Shown one piece after another: positions 1 through 64,000 of a DNA stretch of 64,000 nucleotides (the stretch's first letter is position 1; each line of letters starts with the position of its first letter). The notes below the pieces were generated by a model. It saw nothing but the letters and a program-made list of their open reading frames with translations. It had not been told where the DNA came from and did no database searches. This stretch comes from Sphaerolaimus hirsutus (Eukaryota > Nematoda > Chromadorea > Monhysterida > Sphaerolaimidae). The position numbers and the translations under genes are program-made. The stretch covers positions 2,725,206 through 2,789,205 of the forward strand of contig OZ038459.1 of assembly GCA_964036195.1 (NCBI GenBank), read 5' to 3'.

Positions 1-205
1 GCAGGACTTGACGGCAAATTGTGAAGTGTCAAAGCTTAAAGTAATGTCGTGTAAAATGACAATTACAATCATTAAAAACTTTTGACATTTTGCGTTCCAT
101 TTAGCAAATTTACTTTGCATGCCATTTGACACTTTAGTGACACTTTACATGGCACGGGACTGCCTTAGGGTGGCAAACAGCACCAATAAAAAACCCAAAT
201 TCCAG
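1..205 (+). mobile_element. Introner-like element remnant in the intron before the K2P exon
   Basis: The stretch is rich in the introner core words AAATGTC, GTGTCAAA and TTTACATGG. At 154-168 it has a right-end-like GGGACTGCC. The splice acceptor used (TTCCAG, ending at 205) is about 35 bp further on, so this copy does not define the intron exactly. Confidence 0.5.
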
Positions 206-2832
206 GCGATATCACCCCAAAAGACAAGGGCAATCTTTTACTTGGCTTTTTGAACATATTCGGCGGCATGGCCATGCTCAGCATGATGTGGAACCTGGCG
301 CAGATGAAATTGGAAGCGTTCACTGCGGAAATGTCGCTGAAAATCAAGCAATCTTGGCTCACATTGGCGGAAAAGAGTGCGGATGATAAGATTTTGGTGG
401 TTGAAAATAATGATGCGGTCAGGTGCCACTCCCGCACCCTGTAAATCGCTCTGTTCTATGTCAAATGCCATGCAACTGTCAAAAGTCATGTAAGCGTCGC
501 AAATGGTGTGGGGTGGTGGGGGGGGGGGGTAACACCAAAATAGACCTGCTATCTATCTATTCCAGAAACAAAACCAGAAACAAAACTCTAGTGAACCCCC
601 CCCCCCCCCCTCCCCCAAATCTGCCATTTACCGTATATCCTCGAAGAAGTCCCCAGGGGAGTTATTTTTTCATCATCGTTATTGAGGGGGAGTTATTTTT
701 TCATCAGAAAACTTGGACTCGATTCATTGTAAATATGAATGCATTCTGTCAACTCGTGTAATCCAGGTATTTAACAGTTTTACAAAAACTAAAGGTGTGT
801 ATACACCGCAAACACATTATGTATCTGCTGTCGCTGCCATACATTACCATTCTTTTTTATTTTCATGGATCATTTTTGTCAAGTTTGTACCATATTTTTC
901 ACCCAGAGTGGGGGAGTTATTCAAAAGGGGGATTTATTCAAGGGGAAGGATTTATTATTTCGTCAGAGGTTTTGAGGGGGAGTTATTCAAGGGGGGGAAG
1001 TTTTTCGATGGGGGGTCTTATGCGAGGATATACGGTATCTGGAATGATTGTTGTGGACTATTTATCCCAGTTTTTGCTCGAAATCACTGAATTTTTTAAA
1101 CCGTTTTATACATCTTCACCTTCAAAATCCAGGACATTTTATACGCTTTTGAACCGTTGCATGACATTTTACATTTTACAGTGCATTTTACAGTGTCTGG
1201 GAGTGCCGCCCAGTAAAAAGGGAGGCGTTTCGAACAAGAAAAAGTTGGCAAAGAAAGCGGTGAAAAAGCGCTTGGATCAGGAGAACACTATATTTTCGAA
1301 AATGATGGGAAACTCGTTGAGGTTTGTATATTGTAATACATGATTTACATTAGTATATTGTTCCCAGGTTTCTACGGACAAATATTTTTTGGGAGATTTT
1401 CTGAAATTATACTTTCTCAAAATTATTTATTTTTTAGCAATTATAGCCCCACCCAACCCAACAACCAACTAGTGACGGAATGGCGTCAAGGCGTTATGGC
1501 GCTGGCGCCAATTAAGAGCGCCGCAGGGTGCCGCGCCATGGCGCCATTTTTCTGGCGCATTCCGTCACCACACAAAGCCTACGTACGCAGGGACAAACTA
1601 ATCGAGGACTACGAGAAAATGACGCGCACGCAGCACGTAGCCGTGCAAACGTGCGTCTCCACAGTGGAAGTTAGCGTGCAAACTGAACAGGTATCACTCC
1701 CGCACCCTGTAAAATGCCCTGGAAAATGTCAAATGTCATGCAAATGGACAAAAGTCATGTAAAATGTCCTAAAATGTACATTTGCCATTTTGCAGGACAT
1801 TTTACAGGGTCTGGGAGTGCCTGCAGATAAAACTGGTGAAACGGAAATTACACCCGGGCACGGGCGCCGCCCCCAGTGCCGCTGGCAGTGCCACGCCTAG
1901 GGCCACCCCTTATGCGCACAGGTTTGTGAGGGTGGGACGTAAAAATACCGTATTTCTCCGTGTAAACCGCCCCCCCCCAATGCACGATGCCCGGGGCTTT
2001 ACACAGCTTTATAACGTCACCGGGGCCGCTATGCTAGGGTGCAAAAACGTTGGCAGTTGAAAGATTTGAGACGTCCACTTTTAGGGTCGATAAGTCCAGA
2101 CTTTGAAATTTTAATTATGCGCGGGGGCGGCATCTAGAATTGGTCGCACACATTTTCCATCAAATGTCACTTGCCGCTATTTCAAAGAGCACATTTTGCA
2201 ACTTTTGGAACAATACTTCCAGCAAGAAGTTGATATCTTCAGGCTTTATGCAGCAAAAAGTCGATAAGTCCACTTCTTGCGGGAGGAGAACAGTAAGAAA
2301 TATGACGAACAAATAAACTGAAAACAAATAAATGAGAAATCAGTAAATTGTACTTACCATATATGCTCGAAAAAGTCCGAAGGGGAGTTATTTTTCATCA
2401 AACTTTTTTGACTGGGGAGTTATTCGGGTGGGTGGGGTTAGTCCAGTTTTTCGAAAGAGGGATGGCTTTTTCAACTATACACGCTTTATAGGCTCTATTC
2501 AAACACCCCCTTTAACCAATTCAAAAATCCCCAGCCTGGCTAGCAACGACGACCAGCGGAGTTCCCTTCTCACCGTGACCAACATTCGCACCAACATTTT
2601 CGACTCCGTCAAACGGCGCCTCGCCGGCGCCAAGGAAGTCGCCGCGCCCTCCGAAATTGAAGTGAAAAAGGCGCCCGCGAAAAAGACCAAATCTATAGCC
2701 GCGCTGGCGCGCAAAAAGCGAAAATGCAAGAAAAAGGGAAAGTTTAAGGTGAAGAGAACAAAGTTGCAGAGAGGGAAAAATAATCAGAAAAGTGTTAAGA
2801 AGGCGTCAGTTGAGGGTATTTGGTGGCCGTGA
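206..2832 (+). CDS. K2P (two-pore-domain) potassium channel, C-terminal five exons
   Basis: Exons 206-422, 1214-1321, 1591-1690, 1827-1921 and 2535-2832 (stop TGA 2830-2832) join in a continuous frame of 271 residues; phases 2, 2, 0 and 2 agree at every junction. The first exon opens with GDITP, matching the end of the second selectivity filter of K2P channels, then gives a hydrophobic helix with IFGGMAMLSMMWNLAQ, which resembles K2P transmembrane helix 4 (pattern FFGxALxSMxxNLxQ). The remaining ~230 residues would be a cytosolic tail, very rich in Lys/Arg near the end (KKRKCKKKGKFKVKRTK). The product should be a K+ leak channel of the plasma membrane. Upstream exons (TM1-TM3, first pore) lie outside the window. 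Introns 1 and 3 are complete introner-like elements. The last-exon acceptor could be 9 bp later (2543) without changing the phase. Confidence 0.75.
423..1213 (+). mobile_element. Introner-like element forming K2P intron 1
   Basis: The intron starts GTGCCACTCCCGCACCCTG immediately after exon-terminal TCAG and ends GGGAGTGCCGCCCAG. The two ends are inverted repeats of each other around CACTCCC/GGGAGTG. CAG stands on both sides, as a 3-bp target duplication would give. Removal joins the exons in phase 2 and makes an AGT codon. A second transposon (631-1035, TA-flanked) sits inside and accounts for the 791 bp length. Confidence 0.8.
631..1035. mobile_element. TA-flanked MITE, CCGTATATCC type
   Basis: The element begins CCGTATATCCTCGAAGAAG and ends in the complement (CGAGGATATACGG), with TA on both sides (629-630, 1036-1037). 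The interior has G-rich repeats of AGTTATTCAAGGGG. Related, poorer copies occur near 2357-2480 and 30906-31100. TA duplication and inverted ends fit a mariner/Tc1-type non-autonomous element. Confidence 0.75.
1322..1590 (+). other. K2P intron 2, holding a small GGCGCC-type element
   Basis: The donor is AG|GTTTGT and the acceptor TACGCAG|G. Within it, about 1480-1568 has ends TAGTGACGGAATGGCG and CATTCCGTCAC with GGCGCC words between, a degenerate short member of the TAGTGATGG hAT-like family. The rest is AT-rich. Confidence 0.55.
1691..1826 (+). mobile_element. Introner-like element forming K2P intron 3 (136 bp, minimal copy)
   Basis: The intron is nothing but the element. It starts GTATCACTCCCGCACCCTG, ends CAGGGTCTGGGAGTGCCTGCAG in two overlapping halves, and has a core of AAAATGTCAAATGTCATG words. 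The flanks are GAACAG before and CAG as the last three intron bases, so the duplicated trinucleotide is CAG. It interrupts the frame in phase 0. This is the cleanest copy in the window and the best type specimen. Confidence 0.85.
1922..2534 (+). other. K2P intron 4, repeat-filled
   Basis: The donor is CACAG|GTTTGTGAG and the acceptor CCCCAG. It contains a CCGTATTTCTCC-type MITE start near 1950 with a C-tract, and a CCATATATGCTC-type half element near 2357-2480. No coding signal was seen. Confidence 0.5.
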
Positions 2833-3019
2833 GCTTTTATTCCGTCCAACATTTTTTTCCGTTTTTGGGCACGTCACTTGTACAACACTTGCACAGTATT
2901 TTGAAAACGACAAGGTAAATAAATAGGTGAAACATGTTTTGCGTATAAAAGTTATCATTTCCTTGTTTCTGAACTTCCTCACTTGAGCTAAATATACACT
3001 AAATATAATATGAAAAATA

Positions 3020-3304
3020 CCGTGTTTGCTTGAATAATCCCCCTGAGGGATTATTAGTTCGTCAGACTTTGTTGAGGGGGGAACTAATCGAGGGGGGGGG
3101 GGTGAATTATTCGAGCGGGGAATTATTATTTCGTCAACAATTTCAACCATGTTTCTATCAACTCATTTGATGAAATATGCTTTATTCACACAAAAACGTG
3201 CCATTTTTGTTCAAATTGGGCACAATAAATTGACCAAATCTCTTAATGGGGGATTATTCGAGGGGAGGAATTATTCAAGGGGGGTAGAATCAAAGCAAAT
3301 ACGG
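3020..3304. mobile_element. TA-flanked MITE with G-tract interior
   Basis: It starts CCGTGTTTGCTTGAATAAT and ends GCAAATACGG, with TA at 3018-3019 and 3305-3306. Interior runs such as CGAGGGGGGGGGG and the word GGGGAATTATT place it with the mariner-like CCGTATTT group. Confidence 0.7.
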
Positions 3305-3953
3305 TATACATTATAATGATCTCTTATGTTAACGCAAACATGCCTATTTGCAGCTACCCAAGTTGCAGCTGTGCAAAATGCAAAAGTGATTCAAATTTCC
3401 AATTAAATACAATAAAATTACAAACCAGTTTGGAAAAAACAATTTCAACTTGCAGTTTGCATTATTGTAACTTATGCCACATTTGCAACTTAGGTATTCT
3501 TGGCGCAAATAAAAAAGTTTTTTTTTAGGGCAGCTGCAAATAAACATGCTAATCATTTTCCAAATATTTGACCTGAATATAAGCACACCATGACATGAAA
3601 CTCTTCTACATAAGAACATGATGAAAATTTGAATAGGTATATTTCAGTGATGTAAAAATTGCCACTATTTTAGCAGCCGGCACCAAAAGCTCCGTGGTGC
3701 CAGTTGCCAATGGCATAAAACGAATGGCGTTAAAAACTGGCAAAACGCCAAAGCGTCATTTACGTGGGGCTAGCGCTAGTGCCAGACACTTTTACATCAC
3801 TTTTCTGGTAATAGGGAAGTATTATAAGCCAAACACAGACTTTTGGGAAGCCCGATTCATTGCATACAAACTTATAAACTACCCGGTATTTACAATGCGC
3901 TTCGATTTGGAGCTAGGTAAATGTGTTTGGCTAATAAAGTTTCTCACTGTATA
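3305..3953. other. Non-coding stretch with a mini hAT-like element
   Basis: No gene was recognised. About 3648-3801 has inverted ends AGTGATGTAAAA and TTTTACATCACT around GGCACC/GCCAAAGCG words, like the TAGTGATG families, but no clear 8-bp duplication. The rest is AT-rich. Confidence 0.4.
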
Positions 3954-4280
3954 CCGTATTTCTTCTAAAAGAACAGCATACCTCCAATAGTAGGGCACCT
4001 CCAATAGAACGTCAGGTATAATATACATTGGAAGACTATCAAAACACAAACATACAAAAATAGGTGGTCAGAATGTTCAAAGCATTCAAATAGATATTAA
4101 ACTTCAAATTGATGCTGTGATATGAAAAAATGCTCAAGCTTCATTAAAGAATAAGACTCAAATGTTCAAATGAAAAGTGTGTGAAGAAATTGCTGCAAAA
4201 AGAACGGCAACCACCAATACAAGGTCAGGTGAAAAGTTGTCAAAAAATAGAACGGCGCTCTTCTATTTGAAGAAATACGG
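3954..4280. mobile_element. TA-flanked MITE, AGAACGGC type
   Basis: Ends are CCGTATTTCTTCTAAAAGAA and AGAAGAAATACGG, with TA duplicated (3952-3953, 4281-4282). The characteristic interior words are AGGGCACCTCCAATAGAACG and its complement near the other end. Same group as 44250-44663, 53218-53645 and 63467-63855. Confidence 0.8.
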
Positions 4281-4649
4281 TAATTGTCTATATAAATATC
4301 AATGGAGGTTGCAATATCACTTGTTCAAATCTACAGGCACGGTATTGATTTTTTAGGCACATCTAGGCACTTGGTGCCTATGTAGCATTCACCGGCAAGC
4401 AATTTTGCAATCTATTGTTTTTTAAATCAATAACTGCTTCCTAGGCAGACTCAAAACTATGATTACAAGTAAATAAATTGTCCTTGCCTTGAGAAAAATA
4501 TATCCATGGAGCTTATTCAGGCTATTATACTTGTACTGAATATAATAAATACATAGGGGTACTGCTGTTTGAATGTTCCAGAGACGTGTATTTAATTAAA
4601 TTTCTACCTATTTGGTTTATATTTATGCTTATATAACCGAGTCTGCATC

Positions 4650-5560
4650 AAAATCCAAACAGCGCATAATCCAAACAGCATAATCCAAACAAAAATGAGG
4701 CAAAATCCAAACAGAAGTAAGGCAGAATCCAAATAGTCACACAAGTTTATGCGATTTTCATCATGATTGTCATTCAATTATTATAACACAGCAAAAACAG
4801 CGCTGGTGATCTGCCCTGATCTGTGGTGAAGTGTCTTCACGAGTCACTTCAACGCACTTCATGGGTGCCAAAGCACTACCAAATGCTTCATGAAATTTCT
4901 CGTGAAGGCACTTCACAGATGGCCAGGCACTTTGTTGTGCATTTGTGAAGAGTCTTCATGAATGGTGCAAGCGGTGTGACGTGCAAAAACATATAATGCA
5001 TTTCTGCGGTGAAGGCACTTCACGAAATACGAAACGCTTCCCTGAAATGGGTGGCATTTGTGAAGTGCCTTCATGAACGGCATTCATGAAGCGCTTGTGA
5101 AGTGCATTCCAACGGTGATCAGGCTTGATCAGGGTTGGAAGTGTGATCATGAGCGGTGAAATGCTCAGTGATCAGGCTTGATCAGGCTCTGAAGTGTGAT
5201 CACGAGAGGCACTTCCAACCGCTTCAGTGCACTTCATGAGCGTTTTATTTGCTGTGTATTGTCACTTTTTTCACTTTCTTTTTATTTAAATTTATTTACT
5301 CGCGATTTATTTCAATATATTTACTCGCACTTGAGGATGACCTTCACTTGAACTTAAAATCAACTATAAATAATATTGCATACATCCGAGATTATGCCTT
5401 ACTTCTGTTTTTATTCTACCTCATTTCGTTTGGATTATGCTGCAGTTGGTGGCACAAATAAATGTTTGGATTTTGCCTCATTCTTGTTTGGATTATGCTA
5501 CAAAAGTGTTTGCATTGTGCTGTTTGGATTATGCGCTGTTTGGACTTTGGTTTTTGCCCA
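4650..5560. mobile_element. Palindromic element (AATCCAAACAGCATAATCC) with a second element inside
   Basis: The outer arms carry repeated AATCCAAACAGCGCATAATC words on the left and the complement (GGATTATGCGCTGTTTGG) on the right. Nested inside, about 4788-5257 begins ACAGCAAA and ends TTTGCTGTGT and is packed with GTGAAG(T/G)CACTTCA words and GATCAGGC. No coding frame is convincing. Target duplications were not resolved. Confidence 0.55.
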
Positions 5561-5685
5561 TTTGACCGCATCCGCATACTTTAGAGAATGTTGCCATATT
5601 TTGTAGAATAATAAATAATTTATGACAAGATAAATTGTGCACCAAATTCACTACCAACGTATTTAATTATCGTATTCACTTGAAA

Positions 5686-6553
5686 TAGCCCAAGGGAGTA
5701 GGGAGATCACATTATTATGGCAGCAAATTTTGAGGAGTAGGTAGGGAGATCACAAATTGCAGTTTTTTGCAATTATTTACATTCTCTTTAGACTCATTTC
5801 GGGTGGGGGCATTTCGAGGGGGCGGGTTTATTTTTAAACTCGCTCAGACCAAGGGGGGGTGGGTCAATTCAAGGGGGGTATTTCAAGGAAATACGCTATA
5901 TTTTATGTGATATGAGTGAAAAACACAAAAAATTCTGGTCCGGTATTAGGACAGGATGAGTCACATTTTGCTGTAAAGTGTGCAGCAGTACAGTATAATA
6001 ACCTTCACATGGTAATGTAAGCAAAAAACGAATAAAAATATATGAAAGAATCGAAAAATTATGCTATCCCATCATTCACTTCGGACCATAGTTGTTCAAA
6101 CGTATTTACATTTACCTAATCGATAAATACGTATACTCGAGTACTGCGTAAAAAGGTACGTTTACGTTTCATCCGGAGAAAAATACCGGTACTCACTTAC
6201 TCACGTACTCTTGAAAGTGCGCGAGTAGAGGAAACGTATTTCAGATATGTTTTTTATAGGCTTTTTCAAGGTATAAAGGAAAAAAATGGACAAAAACGCA
6301 GCAAACAAGGACAAAATATCGAAAATACCGTATTACCTCGAAATACCCCCACGTGGTTTATTATTTCGCCAGCAAACTCTTGCATTTTTGTACGTCTGCG
6401 TACGTTACCAACGATAAATTAGTACTGGTAGATCAAAAAATTTCTGGTGAAATAATAAACCCCCGTCGAAATAACCCCTTCGCTTAACCCCCCCTCAAAA
6501 TTCTCACTCTGAAAAAATAAACCCCGGGGGTATTTCGAGGAAATACGGTAAAA
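5686..6553. mobile_element. Two CCGTATT-type MITEs in an AT-rich stretch
   Basis: 5686-5906 is a degenerate copy (CGTATTCACTTGAAATA to GGAAATACG). 6328-6548 is better kept (CCGTATTACCTCGAAATAC to GAGGAAATACGG, TA on both sides). AAATACGTATACTCGAG words near 6120-6240 belong to the AAACGT hAT-like family. Confidence 0.6.
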
Positions 6554-6613
6554 CGTAGATAGCTACACAAATTAGTCTATGTGTAGCTGCCATGCAAATT
6601 AGCAGAAATCAAT

Positions 6614-7506
6614 CAGAGTTGTTAGAATTACTGAACTTTTTTAACAGTATATGTAAACGTAAAGTATTTTTTTTTTACTCACCACAAAGTAAAGAAAACG
6701 TAAAATACTTAATTTTTACTCGTACGCACGCGTAAATGTGAGTACAAAATTTTTTTCCATTAAAATGGAAAAGCAAGTACTTTTCTTCATAGAATATGTA
6801 AAACTGGAACTGGGTACATTTTCGAAATACAACCCTCAAAATGGCCACTACAAATTACATTATTGATCCCCTGTCGAACCCCCCCCCCACCCAAATTGAA
6901 TGTAAAGGGAACAAAAATATCAAAACCTTCGGTTTGTTTTCTGTGTATGCAGAACACATGTTTAAACAATGACCAAGTCACTTTAGACCAGAATATATAC
7001 CATCTATATTTACATACCTACTTATATATTTAGATCTATTAATATACTCTTATATAAAAATAATAAATAATAAATAATAATAAATAATAAATAATAATAT
7101 TATACTAATAATAATACTCTTATACTCTCATGGAGCTTGTTGTTGCATTTTTCTACCTCAGTGTATGTTACAAAGAACGAATTAGTGCTGAGAGTTCCGA
7201 AAGATTCTGGCAAAATAATAACCCCCTCGAAAAACCCGCCCTTGTTTAACTCCCCTCAAAATTTTCACTATAAAACAATCACTCCCAGGGGTATTTCGAG
7301 GAAATAGAGTAAATTGCAGCGTAGTCACCTTATAAATATGTCCCAAATTGAATTCACAGAAATACATTTTCTTTACGCGTATGCCTCAAAAATGTACGCG
7401 TACATGTGAGTACGTTACTTTTTTTAAAAGTATATGTAAACGTATTTACCGCGTACTCGCGTACGCGTATTTTTCGAGTAAACGTACGTACCTTTTAACA
7501 ACTCTG
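6614..7506. mobile_element. hAT-like element, AAACGT family, with nested CCGTATT-type DNA
   Basis: Inverted ends CAGAGTTG and CAACTCTG are flanked by a perfect 8-bp duplication AAATCAAT (6606-6613 and 7507-7514). Subterminal DNA repeats (T)ACGTTTAC/GTAAACGTA. The interior holds a G-tract MITE remnant. There is no transposase. Homologous in inverted orientation to 61528-62354. Confidence 0.85.
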
Positions 7507-7878
7507 AAATCAATACATCATGTACATTGCATACATGATATATTTACATCATACCGGAGGGAGGGGGTATTTCAAGGGGGGGGGGAGTTATTATTTCCCC
7601 AGCCCATTTCGGTGGGTGTTGAATCGAAGGGGGCTAATTCTAGGATGGGTTTATTCGAGGGAGGGGATTCGAGGTTTACGGTAAGCTAAATTAGTGGAGC
7701 TGTCGCTAAATAAGTATTTATGGAAAAAAAGATAAAGTATTCAAAATATTTTGGTGGAAAACTAAGCACATCGATACTCAGACGACGACATATTCTTCCA
7801 AAAGATTTTCTGCGCCAGGGGGCAGTCCCGCACTCTGTTAAAGGACAATTTTCCCCAGCCCCCAAAAATCGACGCAAT

Positions 7879-10800
7879 TCAATGCCCCTCGCGACTGCTC
7901 AAACTATGCTGCGTATTAACCGTAGTGGTGTCGCTACTGGAACAATCGCCGCTGAACACGCTGCTCTCAGCTTCGTTGCCGCTGCCATTGCTGGCGGCAC
8001 TCCCGGACCCTGTAAAATGCCCTGCAAAATGTCTCATGTCATGCTAAGGGTCTAAGTTATGGAAGATGCCCTGCAAATTGACTAATGTCATGTAAAAAAT
8101 CGAAATTCAGGACATACATATACCTATTTGCCATTTTCCAGGGCATATTCCATGGCTTTAGACTATTTGCATGTATTTCACCATTTACAGGGCATTTCCT
8201 ATGACTAAACTCTTTGAATGACATTTGACATTTTGCAGGTCATTTTAATGACTTTTATAGACACTTTGCAGTGCATTTTCCATGATTGAAGACACTTTGC
8301 ATGACATTTTCACTTTCCAAGACATTTTCCATGACTTTAGACAATGCCCGACATTAGACATTTAGCAGGGCATTTCACAGGGTCCGGCAGTGGCACCTGG
8401 ACTTCATCTCGTCGTCGGGCAGCGGCGGCGAGTCGCCCGCCGCCGACGAACGGAAAACTGTCGCGCTGACTGCAGCTTTCGCGCTCCGACTCGCTCGGTC
8501 GGCCGCCAGGCGTTTCCGTTGCGCTCGGTTCACCTGAGGAAAATGGAGATGTTGATAGCGTGTCAACTTTCCGTTTTCCGTTTCCGTTTTCCGCAGGCAA
8601 AATTTTCAGTTTTCATTTTCCGGCTGCGAATTTTTTTCAGTTTCCGTTTTCTGGCTGATAAATTGTTTTCGGTTTCCATTTCTGATTTCCGGCTCAATTT
8701 TTCTGTGTTTCACCTTTTTCCGTTTTTCGGCTCAATTTTTCTGTTTTCCGTTTCAGCCAAACTAGTAAAACTGCATGCAATTTTTTCAATTATTGTTTGC
8801 TATTGTTTCCAGCAAAATTTCAGCAATATTTTCCGTTTCTGTGCAAATTTTGCTTTCCGTTTTCCGTTTACCAGCAGTTCATTTTCAGTTTTGCAGCAAG
8901 TGCAAACATTTTTCCATTTCTAATTCCGACAAGGGCAGGGTAGTGATGGAATGGCGCCATGGCGCTGGCGCCATTTGAGGGCGCCAAAGGGCGCCGCGCC
9001 ATGGCGCCATTGGCGCTTGGCGCCCTTTTTCTGTGGCGCCCTTGGCGCCTGGCGCCCACATTCTGAAAGGCGCCATGGCGCCCTTGGCGCTTGGCGCCCT
9101 TGTTCCGTGGCGCCCTTTGGCGCCTGGCGCCCTGCTTTAAAAAGGCGCCAAAAAGGCGCCAGCAGGGTTTCAAGGTGAGCGTTGTTTAAATGAAAAAAAT
9201 GAACAACTCATCCGTGGATGATCTAAATTCGCCAGAAAAATGGACAAAGTGGTTTGAGTGGGTGGGAATCTTTTGTCGAATGGTTCATAAGATGTGCCTG
9301 AGCGATCAGAAGACAAGAATGATGGACCATCGAACTTGCAAAATCATAAATCAATGGATTCAAATCGTTGCAATTCCGTTTTTGTCCATTTCAAGGGAAC
9401 ATTGATTGAAAAAGTCTATTTGAAGTGAATGGATTGTTGTCTAATGACAATTTCCATTGTGTTTGAATTTGTCATGGGGGTGTTTTATAAAAATATTCTG
9501 TTGCTAGTCTTGTTTTTGTTAATTAAATCCTGGAGAACGTGAATTAAGACGTAAATGCATGTAAACAAGTGCTGTATAATCATTTTTAGCACACACAGGG
9601 TGTTGTACGCACCTATTTATACTGGCGCCCTTGGCGCCTGGCGCCCTATTTTTCAAATGGCGCCATGGCGCCCTTGGCGCTTGGCGCCCTCTTTCCGTGG
9701 CGCCCCTGGCGCCTGGCGCCCACTTTCCAATTAGCGCCATGGCGCCCTTGGCGCCTGGCGCCCTTTTTCGGTGGCGCCCTTGGCGCTTGGCGCCCATTTT
9801 CCAATTAGCGCCATGGCGCCCTTCGCGCCTGGCGCCCTTTTTTCTGGCGCTTTTCCATCACTAGGGCAGGGGCAAACATGTTTAGGTAGGTAAAATGGAT
9901 GGAATTCACAATATTGTAGGTTTGTCCAAATCACTTTCCATAATTTTTTTAGTTTTACAGTTCGCGGGGAATTCGCAAAATGACCCACCTCATCGTGCAG
10001 TTTGTCAATCTCCATCTGCAGTTTCTCACGCTCCAACTGTATCTTCACACGTTCGTCGGCCAACAAAATGCGCTCCTGTGCGATTTTGAGTCGTTCGTCG
10101 GCGATTTGGCACGATGCCAACCCGGCGTGCCTATCCGCCTTTGCGCAAGTCTGCGATATTTTTTTTTCATGCATTAAATCTGGCCACACGGACTAGTTTA
10201 CTGCAGAGTTGTTAAAATACCGGTATTTTTGGAAAGTGTAAATGTGAGTGTAAATACACTTTCCAAATTTTGAGTATGGATACCAAAAGTGTAAGGTATT
10301 TCAAAAATACCTAGGAAAGTGTAAAAAAGTGTAAGTGTAAAATTTTTTTTAGAAAGAGCTCTCACTGTTGAGCATTAGAAAACACCGCTGTTCTCACCTT
10401 TAGATCAATTTATCATTTTCATGCATTATTTCATATTTTACAGCCTTTTATGAAACATTTCAGACTGTAACAAATACTGTAGTGGTATGAAGTTCCCTAA
10501 TAATGGCAGTTTTTCAGTGTTGATGTTTTACTGATTAAGCAATGTGATACATACTGTTTAAATGCAAGAATGGACATGCAGCAAATGTCAATGCAAAAGT
10601 TGACTTTGTGTCCCGTTGGTGAACTTCCATTGATCTTGTCCTTTTTACAAAAGTATGATGAAACTGTAGAATACCATGAGTACTAATCAAAGCTTGTAAA
10701 TCAAAGGCTAGTTTCTACATGTGCCATATTTTCTACATTCAATGCATTTTTTGTACATGACCCTATTTTATGCTTTCTCCAAAGCATAAAACAAGGCCAT

Positions 10801-11133
10801 CTGAAAGAAAAAATACACTTTCTGTACCCGGGTATTTTGCACAGGAGAGTGTAAAAAAAGTGTATGGGTAGTTTATGAAAGTGTAAGTGTAAATATAAGT
10901 ACCCATTTACCCGGGTATTTCGGGTAAGTGTAAATACACTTTCGCAACTCTGGTTTACTGCCGAAATTTTGGCACTGATCAATACTCTGTTTTCAAAATA
11001 TTTGAGTTCGCCGTAGCTACTTCCCGGTTCTTCAGTAAAATACAGTACGCAAAAGAACAATTTGTCGGTTTGGAATTGTTCTATTGCGGTTTCAAAACGT
11101 TCGAATAAACTCCACAAGTATTCCGTTTTTATT
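7879..11133 (-). CDS. Coiled-coil protein, C-terminal four exons (possibly the end of the Myb/SANT gene upstream)
   Basis: Exons in transcript order are 11133-10959, 10192-9989, 8533-8397 and 7990-7879 (stop TGA 7881-7879). Lengths and phases (1+174, 204, 137, 112) fit one frame throughout. The second exon encodes a charged amphipathic helix with the heptad-like ERLKIAQERILLADERVK and EREKLQMEIDKLHDE, as often follows Myb/SANT-like domains. The tail is Ser/Thr-rich (VFSGDCSSSDTTTV). The first exon (YLWSLFERFETAIEQF) is not recognised. Intron 10193-10958 is an hAT-like element plus its duplication. Intron 8398-9988 carries another hAT element. Intron 7991-8396 is an introner. The start is uncertain, and linkage to the gene at 11223-19541 needs a non-ideal donor near 11228. 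Confidence 0.6.
7991..8396 (-). mobile_element. Introner-like element forming the last intron of the coiled-coil gene
   Basis: Read on the minus strand it starts GTGCCACTGCCGGACCCTG after exon-terminal TCCAG and ends CCGGGAGTGCCGCCAG. CAG stands on both sides. Splicing in phase 2 makes an AGC codon. The core is repeated CATTTTACATGAC and its complement. Confidence 0.8.
8556..8940. mobile_element. Partial hAT-like element, ACGGAAA family
   Basis: Starts TAGCGTGTCAACTTTCCGTT and continues with many TTTTCCGTTT words. The other end is not found; the 8941-9863 element is inserted in it. Compare the full copies at 38728-39555 and 14983-15306. Confidence 0.6.
8941..9863. mobile_element. hAT-like element, GGCGCC family (923 bp)
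   Basis: Ends are TAGTGATGGAATGGCGCC and GGCGCTTTTCCATCACTA, with a perfect 8-bp duplication GGGCAGGG (8933-8940, 9864-9871). Both subterminal regions are arrays of GGCGCC, GGCGCTTGGCGCC and CCATGGCGCC. The middle (about 9180-9600) is AT-rich and shared with 13826-14901 and 60372-61248. No transposase domain seen. Confidence 0.9.
10204..10952. mobile_element. hAT-like element filling an intron of the coiled-coil gene
   Basis: CAGAGTTG...CAACTCTG with a perfect 8-bp duplication GTTTACTG (10196-10203, 10953-10960). Subterminal GTGTAAATGTGAGTG words. On the gene strand the duplicated CAGTAAAC lies at both splice sites: donor GCA|GTAAAC in one copy, acceptor AAACTAG| just after the other. The flanking exons join in phase 0. 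Confidence 0.85.
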
Positions 11134-11222
11134 CTGCGGTGGCAAAAGTATTCAAAAATTTGAAAATTCCGTAAAAATTCAACATTCACAAATTGTTTAT
11201 TTAAATTATGGCACAGCGCATT

Positions 11223-14200
11223 TCAACACTTTTTACGCTGTCCAGGGAGAAAAATAGGAAAAAAACAGACATCGCTGCCGCTGGTAGTTTTGTCGCTTTG
11301 CCCGTGATTTTTCGCCTGTTTCTGTGACGTATTGAGGGCCATTTTTTTACTCTTTGATATGGTAAACTTTTTCGGCGAACTGTGAATGTTGCCTTCGTTG
11401 CTGCCTTTGCTTGTGCTGCTCGAATCGAAGTTCGATGAACTTAACGCCTGTTTTTTATTACAGATATTTATGGTTTAATTCAATTAGCCCGGCCAGGGAT
11501 TTTGTCTGGGGGTTGTATACGAGGCCTGGGGAATGGGGGGGGGGGAGGGTGGCACCCCCTAAGATGTACACCTGTATATAATACGGGAATGGGGTCAGGG
11601 CAGTGGAGTGGTGCCATGTCTGACAGGGTGGAATAATTCATGAGGGGGAATTATTCAAGCAAAGGTGGTAAAAGGTACTGGGCACAGCATTGAGTAAATT
11701 ATTTATACTACTGATACATACCGTATTTCCTCGAAATACCCCCTCGAATAAGCCCCCACCCCCCCGAAATAACCACCACAAAATTTGCACCCTGCAAAAA
11801 ATAAACCCCCTGGAGTTATTGCGAGGAAATACGGTACATATTATATGAATTGAAAAAATAACTCTCGCGAACTTCTCATAAAGTCACTGAATAAATATGG
11901 CATCTTTTAAATATGTCAGACCCTGGAAGAGGGGGGGGGGTTGCCCCCCCCCCTGGGTAGGTGCCAGAGCACAACATTTCGTGGAATTGTAATTGGCTCA
12001 CCTCTGAACTGTTGCCACTGCGCATGTTGCTGCGCGTGCGCTTCCAGCCGCGTCCGGACATCAGTCGTTTCAAAACCATCCTTAGATTAAGATTAAATTG
12101 ATCAATTGTTTGGATGATAAATCGCGAAAATATTTTAATTCATTATTGGAAAGACTGATTTGCGAAATATGAGAAGATTGTTTACATTGGTTCATAGTTG
12201 TACACTAGTACACTGCCGTGCAGAATAGTTGAGACTGCGCACGCTGCATTGATAAACTTTGCTAAAATTATGAAACGTTGAATGTGGATACACTTGGCAG
12301 GTACCATGGGTATTGGCTAAATGTTCCCGGGATGACGTAGACTCCCTAGACATGTAAACCCGCTCGACATGTGGACCTATTACGGGGTCTCCAAGCGGTG
12401 GGGGGGGGCTGCTCAGCTAGGTATCCATATATTCCGGCAATAAATACTATTCTCTGAGCCTCCAGCTGGTTGACATGTCCACAGGTACAGGCTGCGAGCT
12501 ACTCAGAAATAGAGGTTGACACACCTGTCAGTGAAGTCATTTTGTGTGTAAATTTGAGATTCTTACTTTGCTCTTTTGGGAGTTAAACTTGGCCCAACTA
12601 TCAATATAGTTTGGAGGGACTTAGGAGGGGGTCCCTCAACCCCGGGTCCAAAGTAATATTTCTGGGTCTTTATTAGAACTCCAGACTGATCTAAATACAC
12701 ATCCAAAGTGAGGCATAGTCAACAATCATTGAAACATGAGTATTGCGGGTTTGACACAATGCATGCCTACACACCTACTCAACTATATGTAATGTGCAAG
12801 TGGAGGATGGAAGTTTGAAGTGCTATTGAAAAAGAAAGAATGAGATATTGAAGATTTTTTTGACCATACTACACTAACTCATCACAGCTAGCACTAACAG
12901 CTACTTTTTATGAAAAAATGGAGCTTTTAAAACTGAAAAATGCCACACAACCAATGAAAACACCAATGGTAATTTGGGGCCTGTGCCTCTGTGCATGTTT
13001 ACCCGCTGTGCATGTCAGGAGTATTCAAGACTCTGACCCTCCAGGGGGTTGGATAGATGGCTAATTGCTCCTCTGGAGGGATAGATAGCTAGAAAAATTT
13101 TTTGGGGGGTTTGGGGGTTTGTGGGGATTCATTATATAGGCTTTTTCATGATGAGGAAAAAAGGTAGAAAAATTGCTTAAACTAAGTGAAAAATTACTAA
13201 AAATGGGTATATAAGCACATATACTACAAGAAATAGCTGAAAATAGACAATAAAACACATGAACTAGTGATTTTGAAGGTGAAAATGTATCAAATGGTAT
13301 GAAAATGAGCGATTTTGTGTGAAAATTAGGGTCTACATGCACAGCGGGTAAACATGCACAGAGAGCCTCAGTCGGTAATTTGTATGTGAAAATGAGCCTC
13401 CCATTTTTCCAGGTGTGGAAATTCTCAATTATTCTGCACAGTACTGTATTACTGTATTCTGCACAGTACCATGGTGTAGTACCAGTACAGTACCACTTTT
13501 ACACCACTACACACAGTTTGTCAAGTGAAAATACCTCGTGTGCTGCGCACTGGCAAAGTGGGCAAAGCTCCTGGTCTTGCCCTTGTCGCTTTCATCTTCA
13601 TTGAATGTGGACCCTGTGGAGTCTGAACTGGACGTCTTCGATTCGGCATCTCGCGCCATTGCCTGCAAAAGAAAGATACATTTTTATGTTGGAAAAGGAA
13701 ATGCCTGGGCCGGAGTATGTAAAGTCACCGTGGCTTTGATGCCTGATGCTAGCCCCAAAGCAGAAGCATCATTTTTTGCACTAGCTGCAAAGCAAAAAGT
13801 GCCATGGTGCTTCGCAGTTCCAGACTAGTGATGGAAAAGCGCCAGAAAAAAGGGCGCCAGGCGCCAAGGGCGCCATGGCGCCATTCGGAAAGTGGGTGCC
13901 AAGCGCCAAGGGCGCCACAGAAAAAGTGCACCAGGCGGATGTAATGAACAAAAACAAGACTAGCAGCAACATTTTTTTAAATTAAATCCACATCAAGAAT
14001 TTAAACACAGTGGAAATTGTCATTTGGCAACAATCCATTCACTTCAAATAGCCTTTTTTAATCAATGTTTTCCTTGAAATGGACAGAAACAGAATTGCAA
14101 TGATTTGAGTCTGTTTCTTTAGGCAGTGTTTACACGGATTCTTTGTGATGACAAACATTGTGATTTTGTCAACCATGTTTTTGGGTTAAAACCAATAAGT

Positions 14201-17200
14201 AGATAGATCGGACGCCTCAATTGATCATTATTTGATCGACCCCATTACATGGAACAATAATAAATTGTTATAGATTACGCAGTAATGCACAACAGATAAT
14301 GTATTTTTCTTGTTGTCGTAGCTTTGTCGGAGGGTTTGTTCTACGGGCCTCGCTAGCTAGGCCGCGTAGAACAAACCCTCCGACAAACCTCCAACAACAT
14401 GAAAAAAGTGTGATCTAGTGTGCGTGATTAGGGAAATTATGGAATTTGATGTATGCCCCAGGCAGTGAAGCTGGCACAATCACGATCAATTGAGGTATCA
14501 CACATGTAATATATTTCTCGTTGATTCCACAAGAACAGTTATAAAAATATTTTTTGTCGTCACAGCAAATCTGTGTAAACGCCGCCTTATGATTTTGCAA
14601 GTTCGATGGTCCACCATTATTGTGTTCTACTATTCTGATCCATCAGACACATCTGATGAGCCGGTGGATGAAAGATTTCCACCCACTCACACAACTTTGT
14701 CCATTTTTCTGGCGAATTTAGATCATCCACAGATGCGGATGGATTTACACAGCACTCACCTTGAAACCCTGCTGGCGCCTTTTTGGCGCCCTTTTGAAGT
14801 GGGGCGCCAGGCGCCAAGGGCGCCACAAAAAAAGGCGCCATGGCGCGGCGCCCTTTGGCGCCCTCAAACGGCGCCAGCGCCATGGCGCCATTCCATCACT
14901 ATCCCAGACCCTGTAAAAGACCCTGTACAACATCATTTGTCATGAAAACCCCCCTGTAAGGTGTCAAATGTCGTGTAAACACTAGGGTGTCAACAAAATT
15001 TTTCTATACTGAAAATGGAAAAAAATTTGCACTTGCTGGAAAACAGAAACGGAATTTTTTTGTAAAAAAAAAATACTTGCCGGAAAACGGAAATGGAAAA
15101 AAAATTGCCCACGGAAAGCGGAAACAGAAAACGGAAACATAAAAAATTGTGCCTGCGGAAAGCGGAAACGGATAAAATTTTGCACTTGCCAGAAAACGGA
15201 AGTGGAAATTTTTTTTTGCACTTACCAGAAAACGGAACGGAAACAGAAAAGATTTTGCCTGCGGAAAGCGGAAACAGAAAACGGAAAACGGAAAGTTGAC
15301 GCCCTAGTAAAATCCCTGTAAGGTGTCATGTGTTGATGTGTATCCAAATCTTATTGTATTGTATTCAAATCGTATGTTTTTGCATCCAAATCTGCGGCCA
15401 CGTTTTACCCCAATTGAATCTAGCGCCTTGTGCAAAAACGATCGCACCTGGTGATAAGAGCGGTGCTCTATGCGGCCGCAAAATATCCTATCCCCTCCCT
15501 CGCCATTCGATTGAATTGATGATGAAACTTCTGTAGAGAAGGAAGGTTGTTTATCATTGGTTTTCTGAATTATTTGGCATTGTGCCAAAAGCAACAGCAA
15601 AAACACACAAATGAGCATACCGTCACTGGTACTACTGAAGTCACTCTGTACAGCAGAAGTTGAATTCCCCTGGAACCCATTGGACGTCTTCTCGGCTGTG
15701 CTGCTTTGACCTATGATTTTGGCATACCGTATTCCCTCGAAATACCCCCCCCCCCCGGAATAGTTTATTTTTTAAGACTGCAAATTTTCACGGGGTGATT
15801 TAAGGGGCTATATGATTCGTCAGAATTTTTTTGAACTCCAAGTGATTATTCGTTGTAGTTTTTTTTGTAGCGTACGTTGATGTGTAGATGGTATAAGTCC
15901 TGTCCTAACGTAACTCAGTCATCGTTTTTAACGTGTGTGCTGCATTGCACAGATCACAAACTTTCAGATCTTTTACTCATTTCGGGTTAGGTATTTCGAG
16001 GAGGGTGGGGGGGGGGGGTCAATTCAAAGGGGGGATTAATTCGAGGAAATACGTTAAGCACCTTCTAGGAGTTGCCTTTATGTAAGAAATTACTTTTGGC
16101 TATCGATCACGAACAAACGTTTCCAAAAACAAACCACTATCCTTCTCTTTCTGAAAAGCAGGCGGTCTTTCCTTCCTGTGCTCGAGTCCGTTCGCCCCGT
16201 CATGAACCTGTCCCTGTTCATTCTGAGGGCCATCTTTGTGCTGGGCATTCTCAGCGCTGCCCACAAGATCGGCCATTTTCTTGACATATTTTGGAGGGGT
16301 GTGCGGTCTGGTGATACTTACAGACCGTGCAAAATGACATGTGAAATGTAAAATGTCATGTAAAGTGTCATGTAAAATGTCGTTTAAAAAGTAAAATGTC
16401 ATGCAAAGTTAGATGTAAAATGCCATGTAAAATTTCAAATATCATGCGAAGTGTCATGTAAATCGGCATGTAAAACATCATGTAAAGTTTCATGTAAAAT
16501 GTAATGTAACATGTAAAATACCATGCAAAGTGTCAAGTAAAATGCTATGTAAAATGTCAAACGCGTTTGCACTTTCACAAGACATTTCACACAACTTTTA
16601 ACACTTACATTTCCCAGTTCATTTCACACGACCTTCAACACTTAACACATCATTTCACACTTGACATGTCACTTCCCCCGGTCTCTAAGTGTCACCTTGG
16701 CCCCATGCCAGTGGCGTGCCTGCGCACCTCTGCCCTGTATCGCCTTGCCCGCTGCTCCAGGGCGCTCACTTTGCCCTTGATGCGGCCGGCGTCGTGCTTG
16801 GCGTGCATGTCCGTCCTGCCGTTCACTTCGTCCACCAGCTCGTGCCACGCTTGCGCCTGTGTGATTTGTGGGGGGGGGGGGGTTGGGGAGGGTTTTGGGA
16901 GCTACCGTAACCCTGGAAATACCCCCAGGGGGTTGTTATTTGGCGAGCATATTTTGAGGGGGTTTAGTTCGAGGTGGGCTAATTGGAAGGGGTTTTTTTT
17001 CGTCAGAATTTTTTCCAGAAGGATCGTAGTAAAGAGTAGGCTTTAAATACACACCCAAAACGTAATAAATCCGGCCAAATAATGGTAAATAATAAAGTAT
17101 AATAATAAAAAGAATAGAAAAGTAATCAGAAAAATTTGAAAATTCAAAAACACATTAAAATGAAACATTTTTTCCAGTGAGTTTGCCATCGTTATCTGCA

Positions 17201-19541
17201 GCATTATAAAATTTCGAATTATCTGAAAAAAGATGTCATGCTTACCTGACCGTCATTTGACTGAACAATATTCGCATCGGCATCACTTTGAACATTCGCA
17301 TTTTCACCAGCGCACATTTTCTCAACATTATTCTCAGAATTTGTCACTTTCTGAGCGCTCGGATACCAACCTTCCTGGAATTTTTTGGTCCGCGGTGTTT
17401 CTGCGTAGCGAAAAAATGAGTAAAATTGGTTGTCGGCATATTTCTTTGTCGAATATTTTTCTGCAAATGAGTAGTGATGGTAAAGCGCCATGGCGCTAGC
17501 GCCAAACGAGAAAGCGCCATGGCGCTTTTGGCGCTTGGGGCTATTTCGCTGAGGCGCCATTGGCGCTTGGCGCCAGAGGAAAATTACGCGAAGAGCCAAA
17601 ATCACCATATGGCGCCTTTTCGTTTGGCGCTAGCGCCAGCGCCAGCCATGGCGCTTTCCATCACTAACACCCGGTAGCCCAAAATTCCAAAAACGTCCAC
17701 CTACTATTATTCTTGGCTCCATTCTTGTTCTCTTTCGAGGACAGACGAAAATAATATTTCTCGTAAACTTCGACCAAAACGCATCTTTCATCGTCCGTCC
17801 AATTTGGCGACGAGCGGCGGGTTCGTTTGCTTTTGAATTGTCGAAATTTTCCCTTTTTCGCATCCGAAGCATCCTGGCTTTCGTTTGAACCTGGGCCCGG
17901 TCCCAAATCGTGTAGAATGTCAAATGTAATGTGTTATATTTCATGTCAATTATCATGATAAGTGTTAAATTTCTTTTTCAGTTTTGACTTTTAAATAATT
18001 TTTATCCCTCGGAAATCGGAATAGTATTTAGTTGACATTCCTGTTAACTGAAAATGCACTTAATTCTCAAAGCTGATACGACAGTTTTCCAAATGTTGAA
18101 ATTTCAGTAGAAAACTAGTGTTTGTTAGATCTTTACTTTTTAATCACATTTTGCATTTTTCACATCATTTTACTTCTGGCAGAACATTTCACATTTTACA
18201 TGACATTTTACATGGTGTGGGACGGGCACCTGATTTCGCTTTGCTACCACGGCAATTTTGATCGTTCTGCGGCTCGCCGCCATCGATTTTTTGATCAGCG
18301 GAGGCCAAACTCACAGATTTAGCCTCTACTGCCTGCGAGTTTTAGTTGCGGAAATTTTATTTCTGGGGTCTAGTAGAGCACTTTCTAAATTCTTTACGCT
18401 TACGCTTTTTTACGCTTTCCTCTGTATTTTAAGAATACCTTACGCTTTAAGAACATTGACGCTTTAAGAATTACGCTTAGATTTATATTTTTTCACGATT
18501 TTCCAGAGAGAGATTTAATTATATTTTCTTTTTGAGAGATTTCCTGAGATTTTTAAAATTATCAGAAAATTTATCAAATTCTGATATTTCTATTTCTTTA
18601 TACTTTTTTCCAGGCTTTTGAGAGAGATTAAATTATATTTCATTCTTGAGAAATTTTCTGAGATTATATTTAATTATGTTTTCCAAAAATTGATGATTTT
18701 TTCAATGCTAAAGGCGGTCAAGATTCAAATTTGTGTTTAGGTTAGCGTTTCAAAAATAACCGATTTTGAGTGAAACGCCTGGAGGCGGAGTGAAGTTTCT
18801 TCACACTGTCACCGCATGTCCGCGTGAAGACACATCACAACACTTCACCACACATCACACACCCAATTCTTCCTGTGATAACTGAAAGTCTGAACGCCCC
18901 CCCCCCCCGCAAAACCAACCGTCACTGGCATAAGTGCCTGCTCTAAAATGCGTCCTGAGTCATCTGTAGGCAGTCCCAGACCCTTTAAAATGCCCTGTAA
19001 AATCTCAAATGTCATGTAAAGTGTCAAAAGTCATGTAAAATGGCCTGTAAAATGGCAACCGAGTCCATGACTTTTGATACTTTGCTTGACATTTTACAGC
19101 GCATTCTACAGGTCTGGGATTGGCACCTGGACCGACTGCACGCCGACCACCACCATGGTCATCAGCACGGCCACCACCATGAGCATGAGGAAGGTGGACA
19201 GCATGGTCAAAGTGCTGCAGTTCCACTTGGCCCGTGGCACTCGCAGGTGCGATAGTGGTCTGGGCCTGGGGGCACTAACTGACCATGTGAAGTGCCCTGG
19301 CAAATGTCTAATGTCATGCAGAGCGGATGAAGGCATGTAAAATGCCATGGAAGATGTAAAATGTCGTGCAAAGAGGCTTAAATCATTTAAAATGTTTTGG
19401 CAAATAGCAATTTGCATGACATTTGACATTTATACCAGGGCATTTTGCAGGGTCTGGCAGTGGCACCTGGTTCGGGTACAGGCCGCGAGTTGACTCGCTA
19501 CTGCTCACCTGGTCCCGGTTTTGCGCACATGATTCTGCCAT
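11223..19541 (-). CDS. Myb/SANT-like DNA-binding domain protein, 13 exons
   Basis: Exons in transcript order: 19541-19467, 19265-19127, 18963-18920, 18332-18230, 17890-17701, 17357-17246, 16856-16696, 16316-16111, 15710-15621, 15530-15448, 13662-13535, 12080-12002, 11447-11223 (TGA). All junction phases agree, giving 544 residues from ATG 19541-19539. The core is a Myb/SANT-like (zeste/MSANTD type) domain split over exons 5-7: SSPNWTDDERCVLVEVYEKY, then AQAWHELVDEVNGR and GRIKGKVSALEQRARRYRAE, with spaced Trp and a basic third helix. A likely nuclear regulator or domesticated transposase relative. The N-terminus is His/Gly-rich (HAHGGGRADDHGGG); the tail is Ser-rich and basic. Exon 6 could start at 17460, but that breaks the phase. 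Four introns are introners. The terminal TGA may be bypassed if the gene continues into 11133-7879. Confidence 0.65.
11226..12001. other. Short CCGTATT MITE and C/G-tract DNA in the last introns
   Basis: Below 11447 this is the coding exon of the Myb/SANT gene. The intron above it holds a 114-bp minimal MITE at 11721-11834 (CCGTATTTCCTCGAAATAC to GAGGAAATACGG, TA on both sides). 11530-11550 and 11930-11955 are G and C homopolymer runs. Confidence 0.5.
12211..13446. mobile_element. Tc1/mariner-like element, CACTGCCGTGCAG ends (1236 bp)
   Basis: Ends are CACTGCCGTGCAGAATAGTT and ATTCTGCACAGTACTG, TA on both sides. Closest relative 50967-52229. The interior has shared AATTTGAGGTT/GCCCAACTAT words but no transposase frame. 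It lies in an intron of the Myb/SANT gene. Confidence 0.7.
13826..14901. mobile_element. hAT-like element, GGCGCC family (1076 bp)
   Basis: TAGTGATGGAAAAGCGCC to GGCGCCATTCCATCACTA. Flanks TTCCAGAC and TCCCAGAC are a 7/8 target duplication inside introner DNA. The middle includes a tight hairpin at about 14326-14388 (TTGTCGGAGGGTTTGTTCTA and its complement). Confidence 0.85.
14983..15306. mobile_element. hAT-like element, ACGGAAA family (324 bp)
   Basis: Ends are TAGGGTGTCAAC and GTTGACGCCCTA. Flanks GTAAACAC and GTAAAATC agree in 6 of 8. Packed with GGAAAACGGAAA words. The motif resembles the AAACGG subterminal repeats bound by plant Ac transposase. Confidence 0.75.
15727..16054. mobile_element. 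CCGTATT-type MITE in a Myb/SANT intron
   Basis: CCGTATTCCCTCGAAATAC with a C-tract to TTCGAGGAAATACG. The right end is one base off CGG. TA precedes the left end. Contains the conserved inner words CGTACG, GTGTGCTGCATTGC and CAGATCACAAAC. Confidence 0.65.
16317..16695 (-). mobile_element. Introner-like element forming an intron of the Myb/SANT gene (AAG target)
   Basis: On the minus strand the exon ends CCAAG, the intron starts GTGACACTTAGAGACCGG and ends GCACGGTCTGTAAG. The trinucleotide on both sides is AAG, not CAG, so the repeat varies with the target as a true duplication should. The core is a long array of ATGTAAAATGTCATG words. Phase 2; splicing makes an AGT codon. Confidence 0.75.
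16857..17245 (-). other. Intron with a degenerate CCGTA MITE
   Basis: Donor CAG|GTAAGCATG, acceptor CACACAG|GCG. About 16904-17040 has CCGTAACCCTGGAAATACC with GGGGGTT runs; the other end is not clear. AT-rich remainder. Confidence 0.45.
17358..17700 (-). other. Intron with a small GGCGCC-family element
   Basis: 17472-17665 runs TAGTGATGGTAAAGCGCC to GGCGCTTTCCATCACTA with GGCGCTAGCGCC arrays. No 8-bp duplication was found, so its borders may have decayed. The open frame 17358-17460 next to it (YADNQFYSFFRYAETPRTKK) may be coding if another acceptor is used. Confidence 0.5.
17891..18229 (-). mobile_element. Introner-like element forming a Myb/SANT gene intron (phase 1)
   Basis: On the minus strand the exon ends AAATCAG, the intron starts GTGCCCGTCCCACACCATG and ends GATTTGGGACCGGGCCCAG. 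CAG on both sides. Exon frames join as TCA G/GT TCA. Confidence 0.8.
18333..18919 (-). other. AT-rich intron with short GAGAGATTAAATTA repeats
   Basis: Donor GTGACG|GTTGGT, acceptor ACTCGCAG|GCAGTAG. 18490-18680 carries diverged repeats of GAGAGATTTAATTATATTTT. 18780-18860 has TTCACAC/GTGAAG words as in 4788-5257. A C-tract lies at 18897-18908. Confidence 0.45.
18964..19126 (-). mobile_element. Introner-like element forming a Myb/SANT gene intron (163 bp)
   Basis: On the minus strand the exon ends GTCCAG, the intron starts GTGCCAATCCCAGACCTG and ends GGGTCTGGGACTGCCTACAG. CAG on both sides, phase 1. With this junction the upstream exon must be read in the His/Gly-rich frame. Confidence 0.8.
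19266..19466 (-). mobile_element. Introner-like element forming the first Myb/SANT gene intron (201 bp)
   Basis: On the minus strand the exon ends AACCAG, the intron starts GTGCCACTGCCAGACCCTG and ends TTAGTGCCCCCAG. CAG on both sides, phase 0. The right end has decayed more than in the other copies. Confidence 0.75.
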
Positions 19542-19584
19542 CTGGGAATGGGTGATCTTTATGTGTACTGTGTAGTTGTAGCCA

Positions 19585-20920
19585 GCGATGGCAAAACACA
19601 CATGAAACACAGAACTCATTGAGTTCAAACACGGAAAATCAAAAATGTGAAAAAAATCTCAAGACTCAAATGAGTTTTCATTGGAGAAGATGGAAACACA
19701 GAAAATGAGAAAATGCAGAAAAGTTTATTTTTTTGAGTTTTTAATTTTTTTGTTATTGAAGAAGGAGACACTCAATGAGTTCTGTGTTTCTGTGTGAGGG
19801 AAAAATACCGAAACTAACACAGGAAACAATGACAAGCTTTTTTTTCTTTAAAAAATACCATGTCCATGTTGTCTTTATTTGAACAAAACACATGAGGAAT
19901 GTGCATGTGTTCCTATAAACAGATCTATGCACAACTTCGGCTTCTAAATTTCATGACTGGCAACCATAGGTGGCGTAAGTGCTTGTATGCTTGTGAATGT
20001 CACAAGCGGAATTTGTGGTGTCACAAGCAGAAATTTCACTGTCACATTGGGCCCACACACACTAGTTTACCAACATGAAATGCTCGACCATTTTGGCAAA
20101 CTGTTTTGACGAAACAGTACGAAACACTGTACAGAGTTGTACGGTGCTTTGTACTGTTTTGTCAAAACAGTTTACCAAAATGGTCGAGCATTTCATGTTG
20201 GTAAACTAGTGTGTGTGTTGGCATTGTGACATTCACAAGCTTGTATTGTACAAATGAAAGTGAAAGCCCAAAAGTAGCTCAAAATTGCTCACTTATTGCT
20301 ATTTTGCCAATTTTCATCTTTATAATCACTATTTTCATCTAGGTATATACATGGTTATAAAACCTATCCTTAGCCAATTTTACCTATATTTATAACGATT
20401 TCGAAATTTTTGGCTGGCTGCCAACTTCACATAAGGACTCCAATAAGAAGGTTTCACAAGGTGAAATTTTGGCTAATGTGAATGACACAAGCACAAATTT
20501 GGACCTTGCGCCACTCATTCTAGCAACCAGAAAGTAACAAAGTACAATACAATGTGTCAATACAAACAAAATGTCATTGAAAATGCCAAATGCCCAGTTA
20601 ACAAATTTTTTATGACATCTTACATCACTGTTTACATTTTTAGCTCATCATACTGGGTTTTGGATGCTACAGGAACATGCATACTTATAAACAAATTTGT
20701 AATGAGAAAACAAGTGTTTTTGCAGTGAAGCACTCTATTTGGGTGAAAACTTGTAAAAACGGTAAAGTTTTCACCAAAAAGACAGAAAAAGCAGGGTAAG
20801 TCACGTTTTTTTTGCAAAACAGATCAAAAATGTACTCAATTAGGAAAGACCCAAAACACAGGAAGTGTTTTTAGTAAAACTCAGAACAGAAACACACACA
20901 TGGTTCATCGCACAAATATG
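19585..20920. mobile_element. Element of the CAGCGATGG / ACACAG-ACTCA type with a palindrome inside
   Basis: Starts CAGCGATGGCAAAACACAC and has many GAAACACAGAA and AACTCATTGAG words, like the well-bounded 45182-46330 copy. A right end near 20900 is plausible but not proven. 20056-20216 inside is a near-perfect hairpin. Confidence 0.5.
20056..20216. mobile_element. Hairpin MITE, CACACTAGTTTACC type
   Basis: Arms of about 65 bp, CACACACACTAGTTTACCAA to TTGGTAAACTAGTGTGTGTG, differ at very few positions and are separated by a short loop around 20135. Same terminal word as 22951-23167 and 54057-54255. Confidence 0.7.
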
Positions 20921-21273
20921 CAATTTAGTGGCAAAGAATTAACGACTCGTGACCTAACCTATGGTCCACTGACTGCATACTTTGCAATAAAATGTACCAT
21001 ATCCCATGCGAGAAATAAACATTAAAATAAAGACAAACCATGTCCATAGTTGTTCAAACGTTCAAATTTATGTTGACTCAAAAAATATGTATACACAGTA
21101 TACTACTGATTGAATTCATTTAAGTTTCCTGTGAAAAAAGTACCTGTACTCGTTTTTATATTATACATTTATGTACATTTATATTTTTGAAAGAACTCGT
21201 GTACAGAAAAGTTATTTTAGATTGAAAGGCAAAAAGGGAGAAAAAAAGGAAAAAATAGGTGAATATATAGGTA

Positions 21274-21758
21274 CCGTATTTCCTCGAAATACCCCCGGGG
21301 GGTTTATTTTTTCAAAGTGAGAATTTTGAGGGGGGGTTAAACGAGGGGGGGGGGTATTTCGAGGGGGGTTTATTATTTCGCCAGAAATTTTTTGAAAACC
21401 AAGTACTAAATTGTCGTCTGAAACGTACGCAGACGTCGAAAATGCAACAAAACTCGCCATTTATAAGACTCTAAAGACTTGTATAAGTGTGTAGACGTAT
21501 AATCACTGTTCTCACATAACAGAGTCATCGTTTTTAACGTGTGTTTTGCATTACCCGGATGACAAACCGCAGCCTTTGTCATTTACGTTCTGTATACACT
21601 AAATTTGGGGGGGGGTATTTCGAGGGGGGGGTTTATAAGTTCATAGTGTCCATTTTGAGGGGCGTATTTCGAGGGGGGGGGGGGTATTTCGAGGGGGGGG
21701 GGTATTTCGAGGGGGGGGGGGGGTATTTCGAGGGGGGGGGTATTTCGAGGAAATACGG
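21274..21758. mobile_element. CCGTATTTCC MITE with tandem TATTTCGAGGGG units (485 bp)
   Basis: CCGTATTTCCTCGAAATACC to GGTATTTCGAGGAAATACGG, TA at 21272-21273 and 21759-21760. Tandem GGTATTTCGAGGGGGG units lie near the right end. G runs spaced by about 9 bases could fold as long-loop G-quadruplexes. Confidence 0.85.
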
Positions 21759-22950
21759 TAGTCAGAAATAGCTGAAAATTCGCAAAAAAGCACACGAACT
21801 GGCGAATATGAAGGTGTGCATAGCAAAACGTATCAAAATTAGTCGTTTTGAGTAAAAATTGCAGGATAATTTCACAATAGGCAAAAAGCAGAAGCAACTA
21901 CCTAGTGAATTTGAAGGTCAAAATTATGCACAAAGCGATGGAAATTAGTTACGTATTTGAAGCAAAAATTGGGCAAAATTTCTCAGAATTACCAACTTCT
22001 AGGTTTTCTGGGGAAAAATATATTACTAATTTTTACTCATGAGTAAAAGTAAAAAATAGTTTACTTTTCTGTACTCAGGAGGTGAGTACGTAGGCGGATG
22101 ATAGTGATACTTCGTGAAGCATGTAGAAGCGCGTCTCTTCACGCGCATCCAGGTCGCTTCCACGCACTTCACAAACACATTTTCTACTGTGATAGTTAGG
22201 TAGTCATTTTAAAAAAACTGACCAAATGATAATAAAAGACGATTTAAGACAACTTTTCTGCCTGCGTCCGGTCGTTCGGTGTAGGATTATCGGCAGATTA
22301 AGTCACGCCCATTTTTGATCATTCATTTAATAAAAATAATGCTGAAATTTGAAAAAAATAGTTTTGTAATTTTTTAAGCTGTCATTACACTTGTTGTATA
22401 AAATTAAATATGACGTAATATTTATTTGTGGCAGAAATTGTTTTCTGTTTCATTGTTTATCTGTTATTTGTTTATCAATAATATGCATAAAATTCACAGA
22501 ACTCCTTCTTTGGAAAGAACAAGTGACGAATACAGCGGGTAACCTCGAAAACGTCACAAGTCGAAAACGTCATTTTATCCAAAAACGTTTTCTCGGCGTT
22601 TCCAGAAAGGATCATTCTATAGAGTCAGACACTTATCTGCCTTCTTATTAAAAATGAGCAAAAGTGTAGAATATTTTTGTATTTAGACGTAATTATCCAA
22701 ACATCTACCGTATTACCTCGAATTATCCCCCTTGAATGAACCCCCCTCGAATTAACCCCCCTCAAATTTTGCTGGCGAAATAATAACCATGGGGTATTTC
22801 GAGGTAATACGATATTCTTTTATTGGAAGTGCTTTTCTATTGGAGGTTGTTTTACTATTTATTTGAATAAACCTGGTTTCATTCTGCTAAACTACCGCCT
22901 CAAAAATTGTGTCGTTTAAAAAATATTATTTATATCTAATCATCTAATGG
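21759..22950. other. AT-rich repeat stretch
   Basis: No gene was recognised. 22060-22170 has AAACGT-family and GTGAAG words. 22710-22812 is a short CCGTATTACC MITE with ends CGAATTATC and CGAGGTAATACG. 22391-22651 has an open frame without coding character. Confidence 0.4.
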
Positions 22951-23167
22951 CGCTGCACACACTAGTTTACTAACGGTAAACTAATAATTTGGTTAACTAA
23001 TTTTTCGGCTTATGAGCGCATCTGAGTTTACCGAAATGAGCTGTTCGTCAACTACAGTTGACGGAGATTGAAAAAAACACATTCCGGCAAACTCAGATGC
23101 GCTAGGAAACTAAAAAATGAGTTAATCAAATTCTTAGTTTTCCGTTAGTAAACTAGTGTGTGCAGCG
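22951..23167. mobile_element. Hairpin MITE, CGCTGCACACACTAG ends
   Basis: Starts CGCTGCACACACTAGTTTAC and ends GTAAACTAGTGTGTGCAGCG, a perfect 20-bp terminal match. No clear target duplication. Related palindromes are at 24700-25030, 46880-47055, 48000-48895 and 54057-54255. Confidence 0.7.
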
Positions 23168-23557
23168 GCAATAAGATGAAATCTGGAATTTTACTTAGTT
23201 TGCAGAACCATTTTTATGGTAGCATGACCGGCTCAAGGCGACAAAATCGCATGCAAATTTTTTCAGACAATACGGTAGTACATTAAACTGATTAAAACCA
23301 TGGAAACGATGAAAGTTTAGGTCAGCAGTTGCATGATAAATCCAGCCGCTATGTAAACATGGCACGCCTGGCTCATATATTTATAGCCAAAAGTTCTGTG
23401 TCACTTTGCAGATTGAATAAATATTTGAATCGTTCCAATCTGATATGTTTGAGCAGTGCACATTTGATGATGGAATTTCCAAAATTAATAATCTATAAAA
23501 AAAATAGATAACCAAATTTGAGCCTCCCATAATGAGTCATTTTTGATCACTGCTGTC

Positions 23558-23999
23558 CAGAGTTGTTAAAATACTTGTATTTTATGGAAAACATAAGCAT
23601 TAGCATAAAGTATTTGTAAAGACGAGGGAAAGTGTAAAGAAGTGTAAGTGTAATTTTTTTTCTAGAAGGTGCTTTAAATTTTTTAGAAACATTTTCTCGC
23701 TTTAAGTGTGGTGTTGACATCTGCCCCTATACAGACAAACTAGTTGAAAATTACACCAAATGTCAACTAGTTCTGATCCAATGCCAAAGCTTGCTGATGG
23801 GTTTTCATTCGCATGACGGGTCAAAGCACTTTGCATACTATTTAGTATACACATCTATCATATTTACTTGAATAGTTCCCCCTTGTTCCCTTGAATAGTT
23901 CCCTTGAATTGAATAATTTCAGCTCTCAAATAATTCCCCCTGTAAGATGAATAAGGAAATAATCATTTTAGTAAGCATAAATACACTCTTGCAACTCTG
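23558..23999. mobile_element. hAT-like element, AAACGT family (442 bp)
   Basis: CAGAGTTG to CAACTCTG. Flanks CTGCTGTC and CTTCTGTC are a 7/8 duplication. Interior AAAGTGTAAAGAAGTGTAAG words. Confidence 0.75.
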
Positions 24000-24022
24000 C
24001 TTCTGTCAACAATAGTTGATGG

Positions 24023-24674
24023 AATTGAGGCCTCTACTTCTAAAAGTTGACAAGTCCACAAAATGTGATTTTGAGTAAATCACATTTTAAGTTTTGGACC
24101 CAATTCCAGGCCCATGGTGCATGTCCAATTTGGCCCTCGGATGCTTTCCATTAAGTTCCATATGTTCACAATAACGTGTCAAATTTTCAGCCCATGCTCT
24201 CAACCTTTATGTGAAAGATTGGGTGTCCATAAATTTTCATTTGGTCAGAGCAAAACTGTTTTTGGAAGGGAAATGGACATGTCGACTTCTTGCATGCAAG
24301 AACATTTTTGTTCCCGGGGAAGCCAAGGCTGCCTTATGGACAATTTATGCACTTGTTGACTTTAAGAAGTAGCTGTCCATAGTGGACATATCACATTTCT
24401 TGCTACCTATTTTTCCCATAAAAAAGGAAGCGGATGGATGGACTTGTCGACTTCTTGCACTAAACTAGGTGAACTTGTCGACTTCTTGCCTGAAATTTTT
24501 GCATTTTTCCCCAAAAATGTCAAATTTGGCACTTTGCCATATGGGCATGTGGGTCAGAAATTTTATGGAAAATGATAAAAAATGTGCGGAAGTAGCCCCA
24601 GATGGCGTTTCGGGGCCTAACTCAAAATTGTCATATTTTGGACTTGTCGACTTTTAGAAGTAGACGCCTCAATT
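24023..24674. mobile_element. Inverted-repeat element, AATTGAGGC...GACTTGTCGACTT type
   Basis: Ends are AATTGAGGCCTCTACTTCT and AGAAGTAGACGCCTCAATT. The interior repeats GACTTGTCGACTTCTTGC. A second, partial copy is at about 59560-60027. It lies within CACACTAG-type DNA. Confidence 0.65.
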
Positions 24675-25204
24675 GTCATCCCGGTGTACTCAAATGTGTT
24701 CACAACAGCATTGGCATTTCAGCTTTGGATATTTCAGTTAACAACTAGCGTGTGTAGGGCCATTGGTGCAATACTTTTGTCCAGTTCACTAAATACACCT
24801 CGTTTTTGCAAAGGCCCGTCTGAGATCAAACCGCCCGCGTGTTCAGGTAGTTTACTGACAGTAAACTAAAAATTGAGTAAACTGATAAGACAACTTCCGA
24901 TTGCATTCGAGTTTACTGGAATCAGGTGTTCGTCAACTACAGTTCACGGAGAGTAAAAATTACCTTTTCTAGTAAACTCAAATGTGTTTATGAGTTTCTG
25001 GAATTCCAAATTTAAAAAAGTTCATAAGTCAACAAGTGTGTGCAGAGACATTTACTTTTACCTGGATGTGCATAAATCGCATACTAATGATATCGGGACA
25101 CGCTATATATTTCACTCGCAATTATCTATTAATCTATTCAGGGCGCAATTTCAGTTGCGAAAGGGATGTTATTTTGTAAGCGATGTGAACGCGAATCGGA
25201 GTAG

Positions 25205-25935
25205 TCAAATGTTAAAGGACATAATGTCAAATGTCATGTAAAAAGCGATGAAAAATGTCATAAATATGTCTAGTAAGAAATGAAAGATAATTTGAGATTT
25301 TACAGAACATTTGACATGACTTTAGCATAGTTGTAAAAACGTATTTACGTTTACTCGATAATTACGTATACTCGAGTACTGCGTAAATAAGTTTACGTTT
25401 CCTCGCGAAAAAAATACCGGTACTCACTTACTCGCGTACTTTTTCAAAATAGGTACGCGAGTACAGAAAACGTATTTTTAGGGGTTATAAAAGGTCATTT
25501 TTCCAAACAGAAAGTGATAAACATAAGATATTTACCTACGAGATAGTTATCAGAAAAGAAAAACACCTATTTGATGTAAACCAGAGTAAAAATTGACAAA
25601 ATACAGACTTTTTTGTGAGCCAAAGAACTAATTTTTACGTTTTCTGTGAGAAAAAATACCCGTTTTTTACGTTTTCATCAGAAAAAACTCTCAGGTTTTT
25701 ACGTTTTCTCTGAAAAAAGTATTTTACTCACGTTTGACGCAGCGTAAAAGTATTTAAAAAATACTTTACGTTTTCTGCACTCAGGTGTGAGTAAAAGAAA
25801 AATACCTACTTTACGTTTACATTTACTGTTTAAAAAGTTCAGTACTTTTAACAACTCTGGACTTTAGACACTTCGCAAAACATTTGACATTTAACAGGGT
25901 ATTATTTTAAAGGGTTTGGGACTGCCCCCTGATGC
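25205..25935. mobile_element. Intergenic introner-like element interrupted by an hAT-like element
   Basis: ATGTCAAATGTCATG words before 25326 continue after 25868 and end GGGTTTGGGACTGCCCCCTG, the introner right terminus. 25326-25859 is inserted in it. No coding exons flank it, so this copy is not an intron of a visible gene. Confidence 0.6.
25326..25859. mobile_element. hAT-like element, AAACGT family (534 bp)
   Basis: CATAGTTG to CAACTCTG with a perfect 8-bp duplication GACTTTAG (25318-25325, 25860-25867). Dense in TTTACGTTTTC and AAATACGTATACTCG. Confidence 0.85.
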
Positions 25936-26249
25936 AGGGCGCAGGCTAGCCCAGCTAATGTAAATATGGATACATTTTGAAGCATGCCCTTTAATAGAAA
26001 ATTTAATTGCAATCTTTGTCACCTACTCGGTACTCGCTTTGATTAGATGTAAAATATGTAAATCGGTATGCTAATAGTTACGGTAGGCATGGACGTTTTC
26101 GCGTTGGAACTACTTTTATTAATGGTGCGATTACAGCTCCGGCGTAAAATTGACTGGGCGTAAAATTAAATACAGATTAATGGATAAAGATACGACATTG
26201 TTATTTCAGTCAAAGAAAGCTTAGATGCAGACGTTTCTTGTGTCCAAAG

Positions 26250-27013
26250 CAGAGTTGGTCAAATAATGGTATTTTTGGAAAACGTAAACGTAAACGTAAA
26301 TACCTTTTCCAAAATGAAAGTATAAATACTAAAACATAAGGTATTTCTCAAATACCTGGGAAAACGTAAAATGAAACGTAAACATAAATTTCATCCATAT
26401 TTCATCTAATAGAAGGGCGCCCTTCTATTTTTCACCAACTTTCTATTATGGAGACACCATCTGTTGGAAGCTGCCCTTCTATTTTTCGCCAGTTTTTCAG
26501 TCAATTTTTCACGTTCTGTCAACGTTTCCCCAAGTATTATGTCACAAAAAATTGATATTATGACAATTCATAGAGTTCTTTCAACATTTTATCTTCAAAT
26601 AGCACAAAATCAATGGACGAACGCCACTAAATAACAGCATCCACTGACTTTTTAAAGCATTTGGCACAATTCGAGTTTGGGAAGCAACACATAATACTCT
26701 GCACTGCAGGTGCGGTCAAACTATAGAATGATTGGAATATACCTACCTATTTGAAAAATACGGCTTCTGTGGAGGAAAAGTGCGCGCTTGCGCTCAAAAT
26801 TTTTAAAGTTGTCGGAAATTTATGGTGGAAGTTGCATTTTGCTGTAAATTTTTTGATCTCACAACGTTTTTTTACGTTTTCTCTGGTACCCGGGTATTTC
26901 AGTCAGGAAAACGCAACAAAACATAATGGTATTTTATGAAAATGTAAACGTAAGTATAAATACCCAAATAACCGGGTATTTTGGGTAAATGTAAATACAT
27001 TTTTGCAACTCTG
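26250..27013. mobile_element. hAT-like element, AAACGT family, without visible target duplication
   Basis: CAGAGTTGG to CAACTCTG with GTAAACGTAAACG words. The flanks GTCCAAAG and CTCATGAG differ. The opposite arm of the host palindrome reads GAGCTTTGGAC, so the two flanks are contiguous host sequence. Confidence 0.65.
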
Positions 27014-27257
27014 CTCATGAGTTTACTTTTATCGTACTGGGAGTTATGAATTTTAGCACAATTTTTCCAATTATGCGCTGTAAGTTGCATAAAATTAGAG
27101 CATAAAATTAAAAAAATTGCGCCAAAATTCATAACTTCTAGTACAATTCAAATAAACTGATGAGCTTTGGACACACGCAACATCTGCATGTGCGCTTTCT
27201 TTGAATGAAATTACAAAGACATATCTTTATCCATTCACATGTAATGAATTTTACACC

Positions 27258-28530
27258 CAGGTGCCGGTTCCGCAAGTGGAAAAGTTAAGAGTTAAAACTT
27301 AAGAGTTGAGTAAAATGATAAATTATAAGTTAAGACGCAGGGTTGGTTTTATAAAAATTCATTTTAGTAAAATTGTATAAAAATTGTATAAAAATTTTAT
27401 TTTATTTTTATTTTATTCTTCTTTCATTTTATTTTATTTTATTTTATTCCCAAAAGTCATTCATAAAATAAAATGACACCTTTTACAAAAATTTTACAAA
27501 AAATCAGAAACATGCATGCAAGGCCAGAAAAATGTTATAATTAGACCTATACATGAAAAACCTGTGATAAATTTTTCCCTTACTTTTCAAAAGTTGCATG
27601 CAGTATGTATTGTTAGCTAGCTGCAAGTGTAAGGTTACAATTATTGATAAGAATGGTTTGCATTTTCAGTAGAAGGACTACTGGAGTGTGCTGGACACAT
27701 TTGTAAAATGTCATGCAAAGTGTCAATTGTCATGACAAATGTAAAGTAAAGTATCAATTGTCATGCAAAATGTCAAGTGTCATGTAAAATTTCAAGCAAA
27801 GCAGCAATTGTCATGACAAATGTCATGCAAAGTGTAAATTGTGTATCCAAATCTTGTGTTTTTGTATCCATAGTATGTTTTATATCCAAATCTTATGTTT
27901 TTGTATCCAAATGTTCACATAAGATTTTGAGTCAACAACAACATAATTTCGATACAAAACATAAGATTTCGAAATAAAACATGAGATTTGAACACAATTA
28001 GCTTGACAATTGATACTTTTATTTTTACATGTCATGACAATTTACACTTTACTTTACATTTGTCATGACAATTGACACTTTTCATGGCATTTTACATGAC
28101 ATTTGACACTTTACAATGCTTGGGACTGCCCCCAGATCACTGAATAAACAGGTAGAGACTCAAGCAATGAGACAAAATTTTACAAAAAATATGAATTTTT
28201 ATACAATTTTACAAAAATACAAATTTTTATACAATGTTACAAAAATTTTTACAAAAATTTGAATTTTTATACAATCTTTATTTTTATTCTTAAATTTTCC
28301 ATTTTATTTTATTCTTGAATATTCCATTTTATTTTTATTTTATTTTTATTTTTTTCTGAGATTTTGCCAACCCTGGTTAAGAGTAAAGTTAAAAGTTAAG
28401 AGTTGAGTAAAATCATTTGTCGTTTTACTCAACTCTTAACTCTTAACTTTACTCATAACTTGTCATTTGTCATTTTACTCAACTCTTAAATTTTAACTCT
28501 TAACTTTTCCACTTGCGGAACTGGCCCCTG
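27258..28530. mobile_element. Inverted-repeat element CAGGTGCCGGTTCCGCAAG
   Basis: CAGGTGCCGGTTCCGCAAG to CTTGCGGAACTGGCCCCTG, with TTAAGAGTTGAGTAAAATGA words in both arms. The first bases CAGGTGCC are shared with the introner left end, suggesting a relative. Confidence 0.6.
27338..28375. mobile_element. hAT-like element, CAGGGTTGG type (1038 bp)
   Basis: CAGGGTTGGTTTTATAAAAA to TTTTGCCAACCCTG. Flanks GTTAAGAC and GTTAAGAG (7/8, one base offset). Subterminal TTTTATTTTA tracts. The middle contains introner core DNA ending GGGACTGCCCCCAG. Full-length sister at 41481-42517. Confidence 0.75.
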
Positions 28531-28654
28531 AAATCAATTTTATGCCCAATCAATTTTACGCCCAAGCTGTAATCGCAGCATAAGAGAGATGTATTTACAT
28601 GCAAATGATCTAGGCAATTTATCTACCTAGGTATTCAAAACTAGCGGCATTCTT

Positions 28655-29831
28655 CCAATGTTATTAAAACGTATTTACGTTTACACGATAAATACGTACC
28701 TATACACGTTTACGTTTCATCCCGAAATAATACCGGTACTCACTCACTCGCGCACTTTTTCAAAGTTCGCGAGTACAGAAAACGTAGTTGTGAAATTAAA
28801 AGCAAAAAAAACACTTAAACGAATTGAAACGGCTGCAAAAATGACAGCGGAAATGATGGAAGTGGCGCTGTGTAGGGAAAGCGACGACGCGCTTTCATTT
28901 TTACTCATTTTAACGTCGTCTTAAGTAAAAACTCGAAAAACAATCCTTGCTTTTACGTTTTCCCTGAGTAAAAATACCGGTAGTTACGTTTACTCATCTT
29001 TTACGCAGCGTCATTTATTACATTAATATCCTAAATATTTGAACTAATTTTCACTCAAGCCCTCATTAAATTTGCGAATATGTTAGCCAATTAATTTGCA
29101 AGGTTCAACATTAGGTTGCAACGGATTAGGAGAAGGCGGTAATTTTGTTTTCGGTAACTTTTTTAAAATAAATCCACAGGGTAATTCCACTGGATTTCCA
29201 GTGAAAAGCTACGAGAAGTTTAACGATTGCTAACACTTTTATGGATTTTTTCTAATATTACTTTGATGCGTTTTTTCTGAAGTTAGGTACTTTTCGAGTT
29301 TCGTATTTTTCTCCGAAAATAGCTTTTCTAGAGAGAAATACATTTTAAGTGGTTTTCCTCAAAATTTCTAGAACTCAACAAAAATCGAAAATTAAAAAAC
29401 TTTTCAAATTTTCGAATTCTGGTTTGCCACCGTTAACGAAGCATAGAAAGGAATGTGCAAAGATATCATTTATTTATAGTGTTTCTGCATCACGTTTGCT
29501 TTATATTTACGTTCTTCTAAACGATCACGTTTTTACTGTCTTAAAAAGTGTAAGTGACTCAATCAAAAAATCACTGACTTATAAAATCAAAACAGTAAAG
29601 CAGAAAAGCGACCGTTGGAGTGTGGTGGAAATTGAGATAAAATAAATGCTAATCGTTGTTAGTCAATTACCCCCCCCCCCTTTAATCCACCATCCCCATT
29701 CGAAATCCCCCAATATCTGACGAAAAAACACCCCCTCGAAACCCCCCTTCTAGAATAAAGTATAATACATCATGTTCACGTATACAATGTATTTTACATG
29801 ATGTAATTATTGCTACCAACTTGTATACGTA
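28655..29831. other. AT-rich stretch with AAACGT-family fragments; no gene seen
   Basis: 28665-28990 has AAATACGTACC and TTTACGTTTC words without clear ends. 29000-29640 is AT-rich with no recognised feature. A C-tract with CGAAATCCCCC at 29670-29750 is a MITE fragment. Confidence 0.4.
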
Positions 29832-30135
29832 CCGTATTTCCTCGAAATACCTCCCTTGAATTAACCCCCCCTCGGAATACCCCCAGGTGTTTTTGAGCTG
29901 AGGAAAAAATACCCCCCCCCCCCCCCGTTGAAATACCCCCCTCTTGAATGATACATGAAATATGTCACATTTTATGGCAGTTCTGGGTATGTAAAAGCAT
30001 TTTCTTTACCATGATCCTTCACGATAATGTCGGACAAAATAATACCACCCTTGAATAAGCCCCCATCAAATCAACCCCCTTTAAAATTTGCCGGCGAAAT
30101 GATAAACTCCCTGGGGGCATTTCGAGGAAACACGG
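29832..30135. mobile_element. CCGTATTTCC MITE downstream of the globin gene
   Basis: CCGTATTTCCTCGAAATACC to TTTCGAGGAAACACGG, TA on both sides, C-tract interior (29913-29926). It lies just past the globin stop codon and could supply 3' UTR sequence. Confidence 0.7.
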
Positions 30136-30219
30136 TATCCATCTCAAAAAACATCAACCACAAAAAACATAACGCATAAAATCACACTTTAAAAACGGAA
30201 AAATAGAGAGGAAAAACAT

Positions 30220-33200
30220 TCAGAGCCACACATCAGTAGTTTCATCAAAGGTGCAGAAATCGTCGCCCAATGGGCATACATCGATTGTGGGCAAACGGGC
30301 TTGGAGGCCTTTCCGATGGCGTTTGTCAACTGTCAGCGAGTATTCCGACTCGGAACTGAATCGGGAAAGTGACGATTTGTGTGTGCGATTAAACGATTGG
30401 TTTTATTATTTGAACAGCATCTCGGTGAAATTTTTTGGGATATTTCTAATAAAAAATTGAAAAAAGTTCAATTTTTCAGGGTTTTTTACAGAGAGATCGA
30501 AATCTAAATTTCTGTGAAATACATCCAATTTTTTTAATGTTTTTTTTTGTAGATGTAGATATATCGCTTTCTGTCAAAAATTTATGACTTCAAGCGATGT
30601 TGGGCAAGAACTGTCCCACACTCAACCCCCCTCCCCCACGCACTTCTCCCTAACAATCATCATTTCCCCCCTGGTGAGCAGCTCCACGTTGCAGGGCAGT
30701 CCGGCAGGGGTGCCCTCCCCATTGGAAGTACCCCCCTCCACGTGCGCGCTGCTGCTAGGGCGTGAAGGGCTCGAACTGGCTGTAGGGCGGGGGGGGGGGG
30801 CGTGAAGGGTTGGGTTGTATTGTTTTTTTTATTAGGGGGTGGTGTAAATGGCTATAGAGCGGGAAAAGGTTGAGTGACTGAAAGTTGAGATCTCGATTTT
30901 TATTTACCGTATATCCTTGAATATGAGGGAACTCTTTCTTTAATTCTTGCAACCTCTCTTCTATCGATCACACAGGGTTATTCAAATGGAGGGAGTTATT
31001 CAAGGGGGAGTCGTTAAAGTTGGGGAGTCATTTTTCTCTCACCCAGCCTGCAGGGGGGTTATTCTGGGTGGAATTTTTCCAGGGGTCTTATTCAAGGATA
31101 TTGATACTATTAACGCTGCACACATCAGTTTACTGCCAATGTCATAAACAGGATTGGTTTTATAAAAATTATTTGTATACAAATTGTATAAAAATTGTAT
31201 ACAAATTGTATTTTATTTTAATTTTATTCTTGTTTCATTTTATTTTATTTTATCCCCAAAAGTCGTTAATAAAATAAAATGACACTATTTACAAAATTTT
31301 TACAAAAAGTCAGAATCATACATGCAAGGCCAGAAAAATGTTATCATTATACCTTTACATGAAAAACATGTGACAAATTTTTCCATTACTTTACAAAAGC
31401 TGCATGCAATAGGCATTGTTAGCTAGCTGTAAGTGTAAACTTACAATTATTGATAACAATGGTTTGCATTTCCAGTAGAAGGACTACTGGAGTGTGCTGG
31501 GTGAATTTGTAAAATGTCATGCAAAGTGTCAATTGTCCTGACACATGTAAAGTAGGGTGAATTGTCATGAAAAATGTCAAGTGACATGTCAAATGTCAAG
31601 TAAAGTGGCAATAGTCATGACAAATGTCATGCAAAGTGTAAATTGTGTGTCCAAATCTTATGGTTTGATCCAAAGCTTATGTTTTGTATTCAAATCTTTT
31701 TTGTATCCAAATGTTCACATAAGATTTGAATTATCAAACAACAAGATTTGGATACAGAACATAATATTTGGAGACAAAACATAAGATTGCCTTACAATCG
31801 ACACTTCAATTTATATTTGTCATGACAATTGACACTTTACTTTACATTCATCATGACAATTGACACTTTGCATGACATTTTACATGACATTTAACACTTA
31901 ACAAAGCTTGGGACTGCCCCCAGTTTCAAGAATAAACAGGTAGAAGCTCAAGCAACAATATAATGTTTTTAAATTATGGTAGCATTCTGCACTTTACTTT
32001 GCAGTCCGCAGACGCAGAGCATATTCACATAAATACAAAAAGTGGTAATTATAAGTGAATAAACGTATCGTATTCCCTCGAAATACCCCCCCCCCTCAAA
32101 ATGGGCACTATGTATTTGTGGCCCGGGAAATGCATAACAGACGTTCAAAACACTTACTGTGTTACGTTAGAACATCGTTTATACCATCTACATCCTTTAA
32201 AACCAGGCTGTAAAAATTTATAAATGGTGGTTATTGTTGCATTTTTCACGTTTTTCTCTCAAAATTTCCACTTTGAAAAAATAAACCCCCTGGGGGTATT
32301 TCGAGGAAATACGGTAACTAAAACTCTTCCGTCCCTACAAAAAAATAAAATAGAAACCCCAAACGAACCAGTTAGCATGTAGCTATCATCGTCCGAATGG
32401 CAAGCTCTATGGTGCCTTTCCAATTGATTAAACAGACTATTTTTGGTGCCCAAAGTTGTTAAATCTTCCGAACTGTGCCTTCTTTTGAGCTCCGAATAAA
32501 ACGCGTCTTTCATTTCCATTATGAGGTACATCAGAAATTTGTTCCACAAATTGCGCCCGTGCGCTTTTGTGCAGATGTTCGCTGAAATGTGGATTTTATA
32601 TGCTGAAATACCGTATTTTAAGGGTTTTTAATTTTAAAATTTCTGGTGGGCGAGCTTTTATCGCCTGGTCATTGGTTGACATAAGTATTTACGTTTTTGA
32701 TGTAAACAACACACAGTGATCAGCACCTAGCTAGCGCCGGTTTAAGCGTTTACCAGCTTAAATCTATTGCCGAGGGGGATGAGCTAGCTCGTCACTTCAC
32801 ATCCTGGACAGTTTACATTCTCTGTATTTGGACACTTTACATTCCAGAGTACCGCGCCTGTTAATATCATGTAAAAATGTATCATCCCGAACTTTTCGCA
32901 CACTTTACATTCAAGGGTCATGCAAAAGACGTGAAAAATTTATGACAAGTCCATGGCTCCCACAGAATCAGCATGGGTAAAGGCACAAAGCTATTGGCAT
33001 GCACCGGAATGATTTGTGAGGCAAGTAGGAAATGAATTGAAACCGAAATGAAAATCTTCAAGTACGCACAACAGACAACACAATTTCCTACAGAATGCGC
33101 CATAGGATGTAAACTGTCGCTTTGTGGAAGAATGTAAACTGTCCAGGATGTAAAGTGGCCAGGCCTTGAGGGGGATTGTGTATCCAAAAGTTGTATCCAA

Positions 33201-36200
33201 TTCAAAAAATAAAAGTCTTTGTGCGCCATCTCATGGCTTTTTGTCTACTCAAGTCTTTCAAAGTCAACCTATTTGCACAATTCTTTTTTCCTACACATTC
33301 AGAACTATTTTACCAACAATTTCTTGAATTTTCTTTAACTTGATTACCCCCTCGAAATACCCAATTTTCAGAGCGAGCTGGGGAAATAATAACGCCCTCG
33401 AATTAACCCCGTTAAATTTTCCTGGTGAACCAATGAGCCTTTGGGGGTATTTCAACGAAATACGAAAGTTTGATTGTTGATTTAAAAGTGAAAAAATTGT
33501 GTAAAACTCATCAGTGTCAGGTCAAGTGACATGTAAACTTGTAAGCTAAAATATTTATACTTCTTGTCTGTAGCAGAATCACGCGATGAAAATCACATTT
33601 CCGTGAAATACCTAGTGATGTTAAAGGCACCAGGAAAAATGGCACCGCACCGCACCGGCACCATTGCCAACGCATGAAAAGGGCACCTGGCACCCTGGGG
33701 CACCGGCCAGAAAATGGCACCGCACCGCACCGGCACCGGTACCTTTTGGAAAAAATGGCACCGGCACCGAAGGGCACCGGCGGGTTGCCGGTGCTAGCAC
33801 CGAAAGGCACCGCACCGGGCTGGAATTTCTGAAGTAAATATCGTGCAGTTTCTCAGTGGTCTCACATTTGGAAGTGCATATTTCCATGAATTTTCAACCG
33901 ATTTTGATGGTTAGGCGCTAAAAATGATCAGAATGATGTGGCAATCACTTTTATGAAGCAATTACAATGATTACAAATGAAAGATAAAATATTTAATTCA
34001 CTGCAATGTCCATAGCCACTATTGTCTACTGATCGGAGTCGTTGCTGTACAGAGAATGGAACTAAATATCTCTGTCATAAACTGACAACAAATTTTGCAC
34101 AAACAAGTAAGATAAATATAAAATGTAAAAATGATTTTAAATTCAACAAAATTTTAGATTCGCTCATCAGATCACGTATCGGGTATAATGGATTTCACAG
34201 TAGGTATATTTATTTGATGGGAGGTTTCCAAAATAGGCAAAAACGGTTGAGTAAATATATCGCTGTTTTTTGAAATATGAATAAGCACATACTATGGACA
34301 AAATTGCACAGCACATGAAGCCTTGGCCGGTGCCTTTCCCGGTACCTTTTACTTTGGCCCTGGTGCTAGCACCTTTGGCACCGGCAAAAAAATGGCACCG
34401 CACCGCACCGGCACCGGTGCTATTCTGAAAAAATGGCACCGGCACCGGCATGGCACCCCTGAAGATTGCAATGGCACCGCACCAGCACCGGTGCTGGTGC
34501 CCTGGTGCCCCAGTGCCTTTACATCACTAGAAATACCCCCAGGGGGTTTATTATTTTCGATAGAAAATTTTGGGGGGTGGTAATTCGTTTTGACGGTTTT
34601 TTTTTCGATGGGGTTATTATTCCATAAGCTCGCTCGAATCTCGAAGTATTTCGAGGAGGGGTATATCGCAGAGTTGTACAAATACTGGTATTTTCGGAAA
34701 ACGTAAACGTAAACGTAAATACCTTCTCTAAATTGTGAGTATTAATACTGAAAACGTAAAATACTTTTTAATACACGGGTAAACGTAAAAAAACGTAAAC
34801 ATAAAAATTTCTTTGAAGTGCACAACCCGTGATCAGATGCATTGAAAAACATCTTTGTTTTTCCTATTTCAAGAATTTCTCCGCGAATACGATCACATTT
34901 TTGCTTACCTATGTTATTTATCAAACAATCAAGCAGCTAATTGGCCAAAAATATAAATTGTACTTATTGTATCAGAAAAAAATTCAAAAATGCACTGTTT
35001 TTGTCATTTTCCATACGATTTTTACGTTTTCTCTGGTACCCGGGTAATTGTGCCAGGAAAACGTAACAAAACGTGATGGTATTTTTGGAAAACGTAAACG
35101 TAAACATAAATATAAATACCGTATTACCTCGAAATACCCCCAGGGGGTTTATTATTTCGCCAGCAAAATTTAAGGAGGGGATAATTCGAGGGGGGGGGGG
35201 GTTTATTCGAGGGGGGTCTATTATTTCGCCAGAAATTTTCGGAAATTCCCCATACGCAGACGTAGAAAAATCAAACAATTACGTAGATGTATATGTGTTA
35301 ATAGGCATATATAACTGTATATACACATAAACCCTTCCCTAACGTCACTTAGCCATCACTTTTAACGTGTGTTCTGCATTGTACAGATCACAAACTACGG
35401 TATTTGTCATGTACGTTCTCTTTACACTCAATTTTAGGGGGGGTATTTCGAGGGGGGGGGGTTAATTCAAGGGGGGGGGGATAATTCGAGGTAATACGGT
35501 ACCCAAATAACCGGGTTTTTCGGGTAAACGTAATTACGTTTTTCCAACGCTGGTATATCGAGGGGGTATTTTGAGGGGATATTTCAAGGACATACGGTAC
35601 ACAACATAGAAAATAAAAACACCCCACAGCCCTACAAAAAAAACAAACAAACAAACAAACGCACGCGTAATATAAGGCTCAATATGATCGATAACCGAAT
35701 TCTTGAACAGCAGCCAATATTCCGCGTCGAAACTGACACGTTTGTAGCACGTGTGACGTTTGCCAACGTTGCGAGCCAACGCTATTAAATCGGAGGCGTC
35801 TTCTCGTAATTTACTCACGGCGATGTCCAGAAACATGGCGAAGCTTTTCTGGCGGTGGAAATTGATGGAAACTTTTTGCGGAAATTTTCGATGAAATAGC
35901 AATGTGGGGATGAGACTTTTGATGTTGAATATAACATGGTGGGATTTTATGTGAAAAATACGTTGATTGAGCATGTTCATTTGTTAATAAAAGAAATTGA
36001 CATGGGCATCAATCGAAATACACCCAGGTGCCAGTCCCAGACCCTGTTAACTGCCGTGTAAAATGTCAAATGTCATGCAAAGTGTCAAAAGTCATGTAAA
36101 GTGCCCGATTTAATGGCAAAAGTTTGCCATTTTACTCGGCATTTTACATGGATTTTGACATTTTCCATGACACTTGACATTTTACAGGGTCTGGGACTGG

Positions 36201-39200
36201 TACCTGGGTGTTTATTTTATCAGAGTGCGAATATTTAGGGGGGGGGGTAAACCAACGGCGTGATGGTGAAATCTGACACTGTCCATCAGTTCATCTTGTT
36301 CTACATCGGCCAGCCCCCACAGCGAGCGCAGACTGGGTTTCATTTTGAATATGGCCATGAATATGTGCTGGCCTGCAAAATAGATTGTGATTAAGGTTCG
36401 ACAAATGTTTCAGGGGTCTATTCCAGGGGGGTCAATTCGAGGGGAAGGTTTTTCGAGGTAATACAGTAGTTTGACATGTTCTAATTTGGATAGAATATGG
36501 TTTCAGGTCGGGGCTAATTACAAGTCCGAGGACATTTCGCTACGACCCCCCTGACCGGAGGTAGGGTGGGTCTATAAAAAGGTACTTTTTGCGAAATTTC
36601 TTGGGTGTCGCCCAGAACATGCAAACTTTGCACATCAATAACTCTGCCATTTCTAAACTGATTTGGACCATTCAAAACTTAAAATGATTGGTACAACCTG
36701 TAGATTCCGTTTTTGCGGTCGAATTAGTGATGTCTGTATTTCTTTTATCGATTTGACCCAGTTTTTCAACACGAACAGTAAACCTTTCTGAACATGCTAT
36801 CATATATTTTAGACAACGAGGATTCATATAAAACAAAAATGAGTTCAATATCTCTTTCCAATCAAAAGTTATTACGCTTCAAACTTTTTCCTCCCATCCA
36901 GTAAATAACCGCATGAAGAACAATGCATGCAACTTCAAAACTGCATATCTCGACCATTTCTTAGCCGATTTTCACCAATGAACACTTAAAATTACCTGAA
37001 TGACATGGACATTTCATTTTTATTCACAGTTTATTTGTATGCATTTTCATTATGATAATTTCATTCAAGAGTTTGCATTATTTTCATATATGGCAAATCC
37101 GATAAAATATACATATAACCGCGGCATAAAAATGAAATCACCATGTCATTCTGATAAATTTAAGTGTTCATTGGTGAAAATCGGCTGAGAAATGGTCGAG
37201 ATATGGAGTTTTGAATTTGCATGCATTGTTCTTCATGCGGTTATTTACTGGATGGGACGAAAAAGTTCAAAGCGTAATAACTTTTGATTGGAAAGAGATA
37301 TTGAACTCATTTTTGTTTTACCGTATTTCCTCGAAATACCCCCGGGGGGTTTATTGTTTCAGAGTGAGAATTTTGAGGGGGGGTTAAACGAGGGGGGGGG
37401 GGGGTATTTCGAGGGGGGGGTTTATTATTTCGCCAGAAATTTTTTGAAATCCCAGTACTAAAATGTCGTCTGAAACGTACGCAGACGTCGAAAAATGCAA
37501 CAAAAATAGCCATTTATAAGACTCTAAAGACATTTATAAGTGTGTAGACGTACAAACACTGTTCTCACATAACAGAGTCATCGTTTTTAACGTGTGTTCT
37601 GCATTGCCGGGATGACAAACCGCAGCCTTTGTCATTTACGTTCTCTATACACTAAATTTGGGGGGGGGGGTATTTCGAGGGGGGGGTTTATAAGTTCATA
37701 GTGTCCATTTTGAGGGGGGGTATTTCGAGGGGGGGGGTATTTCGAGGGGGGGGGGGGTATTTCGAGGAAATACGGTATATGAATCCTTGTTGTCTAAAGT
37801 ATATGTAACGATGGCACACCCTCCAGAAAAATGTATTAAAATTTTTCTGAAATGACTTTTCAAATTTTCGAATTTTTCCCCAAAACAGTTTTGAATTTTC
37901 GAATTTGGTTTTCAAATTTTCAAATTTTCGAATTTTTTGGGTACTTTTCGAATTTTTTGGTAATTTTCGAATTTTTTTGGGTATTTTTCAATTTTTTTAA
38001 AATAGTTTTCGAATTTTTTGAAATTTTTTTTATTCAAAACCTAATTGAACTCGGAACTCAACGTTTTACGTCTTCATTGCAGCTCAGACACACCACAAGT
38101 CAATTATCAATTGATTTAGGACGTTGAACTTAAGAATACATATCAATGCCTTGAATTACCTAATAAAATTCGAAAAGTCTTTTCGAATCTTTTGAAAAAA
38201 ATCGATTTTTATGTATTTTTTCACTGCATGCTCAAAAATGCGAAAAGTCCAAAAAAATTCGAAAATTCATAAACGTTTATAGAATTTTCAAATCTTTTTT
38301 TTGCTATTGTCAAGTATATGATAGCATGTTCAGAAAAGTGTATTTTTCGTGTTGCAAAACCAGGTCAAATCGGTATAAGGAATATGGACATCACTAATTT
38401 GACCGCAAAACGGAATCTACATGCTGTGCCGATCATTTTAAGTTGTGAACGGTCCAAATCGGTTTAGAAATGACCGAGGTATTGATGTGCAAAGTTTGCA
38501 TGTTCTGGGTGACACCCAAATTACCTTTTTATAGACCCACCCTACCTCCGGTCAGGGGGGTCGTAGCGAAATTTCCTCGGACTTGTAACTAGCCCTGACC
38601 TGAAACCATAATATACCCATTTTGAACATTTTCCTCCAAGCTGTTCCCGAGTTATAAACACGTGCTCGCGGGTGGACCCCCCCCCCCCCTAAAATGCTAC
38701 CCCCAAAATACCATATGCCCTCGGCGCTAGCGTGTCAAAACATTTTTTTACGGAAAACGGAAAACGGAAAGGTAAAAATTTTTTACTTTATGGAAAACGG
38801 AAAGGTAAAAAAAAATTTATGCCGGAAAACGGAAAACGGAAAGGTAAAAAATTTCACTCAGCGGAAAACGGAAAACGGAAAGCGAAATTTTCACGGAAAC
38901 GGAAAAATAACGTGAAATTTGCACAGTAATAGACAAATTTGCAGAAGGAAAACCTGCATGCAGGTTTGCCTGTTTGGCTTTGATTGTGGTAGCTGTACAT
39001 TCTGCAACTATCGATCATGCCAGTACCTTCACTTGTAGTTCAAGCTTACCAACAAAAAATCATCAAAAGGTAGCAAAAATACACAACAACAATAAGAATT
39101 TAGCAAAAGTGAACTTTGATGTAACTGAAAGTAAAAAGTATACTCAGCAGACTGCAAAGTATGTGTCCAAAATTACTTTCTGTTTTTTACAGATTTGGAT

Positions 39201-39680
39201 ACAGATAAAAATTATGAATGACAGAAGAACCTGGTAGTTAAAAACACCATAGTGGAAAAAGATAAATACAGATTGGAAAAAACAATGGAAATATGCGAGA
39301 AAACTGAAAATCAAGCCAGAAAATGGAAAAATGGCCTGGTAAAACGGAAACAGAAAGGTAAAAAATTTTCAGCCGGAAAACAGAAAAATGGGCCGGAAAA
39401 ACGGAAACGGAAAGGTGAAAAAATTTTAGCTACCGGAAAACGGAAAACGGAAAGGTAAAAAATTTTTGGCTGCCGGAAAACAGAAAACGGAAAGGTAACA
39501 ATTTTTCCTGCGGAAAGGCGGAAACGGAAAACGGAAACGGAAATTTGACACCCTACTCGGCGCACTAGAATGAATTTTCAAAAACTAACCCAGCACCAGC
39601 TTGTCGGGCACGTTGCGCCACATGGATTCCAAATGCCGTCTCGAGCGGTCAGCCGGCGACGAAGTTTTATTAGCCCGACA
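30220..39680 (-). CDS. Neuroglobin-like globin with C-terminal extension, six exons
   Basis: Exons in transcript order: about 39680-39590, 36372-36257, 35848-35665, 32581-32369, 30779-30644, 30355-30220 (TGA 30222-30220). Phases agree at all five junctions. Globin features: A/B helix LESMWRNVPDKLVLGQHIF, then IFKMKPSLRSLWGL; distal (E7) His in RFHHHAKSFAMFLDIAVSKL; proximal (F8) His in ARNVGKRH, like GRKH of neuroglobin; G helix FDAEYWLLFKNSVIDHI; H helix LWNKFLMYLIMEMKDAFY. About 130 further residues follow, Ser/Asp-rich, ending FDETTDVWL, unlike typical ~150-residue globins. It should bind haem and O2 or act as a redox globin; I infer a cytosolic location. The true start codon was not found: exon 1 is open to about 39680, where an inverted-repeat element begins. 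Confidence 0.7.
30906..31149. mobile_element. CCGTATATCC MITE in a globin intron
   Basis: CCGTATATCCTTGAATATG to TTATTCAAGGATATTG with GGGAGTTATTC words between. The right end has lost the CGG. Same group as 631-1035. Confidence 0.5.
31150..31960. mobile_element. Truncated hAT-like element, CAGGGTTGG type
   Basis: Left end AGGATTGGTTTTATAAAAAT, then the same order of blocks as 27338-28375 (CCAGTAGAAGGACTACTGG, introner core ending GGGACTGCCCCCAG). The right terminal part is missing after about 31960. It lies in a globin intron. Confidence 0.65.
32068..32314. mobile_element. CCGTATT MITE in a globin intron
   Basis: CGTATTCCCTCGAAATAC to TTTCGAGGAAATACGG. Conserved middle words TGTGGCCCGGGAAATGCATA, also seen at 48112-48371 and 55682-55919. 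Confidence 0.7.
32790..33612. other. Inverted-repeat DNA in a globin intron
   Basis: CACATCCTGGACAGTTTACA near 32797 pairs with TGTAAACTGTCCAGGATGTA near 33130; the stretch between is unrecognised. 33345-33465 is a CGAAATACCC MITE fragment. Confidence 0.5.
33613..34529. mobile_element. hAT-like element, GGCACC family (917 bp)
   Basis: TAGTGATGTTAAAGGCACC to GTGCCTTTACATCACTA, with a perfect 8-bp duplication GAAATACC (33605-33612, 34530-34537). Both ends carry GGCACCGCACCGCACCGGC arrays. The host is a CCGTATT-type MITE. Its ends match the GGCGCC family, but the repeat word has changed. Confidence 0.9.
34669..35552. mobile_element. hAT-like element, AAACGT family, with a MITE inside
   Basis: CAGAGTTG to CAACGCTG with a perfect 8-bp duplication GTATATCG (34661-34668, 35553-35560). 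GTAAACGTAAACGTAAA arrays at both ends. Contains the MITE 35119-35499 (CCGTATTACC...GGTAATACGG). Confidence 0.85.
35849..36256 (-). other. Globin intron 2 with a symmetric introner-like palindrome
   Basis: 36026-36206 has ends CCCAGGTGCCAGTCCCAGAC and GTCTGGGACTGGTACCTGGG, a longer, more symmetric version of the introner ends, inserted in CCGTATT-type DNA. The intron's own splice sites lie outside it (donor CACGCC|GTTGGT). Confidence 0.6.
37321..37775. mobile_element. CCGTATTTCC MITE with TA duplication confirmed by an empty site (455 bp)
   Basis: CCGTATTTCCTCGAAATACC to CGAGGAAATACGG, TA at 37319-37320 and 37776-37777. The other arm of the host palindrome (complement of about 36815-36845) keeps the uninterrupted TTTTGTTTTATATGAATCC, which shows that exactly TA was duplicated. 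Nearly identical to 40317-40775. Confidence 0.9.
37806..38312. mobile_element. hAT-like element, TTTTCGAATTT family (507 bp)
   Basis: Ends TAACGATGGCA and TGCTATTGTCA with a perfect 8-bp duplication AGTATATG (37798-37805, 38313-38320). The uninterrupted site AAAGTATATGATAGCATGTT is present at about 51795. Filled with AATTTTCGAATTTT words. Confidence 0.85.
38728..39555. mobile_element. hAT-like element, ACGGAAA family (828 bp)
   Basis: TAGCGTGTCAAAAC to TTTGACACCCTA with a perfect 8-bp duplication CTCGGCGC (38720-38727, 39556-39563). GGAAAACGGAAAACGGAAAG arrays at both ends. Located directly downstream (gene sense) of globin exon 1. Confidence 0.9.
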
Positions 39681-39917
39681 CTCTCGTCGGGCAGCCCGAT
39701 TCGGAATTCTGAAGTTTCTAACTGCCCGACTTGGATCGCGTCGGGTAGCGTATTTTTTTTGGTCACGCGCGGGTGTTTACGGGCGAAATCGCGCCACACG
39801 AGCTATGTAGGTAGTTTTCATGGCAAGCTAGCAAACGATTCAGCCCGGCCATGTCAGACACTCCCACCCCAACAAATCGGGCTGCCCGACAAATCGGGTC
39901 GACCCGACAAAACTACG
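39658..39917. mobile_element. Inverted-repeat element, TCGGGCAGCCCGATT type
   Basis: CGAAGTTTTATTAGCCC...GTCGGGCAGCCCGATTCGG on the left matches, inverted, AATCGGGCTGCCCGAC and GACCCGACAAAACTACG on the right. It interrupts GC-rich DNA at the 5' edge of globin exon 1 and may carry part of that exon or its splice acceptor. Confidence 0.5.
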
Positions 39918-39929
39918 TGCCAGGTAAAG

Positions 39930-41038
39930 TTGTCTGCCGGTGGCGGGGCTGTTCATCAACACCGAGCCCGTCTTGCCCGCCCAGCAGCGCAGCGCGGTCA
40001 TGGGCATCGACCCGACTGTCGCCCGACCGCCTGGGGGGTTGGTAGTGCAGAGGTAAGTGACAGGGAAAGTGCTGTTTGAAGTGGTATGTAGGGTTGGCGA
40101 ACGATATTTTAAAGCGATTAGCTATCTATTTTTTAATTCGATTTTTTTTGAATTTTTTTTTTGTTGGGAAAATTGCATTGTAAGTTTTAGGTTCAATTCG
40201 TGGCCAATGTCCAATAGTTGTCGCCCATGCCTACCATTAAGTTCCTAATTTTGATATGTAATAAAGTGTCAATTTTTCAGCCCCTGCTCTCATCATATAT
40301 GTAAAAAATGGAGTTACCGTATTTCCTCGAAATACCCCCGGGGGGTTTATTGTTTCAGAGTGAGACTTTTGAGGGGGGGTTAAACGAGGGGGGGGGGGTA
40401 TTTCGAGGGGGGGGGTTTATTATTTCGCCAGAAATTTTTTGAAATCCCAGTACTAAAATGTCGTCTGAAACGTACGCAGACGTCGAAAAATGCAACAAAA
40501 ATCGCCATTTATACGACTCTAAAGACATTTATAAGTGTGTAGACGTACAAACACTGTTCTCACATAACAGAGTCATCGTTTTTAACGTGTGTTCTGCATT
40601 GCCGGGATGACAAACCGCAGCCTTTGTCATTTACGTTCTCTATACACTAAATTTGGGGGGGGGTATTTCGAGGGGGGGGGTTTATAAGTTCATAGTGTCC
40701 ATTTTGAGGGGGGGTATTTCGAGGGGGGGGGGGGGGTATTTCGAGGGGGGGGGGGGGTATTTCGAGGAAATACGGTAATCATCAATTGACATTAGGATAT
40801 TTGCAAGAATTCTGCAACAAAGTCCAGTAAGTAAACAAAAGTGGACTTAATGACTTCTTGATTGAATTACGATGCTTGGATTAGTAAAATTACGAAATTG
40901 AATTCATTCGACAAACCTTTCTCAGCTAGCCGATTTTTTTGTTTTGTTTTCAGCACTGTATTTCGGAAAATGTTTTGCATCTACAAATTCGACCCGGCCT
41001 CTAGCGTGACGCAGCGCCAGCTGATAAATCGCCTGTGA
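39930..41038 (+). CDS. Unrecognised gene, 3'-terminal two exons
   Basis: Exons about 39930-40052 and 40954-41038 (TGA 41036-41038). The donor CAGAG|GTAAGTG is near-consensus. The acceptor follows a strong pyrimidine tract (TTTTTTTGTTTTGTTTTCAG). Phase 2 matches on both sides. The frame reads GLFINTEPVLPAQQRSAVMG in the first exon and FRKMFCIYKFDPASSVTQRQ in the second. I do not recognise the family. It is antisense to, and just upstream of, globin exon 1. The 5' limit of the first exon is uncertain, because it abuts an inverted-repeat element, and upstream exons were not found. Confidence 0.4.
40317..40775. mobile_element. CCGTATTTCC MITE (459 bp), intron of the + strand gene
   Basis: CCGTATTTCCTCGAAATACC to CGAGGAAATACGG, TA on both sides. 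Almost base-for-base the same as 37321-37775 outside G-tract lengths, so both moved recently. Confidence 0.9.
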
Positions 41039-41059
41039 AGATATGCTATTTTCAATTGG

Positions 41060-41480
41060 CTGGAAAGTTCCTCACTAGTGATGTGAAAAGCGCCAGGACT
41101 TTGGCGCCAAGCGCCAGAAGCGCCATGGCGCTTTTTGCTTTGGCGCTAGCGCCAATCGGAAGCTTTCCATCCAATACGGGTAACGATTCAAATGGGGATG
41201 CCTATATTTTTCCACACTGTTGGCACGGGGTATAATTCGAGGTGGAACTTTTCAGGGTGTAATGTGTCGCCTAGGTGGACCTGGAATGCATACTTGACCA
41301 CTTTTTCCCATGAATGTGCAACTTTTTACTGATTCGAAAAAAAGTACCTAGAGGGAGCTTAATTTCTCTGCTGTAGTTTGATTCTCAAATACGGCACACA
41401 AATCACGGTGGAACGCTGCCCGCCCAGACACCACTGTCTAAAAATACTACAATAAATCTCATTTTCTATTGCGCTGTGGG
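41060..41480. other. Decayed GGCGCC-type fragment and unassigned DNA
   Basis: 41079-41173 runs TAGTGATGTGAAAAGCGCC to GGAAGCTTTCCATC with GGCGCCAAGCGCC words, a short decayed member. Nothing recognised in 41180-41480. Confidence 0.4.
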
Positions 41481-42517
41481 CAGGGTTGGCAAAATCTCAG
41501 AAAAAAATAAAAATAAAATAAAAATAAAATGGAATATTCAAGAATAAAATAAAATAAAATAAAATGGAAAATTTAAGAATAAAAATAAAAATTGTATAAA
41601 AATTCGAATTTTTGTAAAATTTTTGTAAAATTGTATAAAAATTCGTATTTTTGTAAAATTGTATAAAAATTCATTTTTTTTGTGTAAAATTTTATCTCGT
41701 TGCTTGAGTTTCTACCTGTTTATTCATGGATATGGGAGCAGTCCCAAGTGTAAAGTGTCAAGTGTCATGTAAAATGTCATGCAAAGTGTCAATTGTCATG
41801 ACAAATGTAAGGTAAAGTGTAAATTGTCATGACATGTAAAAAATAAAGTATCAATTGTCAAGCAAATTGTGTCCAAATCTTATGTTTGATATCTAAATCT
41901 TATGTTTTGTATCCAAATTATGTTGTTGTTGAATCCAAATCTTATGTGAACATTTGGATACAAAAACATAAGATTTGGATACAATACATACTATGGATAC
42001 AAAAACACAAGATTTGGATACACAATTTACACTTCGCATGACATTTGACATGACACTTGACATTTTGCATGACAATTGACACTTTACTTTACATTTGTCA
42101 TGACAATTGACAAATTGCATAACATTTTATAAATGTGCCCAGCACACTCCACTAGTCCTTCTACTGAAAATGCAAACCATTCTTATCAATAATTGTAACT
42201 TTACACTTGCAGCTAGCTAACAATACATACTGCATGCAACTTTTGAAAAGTAAGGGAAAAATTTGTCACAGGTTTTTCATGTATAGGTCTAATTATAACA
42301 TTTTTCTGGCCTTGCATGCATGATTCTGATTTTTTGTAAAAATTTTGTACAATTTTTGTAAATTTTTTGTAAAATGTGTCATTTTATTTTATTAATGACT
42401 TTTGGGAATAAAATAAAATAAAATAAAATGAAACAAGAATAAAATTAAAATAAAATTAAATTTTTATACAATTTTTATACAATTTTACTAAAATGAATTT
42501 TTATAAAACCAACCCTG
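41481..42517. mobile_element. hAT-like element, CAGGGTTGG type (1037 bp)
   Basis: CAGGGTTGGCAAAATCTCAG to TTTTATAAAACCAACCCTG with a perfect 8-bp duplication GCTGTGGG (41473-41480, 42518-42525). Same length and block order as 27338-28375, in inverted orientation, including the internal introner core. Confidence 0.9.
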
Positions 42518-42959
42518 GCTGTGGGGATTTTATCAATGATCAATGGCCGAGTGTATAAATGGTAATATGCACAACGTCAACCGTATTTCTTAAATTTGAA
42601 TACTCCGCACCCACATTCGAAATTCGATGTCACCCCTTGAATTACCCCCCACTCGAAATTTGCTATCTGAAATAAAAAAAGCTCCTGGGTTGTATAAACT
42701 TGTCAAGAATAAACTCGAGCGTTATTCTGTAGAAAAAACGGAATCTCCTAAAATATTTCAAAGAAAAAAAACTCTGCAAGGTTTATTTATTAGGAAAATA
42801 TCTCACAGTTGCAATCAATTCGAACATTTATGCTTATTGCTCTACAATTTAGGTAGCTAGATTATTTATGTAAATAACTATAGGTATATACCTCAAGTCA
42901 TAATTGCCAAGAAGTCGGCTAGGTAATCGGCAAAAAGTGCGTGATACAATTTCCATTTA

Positions 42960-44185
42960 TGGAGCGATTACAGCTCGGACGTAAAATTCCAGCGTAAAAT
43001 TCTGATTACATGAAAGTGGATGATGATACAGGTCTGCAATTTTCTATGAACAATATGTTTATCAATACCTTCATTGTGACCAAGGGTCATCGTCCACGGT
43101 CACTTCTACTTGATTCTGAAAATTCAAAAATTTCGATTTTACGCTGCAATTTTACGCCAGCTGAAGAAAAATCAATTCTACGCTATGTCATTGCATGCAA
43201 TCACCTGGCGTAGCTGATTTATCGATTGATTTTTCTTCAGCTGGCGTAAAATTGCAGCGTAAAATCGAAATTTTTGAATTTTCAGAATCAAGTAGAAGTG
43301 ACCGTGGACGATGACTAGGGCTCGAAACTCGATTTTTTTCAAACTCGAGTTCGAGTCAGAGCCCCAAATTTTTTCCGGTCGAGTCGGCGAGTCGAGTCGG
43401 ACGAGTCTATGAAAAATCGAGTCGAGTCAGGCAGAAATGTCGAGTCTCGAGTCGAGTCGGATGTATTACCTTCTGGTAGGATGCTTGTGGAAATTTTAGA
43501 TACTTGTTTCTTTACCAATGTTTTCCCACACACTTGATGAAGTAAAAAGCCAACAATTCATTTTAATATCAAGTTAGATCAAGATAAAGCAAAAATAATA
43601 ACTTTTTGTCACACAAGTTCAGATATTGCCATAAATAAAAACAGCCTATGGATGGAAAAATGAAATATTTTTATAGTTTGGTTTTTATTATAAAACAACA
43701 TTTTAACATAAAAACCAGGAAAAAATGCCATCCCTCAACCAGCCAGCAAATTACAAAAGCCAATTTCAGACAAGGAATGGAAAGCAACATCCTATGTATT
43801 TATCATTGAATACATATGCCAAGCCAATTGATGATTAATCATGCATGTGGTGTGGCAATGAGCATTTGCGCGCAAAATTTTCAACAAATATGTTTAAAAA
43901 ATCATGTCAAAATTGATATTTTTGACATGATTGAATGGAGAACCCTGACTCGAAATTTGCCAAAATTTCGAGTCGAGTCAGGCAAAAACCTCGAGTCTCG
44001 AGTCAGGGCGATATTTTTCCGGTCGAGTCGGCCGAGTCGAGTCGGTACCCTATTTTACCCTCGAGTCACGAGTCGAGTCGAGTCGAGTCGAGTCGAGTTC
44101 GAGCCCTAACGATGACCCTTGGTCACAACCCTTGGAATTTTACGCTAGAATTTTACGTCCGAGCTGTCATCGCAGCATTAAAGAC
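42960..44185. mobile_element. Foldback element (GCGATTACAGCTCGGACGTA) with a 91-bp perfect hairpin
   Basis: Ends GAGCGATTACAGCTCGGACG and CGTCCGAGCTGTCATCGC. Inside, 43087-43177 and 43225-43315 are perfect inverted repeats of 91 bp with a 47-bp loop. The 793-bp element 43316-44108 is inserted at the outer edge of the right arm. Confidence 0.75.
43316..44108. mobile_element. hAT-like element, GAGTCGAGTCG family, copy 1 (793 bp)
   Basis: TAGGGCTCGAAACTCGA to CGAGTTCGAGCCCTA with a perfect 8-bp duplication ACGATGAC (43308-43315, 44109-44116). Ends packed with CGAGTCGAGTCGG. No transposase. Near-identical copy 2 at 52396-53187. Confidence 0.9.
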
Positions 44186-44249
44186 AAATAGGGACATGTA
44201 TTTTTGAATGAAATGGGTGTGCATAAGTATCCTACTGAGCTATGACATA

Positions 44250-44663
44250 CCGTATTTCTTCTAATAGAACGGCATACCTCCAATAGAACAGCAGGTTTTG
44301 GCTTGTTTTTGCACTAAAACAATAGAACGGCACCTCCAATTGAACGTGACCTGCAATAGACACACAGAACACAGATAGAAATTATGTTGGGAGTGTGCCA
44401 AAACACAAAAAAAAATAAAAAATGGATGGTGAGATGTTAGAGCATTTGAAATATTCAAATAGGTGTTTGATCTCAATCAAATTGATGCTCTGATATTGCT
44501 AAAGCGTCATTAAAAAATAAGGGTGTTTTGAAAGAGAAGTCTGTGAAATTTTTTTTTAAACAAATAGAAGAGCAGCCTGCAATAGAACGGCACCTGTAAT
44601 AGAACGGCAGGTAAAAAAGTTGACGAAAAAATAGAACGGTGCTCTTTATCAGAAGAAATACGG
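44250..44663. mobile_element. TA-flanked MITE, AGAACGGC type (414 bp)
   Basis: CCGTATTTCTTCTAATAGAA to CAGAAGAAATACGG, TA on both sides. Interior AACGGCACCTCCAATTGAAC words and their complements. Confidence 0.8.
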
Positions 44664-44764
44664 TAAATAATTTTGGACGCGTACTTTGCGGTCCGCCGAG
44701 TATACACATGTAAAAAAGAAAACTTCACAAAATTAAATACAAATGCATATCTGTGTATCTACAC

Positions 44765-46610
44765 CAGAGTTGTTAAAATACCGGTATTTTTGGAAAGCGT
44801 AAGCGTAAGCGTAAATACACTTTCCAAATTTTGAGTATGGATACTGAAAGCGTAAGGTATTTTTAAAATACCTTGGAAAGCGTAAATAAAAGCGTAAGCG
44901 TAAAAATCTTTTAGAGGCTTTTTGCTCAGTGAATTCTTTCCAAATCAAGGTCTTGGTGACATTTTTCGGATGTCCATTTACCATAGTCTGCCCTCATATT
45001 TCGTTTGGTTATTGATCGGCAGCAACACTTAAGTCATCCTCATCTTCAAACGTGGAGTTAGTGCTCTCTAGGGCGATAAAATTATCGTCGGGATCCATTT
45101 TCAGCAACAAAATTTTCTCACCTGAAGCCACAATTTTGCTCGATGACGCAGTACATATTCACAAGACATTCATACTGTGACCAACGATGGGTAAGTTCTC
45201 AAAAAAAAAAACACTTTCTGTGTTTTGAGTTTTTCAAAAATGAATACCTGTGTTTTGAGTTTTTTTCTTGAAAAAAACTTGAGTAACTCAGTTTTTATTT
45301 CTGTGTTTTTTTGTAAAAACTTGAGTTTTTTGAGTTTTATATAAAAAAACTCAAGTTTTTTCCAAAAAAAATCAGTTTTCCCCCAAAAAATTTTGATTTA
45401 CAGCATTTCAATCTGGAAACAGTGGTTTTCTTATAAAATATTGGTTTTGCACATGTTTTAACCCCACATAACAATTGTGTATTCATTCAAGTGTCAAAAA
45501 GTCCTTAAAAATGTCCACAATGAGGATATCAACATCACAACACCAGCAACAAAATGCCCAGAAACGACAATTTACACAGTACTCAAAAATTCTTCAATGG
45601 ATGTGCACTGTATGGAAGACTACGGAATTGATTTGAACTACAACTACCATATTACCTTGAAATACCCCAATGGGCATTATTTTTTCATCAGAAAGTTATG
45701 TAAGGATCATAGAAAATAGTAGGCATTTACGTAAATACCCAAAACAGGTTATAAATGTGTACAAACAGGATCTATTTGGAATAAACAAGTAGTCAGCTAC
45801 ACAACCTAGTACAGTCTATGTGTAGCTGCGATGCAAATTAGCAGTAATAAATACATCATGTACATTGGAGGGGGAGGGGGGTATTTGAGGGGGGCGGGGC
45901 ATTATTTCACCAGTCCATTTTGAGGCGAGTTAATTCAAAAGGGGGTTTATTCAATGTAATAAGGTATACTTAAAGGTCGAAACTTAAATTGTCAAATCCA
46001 CCATGAGATGTTCATGCCATCTTTAATTTCTTTTTTGTACCATTATAAAATATGAATACATTATGTACATATTTACATACTATAGATGCTTATCTTATCT
46101 TGTTTAGTTTAACTGAATTAATGTGAATTCAACCACTTCGCTGAAAAAAACACAAAAACTCAAAAAACTTTTCTGTGTTTCCGTGTTTCTGTGTTTCTGT
46201 GTTCTCCAAAAAAAACTCATTTGAGTTTTGAGTTTTTCAAAATTTATGAGTTTCCGTGTTTCTGTGTAAAACAAAAACACAGAAACTCAATGAGTTTCTG
46301 TGTTCAATTTCTGTGTTTTTTCCATCGTTGACTGTGACACAATTTGTACATGTGCCACTATTTCCAGTGCATTACTGCATACCCGCAGTCATTTTTTGGT
46401 ACGCAGCCTCGTTCACTCTCTTTTTTGTGTTTTTATGCTTTTTCAAAAGCGCAAACTAAACTGTGTGAAAAGCTCTTTTACGCTTTAAGTAACCGGGTAT
46501 TTTGGCCGGGAAAGCGTAAAAAAGCGTACGGGTATTTTATGAAAGCGTAAGTAAAAATACCCATTTACCCGGGTATTTCGGGTAAGCGTAAATACGCTTT
46601 CGCAACTCTG
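44765..46610. mobile_element. hAT-like element, GTAAGC variant, with a second hAT element inside
   Basis: CAGAGTTG to CAACTCTG with a perfect 8-bp duplication ATCTACAC (44757-44764, 46611-46618). Subterminal GCGTAAGCGTAAGCGTAAA. The unique part (about 45000-45100, minus strand) has a 29-residue Met-initiated acidic frame MDPDDNFIALESTNSTFEDE, possibly a remnant of a lost coding exon. 45182-46330 is inserted. Confidence 0.85.
45182..46330. mobile_element. hAT-like element, ACACAG/ACTCA family (1149 bp)
   Basis: CAACGATGG to CCATCGTTG with a perfect 8-bp duplication ACTGTGAC (45174-45181, 46331-46338). Ends full of GTGTTTTGAGTTTTT and its complement. The middle holds a degenerate CCATATTACC MITE (about 45645-45965). 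Confidence 0.85.
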
Positions 46611-47390
46611 ATCTACACGCCATTTCTTGTACGGGACTAGCCATGAAACCGATAAATATGCTTTAAGCAAAGAAGATTTCTATTGGAAGAAATAAATACG
46701 GTAGTTCGTTTTGTGATAGTGTATTCCTGTTTCTCCCAAGTTTGCGCAAGGCTGTTGACAGACAAAATCGGTGAATTAACGCGGGAAGTAAAATGACCCA
46801 GTCTTTGTGACTTGTGCCATTTCTCCAATCTCAAATGAGGAAATTCGATTCGTCAGGCGGGGGGGGGGGGGGGTTAACAGTGCACGCCAGTTTTAATCCG
46901 ATTTTTGGAAACTCAAAAATAAGCTTTTAACGCATTTGAGTTCTCCGGGATGATTTTTTCCAATCTTTATCAACTGTAGTTGACGGACACATCATTCCGG
47001 TGAACTCAAATGCGCTGAGAGCTGATTTATGTGTTGTCAAATGTTTCCGTTGCAAACTAGTGTGCGTATAACGAAGTTTCGACTCATGCAACAACATCGA
47101 AGTTTAGCCAAATTTATTTTAGCGGCACCGCCAAGCACAAACCTATCGGACACGTTTACTGCTTACTAAACGAAGTTATACATCTTTTGAGTAAAATGAT
47201 GCGTGGCGTGACTCAACGCGCATTTCAGTGTAGGCATATCACGCCCAGAGTTGTCCACGTGTGGTTTCTTGCATTATACGTACCTAAATAAATTTTCAAC
47301 CCAAAAAAGCAAAAACAAAAACAAAATAATTCGAGCATAGTCAACAAATTTTAAAATTTTCGATTTTTGGAAATACCTAATCGGTTTATC
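46611..47390. other. Unassigned DNA with a CACTAGTTT-type fragment
   Basis: A 15-base G run lies near 46860. 46885-47060 has AACTCAAAAATAAGC...TTGTCAAATG and GCAAACTAGTGTGCGT, a diverged copy of the CACACTAG palindromes. No gene recognised. Confidence 0.35.
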
Positions 47391-47780
47391 GTATTGCTGA
47401 TAATAGAAAAGCTAGAAAGGCACCCCCAATACAACGGCAGGTTTTGACAGGTTTTTGCGCTCAATGAAACAATAGAACAACAGTATCCTATTTAATGACA
47501 GCCTCCAATAGAATGGCAGGTAGAAATTACTTTGGAAGAGTGCCAAAACAAAAAATGGATAGCTATTGGATGGAATGTTTGAAGCATTGAAATAGATGTT
47601 AAATTTCAATTTGATGCCCGGAGCATAAGCTTCGTGAAAAAAGACTATAACCAAATGAAAAATGTGTGGTAAAATTGGTGAAAAATCGCATGACGGGTTA
47701 AAAAGTTGAGCAAAAGATTGGAACGGTGCTATTCTATTAGAATAAATGGTAAATAATTAGAGTAAATGGTAATAAGTGCT
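47390..47780. mobile_element. Decayed AGAACGGC-type MITE
   Basis: CACCCCCAATACAACGGCAGG, then CCTCCAATAGAATGGCAGG and AACGGTGCTATTCTATTAGAA words in the usual order. Terminal CCGTATTTC/GAAATACGG are largely lost. Confidence 0.55.
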
Positions 47781-47833
47781 TTTTCTATGGCAGAATAAAA
47801 ATTCGACAAGTAATTTTTTTTCTTCGAAAATTC

Positions 47834-47912
47834 AATAGTCATCGTCACCCCACACGGCACACACCTGCACCCCCAGCAAAAAGGCACACCCCATGGTCCG
47901 ATCTGACTGCAG
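47834..47912 (-). CDS. Possible 3'-terminal exon (weak)
   Basis: The minus strand has an acceptor-like CACTCTGCAG, then a frame containing MGCAFLLGVQVCAVWGDDDY before a TGA. An alternative reading uses a donor CAG|GTGTGTGCC inside it. GC-rich compared with its surroundings. The family is not recognised and no linked exon was found. Confidence 0.25.
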
Positions 47913-47999
47913 AGTGCAACGTGATAGCTGAGAGGAAATTGAGTTTCACGTTTGTGTGGTGAGAGCTGCACATAACGGCAATGCACCAATGGCGGCCCG

Positions 48000-48895
48000 T
48001 ACACTAGTTGACAAGTGTGTTAACGTGTCTGTGTCAACTGAGATTGTGTCAACTCACGCGTCGCAGAGCGATTTTCCAATCCGCATGTGCCATTGTTGAA
48101 AAATGTGATTACTGTATTTCCTCGAAATACGCCTCCCTCAAAATACCCCCCCCCCCAAAATTGGCACTATGAATTTGTGGTCCGGGAAATGCATAACAGA
48201 TGTTCAAAACACTTACTGTGTTATGTTAGAACATTGTTTAAACCATCTACATCCTTAGATAAGGCTGTAAATTCTTATAAATGGTGGTTATTGTTGCATT
48301 TTTCACGTTTTTCTCTCAAAATTCTCACTCTGAAACAATCACGCCCCGGGGGGTATTTTGAGGAAATACAGTGTATGTACGTATTGTGGGCTGTGGCCAC
48401 ACAAGGTAGCTTTCATGGTCCTGATTTGAAAACTCAATTTGTAACTGAATGGTGACGCATCTTGTAAGTTTGCATTTTCAGTTTTCAAAAAGTGTAAACA
48501 CATGTGTATAATGGTTTCGGCAACTCACATTTGTTGTCTTAATTTCAGGTTTTCATCACATGCCATTACCACTTGTCCTACAAATGCATACGTATATCAC
48601 AAAACATTAGTTTGTCTGCAGCAGTGTTTTGAAGTACTCAATAATGACTTCATAACATGAAAGCTAACAAAAAAACAAAGATGGCGGCCATTTTATGTGA
48701 TTCTGACACAGTGTTAATCCATTTTGAAAACCCAAAAATGAGTTTTCACCTAGGAACCATGAAAACTAGCTTGCGTGGTGATATTACAGCGAGTGCTTGG
48801 AAGATCTGGCTCTGCGACACATAAGCCGAAATCTGGGTTGACATAGACCAGTTGACACATGCGTTGACCAGTTGACAACTAGTGTGCGAGCCGCC
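48000..48895. mobile_element. CACTAGTTGACA palindrome with a CCGTATT MITE inside
   Basis: ACACTAGTTGACAAGTGTGTT on the left and GTTGACAACTAGTGTGCG on the right. 48112-48371 inside is a MITE (CTGTATTTCCTCGAAATAC to GAGGAAATACAG). Confidence 0.6.
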
Positions 48896-50276
48896 AATGA
48901 GTGTGCCCAACCCGAAATAGAAACGTAAATAGCTATAGGTAACGGTATTTATTCATTGCGCGATGGTGGAGGAAATCAGTTTACGAAAAATTGAATGTGA
49001 TCGTGTACAAGAAATTGAGTGCTGTACAATGTTGCACGTATACCAGTTAAAATTGCAATTTGTCATTGTGCCAGAAAAAACGTATGTACGTAAACGTAAA
49101 CATAAACATAAAAAAGTAAAAGTGTGCGTAAACGTAAAAACGTACGTGAATAACTAACATAGAACACATTTTGTACAATCCTAAATATTTAAATCACGAG
49201 AATATTGAACATCCAAAAACTCCTTAAATTGCTTGTGTCGATGAACACTAGTCACTAAACCTTTCAATCCAAACTGATCTAAAATCTGGCTAATATAAAT
49301 TCACTCTTATTTATAGAAATTGCGTAGTGTTTTTACATCAAAAATTTCTCATTACCGTATTTCTTCTAATTGAACGGCGTAACTCTAATAGAAGGGCACC
49401 TCCAATAGAACGGCACATTCCAATTGAACGACACCTCCAGTAGAACACCCGATTGTGCGTGTGCCAATACACACAAAAAGATATTGATGATGAGAACATT
49501 CAGAGTATTCAAATAAATAGATACTTAATTTCAATTTGATGTTCTGATATGGGTGGGTACCTATAAATGTAGCTCAAGATTAATGTTCAAATGTGGAATG
49601 TGTGTAAAGAAATTGGTGAAAAAATAGAAGGGAACCTCCAATAGAACCGCAGGCAAAAAGTTGATTAAAAATAGAACGACGCTTTTCTATTAGAATAAAT
49701 ACAATATTTTCAATGGTTGTGTGGCTTAGTTATGGCATGCTGCCAGAGAAAACAATAATACTTGTGCAGTGTGCGTGCAGAAATGAAGTGAAATGAAATA
49801 CCTAACTCTCGGGTATTTAGGTAGCTTCAACGGTTCTCTCTGTTCAACCTCACGACGCAGACAGGACGAATAAAAAGTTGATTGACGAAAAAATCAAACC
49901 ATTATTTTATGTAAATTTGATTTTCGAAATGGAAATTTTAATGTCGCACTTCAAGGAAATCGTAAATCAGAAAATAAAATTGCCGACAGAAAAAATAAAA
50001 CGATGAAATAGAAATTTTCAGAGTGGTTTAGCTCGATTTATAAGTAATAAAAACGAATTATTTTTTGGTCTCTCTTGATGTAAATATGCGTTATATTCTA
50101 TGAAATACTATTTAGGACAGGGATATTAGGTACTGGTAATAGAAAAACTTAAGTACCATTCTGTGTGTGGAACTGCTTATCTTAAGCTTACTTCAACAAA
50201 GCCACTTACCGATGTAAATTTGTCTGAGTGAAATTGAACTTGAACGTGCGCATGTGAGGATTACTTCTACCATGTA
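48896..50276. other. AAACGT-family fragment, AGAACGGC MITE and unassigned DNA
   Basis: 48960-49150 carries CGTAAACGTAAACATAAAC words. 49355-49710 is an AGAACGGC-type MITE (CCGTATTTCTTCTAATTGAA; right end decayed). 49711-50276 has no recognised feature. Confidence 0.45.
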
Positions 50277-50966
50277 CCGTATTTCCTCGAAATCCCCCCC
50301 CCCCTCGAAATCCCCCCCCCCCAAATTGAGTGTAAAGGGAACGTAAATGACAAAAGCTGCGGTTTGTCATCCGGGAAATGCGTAACACACGAGAAATACA
50401 ATGACTGTGTTACGTCAGAACCTGTTTTATACCATCTACATACTTATAGAAGTCTATAGTGTCTTATATATAGTGATCATTGTTGCATTGTTCAACGTCT
50501 GCAACCGCGCACATTGCACGAAAATCTACAGTCACCCAACTGAATAATGAAGAGAAAGTAAAACACATTTTCCACCATAATGGAATGTTTCCATGTTTCG
50601 CTATGGAATACTTCAGCTCTGTATTTATGCATTTTTCATTGAATTATGATATACTCGACGGACCTGACGCTATGCATTTTTTGAAGGAAACACTCCACCA
50701 TGACGCCATCATTAATAAAATCAAAATTGTTTCAAAAAAGAAAAAAAATCTTTCAAGTATACAGCATACGTTGGTTGTACTCTTCCGCTTTTTCCTTTTG
50801 AAATCTTTTTCGTGTTTTTGAAAGAGCGTGCATAAGTATCCTGCTGGCTCGTTATTGACTAAGACATAAGTAATTTTGGACGCAAACTTTGCAAACTTAG
50901 GTCTAAATTGCCGCACCCTGTAGTATGTATATAGAATGAAGCTCGACCAGCGATTGCCAGTTAATA
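50277..50966. other. Truncated CCGTATT MITE and GACGCAAACTTTGC repeat
   Basis: CCGTATTTCCTCGAAATCC begins at 50277 with the usual CTGCGGTTTGTCATCCGGGA word, but no right end is seen. 50690-50900 resembles, inverted, 62450-62680 (CCATCAT...GACGCC, GACATAAGTAATTTTGGACG), a dispersed repeat. The 113-codon open frame here is therefore not taken as a gene. Confidence 0.5.
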
Positions 50967-52229
50967 CACTACCGTGCAGAATAGTTGAGACTTTTTGCGC
51001 TGCATGATTAATTTTGCCAGAATTTTGAAATGGTTGATATGCAAAACATTTGGATACTATACATGAGTACCCTAGGGGGTTGACGACACATGCCCGGGAT
51101 GACCGCCCCCCGAGTTCACATCTGCGTATATTCCTAGTGCACAAACGTATTAACTTAGTTTGTTCATGTTTCAGAATAGTTGAGACTTTTCTTGTTTTGG
51201 GCAGTAGCCACCCAGTATCTCACTTTAAAGTCTAGATCCAATTCCTATGTTCATTTTTTAACAAATCTTTTACCATGGCAACTGCTTGCCTGCATCACTG
51301 AGCTCTGTGTGCAGCAAGAAACATTCTAAGCATGAACAGCATATGGCAATGCATATATGGAAATGTGGCATTTATTTATTTTTTGCTGCAGTTTTGCATC
51401 CATAGCCAACAACTCAGAAATGGGGGTAGGCATACTACTGAGTGGGGCTATTTGGTGTGTGAATTTGAGGTTTTGGCTTTGCTCTATTAGGGAGAAAAGT
51501 TGGCCCAACTGTGAATGAGTAATGTGCAATTATTTTGGATGGAATGAAGATGGAAGTTTGTAAGTGCTATAACTTTTGATTGGAACAAGATATTGAAAAA
51601 ACGTTTTTGTCATATTAATTCTCTCTGTCTTAAGTATGTTATAGACTGTTCAATAACAAAATTTTCAAGCTGCAAACCCCAGTAAAATAAGTGTAAAATA
51701 TTTAGACACCATTGAAAAGTTTGAAGTGCCATAACTTTTGATTGGAAAAAGATATTGAACTCATTTTTGTTTTAAATGAATCCTCGTTGTCTAAAGTATA
51801 TGATAGCATGTTCAAAAAAATTATTTTTTTCATGTTCAAAAACTGGGTCAAATCGACATACGGAATTCAGACATCACTAAATTGACCACAAAAATAGAAT
51901 CTGCAGGTTGTCCCGATCATTTTAAGTGTTGAATGATTCAAATCAGCCCAGAAATGGTTGAGTTATTAAGCTTCAAAGACACTCATCCAGATTGCCCATT
52001 TTTTGTATATTTATTGACATCTTTTTATAGACCCCCCTTATCTCGGGCCTGGGGGATTATTTGAGCAAACAAACAATTTTCATAGTAGCTGCAGCATCAA
52101 ACCCCAACATACTCAAACGGCATCAAAATTGGGCAAGGGATAAGAAATTGGGAAGCAAAAAAATGTTGTAGACCCCCAGCCTACTGTTTCTCTATGTGTG
52201 AAAAGTCTCAACTATTCTGCACGGTAGTG
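50967..52229. mobile_element. Tc1/mariner-like element, CACTACCGTGCAG ends (1263 bp)
   Basis: CACTACCGTGCAGAATAGTT to AACTATTCTGCACGGTAGTG, about 25 bp perfect, TA on both sides (50965-50966, 52230-52231). The interior shares TTTTGATTGGAAAAAGATAT and neighbours with the foldback element at 36490-38615. No transposase frame. Confidence 0.85.
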
Positions 52230-52395
52230 TATATTAATCTTGTTCAAAATTGGTTAAATTTTATCAATGCATCGCGTATGTAAGTAAAACTGCTTTTGGA
52301 AAAAAACTTCCCGTCGAATAACACATAATTGTCTAACGAAAACATAATTGTCCCCGGGGACCTATTGCAGAAAATACGGTAAGAAGGTATTGCAA

Positions 52396-53187
52396 TAGGG
52401 CTCGAACTCGACTCGACTCGACTCGACTCGACTCGTGACTCGAGGGTAAAATAGGGTACCGACTCGACTCGGCCGACTCGACCGGAAAAATATCGCCCTG
52501 ACTCGAGACTCGAGGTTTTTGCCTGACTCGACTCGAATTTTGGCAAATTTCGAGTCAGGGTTCTCCATTCAATCATGTCAAAAATATCAATTTTGACATG
52601 ATTTTTTAAACATATTTGTTGAAAATTTTGCGCGCAAATGCTCATTGCCACACCACATGCATGATTAATCATCAATTGGCTTGGCATATGTATTCAATGA
52701 TAAATACATAGGATGTTGCTTTCCATTCCTTGTCTGAAATTGGCTTTTGTAATTTGCTGGCTGGTTGAGGGATGGCATTTTTTCCTGGTTTTTATGTTAA
52801 AATGTTGTTTTATAATAAAAACCAAACTATAAAAATATTTCATTTTTCCATCCATAGGCTGTTTTTATTTATGGCAATATCTGAACTTGTGTGACAAAAA
52901 GTTATTATTTTTGCTTTATCTTGATCTAACTTGATATTAAAATGAATTGTTGGCTTTTTACTTCATCAAGTGTGTGGGAAAACATTGGTAAAGAAACAAG
53001 TATCTAAAATTTCCACAAGCATCCTACCAGAAGGTAATACATCCGACTCGACTCGAGACTCGACATTTCTGCCTGACTCGACTCGATTTTTCATAGACTC
53101 GTCCGACTCGACTCGCCGACTCGACCGGAAAAAATTTGGGGCTCTGACTCGAACTCGAGTTTGAAAAAAATCGAGTTTCGAGCCCTA
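52396..53187. mobile_element. hAT-like element, GAGTCGAGTCG family, copy 2 (792 bp)
   Basis: TAGGGCTCGAACTCGAC to GAGTTTCGAGCCCTA with a perfect 8-bp duplication TATTGCAA (52388-52395, 53188-53195). Inverted relative to copy 1 and nearly identical; one base of an AAATTT tract is the clearest difference. Lies just upstream of the 53668-53791 exon. Confidence 0.9.
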
Positions 53188-53217
53188 TATTGCAAGCTGC
53201 ACCCGACAGACCGGTTA

Positions 53218-53645
53218 CCGTATGTCTTCTAAAAGAAGAGCGCCGTTCTATTTTTTTCGTCATCTTTTTTACCTGCCGTTCTATTAGAGGTGCCGTTCTA
53301 TTGGAGGCTGCCGTTCTATATCTTTCGTCATTTTTTTCACAGATTTCTTATTTCAAAATAGCCTTATTTGTTAAGGAAGCTTGAGCAATATTTTTATATT
53401 AGAGAATCAACTTTAGATTTCACACTTATTTGAATGCTTTGCATGTTCTCACCGTCTATTTTTGATTCCTTTTAGTGTTTCGGCACACTCCCAACATAAT
53501 TTCTACCTGCCGTTCTAATGGAGGTGCCGGTCAATTGGAGGCTGCCGTTCTATTATTTTCGTGAGTGCAAAAATGTGCCCAAAACCTGCCGTTTTATTGG
53601 AGGTGCCGTCCTATTGGAGGTGCCGTTGTATTAGAAGAAATACGG
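53218..53645. mobile_element. TA-flanked MITE, AGAACGGC type (428 bp)
   Basis: CCGTATGTCTTCTAAAAGAA to TAGAAGAAATACGG, TA on both sides (53216-53217, 53646-53647). Repeated GCCGTTCTATTGGAGG words. Confidence 0.8.
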
Positions 53646-53667
53646 TAGTTCACGTTTTCTTTCAAAG

Positions 53668-53791
53668 AAACCCCCGCCGTGTAATCGGTTCATTTCCCGA
53701 CCCAAATGCCCAACTGCCGGATTTCAATGAAATCCCGCATGCGCATTATTTTCGATGGCAAATTCTCGGAAAAAAGTTAATGAATTTTTAG
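53668..53791 (+). CDS. 3'-terminal exon of an unrecognised gene
   Basis: The acceptor GTTTTCTTTCAAAG precedes a frame that reads RNPRRVIGSFPDPNAQLPDF, then NEIPHAHYFRWQILGKKLMNF-like residues to TAG (53789-53791). Composition and the dense Pro/Asp/Trp/His pattern are clearly protein-like. The family was not identified. If the two transposons upstream are removed with one copy of each duplication, the same frame stays open for about 20 more codons (RRYCKLHPTDRLVHVFFQ), so the exon may originally have been longer. Confidence 0.55.
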
Positions 53792-54056
53792 TGTTTTTAA
53801 ATTTAATCCTCGAATTTCGAATTTATTTTCAATTTTCGTGTTGAGTTTTTAATTTTTTTATTTTTGTGAAATTGTTTTCGGATTTTTTACTAAATTCAGA
53901 ATTGATGATTTTTGGAACATTTTAAAATGATCAAATGTTTTCGTTAAATTTTCAAAATCTTTTTACGCTTGCAAAGCATCCATCCCTCGTGAAAACGATG
54001 ATTACACTGCGCATTGACACGATATAAAAAATACAAGCACTTGTAACCAATGTCGG

Positions 54057-54255
54057 TGCACACACTAGTTTTCTGACACCAGTAAACTCAAATTTGAGTA
54101 CACATAAATCAGCTTTGAACGGTTTGGATATAAATTTTGAGTTTACCTTGTAATCTCAGTCAATTGAAGATTACCTGGTCAACTCAATATTAAACACTCA
54201 ATACATTCACAGATTTTTTATGAGGACACGATTTTGAGTTTACTGATGTTAGTAA
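54057..54255. mobile_element. CACACTAGTTT palindrome
   Basis: GCACACACTAGTTTTCTGAC to GTTAGTAAACTAGCATACAG with TTTGAGT/ACTCAAA arms. Member of the family at 22951-23167. Confidence 0.55.
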
Positions 54256-54496
54256 ACTAGCATACAGAGTGCCAATAATTCAAACGTCTTTTTTCAATGT
54301 TTATTTTCAAATGTTGCTTACTGTGCAAAAGTAAAAATTTACGTTTGCCATCATTGCGCAGAATACACAAATCGAAACACGCAAACACACGTAAACACAA
54401 ATAATTTGGTGAAACAATATATGAGCTAAATAGAACTTGGTAGAAATTGATATAGGAGCGCACGGAAAACAATTACTGAACTGAAGTATTATACTG

Positions 54497-55055
54497 CAGG
54501 GGTGGCTTTTCAAAATGGCTTTTCAAAAAAATGTTCTGAGTGCATTTTATCTTTACATTTACAAATCGCTTAGNNNNNNNNNNNNNNNNNNNNNNNNNNN
54601 NNNNNNNNNNNNNNNNNNNNNNNNNNNNNNNNNNNNNNNNNNNNNNNNNNNNNNNNNNNNNNNNNNNNNNNNNNNNNNNNNNNNNNNNNNNNNNNNNNNN
54701 NNNNNNNNNNNNNNNNNNNNNNNNNNNNNNNNNNNNNNNNNNNNNNNNNNNNNNNNNNNNNNNNNNNNNNNNNCCGATTTTGATGCCCTTTGAGTATGTT
54801 GTGGTCGCGCCTACTACCAAATTCTTTTTTTACTCGAATAGTCCCCCAGTCCCGAGATAAGGGAGGTGAAGTCACAAAATTACACTAAAAACTGTGTGTT
54901 CCACAACTCCTCCAAACTGTGGCCGTTTGGGTTGCAAACTTCAGCATAGGTGTCCTATGGAGTCTACTCTATTGTGTTAAAATTTCATTGTGATAGCTCA
55001 ACTGTAGCTCAAGCTATCGCGTTTTTCCAGCGGTAACTGAAGATGCCCACCCCTG
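54497..55055. mobile_element. CAGGGGTGGC element containing the assembly gap
   Basis: CAGGGGTGGCTTTTCAAAAT to GATGCCCACCCCTG. Flanks TTATACTG and TATTACTA are not a clear duplication. The 200-N run 54574-54773 is inside it, so its true length is unknown. Confidence 0.5.
54574..54773. other. Assembly gap, 200 N
   Basis: Exactly 200 undetermined bases, a round number suggesting a placeholder of unknown real length. Confidence 0.99.
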
Positions 55056-55199
55056 TATTACTACTAATTTGCATTGCAGTTACACTTATACTCTCATTTG
55101 TGTACAGATGTACATCCTATTTGCCCAGATATGACCTATTTTCTCACGTTTATTACCGTTTTTGTGTATGAAAAAGCGTATTCTTTACTATTAATTTCA

Positions 55200-55320
55200 C
55201 GAAAATTTCTGACGAAATAATAAAAACCCCCCTCGAATAACCCCCCCCCCCTCGAATAAACCCCCTCAAATTTTGCTGGCGGAATAATAAACCCCCATGG
55301 GGGTATTTCGAGGTAATACG
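55200..55320. mobile_element. Partial CCGTATT MITE
   Basis: CCCCTCGAATAACCCC words and a right end GGTATTTCGAGGTAATACGG. The left terminus is decayed (GACGAAATAATAAAAACC). Confidence 0.6.
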
Positions 55321-55549
55321 GTATTTCAGTTAATTTTAGAAAATTGGTTCAAATATAATCTCAGAAAATCTCTCAAATACAATATTAAATTGAACTTCTC
55401 CGAATAAATAAATCACTGAGTTTAGGACAAGAACTTTGATTTAAAATCTCGAAAACGCGCAAATAATGAATTTTCCATCATCATTTTTATTTGTCGTTTC
55501 ACCTTTTACTTGTCATTCTGCTGTAACCCCACCTTGATGATTTTTGCAG

Positions 55550-55651
55550 GGTGCGTCTTTCCTACGGCAAAGACTCTCGCGGGCGGGCATGTCCACTGAC
55601 GAGGCGAACTATGTCATGAAAAGTCACGATTGTCAAGAGCAAGACGAGTGA
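55550..55651 (+). CDS. 3'-terminal exon of an unrecognised gene
   Basis: The acceptor GATGATTTTTGCAG opens a 34-codon phase-0 frame: GASFLRQRLSRAGMSTDEAN, then YVMKSHDCQEQDE and TGA (55649-55651). It is GC-rich against an AT-rich surround, a typical exon sign here. No upstream exon was found; it may lie in or beyond the 54.5-kb gap. Function not recognised. Confidence 0.5.
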   Translation, partial: GASFLRQRLSRAGMSTDEANYVMKSHDCQEQDE

Positions 55652-55681
55652 ATGTGCAGAATGATGTCAAATTTAAAGATA

Positions 55682-55919
55682 CCGTATTTCCTCGAAATAC
55701 CCCCCTCAAAATGGGCACTATGAATTTGTGGTCCGGGAAATGCATAACAGACGTTAAAAACACTAGGTTACGTTAAAACATCGTTTATACCATCTACATC
55801 CTTATATAAGGCTGTAAAAACTTATAAATGGCGGTTATTGTTGAATTTTTCACGTTTTTCTCTCAAAAGTTTCACTCTGAAAAAATAAACCCCCCGGGGG
55901 GTAATTCGAGGAAATACGG
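55682..55919. mobile_element. CCGTATTTCC MITE (238 bp)
   Basis: CCGTATTTCCTCGAAATACC to TCGAGGAAATACGG, TA on both sides. It follows the 55550-55651 exon within 35 bp and may lie in its 3' UTR. Confidence 0.85.
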
Positions 55920-55954
55920 TATAGAGATAAAAGATGAAAAAAAGATGAAATAAA

Positions 55955-57436
55955 TAAACACCTTCCCGATCAAGTCCGGCCTCCCATTTTTTATTTTACT
56001 TCTGACGTCCTATCTCCAGTTCTAGGACGCGCCAGAAGCTGAAACTTGGGATAGATATTGGCGCAACCCCCCTCTACTTCGCTTGAATTGGCGGGTTCGC
56101 GGCGACCCCCTACAGGGTGGGTCACCCTAAGTGCAAAAATTTTTTGTGGCTTTTTTAGTGTCCCACACAGGTCCGACCCCCACTGATTTCTTGCACTGCA
56201 GGTGCCGTACCTCCAGCTGTGGGAGGGATATAAATCTAAAATTTTGGGGATGTGTCACCAACACCCCTCCCCTACTTTACACGGGCCAGGCGGTTTTTGG
56301 CGACTCACCACAGTGTGGTGGGGTGCAGCATTCAAAATTTATCAAAACATTACTGTCCCACACAGGTCCAGCACCCAAATGAATTTTAAAAAATAAGCAC
56401 TTTTGTGTTGTTTCAACACTAAAGTGATTGATAAGCATTAAATATCCTCTATAAATATTGTATCCCACCAAAAACCGCCTACCACATGAACCCATCCCTC
56501 CAGTGGCTGACAAAAAATCACTTTTTACAACTTTCTTATTAGACACTTGAACTGCTGGTTTACAATAATTTTTAGGGGAGAGTTCAAGGTTTCAAGTTGT
56601 GTAAAAAACTTAACCTCCAAAATGCCTTAATAAGAAAATTTGCTAGGGGTGAATTTAGAATTGAAAAAATGATATCATTGCAGGAACAAAAATAAGTAAA
56701 ATTTACAATTTTCAATTTACCCCAAGCAAATTTTCTTATGAAGGCTTTTTGGAGCTAAGGTTTTTTACACAACTAAAAACCTTTAACCCTCCTCTATAAA
56801 ATATTGTAAACCAACAGTTCAAGTGTCTAATAAAAAAGTTGTAAAAAGTGATTTTTTGACAGCCACTTTAGGGGATTGGTTCATGTGGTGGGTAGTTTTC
56901 AGTGGGATAAGATATTTATAGAGGATATGTAATGTGTATTTGACATTATCAATCACTTTAGTGTTAAAACAACACGAAAGTGTTTATTATTTAAAATTCG
57001 ATTGGCTGCTGGACCTGTGTAATATGTTTTGTTAACTGGGACAGTAATGTTTTGATAAAGTTTGAATGCTGCACCCCACACTGTGGTGAGTTGCCAAAAA
57101 CCGCCTGGCCAGTGGATAGTAGGGGATGGGTGTTGGCAACACATCCCCAAAATTCTAGATTTTTACCCCTCCCACAGCTGGAGGTACATCACCCGCAGTG
57201 CAAGAAATCAGTGGGGGCCGACCTGTGTCGGACACTAAAAAGCCATGAAATTTTTTGCACTTAGGGTGACCCACCCTGTAGGTGGTCGCCGCGACCCCTC
57301 CAAATTATGCGAAGTAGAGGGGGGTTGCGCCAATATCTACCCCAAGTTTCAGCTTCTGGCGCGTCCTAGAACTGGAGATAGGACGTCAGAAGTAAAATAA
57401 AAAATGGGGGGCCGGACTTGATCGGGAAGGTGTTTA
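55955..57436. mobile_element. Long palindromic element (1482 bp, arms about 700 bp)
   Basis: TAAACACCTTCCCGATCAAG to CTTGATCGGGAAGGTGTTTA is a perfect 20-bp terminal inverted match. The arms pair all the way to a centre near 56690, including GACGTCCTATCTCCAGTTCT, GGGTGGGTCACCCTAAGTGC, CACAGCTGGAGGTAC-type and CGGTTTTTGGC words. No protein is encoded convincingly. Open frames on the two arms mirror each other. Confidence 0.8.
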
Positions 57437-58700
57437 TAAGCGATATAAATATACCTAGACATATAAATATGTATACATGTACAAATATAATCTGTTTGAG
57501 CACATTTATTATCAGTTTTAGGTATGTAAATAAGTGCCTAATCTTTACATTTGTCCTTCGCGAACATTTCTGATGAAATAATAAACCCCTCTTGAATTAA
57601 CCCCTCCTTGAATTAACCCCGCTCAAAATTTGCGGGCAAAAAATAAAACCCCCTGGGGGTATTTCAAGGAAATACATTATTTATTGTGATGGAACAAACG
57701 TGTATACTGTATGTATTTGCTCGAATAAATCCCACAGGAAATGATTTTTTCGGGGGAACTATACAAGAGGAACTAGGGGGGGAACTATACAAGCGGAGGA
57801 ATTTTTCATGTCGGGATTATTATTTCTTCAAAATTTTCAAGCATCGTTCTATTAACTCATTTGATGAAATATGCTTTTGATGTTATAGGTATTTATGCAC
57901 TTTGAGTGAACATAATCACTACCTTACCGTTTCAACAACACAGGGTGTAGACTGAAACATTTGCCGGTAGTGCTATTTGGCATGATGCCAAATAAAAGTT
58001 TTACGGAAAATGGAAGGAATTGTTTTACTATGATTTCTGTCATTCATCGTAACCCTTTAATTGTGTAGCATTTACATTGTCTGGCTTCTTCAATTGTATT
58101 TTAAAACATGTGCCGTATTTTTAATCACATATCTGCCGTTGTATTTGGGGGTTGAGTGGTTATGACTTGTTAGTAAACTCAGCAGACATAAAGCGGGCCA
58201 GTGTTTCTGCAGTTTGGTACGAAATTGTTTATGTCCTCAATTCAAAGTTATATGGCACAGTGATTTTATCCGATCCGAGTTTTTAATGCAATAAAAACAT
58301 TACGTTGACACATGCTTAGTTATACAAAATCTAAATTGTTAGCTATACATAACTGTGACGTTTTTTATCCCTTAGAACATTGCCTTCCAAAAAGTTCACC
58401 GAGTTTACTTCAAAGTGTTCCTTGATTGGCTGCTATACATAAACTTTTGTAAAAACATATTTTCGTTTACTCGAAAAATATGTAAACTCGGCGGACATGA
58501 TGGAAGTCAATGGTCTAAGGTATTTTTGTACGAGTGCCACTATTAACTTACGATCGGGTCACATGTGAACTTGGCACACGTCCAAGTTCCTTGCGTTTCC
58601 GATGAATGAGACAAAAAACGGATGTTGTAAATATGTTCGCGGAACGCATCGACCGGAAATAATCGCAAATGGCGGTCCACACACTTGTTGACTCATTTGC
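57437..58700. other. MITE remnants and unassigned AT-rich DNA
   Basis: 57560-57676 is a decayed CCGTATT MITE (GGGGGTATTTCAAGGAAATAC). 57712-57850 has GGGGGGAACTATACAAG words as in 3020-3304. 57900-58700 shows GTTTACTC/GTAAACTC words, no gene recognised. Confidence 0.4.
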
Positions 58701-60170
58701 GATCATTTCTAGTTGCTTAATTTCATTCCACAGTCATAATGAGTGACGCAAATGTAAACTCTGCGTCTTTCACCCTCGTTTGTATAATTACGTTCGTATA
58801 ATTCTGGACGCGTGCCAACTTCACATACGGGTATCTATCACATTCGTACTTTTCCGGAGGAATTCGTAGGCACTGTTTGGGCGAGATTTCAAGCTTTCCG
58901 ACTCTGTATATCAATATCCGTGCTTAATCTATTTATTTTTCACATCTGGAAGTTCAATCGGCTTAAAAAACTGTGAACCGAACGGAATCCGTCCGTTCAA
59001 ATCTGAACTCGAGACATATCTTATTCGTACATGAAACAAGGAAAGCTGATTCGTTTCATGTCCGCCGAGTTTATACTTGTGTACTGAGTAAATACGTTAA
59101 CATTCCCTCCGAAAAAATTTCCTGCACCCAGCTTTACGCGTACTTAGAAAAAGTACGCAAATACAGAAAACGTAATTCTGAAAAAATTAATGGGTGCATA
59201 AACAGAGAGAAAAGGACTAAAACTAATTGAAATAGGAATCATTTTTCCACATTCGCCTAACACCAGGGAAATCATTCAAGGGGGGATTATTCGAGCAATG
59301 ATGGTAATACAGATCTCTATGGAAAGTCCTGAACACCACCAAGCTCGGTTCAAACTCCCCCAGCCCAAAACCGAATGTCCGAGTGCAGTGCATGCGCTTA
59401 TGTGACATTAAACGAGTTTGTTGGTACCGTATCTTGATGAATAAAGTCATGCGAACAATAACGTTCGTCGCACATAGGAACCCATGGAATGGATGACGGA
59501 TCGGCTCAGAACAGGAAATTGACAAATTTTCACATTAGCTAGTTGGTTACATTAAATAGACCTCAATGGCGCTGTTCATCCGTCATTATTCCGTTAAATT
59601 GAAGCGTCTCTTTTTCCATTTGGCTCTCTCATGCTTTCCTTTAAGTTCCATATGTTGACAATAAAGTGTCAAATTTTCAGCCCCCCAAAAGTGTCAATTT
59701 ATGGACTTGTCGACTTTTAGAAATCGGTTTCCACAGTGGACTTATCACATTTCTTGCATTTTTTCCCATAAAAAAAGGATGCAGAGGATGGACTTGTCAA
59801 CTTTTAGCCCAAAACTAAGTCGACTTGTCGACTTCTTGCCCAATTTTTTTGCATTTTTCCCCAAAAAATATCAAATTTGGCACTTTGCCATATTGGCATG
59901 TGAGGTCAAAAAATTTATGGAAAATGACGAAAAATGTGCGGAAGTAGCCCCAGATGACGTTTCCGGGCTTAACTCAAAATTTTCATATTTTGGACTTGTC
60001 GACTTTTAGAATTAGACGCCTCAATTATCAGTTTACAGAAATGATCTGTCCATGAACTATTGTCTAAGGACCTCGACAAGATTTCGGTCAAGTTTTCAAA
60101 TTGGAACCATGAAAACTAGCTTGTGTGGCGCCAATTCAGGCCTTTGTGGCATATCACTTCACGGCGGATC
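58701..60170. other. Repeat-derived DNA, no gene recognised
   Basis: 59050-59220 has AAACGT-family words. About 59560-60027 is a second copy of the GACTTGTCGACTT element, ending TTAGACGCCTCAATTATC. The 100-codon minus-strand frame at 59223-59525 shows no coding pattern. Confidence 0.4.
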
Positions 60171-60371
60171 ACAGTTTGTAAACATATTTACTTGAAAACT
60201 GGAGCAAAATTTATCAAAAGCACTCTCTTTTACATTTTCTGGGAAAAGGTATTTTACTCACGTTTACTCACGAGTAAGTTTAAAACTTTTTACTTTACGT
60301 TTTCTGTACTCAGTGGGTGAGTAAAAATACTTTTACGTTTACGTATATTTCGAAGAAAATTTGGTACTTTT

Positions 60372-61248
60372 TAGTGATGGAAAAGCGCCAGAAAAAAGGG
60401 CGCCAGGCGCCAATGGCGCCATGGCGCCATTCGGAAAGTGGGCGCCAGGCGCCAAGGGCGCCACAGAAAAAGGGCGCCAAGCGCCAAGGGCGCCATGGCG
60501 CCATTTAGAAAGTAGGCGCCAGGCGCCAATGGCGCCACGGAAAGAGGGCGCCAAGCGCCAAGGGCGCCATGGCGCCATTTGAAAATTAGGGCGCCAGGCG
60601 CCAAGGGCGCCAGGATAAATAAGTACGTTCAATACACTGCGTGTGTTAAAAATGTTTCCCAACCCTGTAGAGCACCCATTCACTTGCTTATTCACATTCT
60701 TCAGGATATAATCAACGAAAACGAGACAAGCAACAATTTTTTTGCATAAAATCAGTTCCCCATGTGACATTCAATTCAAGCATGCAATGTTCGACAAAAC
60801 AATGCATTCACTTCACATGGATTTTTCAATAGATGTTTTCTCGAAGTTGATGCTAATGGAATTACAACTATTTGAATCCATTGATTTAAGAGTTTGCAAG
60901 TTCGATGGCCAATCGTTCTCAGCTTCTGATGAACCGTTGGGTGGAAAATTTCCATCCATTGTCACTACTCTATCGATTTTTCCAGTGAATTTCCACTATC
61001 CACTGACATGCTTTTCGATTTTTTTCTGATTTACGATGCACTCACCTTGAAACCCTGCTGGCGCCATTTTGGCGCCCTGTCTGGGTAAGGCGCCAGGCGC
61101 CAACGGCGCCACAGAGAAAGGGCGCCATGGCGCCTTTCAGAAAGTGGGCGCCAGGCGCCAAGGGCGCCACAGGAAAAGGGCGCCAAGCGCCAATGGCGCC
61201 ATGGCGCGGCGCCCCTTGGCGCCCTCAAATGGCGCCATTCCATCACTA
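60372..61248. mobile_element. hAT-like element, GGCGCC family (877 bp)
   Basis: TAGTGATGGAAAAGCGCC to GGCGCCATTCCATCACTA with a perfect 8-bp duplication GTACTTTT (60364-60371, 61249-61256). The host is the right end of an AAACGT-family element (GTACTTTTAACAACTCTG). GGCGCCAGGCGCC arrays at both ends; the AT-rich middle is homologous to 9180-9400. Confidence 0.9.
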
Positions 61249-61527
61249 GTACTTTTAACAACTCTGCAACAGATAAAACCCATTTTTCTGTTTTCACCGC
61301 CACTCATCCCGAAAATTCGTTCACAGATAACAGAAAACGTAACATGACCGATGTACATTACCTACGAAATGTGAAATGTCATGGGATAGATTATGAGCAC
61401 ATTAGCTATCATTCAAACGTTCTCAAATAAACTGCTCAGAACTGATGCTATATATAGGGAATGTTACCATATTTGAGTCAATAAAGTTCCGCGAGAAATG
61501 TTCGCATCAAATATCCCGTTTGTATAC

Positions 61528-62354
61528 CAAAGTTGTTAAAAGGTACGTACGTTTACTCGAAAAATACGCGTACGCGAGTACGCGGTAAATACGTTTACAT
61601 ATACTTTTAAAAAAAGTAACGTACTCACGTGTACGCGTACGTTTTTGAAGCATACGCGTAAAGAGAACGTATTTCTGTGAATTCAATGTGGGACATATTT
61701 ATAAGGTGACTACACTGCAATGAACTCTATTTCCTCGAAATAATCCTCAAAATTGTTTCATAGTGTTAATTTTGAGGGGGGGGGGGGTGGTTAAAGAAGG
61801 GCGGGTATTTCGAGGGGGGTTTATTATTTCGCCAGAATGTTTTGGAACTCTCAGTGCTAATTCGTTGTTTGTCATCTACGCTGAGGTAGAAAATATTCAC
61901 CATGTACAAAAGCATACCTATGTATTTATAGAGTTACCTTTATAAGTATGTAGGCATGTAAATATAGATGGTATAAACCTTGTTTTAACGTGACTCGGTC
62001 ATTGTTTTAACGTGTGTTCTGCATTTCACAGAACACAAACTGGAGGTTTTGTTATTTACGTTCTAGTTACACTCTATTGGGGGGGGGGGGGGTTCGACTG
62101 GGGTCTATTAGGTAATTTGTAGTGGCCATTTTGAGTGGGGTACTTCGAAAACGTACCCAGTTCTACATAAATATTCTATGAAGAAAAGTGCTCGCTTTTG
62201 CAATTAACTGGGAATAAATTTTGTACTCACATTTACGCGTACGTACGAGTAAAAAAAAAGTATTTTACGTTTTCTATACTTTGTGATGAGTAAAATAAAA
62301 ATACCTTACGTTTACATATACTTTTAAAAAAGTTCAGTAATTCTAACAACTCTG
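61528..62354. mobile_element. hAT-like element, AAACGT family (827 bp)
   Basis: CAAAGTTG to CAACTCTG with a perfect 8-bp duplication TTGTATAC (61520-61527, 62355-62362). Contains a decayed CCGTATT MITE (about 61725-62150). Inverted homologue of 6614-7506. Confidence 0.85.
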
Positions 62355-63466
62355 TTGTATACACTGTGTCTGGATGTCAACTGGTTTCCGTGTCAATTCA
62401 GATATTAGTTGACTGGTGGCAGGATGATTTTCAAGTGAGCGTGCGGAACCGTGGAAAATGAATTTAACTCGCGGACCGCAAAGTATGCGCCGAAAATTAG
62501 TTATGTCTTGGCCGATAACGCGCGAGCAGAATACTTATGTACGCAATTCACAAAAAAAAAATATTCCAAAAAAGGCGGAGTTGCGATGACTAATGTTTTT
62601 TTCCTGAAACGTTTTTTTTCTTTTTTTTCCAGAACAATTGTTAATTTCTTAACGATGACGTCATGATGGAGCAACGTTTTTTATCAGAGCTATGAAACTT
62701 TAGCAACGTTTTTTTATCAGAGCATCAATTTGATATTTAGGTATAAAAAACTCTGTGCACCGCAAAGTATGTGCAGAATCCTACCATAATCTATTGAATA
62801 AAATCTTCAGATAATTTTCGAAATAAATTCTTCCATAGTAATAACGAAATATTATGATGAAAAATCTTGATAATTTTTGGTTCATTATTCGGATGGTTAT
62901 GGTAAGTTTCCATACTAGGTGTGATGTCCGCCGAGTACAACATAAATATTTGAAAATGGTGGCCGTCCATTTGTTAGATTAGTGTTGTTGCACCCTTCCA
63001 AGGTACCTAATTTCTACCTGCCGTTCTATTGGCGACTGCCGTTCAATTTAAGGGTGCCGCTGTATTATTTTCGTTATCGCAAAAGCTGCCCTTCTCATTG
63101 AAGGTACGTGTTCTATTAGAAGAAATACGGTATTTTGCACTCGAGCGTTAGCTCACCCTGTAACTGTTAGCAACTTGGTGCGTGTAGGCCACAAACCGTG
63201 TATTTTGGTCGTAAACAAAGGTTCTAAAACGTCCATTGCTCACTTCCTAATAGTATACTAAAAACTCAATTAGGTAATGATAGTTTGTTTGGTCGAGTAG
63301 GATGAATTATTTATGTCCATAGCGCGCATTTCAGTGCTTAATAATTTTTAGTGATAAAGTGATTGTTGTGATAAGCTACCGTAAGAATAAATTCCAAAAA
63401 CACCGTGCCCAATTAAGTTAAATATTTTAAAAACACACAAGATTTTCTTTTTAACAGCGTAAATAA
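62355..63466. other. Dispersed GACCGCAAAGTATGCGCC repeat and unassigned DNA
   Basis: 62450-62700 recurs, in part, at 44662-44705 and 50690-50900. 63000-63131 is the right half of an AGAACGGC MITE, ending AGAAGAAATACGG. 63132-63466 holds nothing recognised. Confidence 0.4.
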
Positions 63467-63855
63467 CCGTATTTCTTCTAATAGAACGGCGCCGTTCTAT
63501 TTTTCTCGTCAACTTTTTTACCTGCCGTTCTATTGGAGGAGCCGTTCTATTGGAGGTGCCGTTCTATTGAAGGCTGCCGTTTTATTTATTTCCTCAAACT
63601 TTTTAACACAATGTTCATTTGAACATAGTATTTTTAGTAAGACATGAGCGACATGTTGATCTCACTCAGATCATCAATTTAAACAAAACCGAATGTGAAA
63701 ACAACCCTGAATCATAGTTCTGAACAGCCTGAGTCTAACCATTGATTTCTCATATATTGTTGTGTTTTGACACTCGTACAACGTAATTTCTATCTGCCGT
63801 TCTATTGGAGGTGCCGTTCTATTGGAGGTATGCTGTTCTATTAGAAGAAATAAGG
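63467..63855. mobile_element. AGAACGGC-type MITE (389 bp)
   Basis: CCGTATTTCTTCTAATAGAA to AGAAGAAATAAGG. Six GCCGTTCTATTGGAGG-type words. A further copy starts at about 63860 (CCGTATTTTTCTAATAC) and runs off the window. Confidence 0.75.
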
Positions 63856-64000
63856 TAACCGTATTTTTCTAATACAAGGAGGCCCTTCTATATGCGCGTC
63901 AGCTTTTTATAAGCTATGCTATTGGATTTGGCAGCTGCCGTTCTATTTTTTCACAAATTTTTTCAGACATTTTTTTCATTTGAACACAGCTTGAGTTCTA

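Follow-up and report, generated by a model that had tools for sequence, protein, structure and literature searches.

Copies of one dispersed repeat family stand at the intron borders of three gene models in a 64,000-nucleotide window of Sphaerolaimus hirsutus DNA, the whole stretch analysed here. These introners very probably represent a foldback MITE of about 192 bp with NuwaI-like features, a short and non-autonomous DNA transposon whose copies become spliceosomal introns on landing in exons. Splicing of the copies is predicted from their borders and from the reading frames that their removal would join. The introner reading is supported by genome-wide dispersal, by transposon anatomy and by gapless predicted junctions in genes related to SGLT1, EAAT1 and TLR3. 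The chances are about even for a more specific proposal: that the CWG preference of the NuwaI-like MITE is itself the intron-making device, that a burst added about a thousand or more new introns to one animal genome and that the CTG-flanked copies are a built-in unspliced control.

Family copies in the window

A sequence-only reading had drawn seven introner-like introns, and in substance it holds. Each of the seven intervals is present as drawn, with GT at the start and AG at the end in the sequence itself, and the core repeat arrays of the AAATGTCATG type that it described are real. Its inverted-repeat ends were checked by comparing the two halves of each element against 200 shuffles. The seven intervals and the complete copy at 36028-36203 all scored above the best shuffle (8 of 8), the weakest being 17891-18229 with a score of 34 versus 25. 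The borders of 16317-16695 hold as a GT...AG pair, but the inverted repeat extends 9 bp further to CACCAG, making 16308-16695 the better family fit; the frame is identical with 16317 or 16308.

Gene A contains two introners on the forward strand (a caret marks the intron border). E1 (423..1213) is in phase 2, CAG^GTGCC...GCCGCCCAG^, with a core enlarged by other repeats. E2 (1691..1826) is a 136-bp element in phase 0, CAG^GTATC...GCCTGCAG^, that folds as a single hairpin (RNA fold z -9.9), and all three introns folded, E2, E6 and E7, gave strong hairpins. Introner E3 (7991..8396, reverse strand) lies near the C-terminus of gene B in phase 2, CAG^GTGCC...GCCGCCAG^. Two reverse-strand introners flank the Myb/SANT-like domain of gene C: E5 (17891..18229) precedes it in phase 1, CAG^GTGCC...GGGCCCAG^, and E4 (16308..16695) follows it in phase 2, AAG^GTGAC...ATCACCAG^, and forms its own subfamily GTGAYACTTAVAGACCG. 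The domain is a Myb_DNA-bind_5 match whose first part (17705-17890) and second part (exon 16696..16873, reverse strand) were joined by eye.

An open frame after splicing, claimed for all seven, has good support at 423-1213, 1691-1826, 7991-8396, 16308-16695 and 17891-18229; for the remaining two copies it is only a possibility. These are E6 (18964..19126, CAG^GTGCC...GCCTACAG^) and E7 (19266..19466, CAG^GTGCC...GCCCCCAG^), both on the reverse strand. The phase of E6 is 1 or 0, set by which frame of 19127-19265 codes, and E7 may itself be a complete phase-0 intron or may form the 3' part of a longer one. Upstream of E7, the sole frame open across all of 19467-19524 is the phase-0 frame (GC3 0.79), and end-to-end removal of E7 would carry it into a frame of 19127-19265 with a GC3 of 0.41. 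A second open frame in 19127-19265 has a GC3 of 0.87 and resembles a membrane helix. In that frame E6 would be in phase 0, close to a stop, and E7 could end a longer intron whose GTGAGC donor lies near 19499.

Membership in one family was assessed by leave-one-out, in which a profile from the ends of the other six copies was run on the window. Both ends were recovered for five of the seven (423-1213, 1691-1826, 7991-8396, 18964-19126 and 19266-19466) and one end for 17891-18229; the profile of the other six recovered neither end of 16308-16695. The control gave one match in total over 21 shuffled-window scans. Likeness of several introns up to near both splice borders, one property expected of introners, was thus found for six of the seven window members in leave-one-out and not for E4.

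The seven copies listed earlier stand, but that list held genic copies only and missed a complete one (36028..36203, forward strand) inside a globin-gene intron. This copy lies about 50 bp from the intron donor, away from the intron borders. Its edges are CAG...CTG, so its right end has no AG and hence no acceptor, and its CAG falls within a longer inverted repeat. The host gene has an exon at 36257..36372 (reverse strand) and further exons at about 35680-35845 and about 39590-39640; a search with its protein found one relative. An old family copy (27684..28138) is nested in a larger repeat, and the nested unit recurs at about 31490-31922 and 41735-42150. Lone right ends occur at 25904..25931 (reverse strand, CAG-GGGGCAGTCCC, reading inward) and at 7816..7848 (forward strand, downstream of gene B), and a weak right end at 139..165 (reverse strand, E 0.068) is a possible copy cut by the window edge. 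Dense nests of other repeats surround the window genes. Neither Rfam nor a tRNA scan had any match in the window.

Family anatomy and edge triplets across the genome

The majority sequence of 34 copies is a near-palindrome of about 192 bp whose two mirror-image arms of about 96 bp differ chiefly at their tips, GTGCC at one end and GGGGC at the other. These 34 full-length copies, chosen mostly by similarity, have a median identity of 94% to the majority sequence and are young-looking. The element is short, has a high copy number and terminal inverted repeats, and by its size has no coding capacity, the features of a MITE. An assembly-wide search, which the sequence-only reading had proposed as a check, found the family dispersed: in the 348 Mb genome the exact 22-bp left end occurs 1488 times flanked by CAG and 1260 times flanked by CTG, and control patterns occur 0 times. 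A DNA query of the genome, in which 40 of the 2316 first-look candidates were scored, gave at least 122 matches. The genome is apparently invertebrate, and its COX1 together with its globin, SLC5, SLC1, LRR and GPCR genes places it among the animals. Single exact pattern matches in viral_contigs (1) and genome_contigs (1) fall in unrelated coding-looking sequence and were taken as chance.

Edge triplets were tabulated for 48 end-to-end copies in 39 sequences. The left/right pairs are CAG/CAG in 15, CTG/CTG in 8, CAG/CTG in 3 and CTG/CAG in 4, and in the other 18 at least one edge has an indel or a different triplet. Seven of the 30 CWG/CWG copies are therefore discordant. The agreement is above chance (Fisher one-sided p 0.008; 0.015 without two duplicated segments and 0.016 additionally without the window), which suggests that insertion duplicates a CWG target site. 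No empty site was seen among the retrieved sequences. The commonest left triplet is CAG (25 of 48, including some copies without an acceptor), and 17 of the 48 lack an AG close to the right end. Median flank GC is higher for CAG/CAG copies (0.61, n = 15) than for CTG/CTG copies (0.43, n = 7; p 0.024). A systematic sample of 20 CAG-left copies on one contig, C1, showed CAG at the right edge in 14 as aligned, and in 2 further copies when one missing C is allowed for; AG lies within 9 bases in 17 of the 20. By eye, the seven window cases contain no 8-bp duplications outside the CAG, and a CACTA-type reading with inverted repeats from CACT leaves mismatched flanking triplets. The CAG^GT...CAG^ target-site logic and the NuwaI-like character were absent from the sequence-only reading.

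Junctions in conserved genes and a proposed route to an intron

Three chosen cases, read at the sequence level, show coding exons in which removal of the element restores a conserved protein. The joined exons of an SLC5 (sodium/glucose cotransporter) gene read ...WYWCSDQ^VIVQR..., with a gapless junction versus SGLT1 (E 3.4e-30) and a Pfam SSF domain spanning it. The junction Q is the target CAG codon and corresponds to a conserved Gln of SGLT1; therefore the target pre-existed and no codon was added. An SLC1 gene is gapless versus EAAT1 (E 6.3e-18) with a Pfam SDF domain (1.2e-16) across the junction, and here additional Cs at the right edge precede the AG. The junction of an LRR gene, LPS^SLTSL, is crossed without a gap by a TLR3 stretch (E 2.8e-4 for the stretch, 3.3e-21 for the whole sequence), and a single LRRC15 stretch covers residues 1-81 (4.7e-19). 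In a HUWE1-like gene the junction adjoins a 10-residue insertion relative to human. Among 10 joins chosen from 31, Pfam found no domain in 6, and 2 of the 4 domains found begin past the junction; 0 of 10 joins taken from the 20 systematic copies had a Pfam domain, and one PDB search gave no match.

The proposed route starts with a transposase that would cut and duplicate a CWG triplet. Insertion at a sense-strand CAG with the GTGCC tip upstream would produce exon-CAG^GTGCC...GCCCC-CAG^exon. The GT donor would come from the element, the preferred exon end from the upstream CAG and the AG acceptor from the second, duplicated CAG, and splicing would give back the former mRNA without a scar. Because CAG can serve as both favoured exon end and acceptor, any such insertion would be a complete scarless intron at birth. 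Insertions at CTG or in the opposite orientation would be missing an acceptor or a donor and, unless they later gain an acceptor, would persist mainly in noncoding DNA. The hairpin may draw the two splice sites together. The genome contains 163 DDE_Tnp_4 matches; no family-like end was found in the 2 transposase loci read. Recoding of the TGA codons in these matches was considered and set aside; in the single copy examined they seem to lie within two short introns.

The splice borders could instead belong to older introns that the transposon later invaded, with element and intron borders coinciding by chance or selection. The copy at 36028-36203 does lie within an older globin intron, 19266-19466 may occupy the 3' part of a longer GTGAGC-donor intron, and the repeat nests around the window genes fit such a history. 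Element tips nonetheless coincide with the predicted splice sites in E1-E5, SLC5 and LRR, and nearly so in SLC1, a coincidence unexpected from random insertion, and we consider prior invasion unlikely. Slightly less unlikely, though still improbable, is that the element ends carry both splice sites (left ...CAG^GT, right ...CAG^), with no target-site duplication and a CAG codon left in the mRNA. Discordant copies, the predominance of CAG at left edges even in some acceptor-less copies and the CAG inside the longer inverted repeat of 36028-36203 agree with it. However, left ends flanked by CTG almost match those flanked by CAG in number, which shows that the element has no fixed CAG; the two edge triplets of a copy agree above chance, and the SGLT1, EAAT1 and TLR3 alignments have no extra residue at the junction.

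Spread as spliced RNA by reverse splicing, as proposed for ascomycete introner-like elements, would account for splice sites at the ends of many copies and for the strong hairpins of the three introns folded. It is very hard to reconcile with inverted repeats and agreeing CWG triplets, and with the 8 CTG/CTG copies that have neither a right-edge acceptor on that strand nor a GT at the other tip. We give equally little credence to the view that the gene models are mistaken and that the copies stay in the message as untranslated repeats. Protein searches found no homolog for gene A among 3229 candidates and none for gene C among 39, and gene B has no Pfam match above the curated cut-off. Against this, removal restores conserved proteins, and the Myb/SANT-like domain of gene C lies between two elements. 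The transposon that makes introns is the reading we prefer.

Significance and comparison with known systems

The origin of introns is an old open question, and clear animal cases are scarce. Introners are already known; the present family, the CWG logic it follows and how abundant it is in an animal all look new. If the preferred reading holds, a simple rule predicts which insertions turn into introns, intron gain is linked through the target site to a named animal transposon group and a stepwise route is outlined by which animals could gain introns. Since the target is CWG, copies flanked by CAG and CTG allow splicing and selection to be compared in a natural experiment, in which an excess of CAG (1488:1260) is already visible. 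We know of no inverted repeats or target-site duplication in the reverse-spliced fungal introner-like elements, a pattern from which the present family departs on both counts.

Section 4 of the 2022 survey by Gozashti et al. records introners from no more than two groups of animals (PMC9860276). According to its Fig. 2C legend, introners of Chrysochromulina sp. have the 5' splice site in the element and the 3' splice site from the duplicated target, the same division of donor and acceptor as proposed here (PMC9860276). Those elements are described there as flanked by duplications of 4 bp and as lacking terminal inverted repeats, whereas the present family has CWG triplets of 3 bp and folds back over nearly its whole length. 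Introners of Symbiodinium microadriaticum and Aureococcus have target-site duplications as here, and those of Symbiodinium also terminal inverted repeats; in that account Symbiodinium draws its 5' splice site from a 4-bp duplication, unlike the element-borne 5' site of the present family, and an Aureococcus family carries both sites in the element and lengthens the mRNA by 12 bp, whereas the SLC5 case adds nothing (PMC9860276). Amoebophrya introner elements resemble the present copies in near-end inverted repeats able to form a hairpin and in direct repeats of 3-5 nt at exon borders; in the passages cited they are defined among non-canonical introns, without family-specific inverted-repeat motifs, in contrast to one GT-AG family here (PMC7789003).

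The target site points to NuwaI, a group of PHIS (PIF/Harbinger, ISL2EU, Spy) transposons with CWG target-site duplications that was found in animals only in the survey that described it (PMC4482050). That survey searched by transposase and states that MITEs may have been missed, and its text never uses the word "intron" (PMC4482050). An autonomous NuwaI element has a PHIS-type transposase and a Myb/SANT ORF, and NuwaI inverted repeats usually start with GGG (PMC4482050). The present family has GGGGC at one tip and GTGCC at the other, and it shares with NuwaI the CWG triplets that agree at its edges (CAG/CAG 15, CTG/CTG 8, discordant 7).

Probable introner copies in the window

The borders of seven candidate introns in the window were read directly. 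All of them (423-1213, 1691-1826, 7991-8396, 16308-16695, 17891-18229, 18964-19126 and 19266-19466) begin with GT and end with AG on the coding strand, and the triplet before the donor is CAG in six and AAG in one (16695). Most donor ends, read inward, are GTGCCASTCCC-like and most acceptor ends, reverse-complemented, are CTGnnGGCASTCCC-like. The arms inside the tips (CCCTGTAAAATGCCCTGTAAAATGTCAAATGTCATG) can be aligned over ~75 bases, more loosely in 16308-16695 and 17891-18229. A leave-one-out end profile recovered both ends of five of the seven intervals and one end of a sixth, with one match in 21 shuffled control scans. Neither end was recovered for 16308-16695, which is a subfamily of its own. 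Inverted-repeat halves were stronger than 200 shuffles in the seven intervals and in an eighth complete copy (36028-36203) inside a globin-gene intron (host gene Pfam Globin, 7.8e-9). The predicted RNA folds of three introns are strong hairpins (z = -9.9, -8.1 and -4.7). Further traces of the family, either older nested copies or single ends, are found at 27.7, 31.5, 41.7, 25.9 and 7.8 kb, with a weak one at 0.1 kb. A longer element at 27258-28530, with ends CAGGTGCCGGTTCCGC and CAGGGGCCAGTTCCGC and arms GGAAAAGTTAAGAGTTA, may be a cousin because its tips resemble those of the family.

Joins across ordinary introns were made by eye. In gene A the frame runs across 423-1213 (phase 2) and 1691-1826 (phase 0), each followed by an ordinary intron, to a stop at ~2830, and gene B is open across 7991-8396 (phase 2) and then stops. 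In gene C the frame passes 17891-18229 (phase 1), enters a Myb/SANT-like domain (Pfam 5.4e-6, searched across a by-eye join) and then passes 16308-16695 (phase 2). The open frame originally claimed for every removal is found for these five introns and is less certain for 18964-19126 and 19266-19466. These two are family copies in genic context and only possibly introns from end to end: the exon between them has two open frames, and the one produced by end-to-end removal of 19266-19466 has the lower GC3 (0.41 versus 0.87).

The globin gene (35680-39640, minus strand) has exons at ~39590-39640, 36257-36372 and ~35680-35845 and likely a C-terminal exon near 32390-32560; the single relative found (P0001) is 44% identical. 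Frequent repeats of the form ACCGTATTTCCTCGAAATACCCCC...GGGGGTATTTCGAGGAAATACGGT with G/C runs occur, for example, at 11730-11850, 21270-21760, 37320-37778 and 40315-40778. GGCGCC-rich repeats with TAGTGATGG ends, which we take to be hAT-like, occur at 8940-9860, 13830-14900 and 60370-61250, among others. The 200 N at 54574-54773 are probably a scaffold gap.

Anatomy, abundance and target triplets

A majority sequence of 192 bases was derived from 34 copies of 176-196 bp. Its halves mirror each other, one being reverse-complemented, save for a few bases that lie nearly all at the tips (GGTGCCAATCCC versus GGGGGCAGTCCC). Identity of the copies to this sequence has a median of 0.94 (range 0.59-0.96), with young copies over-represented because the 34 were mostly drawn from the best matches.

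The whole-assembly search proposed in the sequence-only reading was run with 1691-1826 against the 348-Mb, 762-contig assembly and gave at least 122 matches (40 of 2316 first-look candidates scored). The exact 22-base left end CAGGTGCCASTCCCRGACCCTG (CAG version) is present 756 + 732 times, its CTG version 625 + 635 times and the reversed control patterns 0 times. With neutral orientation and target, both versions should be equally frequent; the CAG surplus over this expectation is ~4.3 standard deviations by hand arithmetic. In 20 loci of 10 kb, 13 complete copies lay outside the targeted parts. At face value this would mean some ten thousand copies or more genome-wide, a rough figure because the loci had been picked around copies.

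Target triplets were surveyed in 48 end-to-end copies from 39 sequences (300 kb); of the 8 complete copies in the window, the strict end profile detects 5. Left/right triplets were CAG/CAG in 15, CTG/CTG in 8, CTG/CAG in 4, CAG/CTG in 3 and others in 18, five of which have a left CAG and a right CAG displaced by one base. Left-right agreement exceeds chance (Fisher one-sided p = 0.008; 0.015 minus two duplicated segments, 0.016 minus the window as well, and 0.018 in 25 copies with both ends well scored). Flank GC is higher for CAG/CAG (0.61, n = 15) than for CTG/CTG copies (0.43, n = 7; p = 0.024), as expected if CAG/CAG copies sit in exons. There was no AG near the right end in 17 of the 48. 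A systematic sample (n = 20) took every fifth of the first 100 CAG-left places, all on contig C1, with one replaced. The right edge was CAG in 14, including locus L049 (tip GGCACC), and in 2 more if one C is missing; AG lay within 9 bases in 17. At locus L016, one CTG/CTG-flanked copy is apparently present twice (2800 and 7433, 4.6 kb apart), apparently through segmental duplication.

The assembly also contains 163 PF13359 matches, Harbinger-type transposase copies, with ~4 TGA codons in most of the matches listed. These are probably nothing unusual, since in the single copy read (locus L070) they appear to fall inside two short introns. Contig C762 carries COX1 (Pfam 7.0e-110), whose frame stays open only with its 14 TGA codons read as amino acid. 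Translation by the invertebrate mitochondrial code is sensible, giving Ser at 14 AGA, Met at 24 ATA and Lys at 8 AAA codons, presumably at fitting conserved places. Together with the globin, SLC5, SLC1, TLR-like LRR and GPCR genes, this indicates that the host is an invertebrate animal.

Coding sequence across the junctions

Flanks were joinable in 31 of the 48 copies, and 10 joins were picked by eye for Pfam analysis. A domain was found in 4, two of which had it spanning the junction. In an SLC5 gene (locus L019, contig C3), ...AVWYWCSDQ|VIVQRALSAK... aligns with sodium/glucose cotransporter 1 (E = 3.4e-30) without a gap at the junction, and the element directly follows a CAG codon that encodes the conserved Gln. 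In an SLC1 gene (L041, C16), the SDF domain crosses the junction (1.2e-16) and the EAAT1 alignment is gapless (6.3e-18); extra Cs precede the AG at the right edge. In an LRR gene (L012, C2), the TLR3 stretch LPS|SLTSL is gapless at the junction (E = 2.8e-4 for the stretch, 3.3e-21 for the match as a whole), and an LRRC15 match crosses it in one stretch (4.7e-19). In these three cases, where homology lies close over the junction, removal restores the protein and adds nothing. A second copy of the LRR gene with the same introner (L011, C108) is 90-95% alike over three stretches; L012 lies on a chromosome-sized contig and L011 on a small one, and the pair may be either alleles or recent duplicates. 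The LRR_8 domain of L012 and the GPCR domain of L031 both begin downstream of the junction, and in L033, HUWE1-like (4e-9), 10 extra residues adjoin it. Ten of the 20 systematic joins were run against Pfam and none showed a domain; one such join, searched against PDB, gave no match.

Proposed mechanism and known introners

Dispersal, foldback anatomy and protein restoration at three junctions argue that the finding is real and that the introner interpretation holds. Anatomy, triplets and protein restoration are demonstrated; the mechanism is proposed. A transposase would duplicate CWG upon insertion. With CAG on the sense strand and the GTGCC tip upstream, insertion would yield CAG|GTGCC...GCCCC-CAG|, and splicing at the CAG|GT and CAG| sites would regain the original mRNA. 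The opposite orientation would place CAG next to the GGGGC tip with no GT available, and insertion at CTG would leave a right edge without AG. Six surveyed copies have CTG or CCG on the left and CAG on the right, which suggests that mutation can also supply an acceptor later. The hairpin would bring both splice sites side by side.

The family is not described in the titles and abstract openings from a literature search; the one match joining introners and Harbinger, as far as such text goes, is fungal work. Passages of Gozashti et al. 2022 (PMC9860276) report introners in 175 of 3,325 genomes, animals being only two of the groups, and families in which the element supplies one splice site and the duplicated target the other. 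Chrysochromulina introners, as described there, are nearest to the window family in splice logic. Excerpts on Amoebophrya introners (PMC7789003) indicate a hairpin and direct repeats common to both, and those on NuwaI (PMC4482050) describe CWG duplications and inverted repeats usually beginning GGG, in animals only. Judged by its sequence features, the family belongs to the known kind "introner" and appears to be a distinct variant in its CWG target logic, its near-perfect foldback with asymmetric tips and its scale in an animal.
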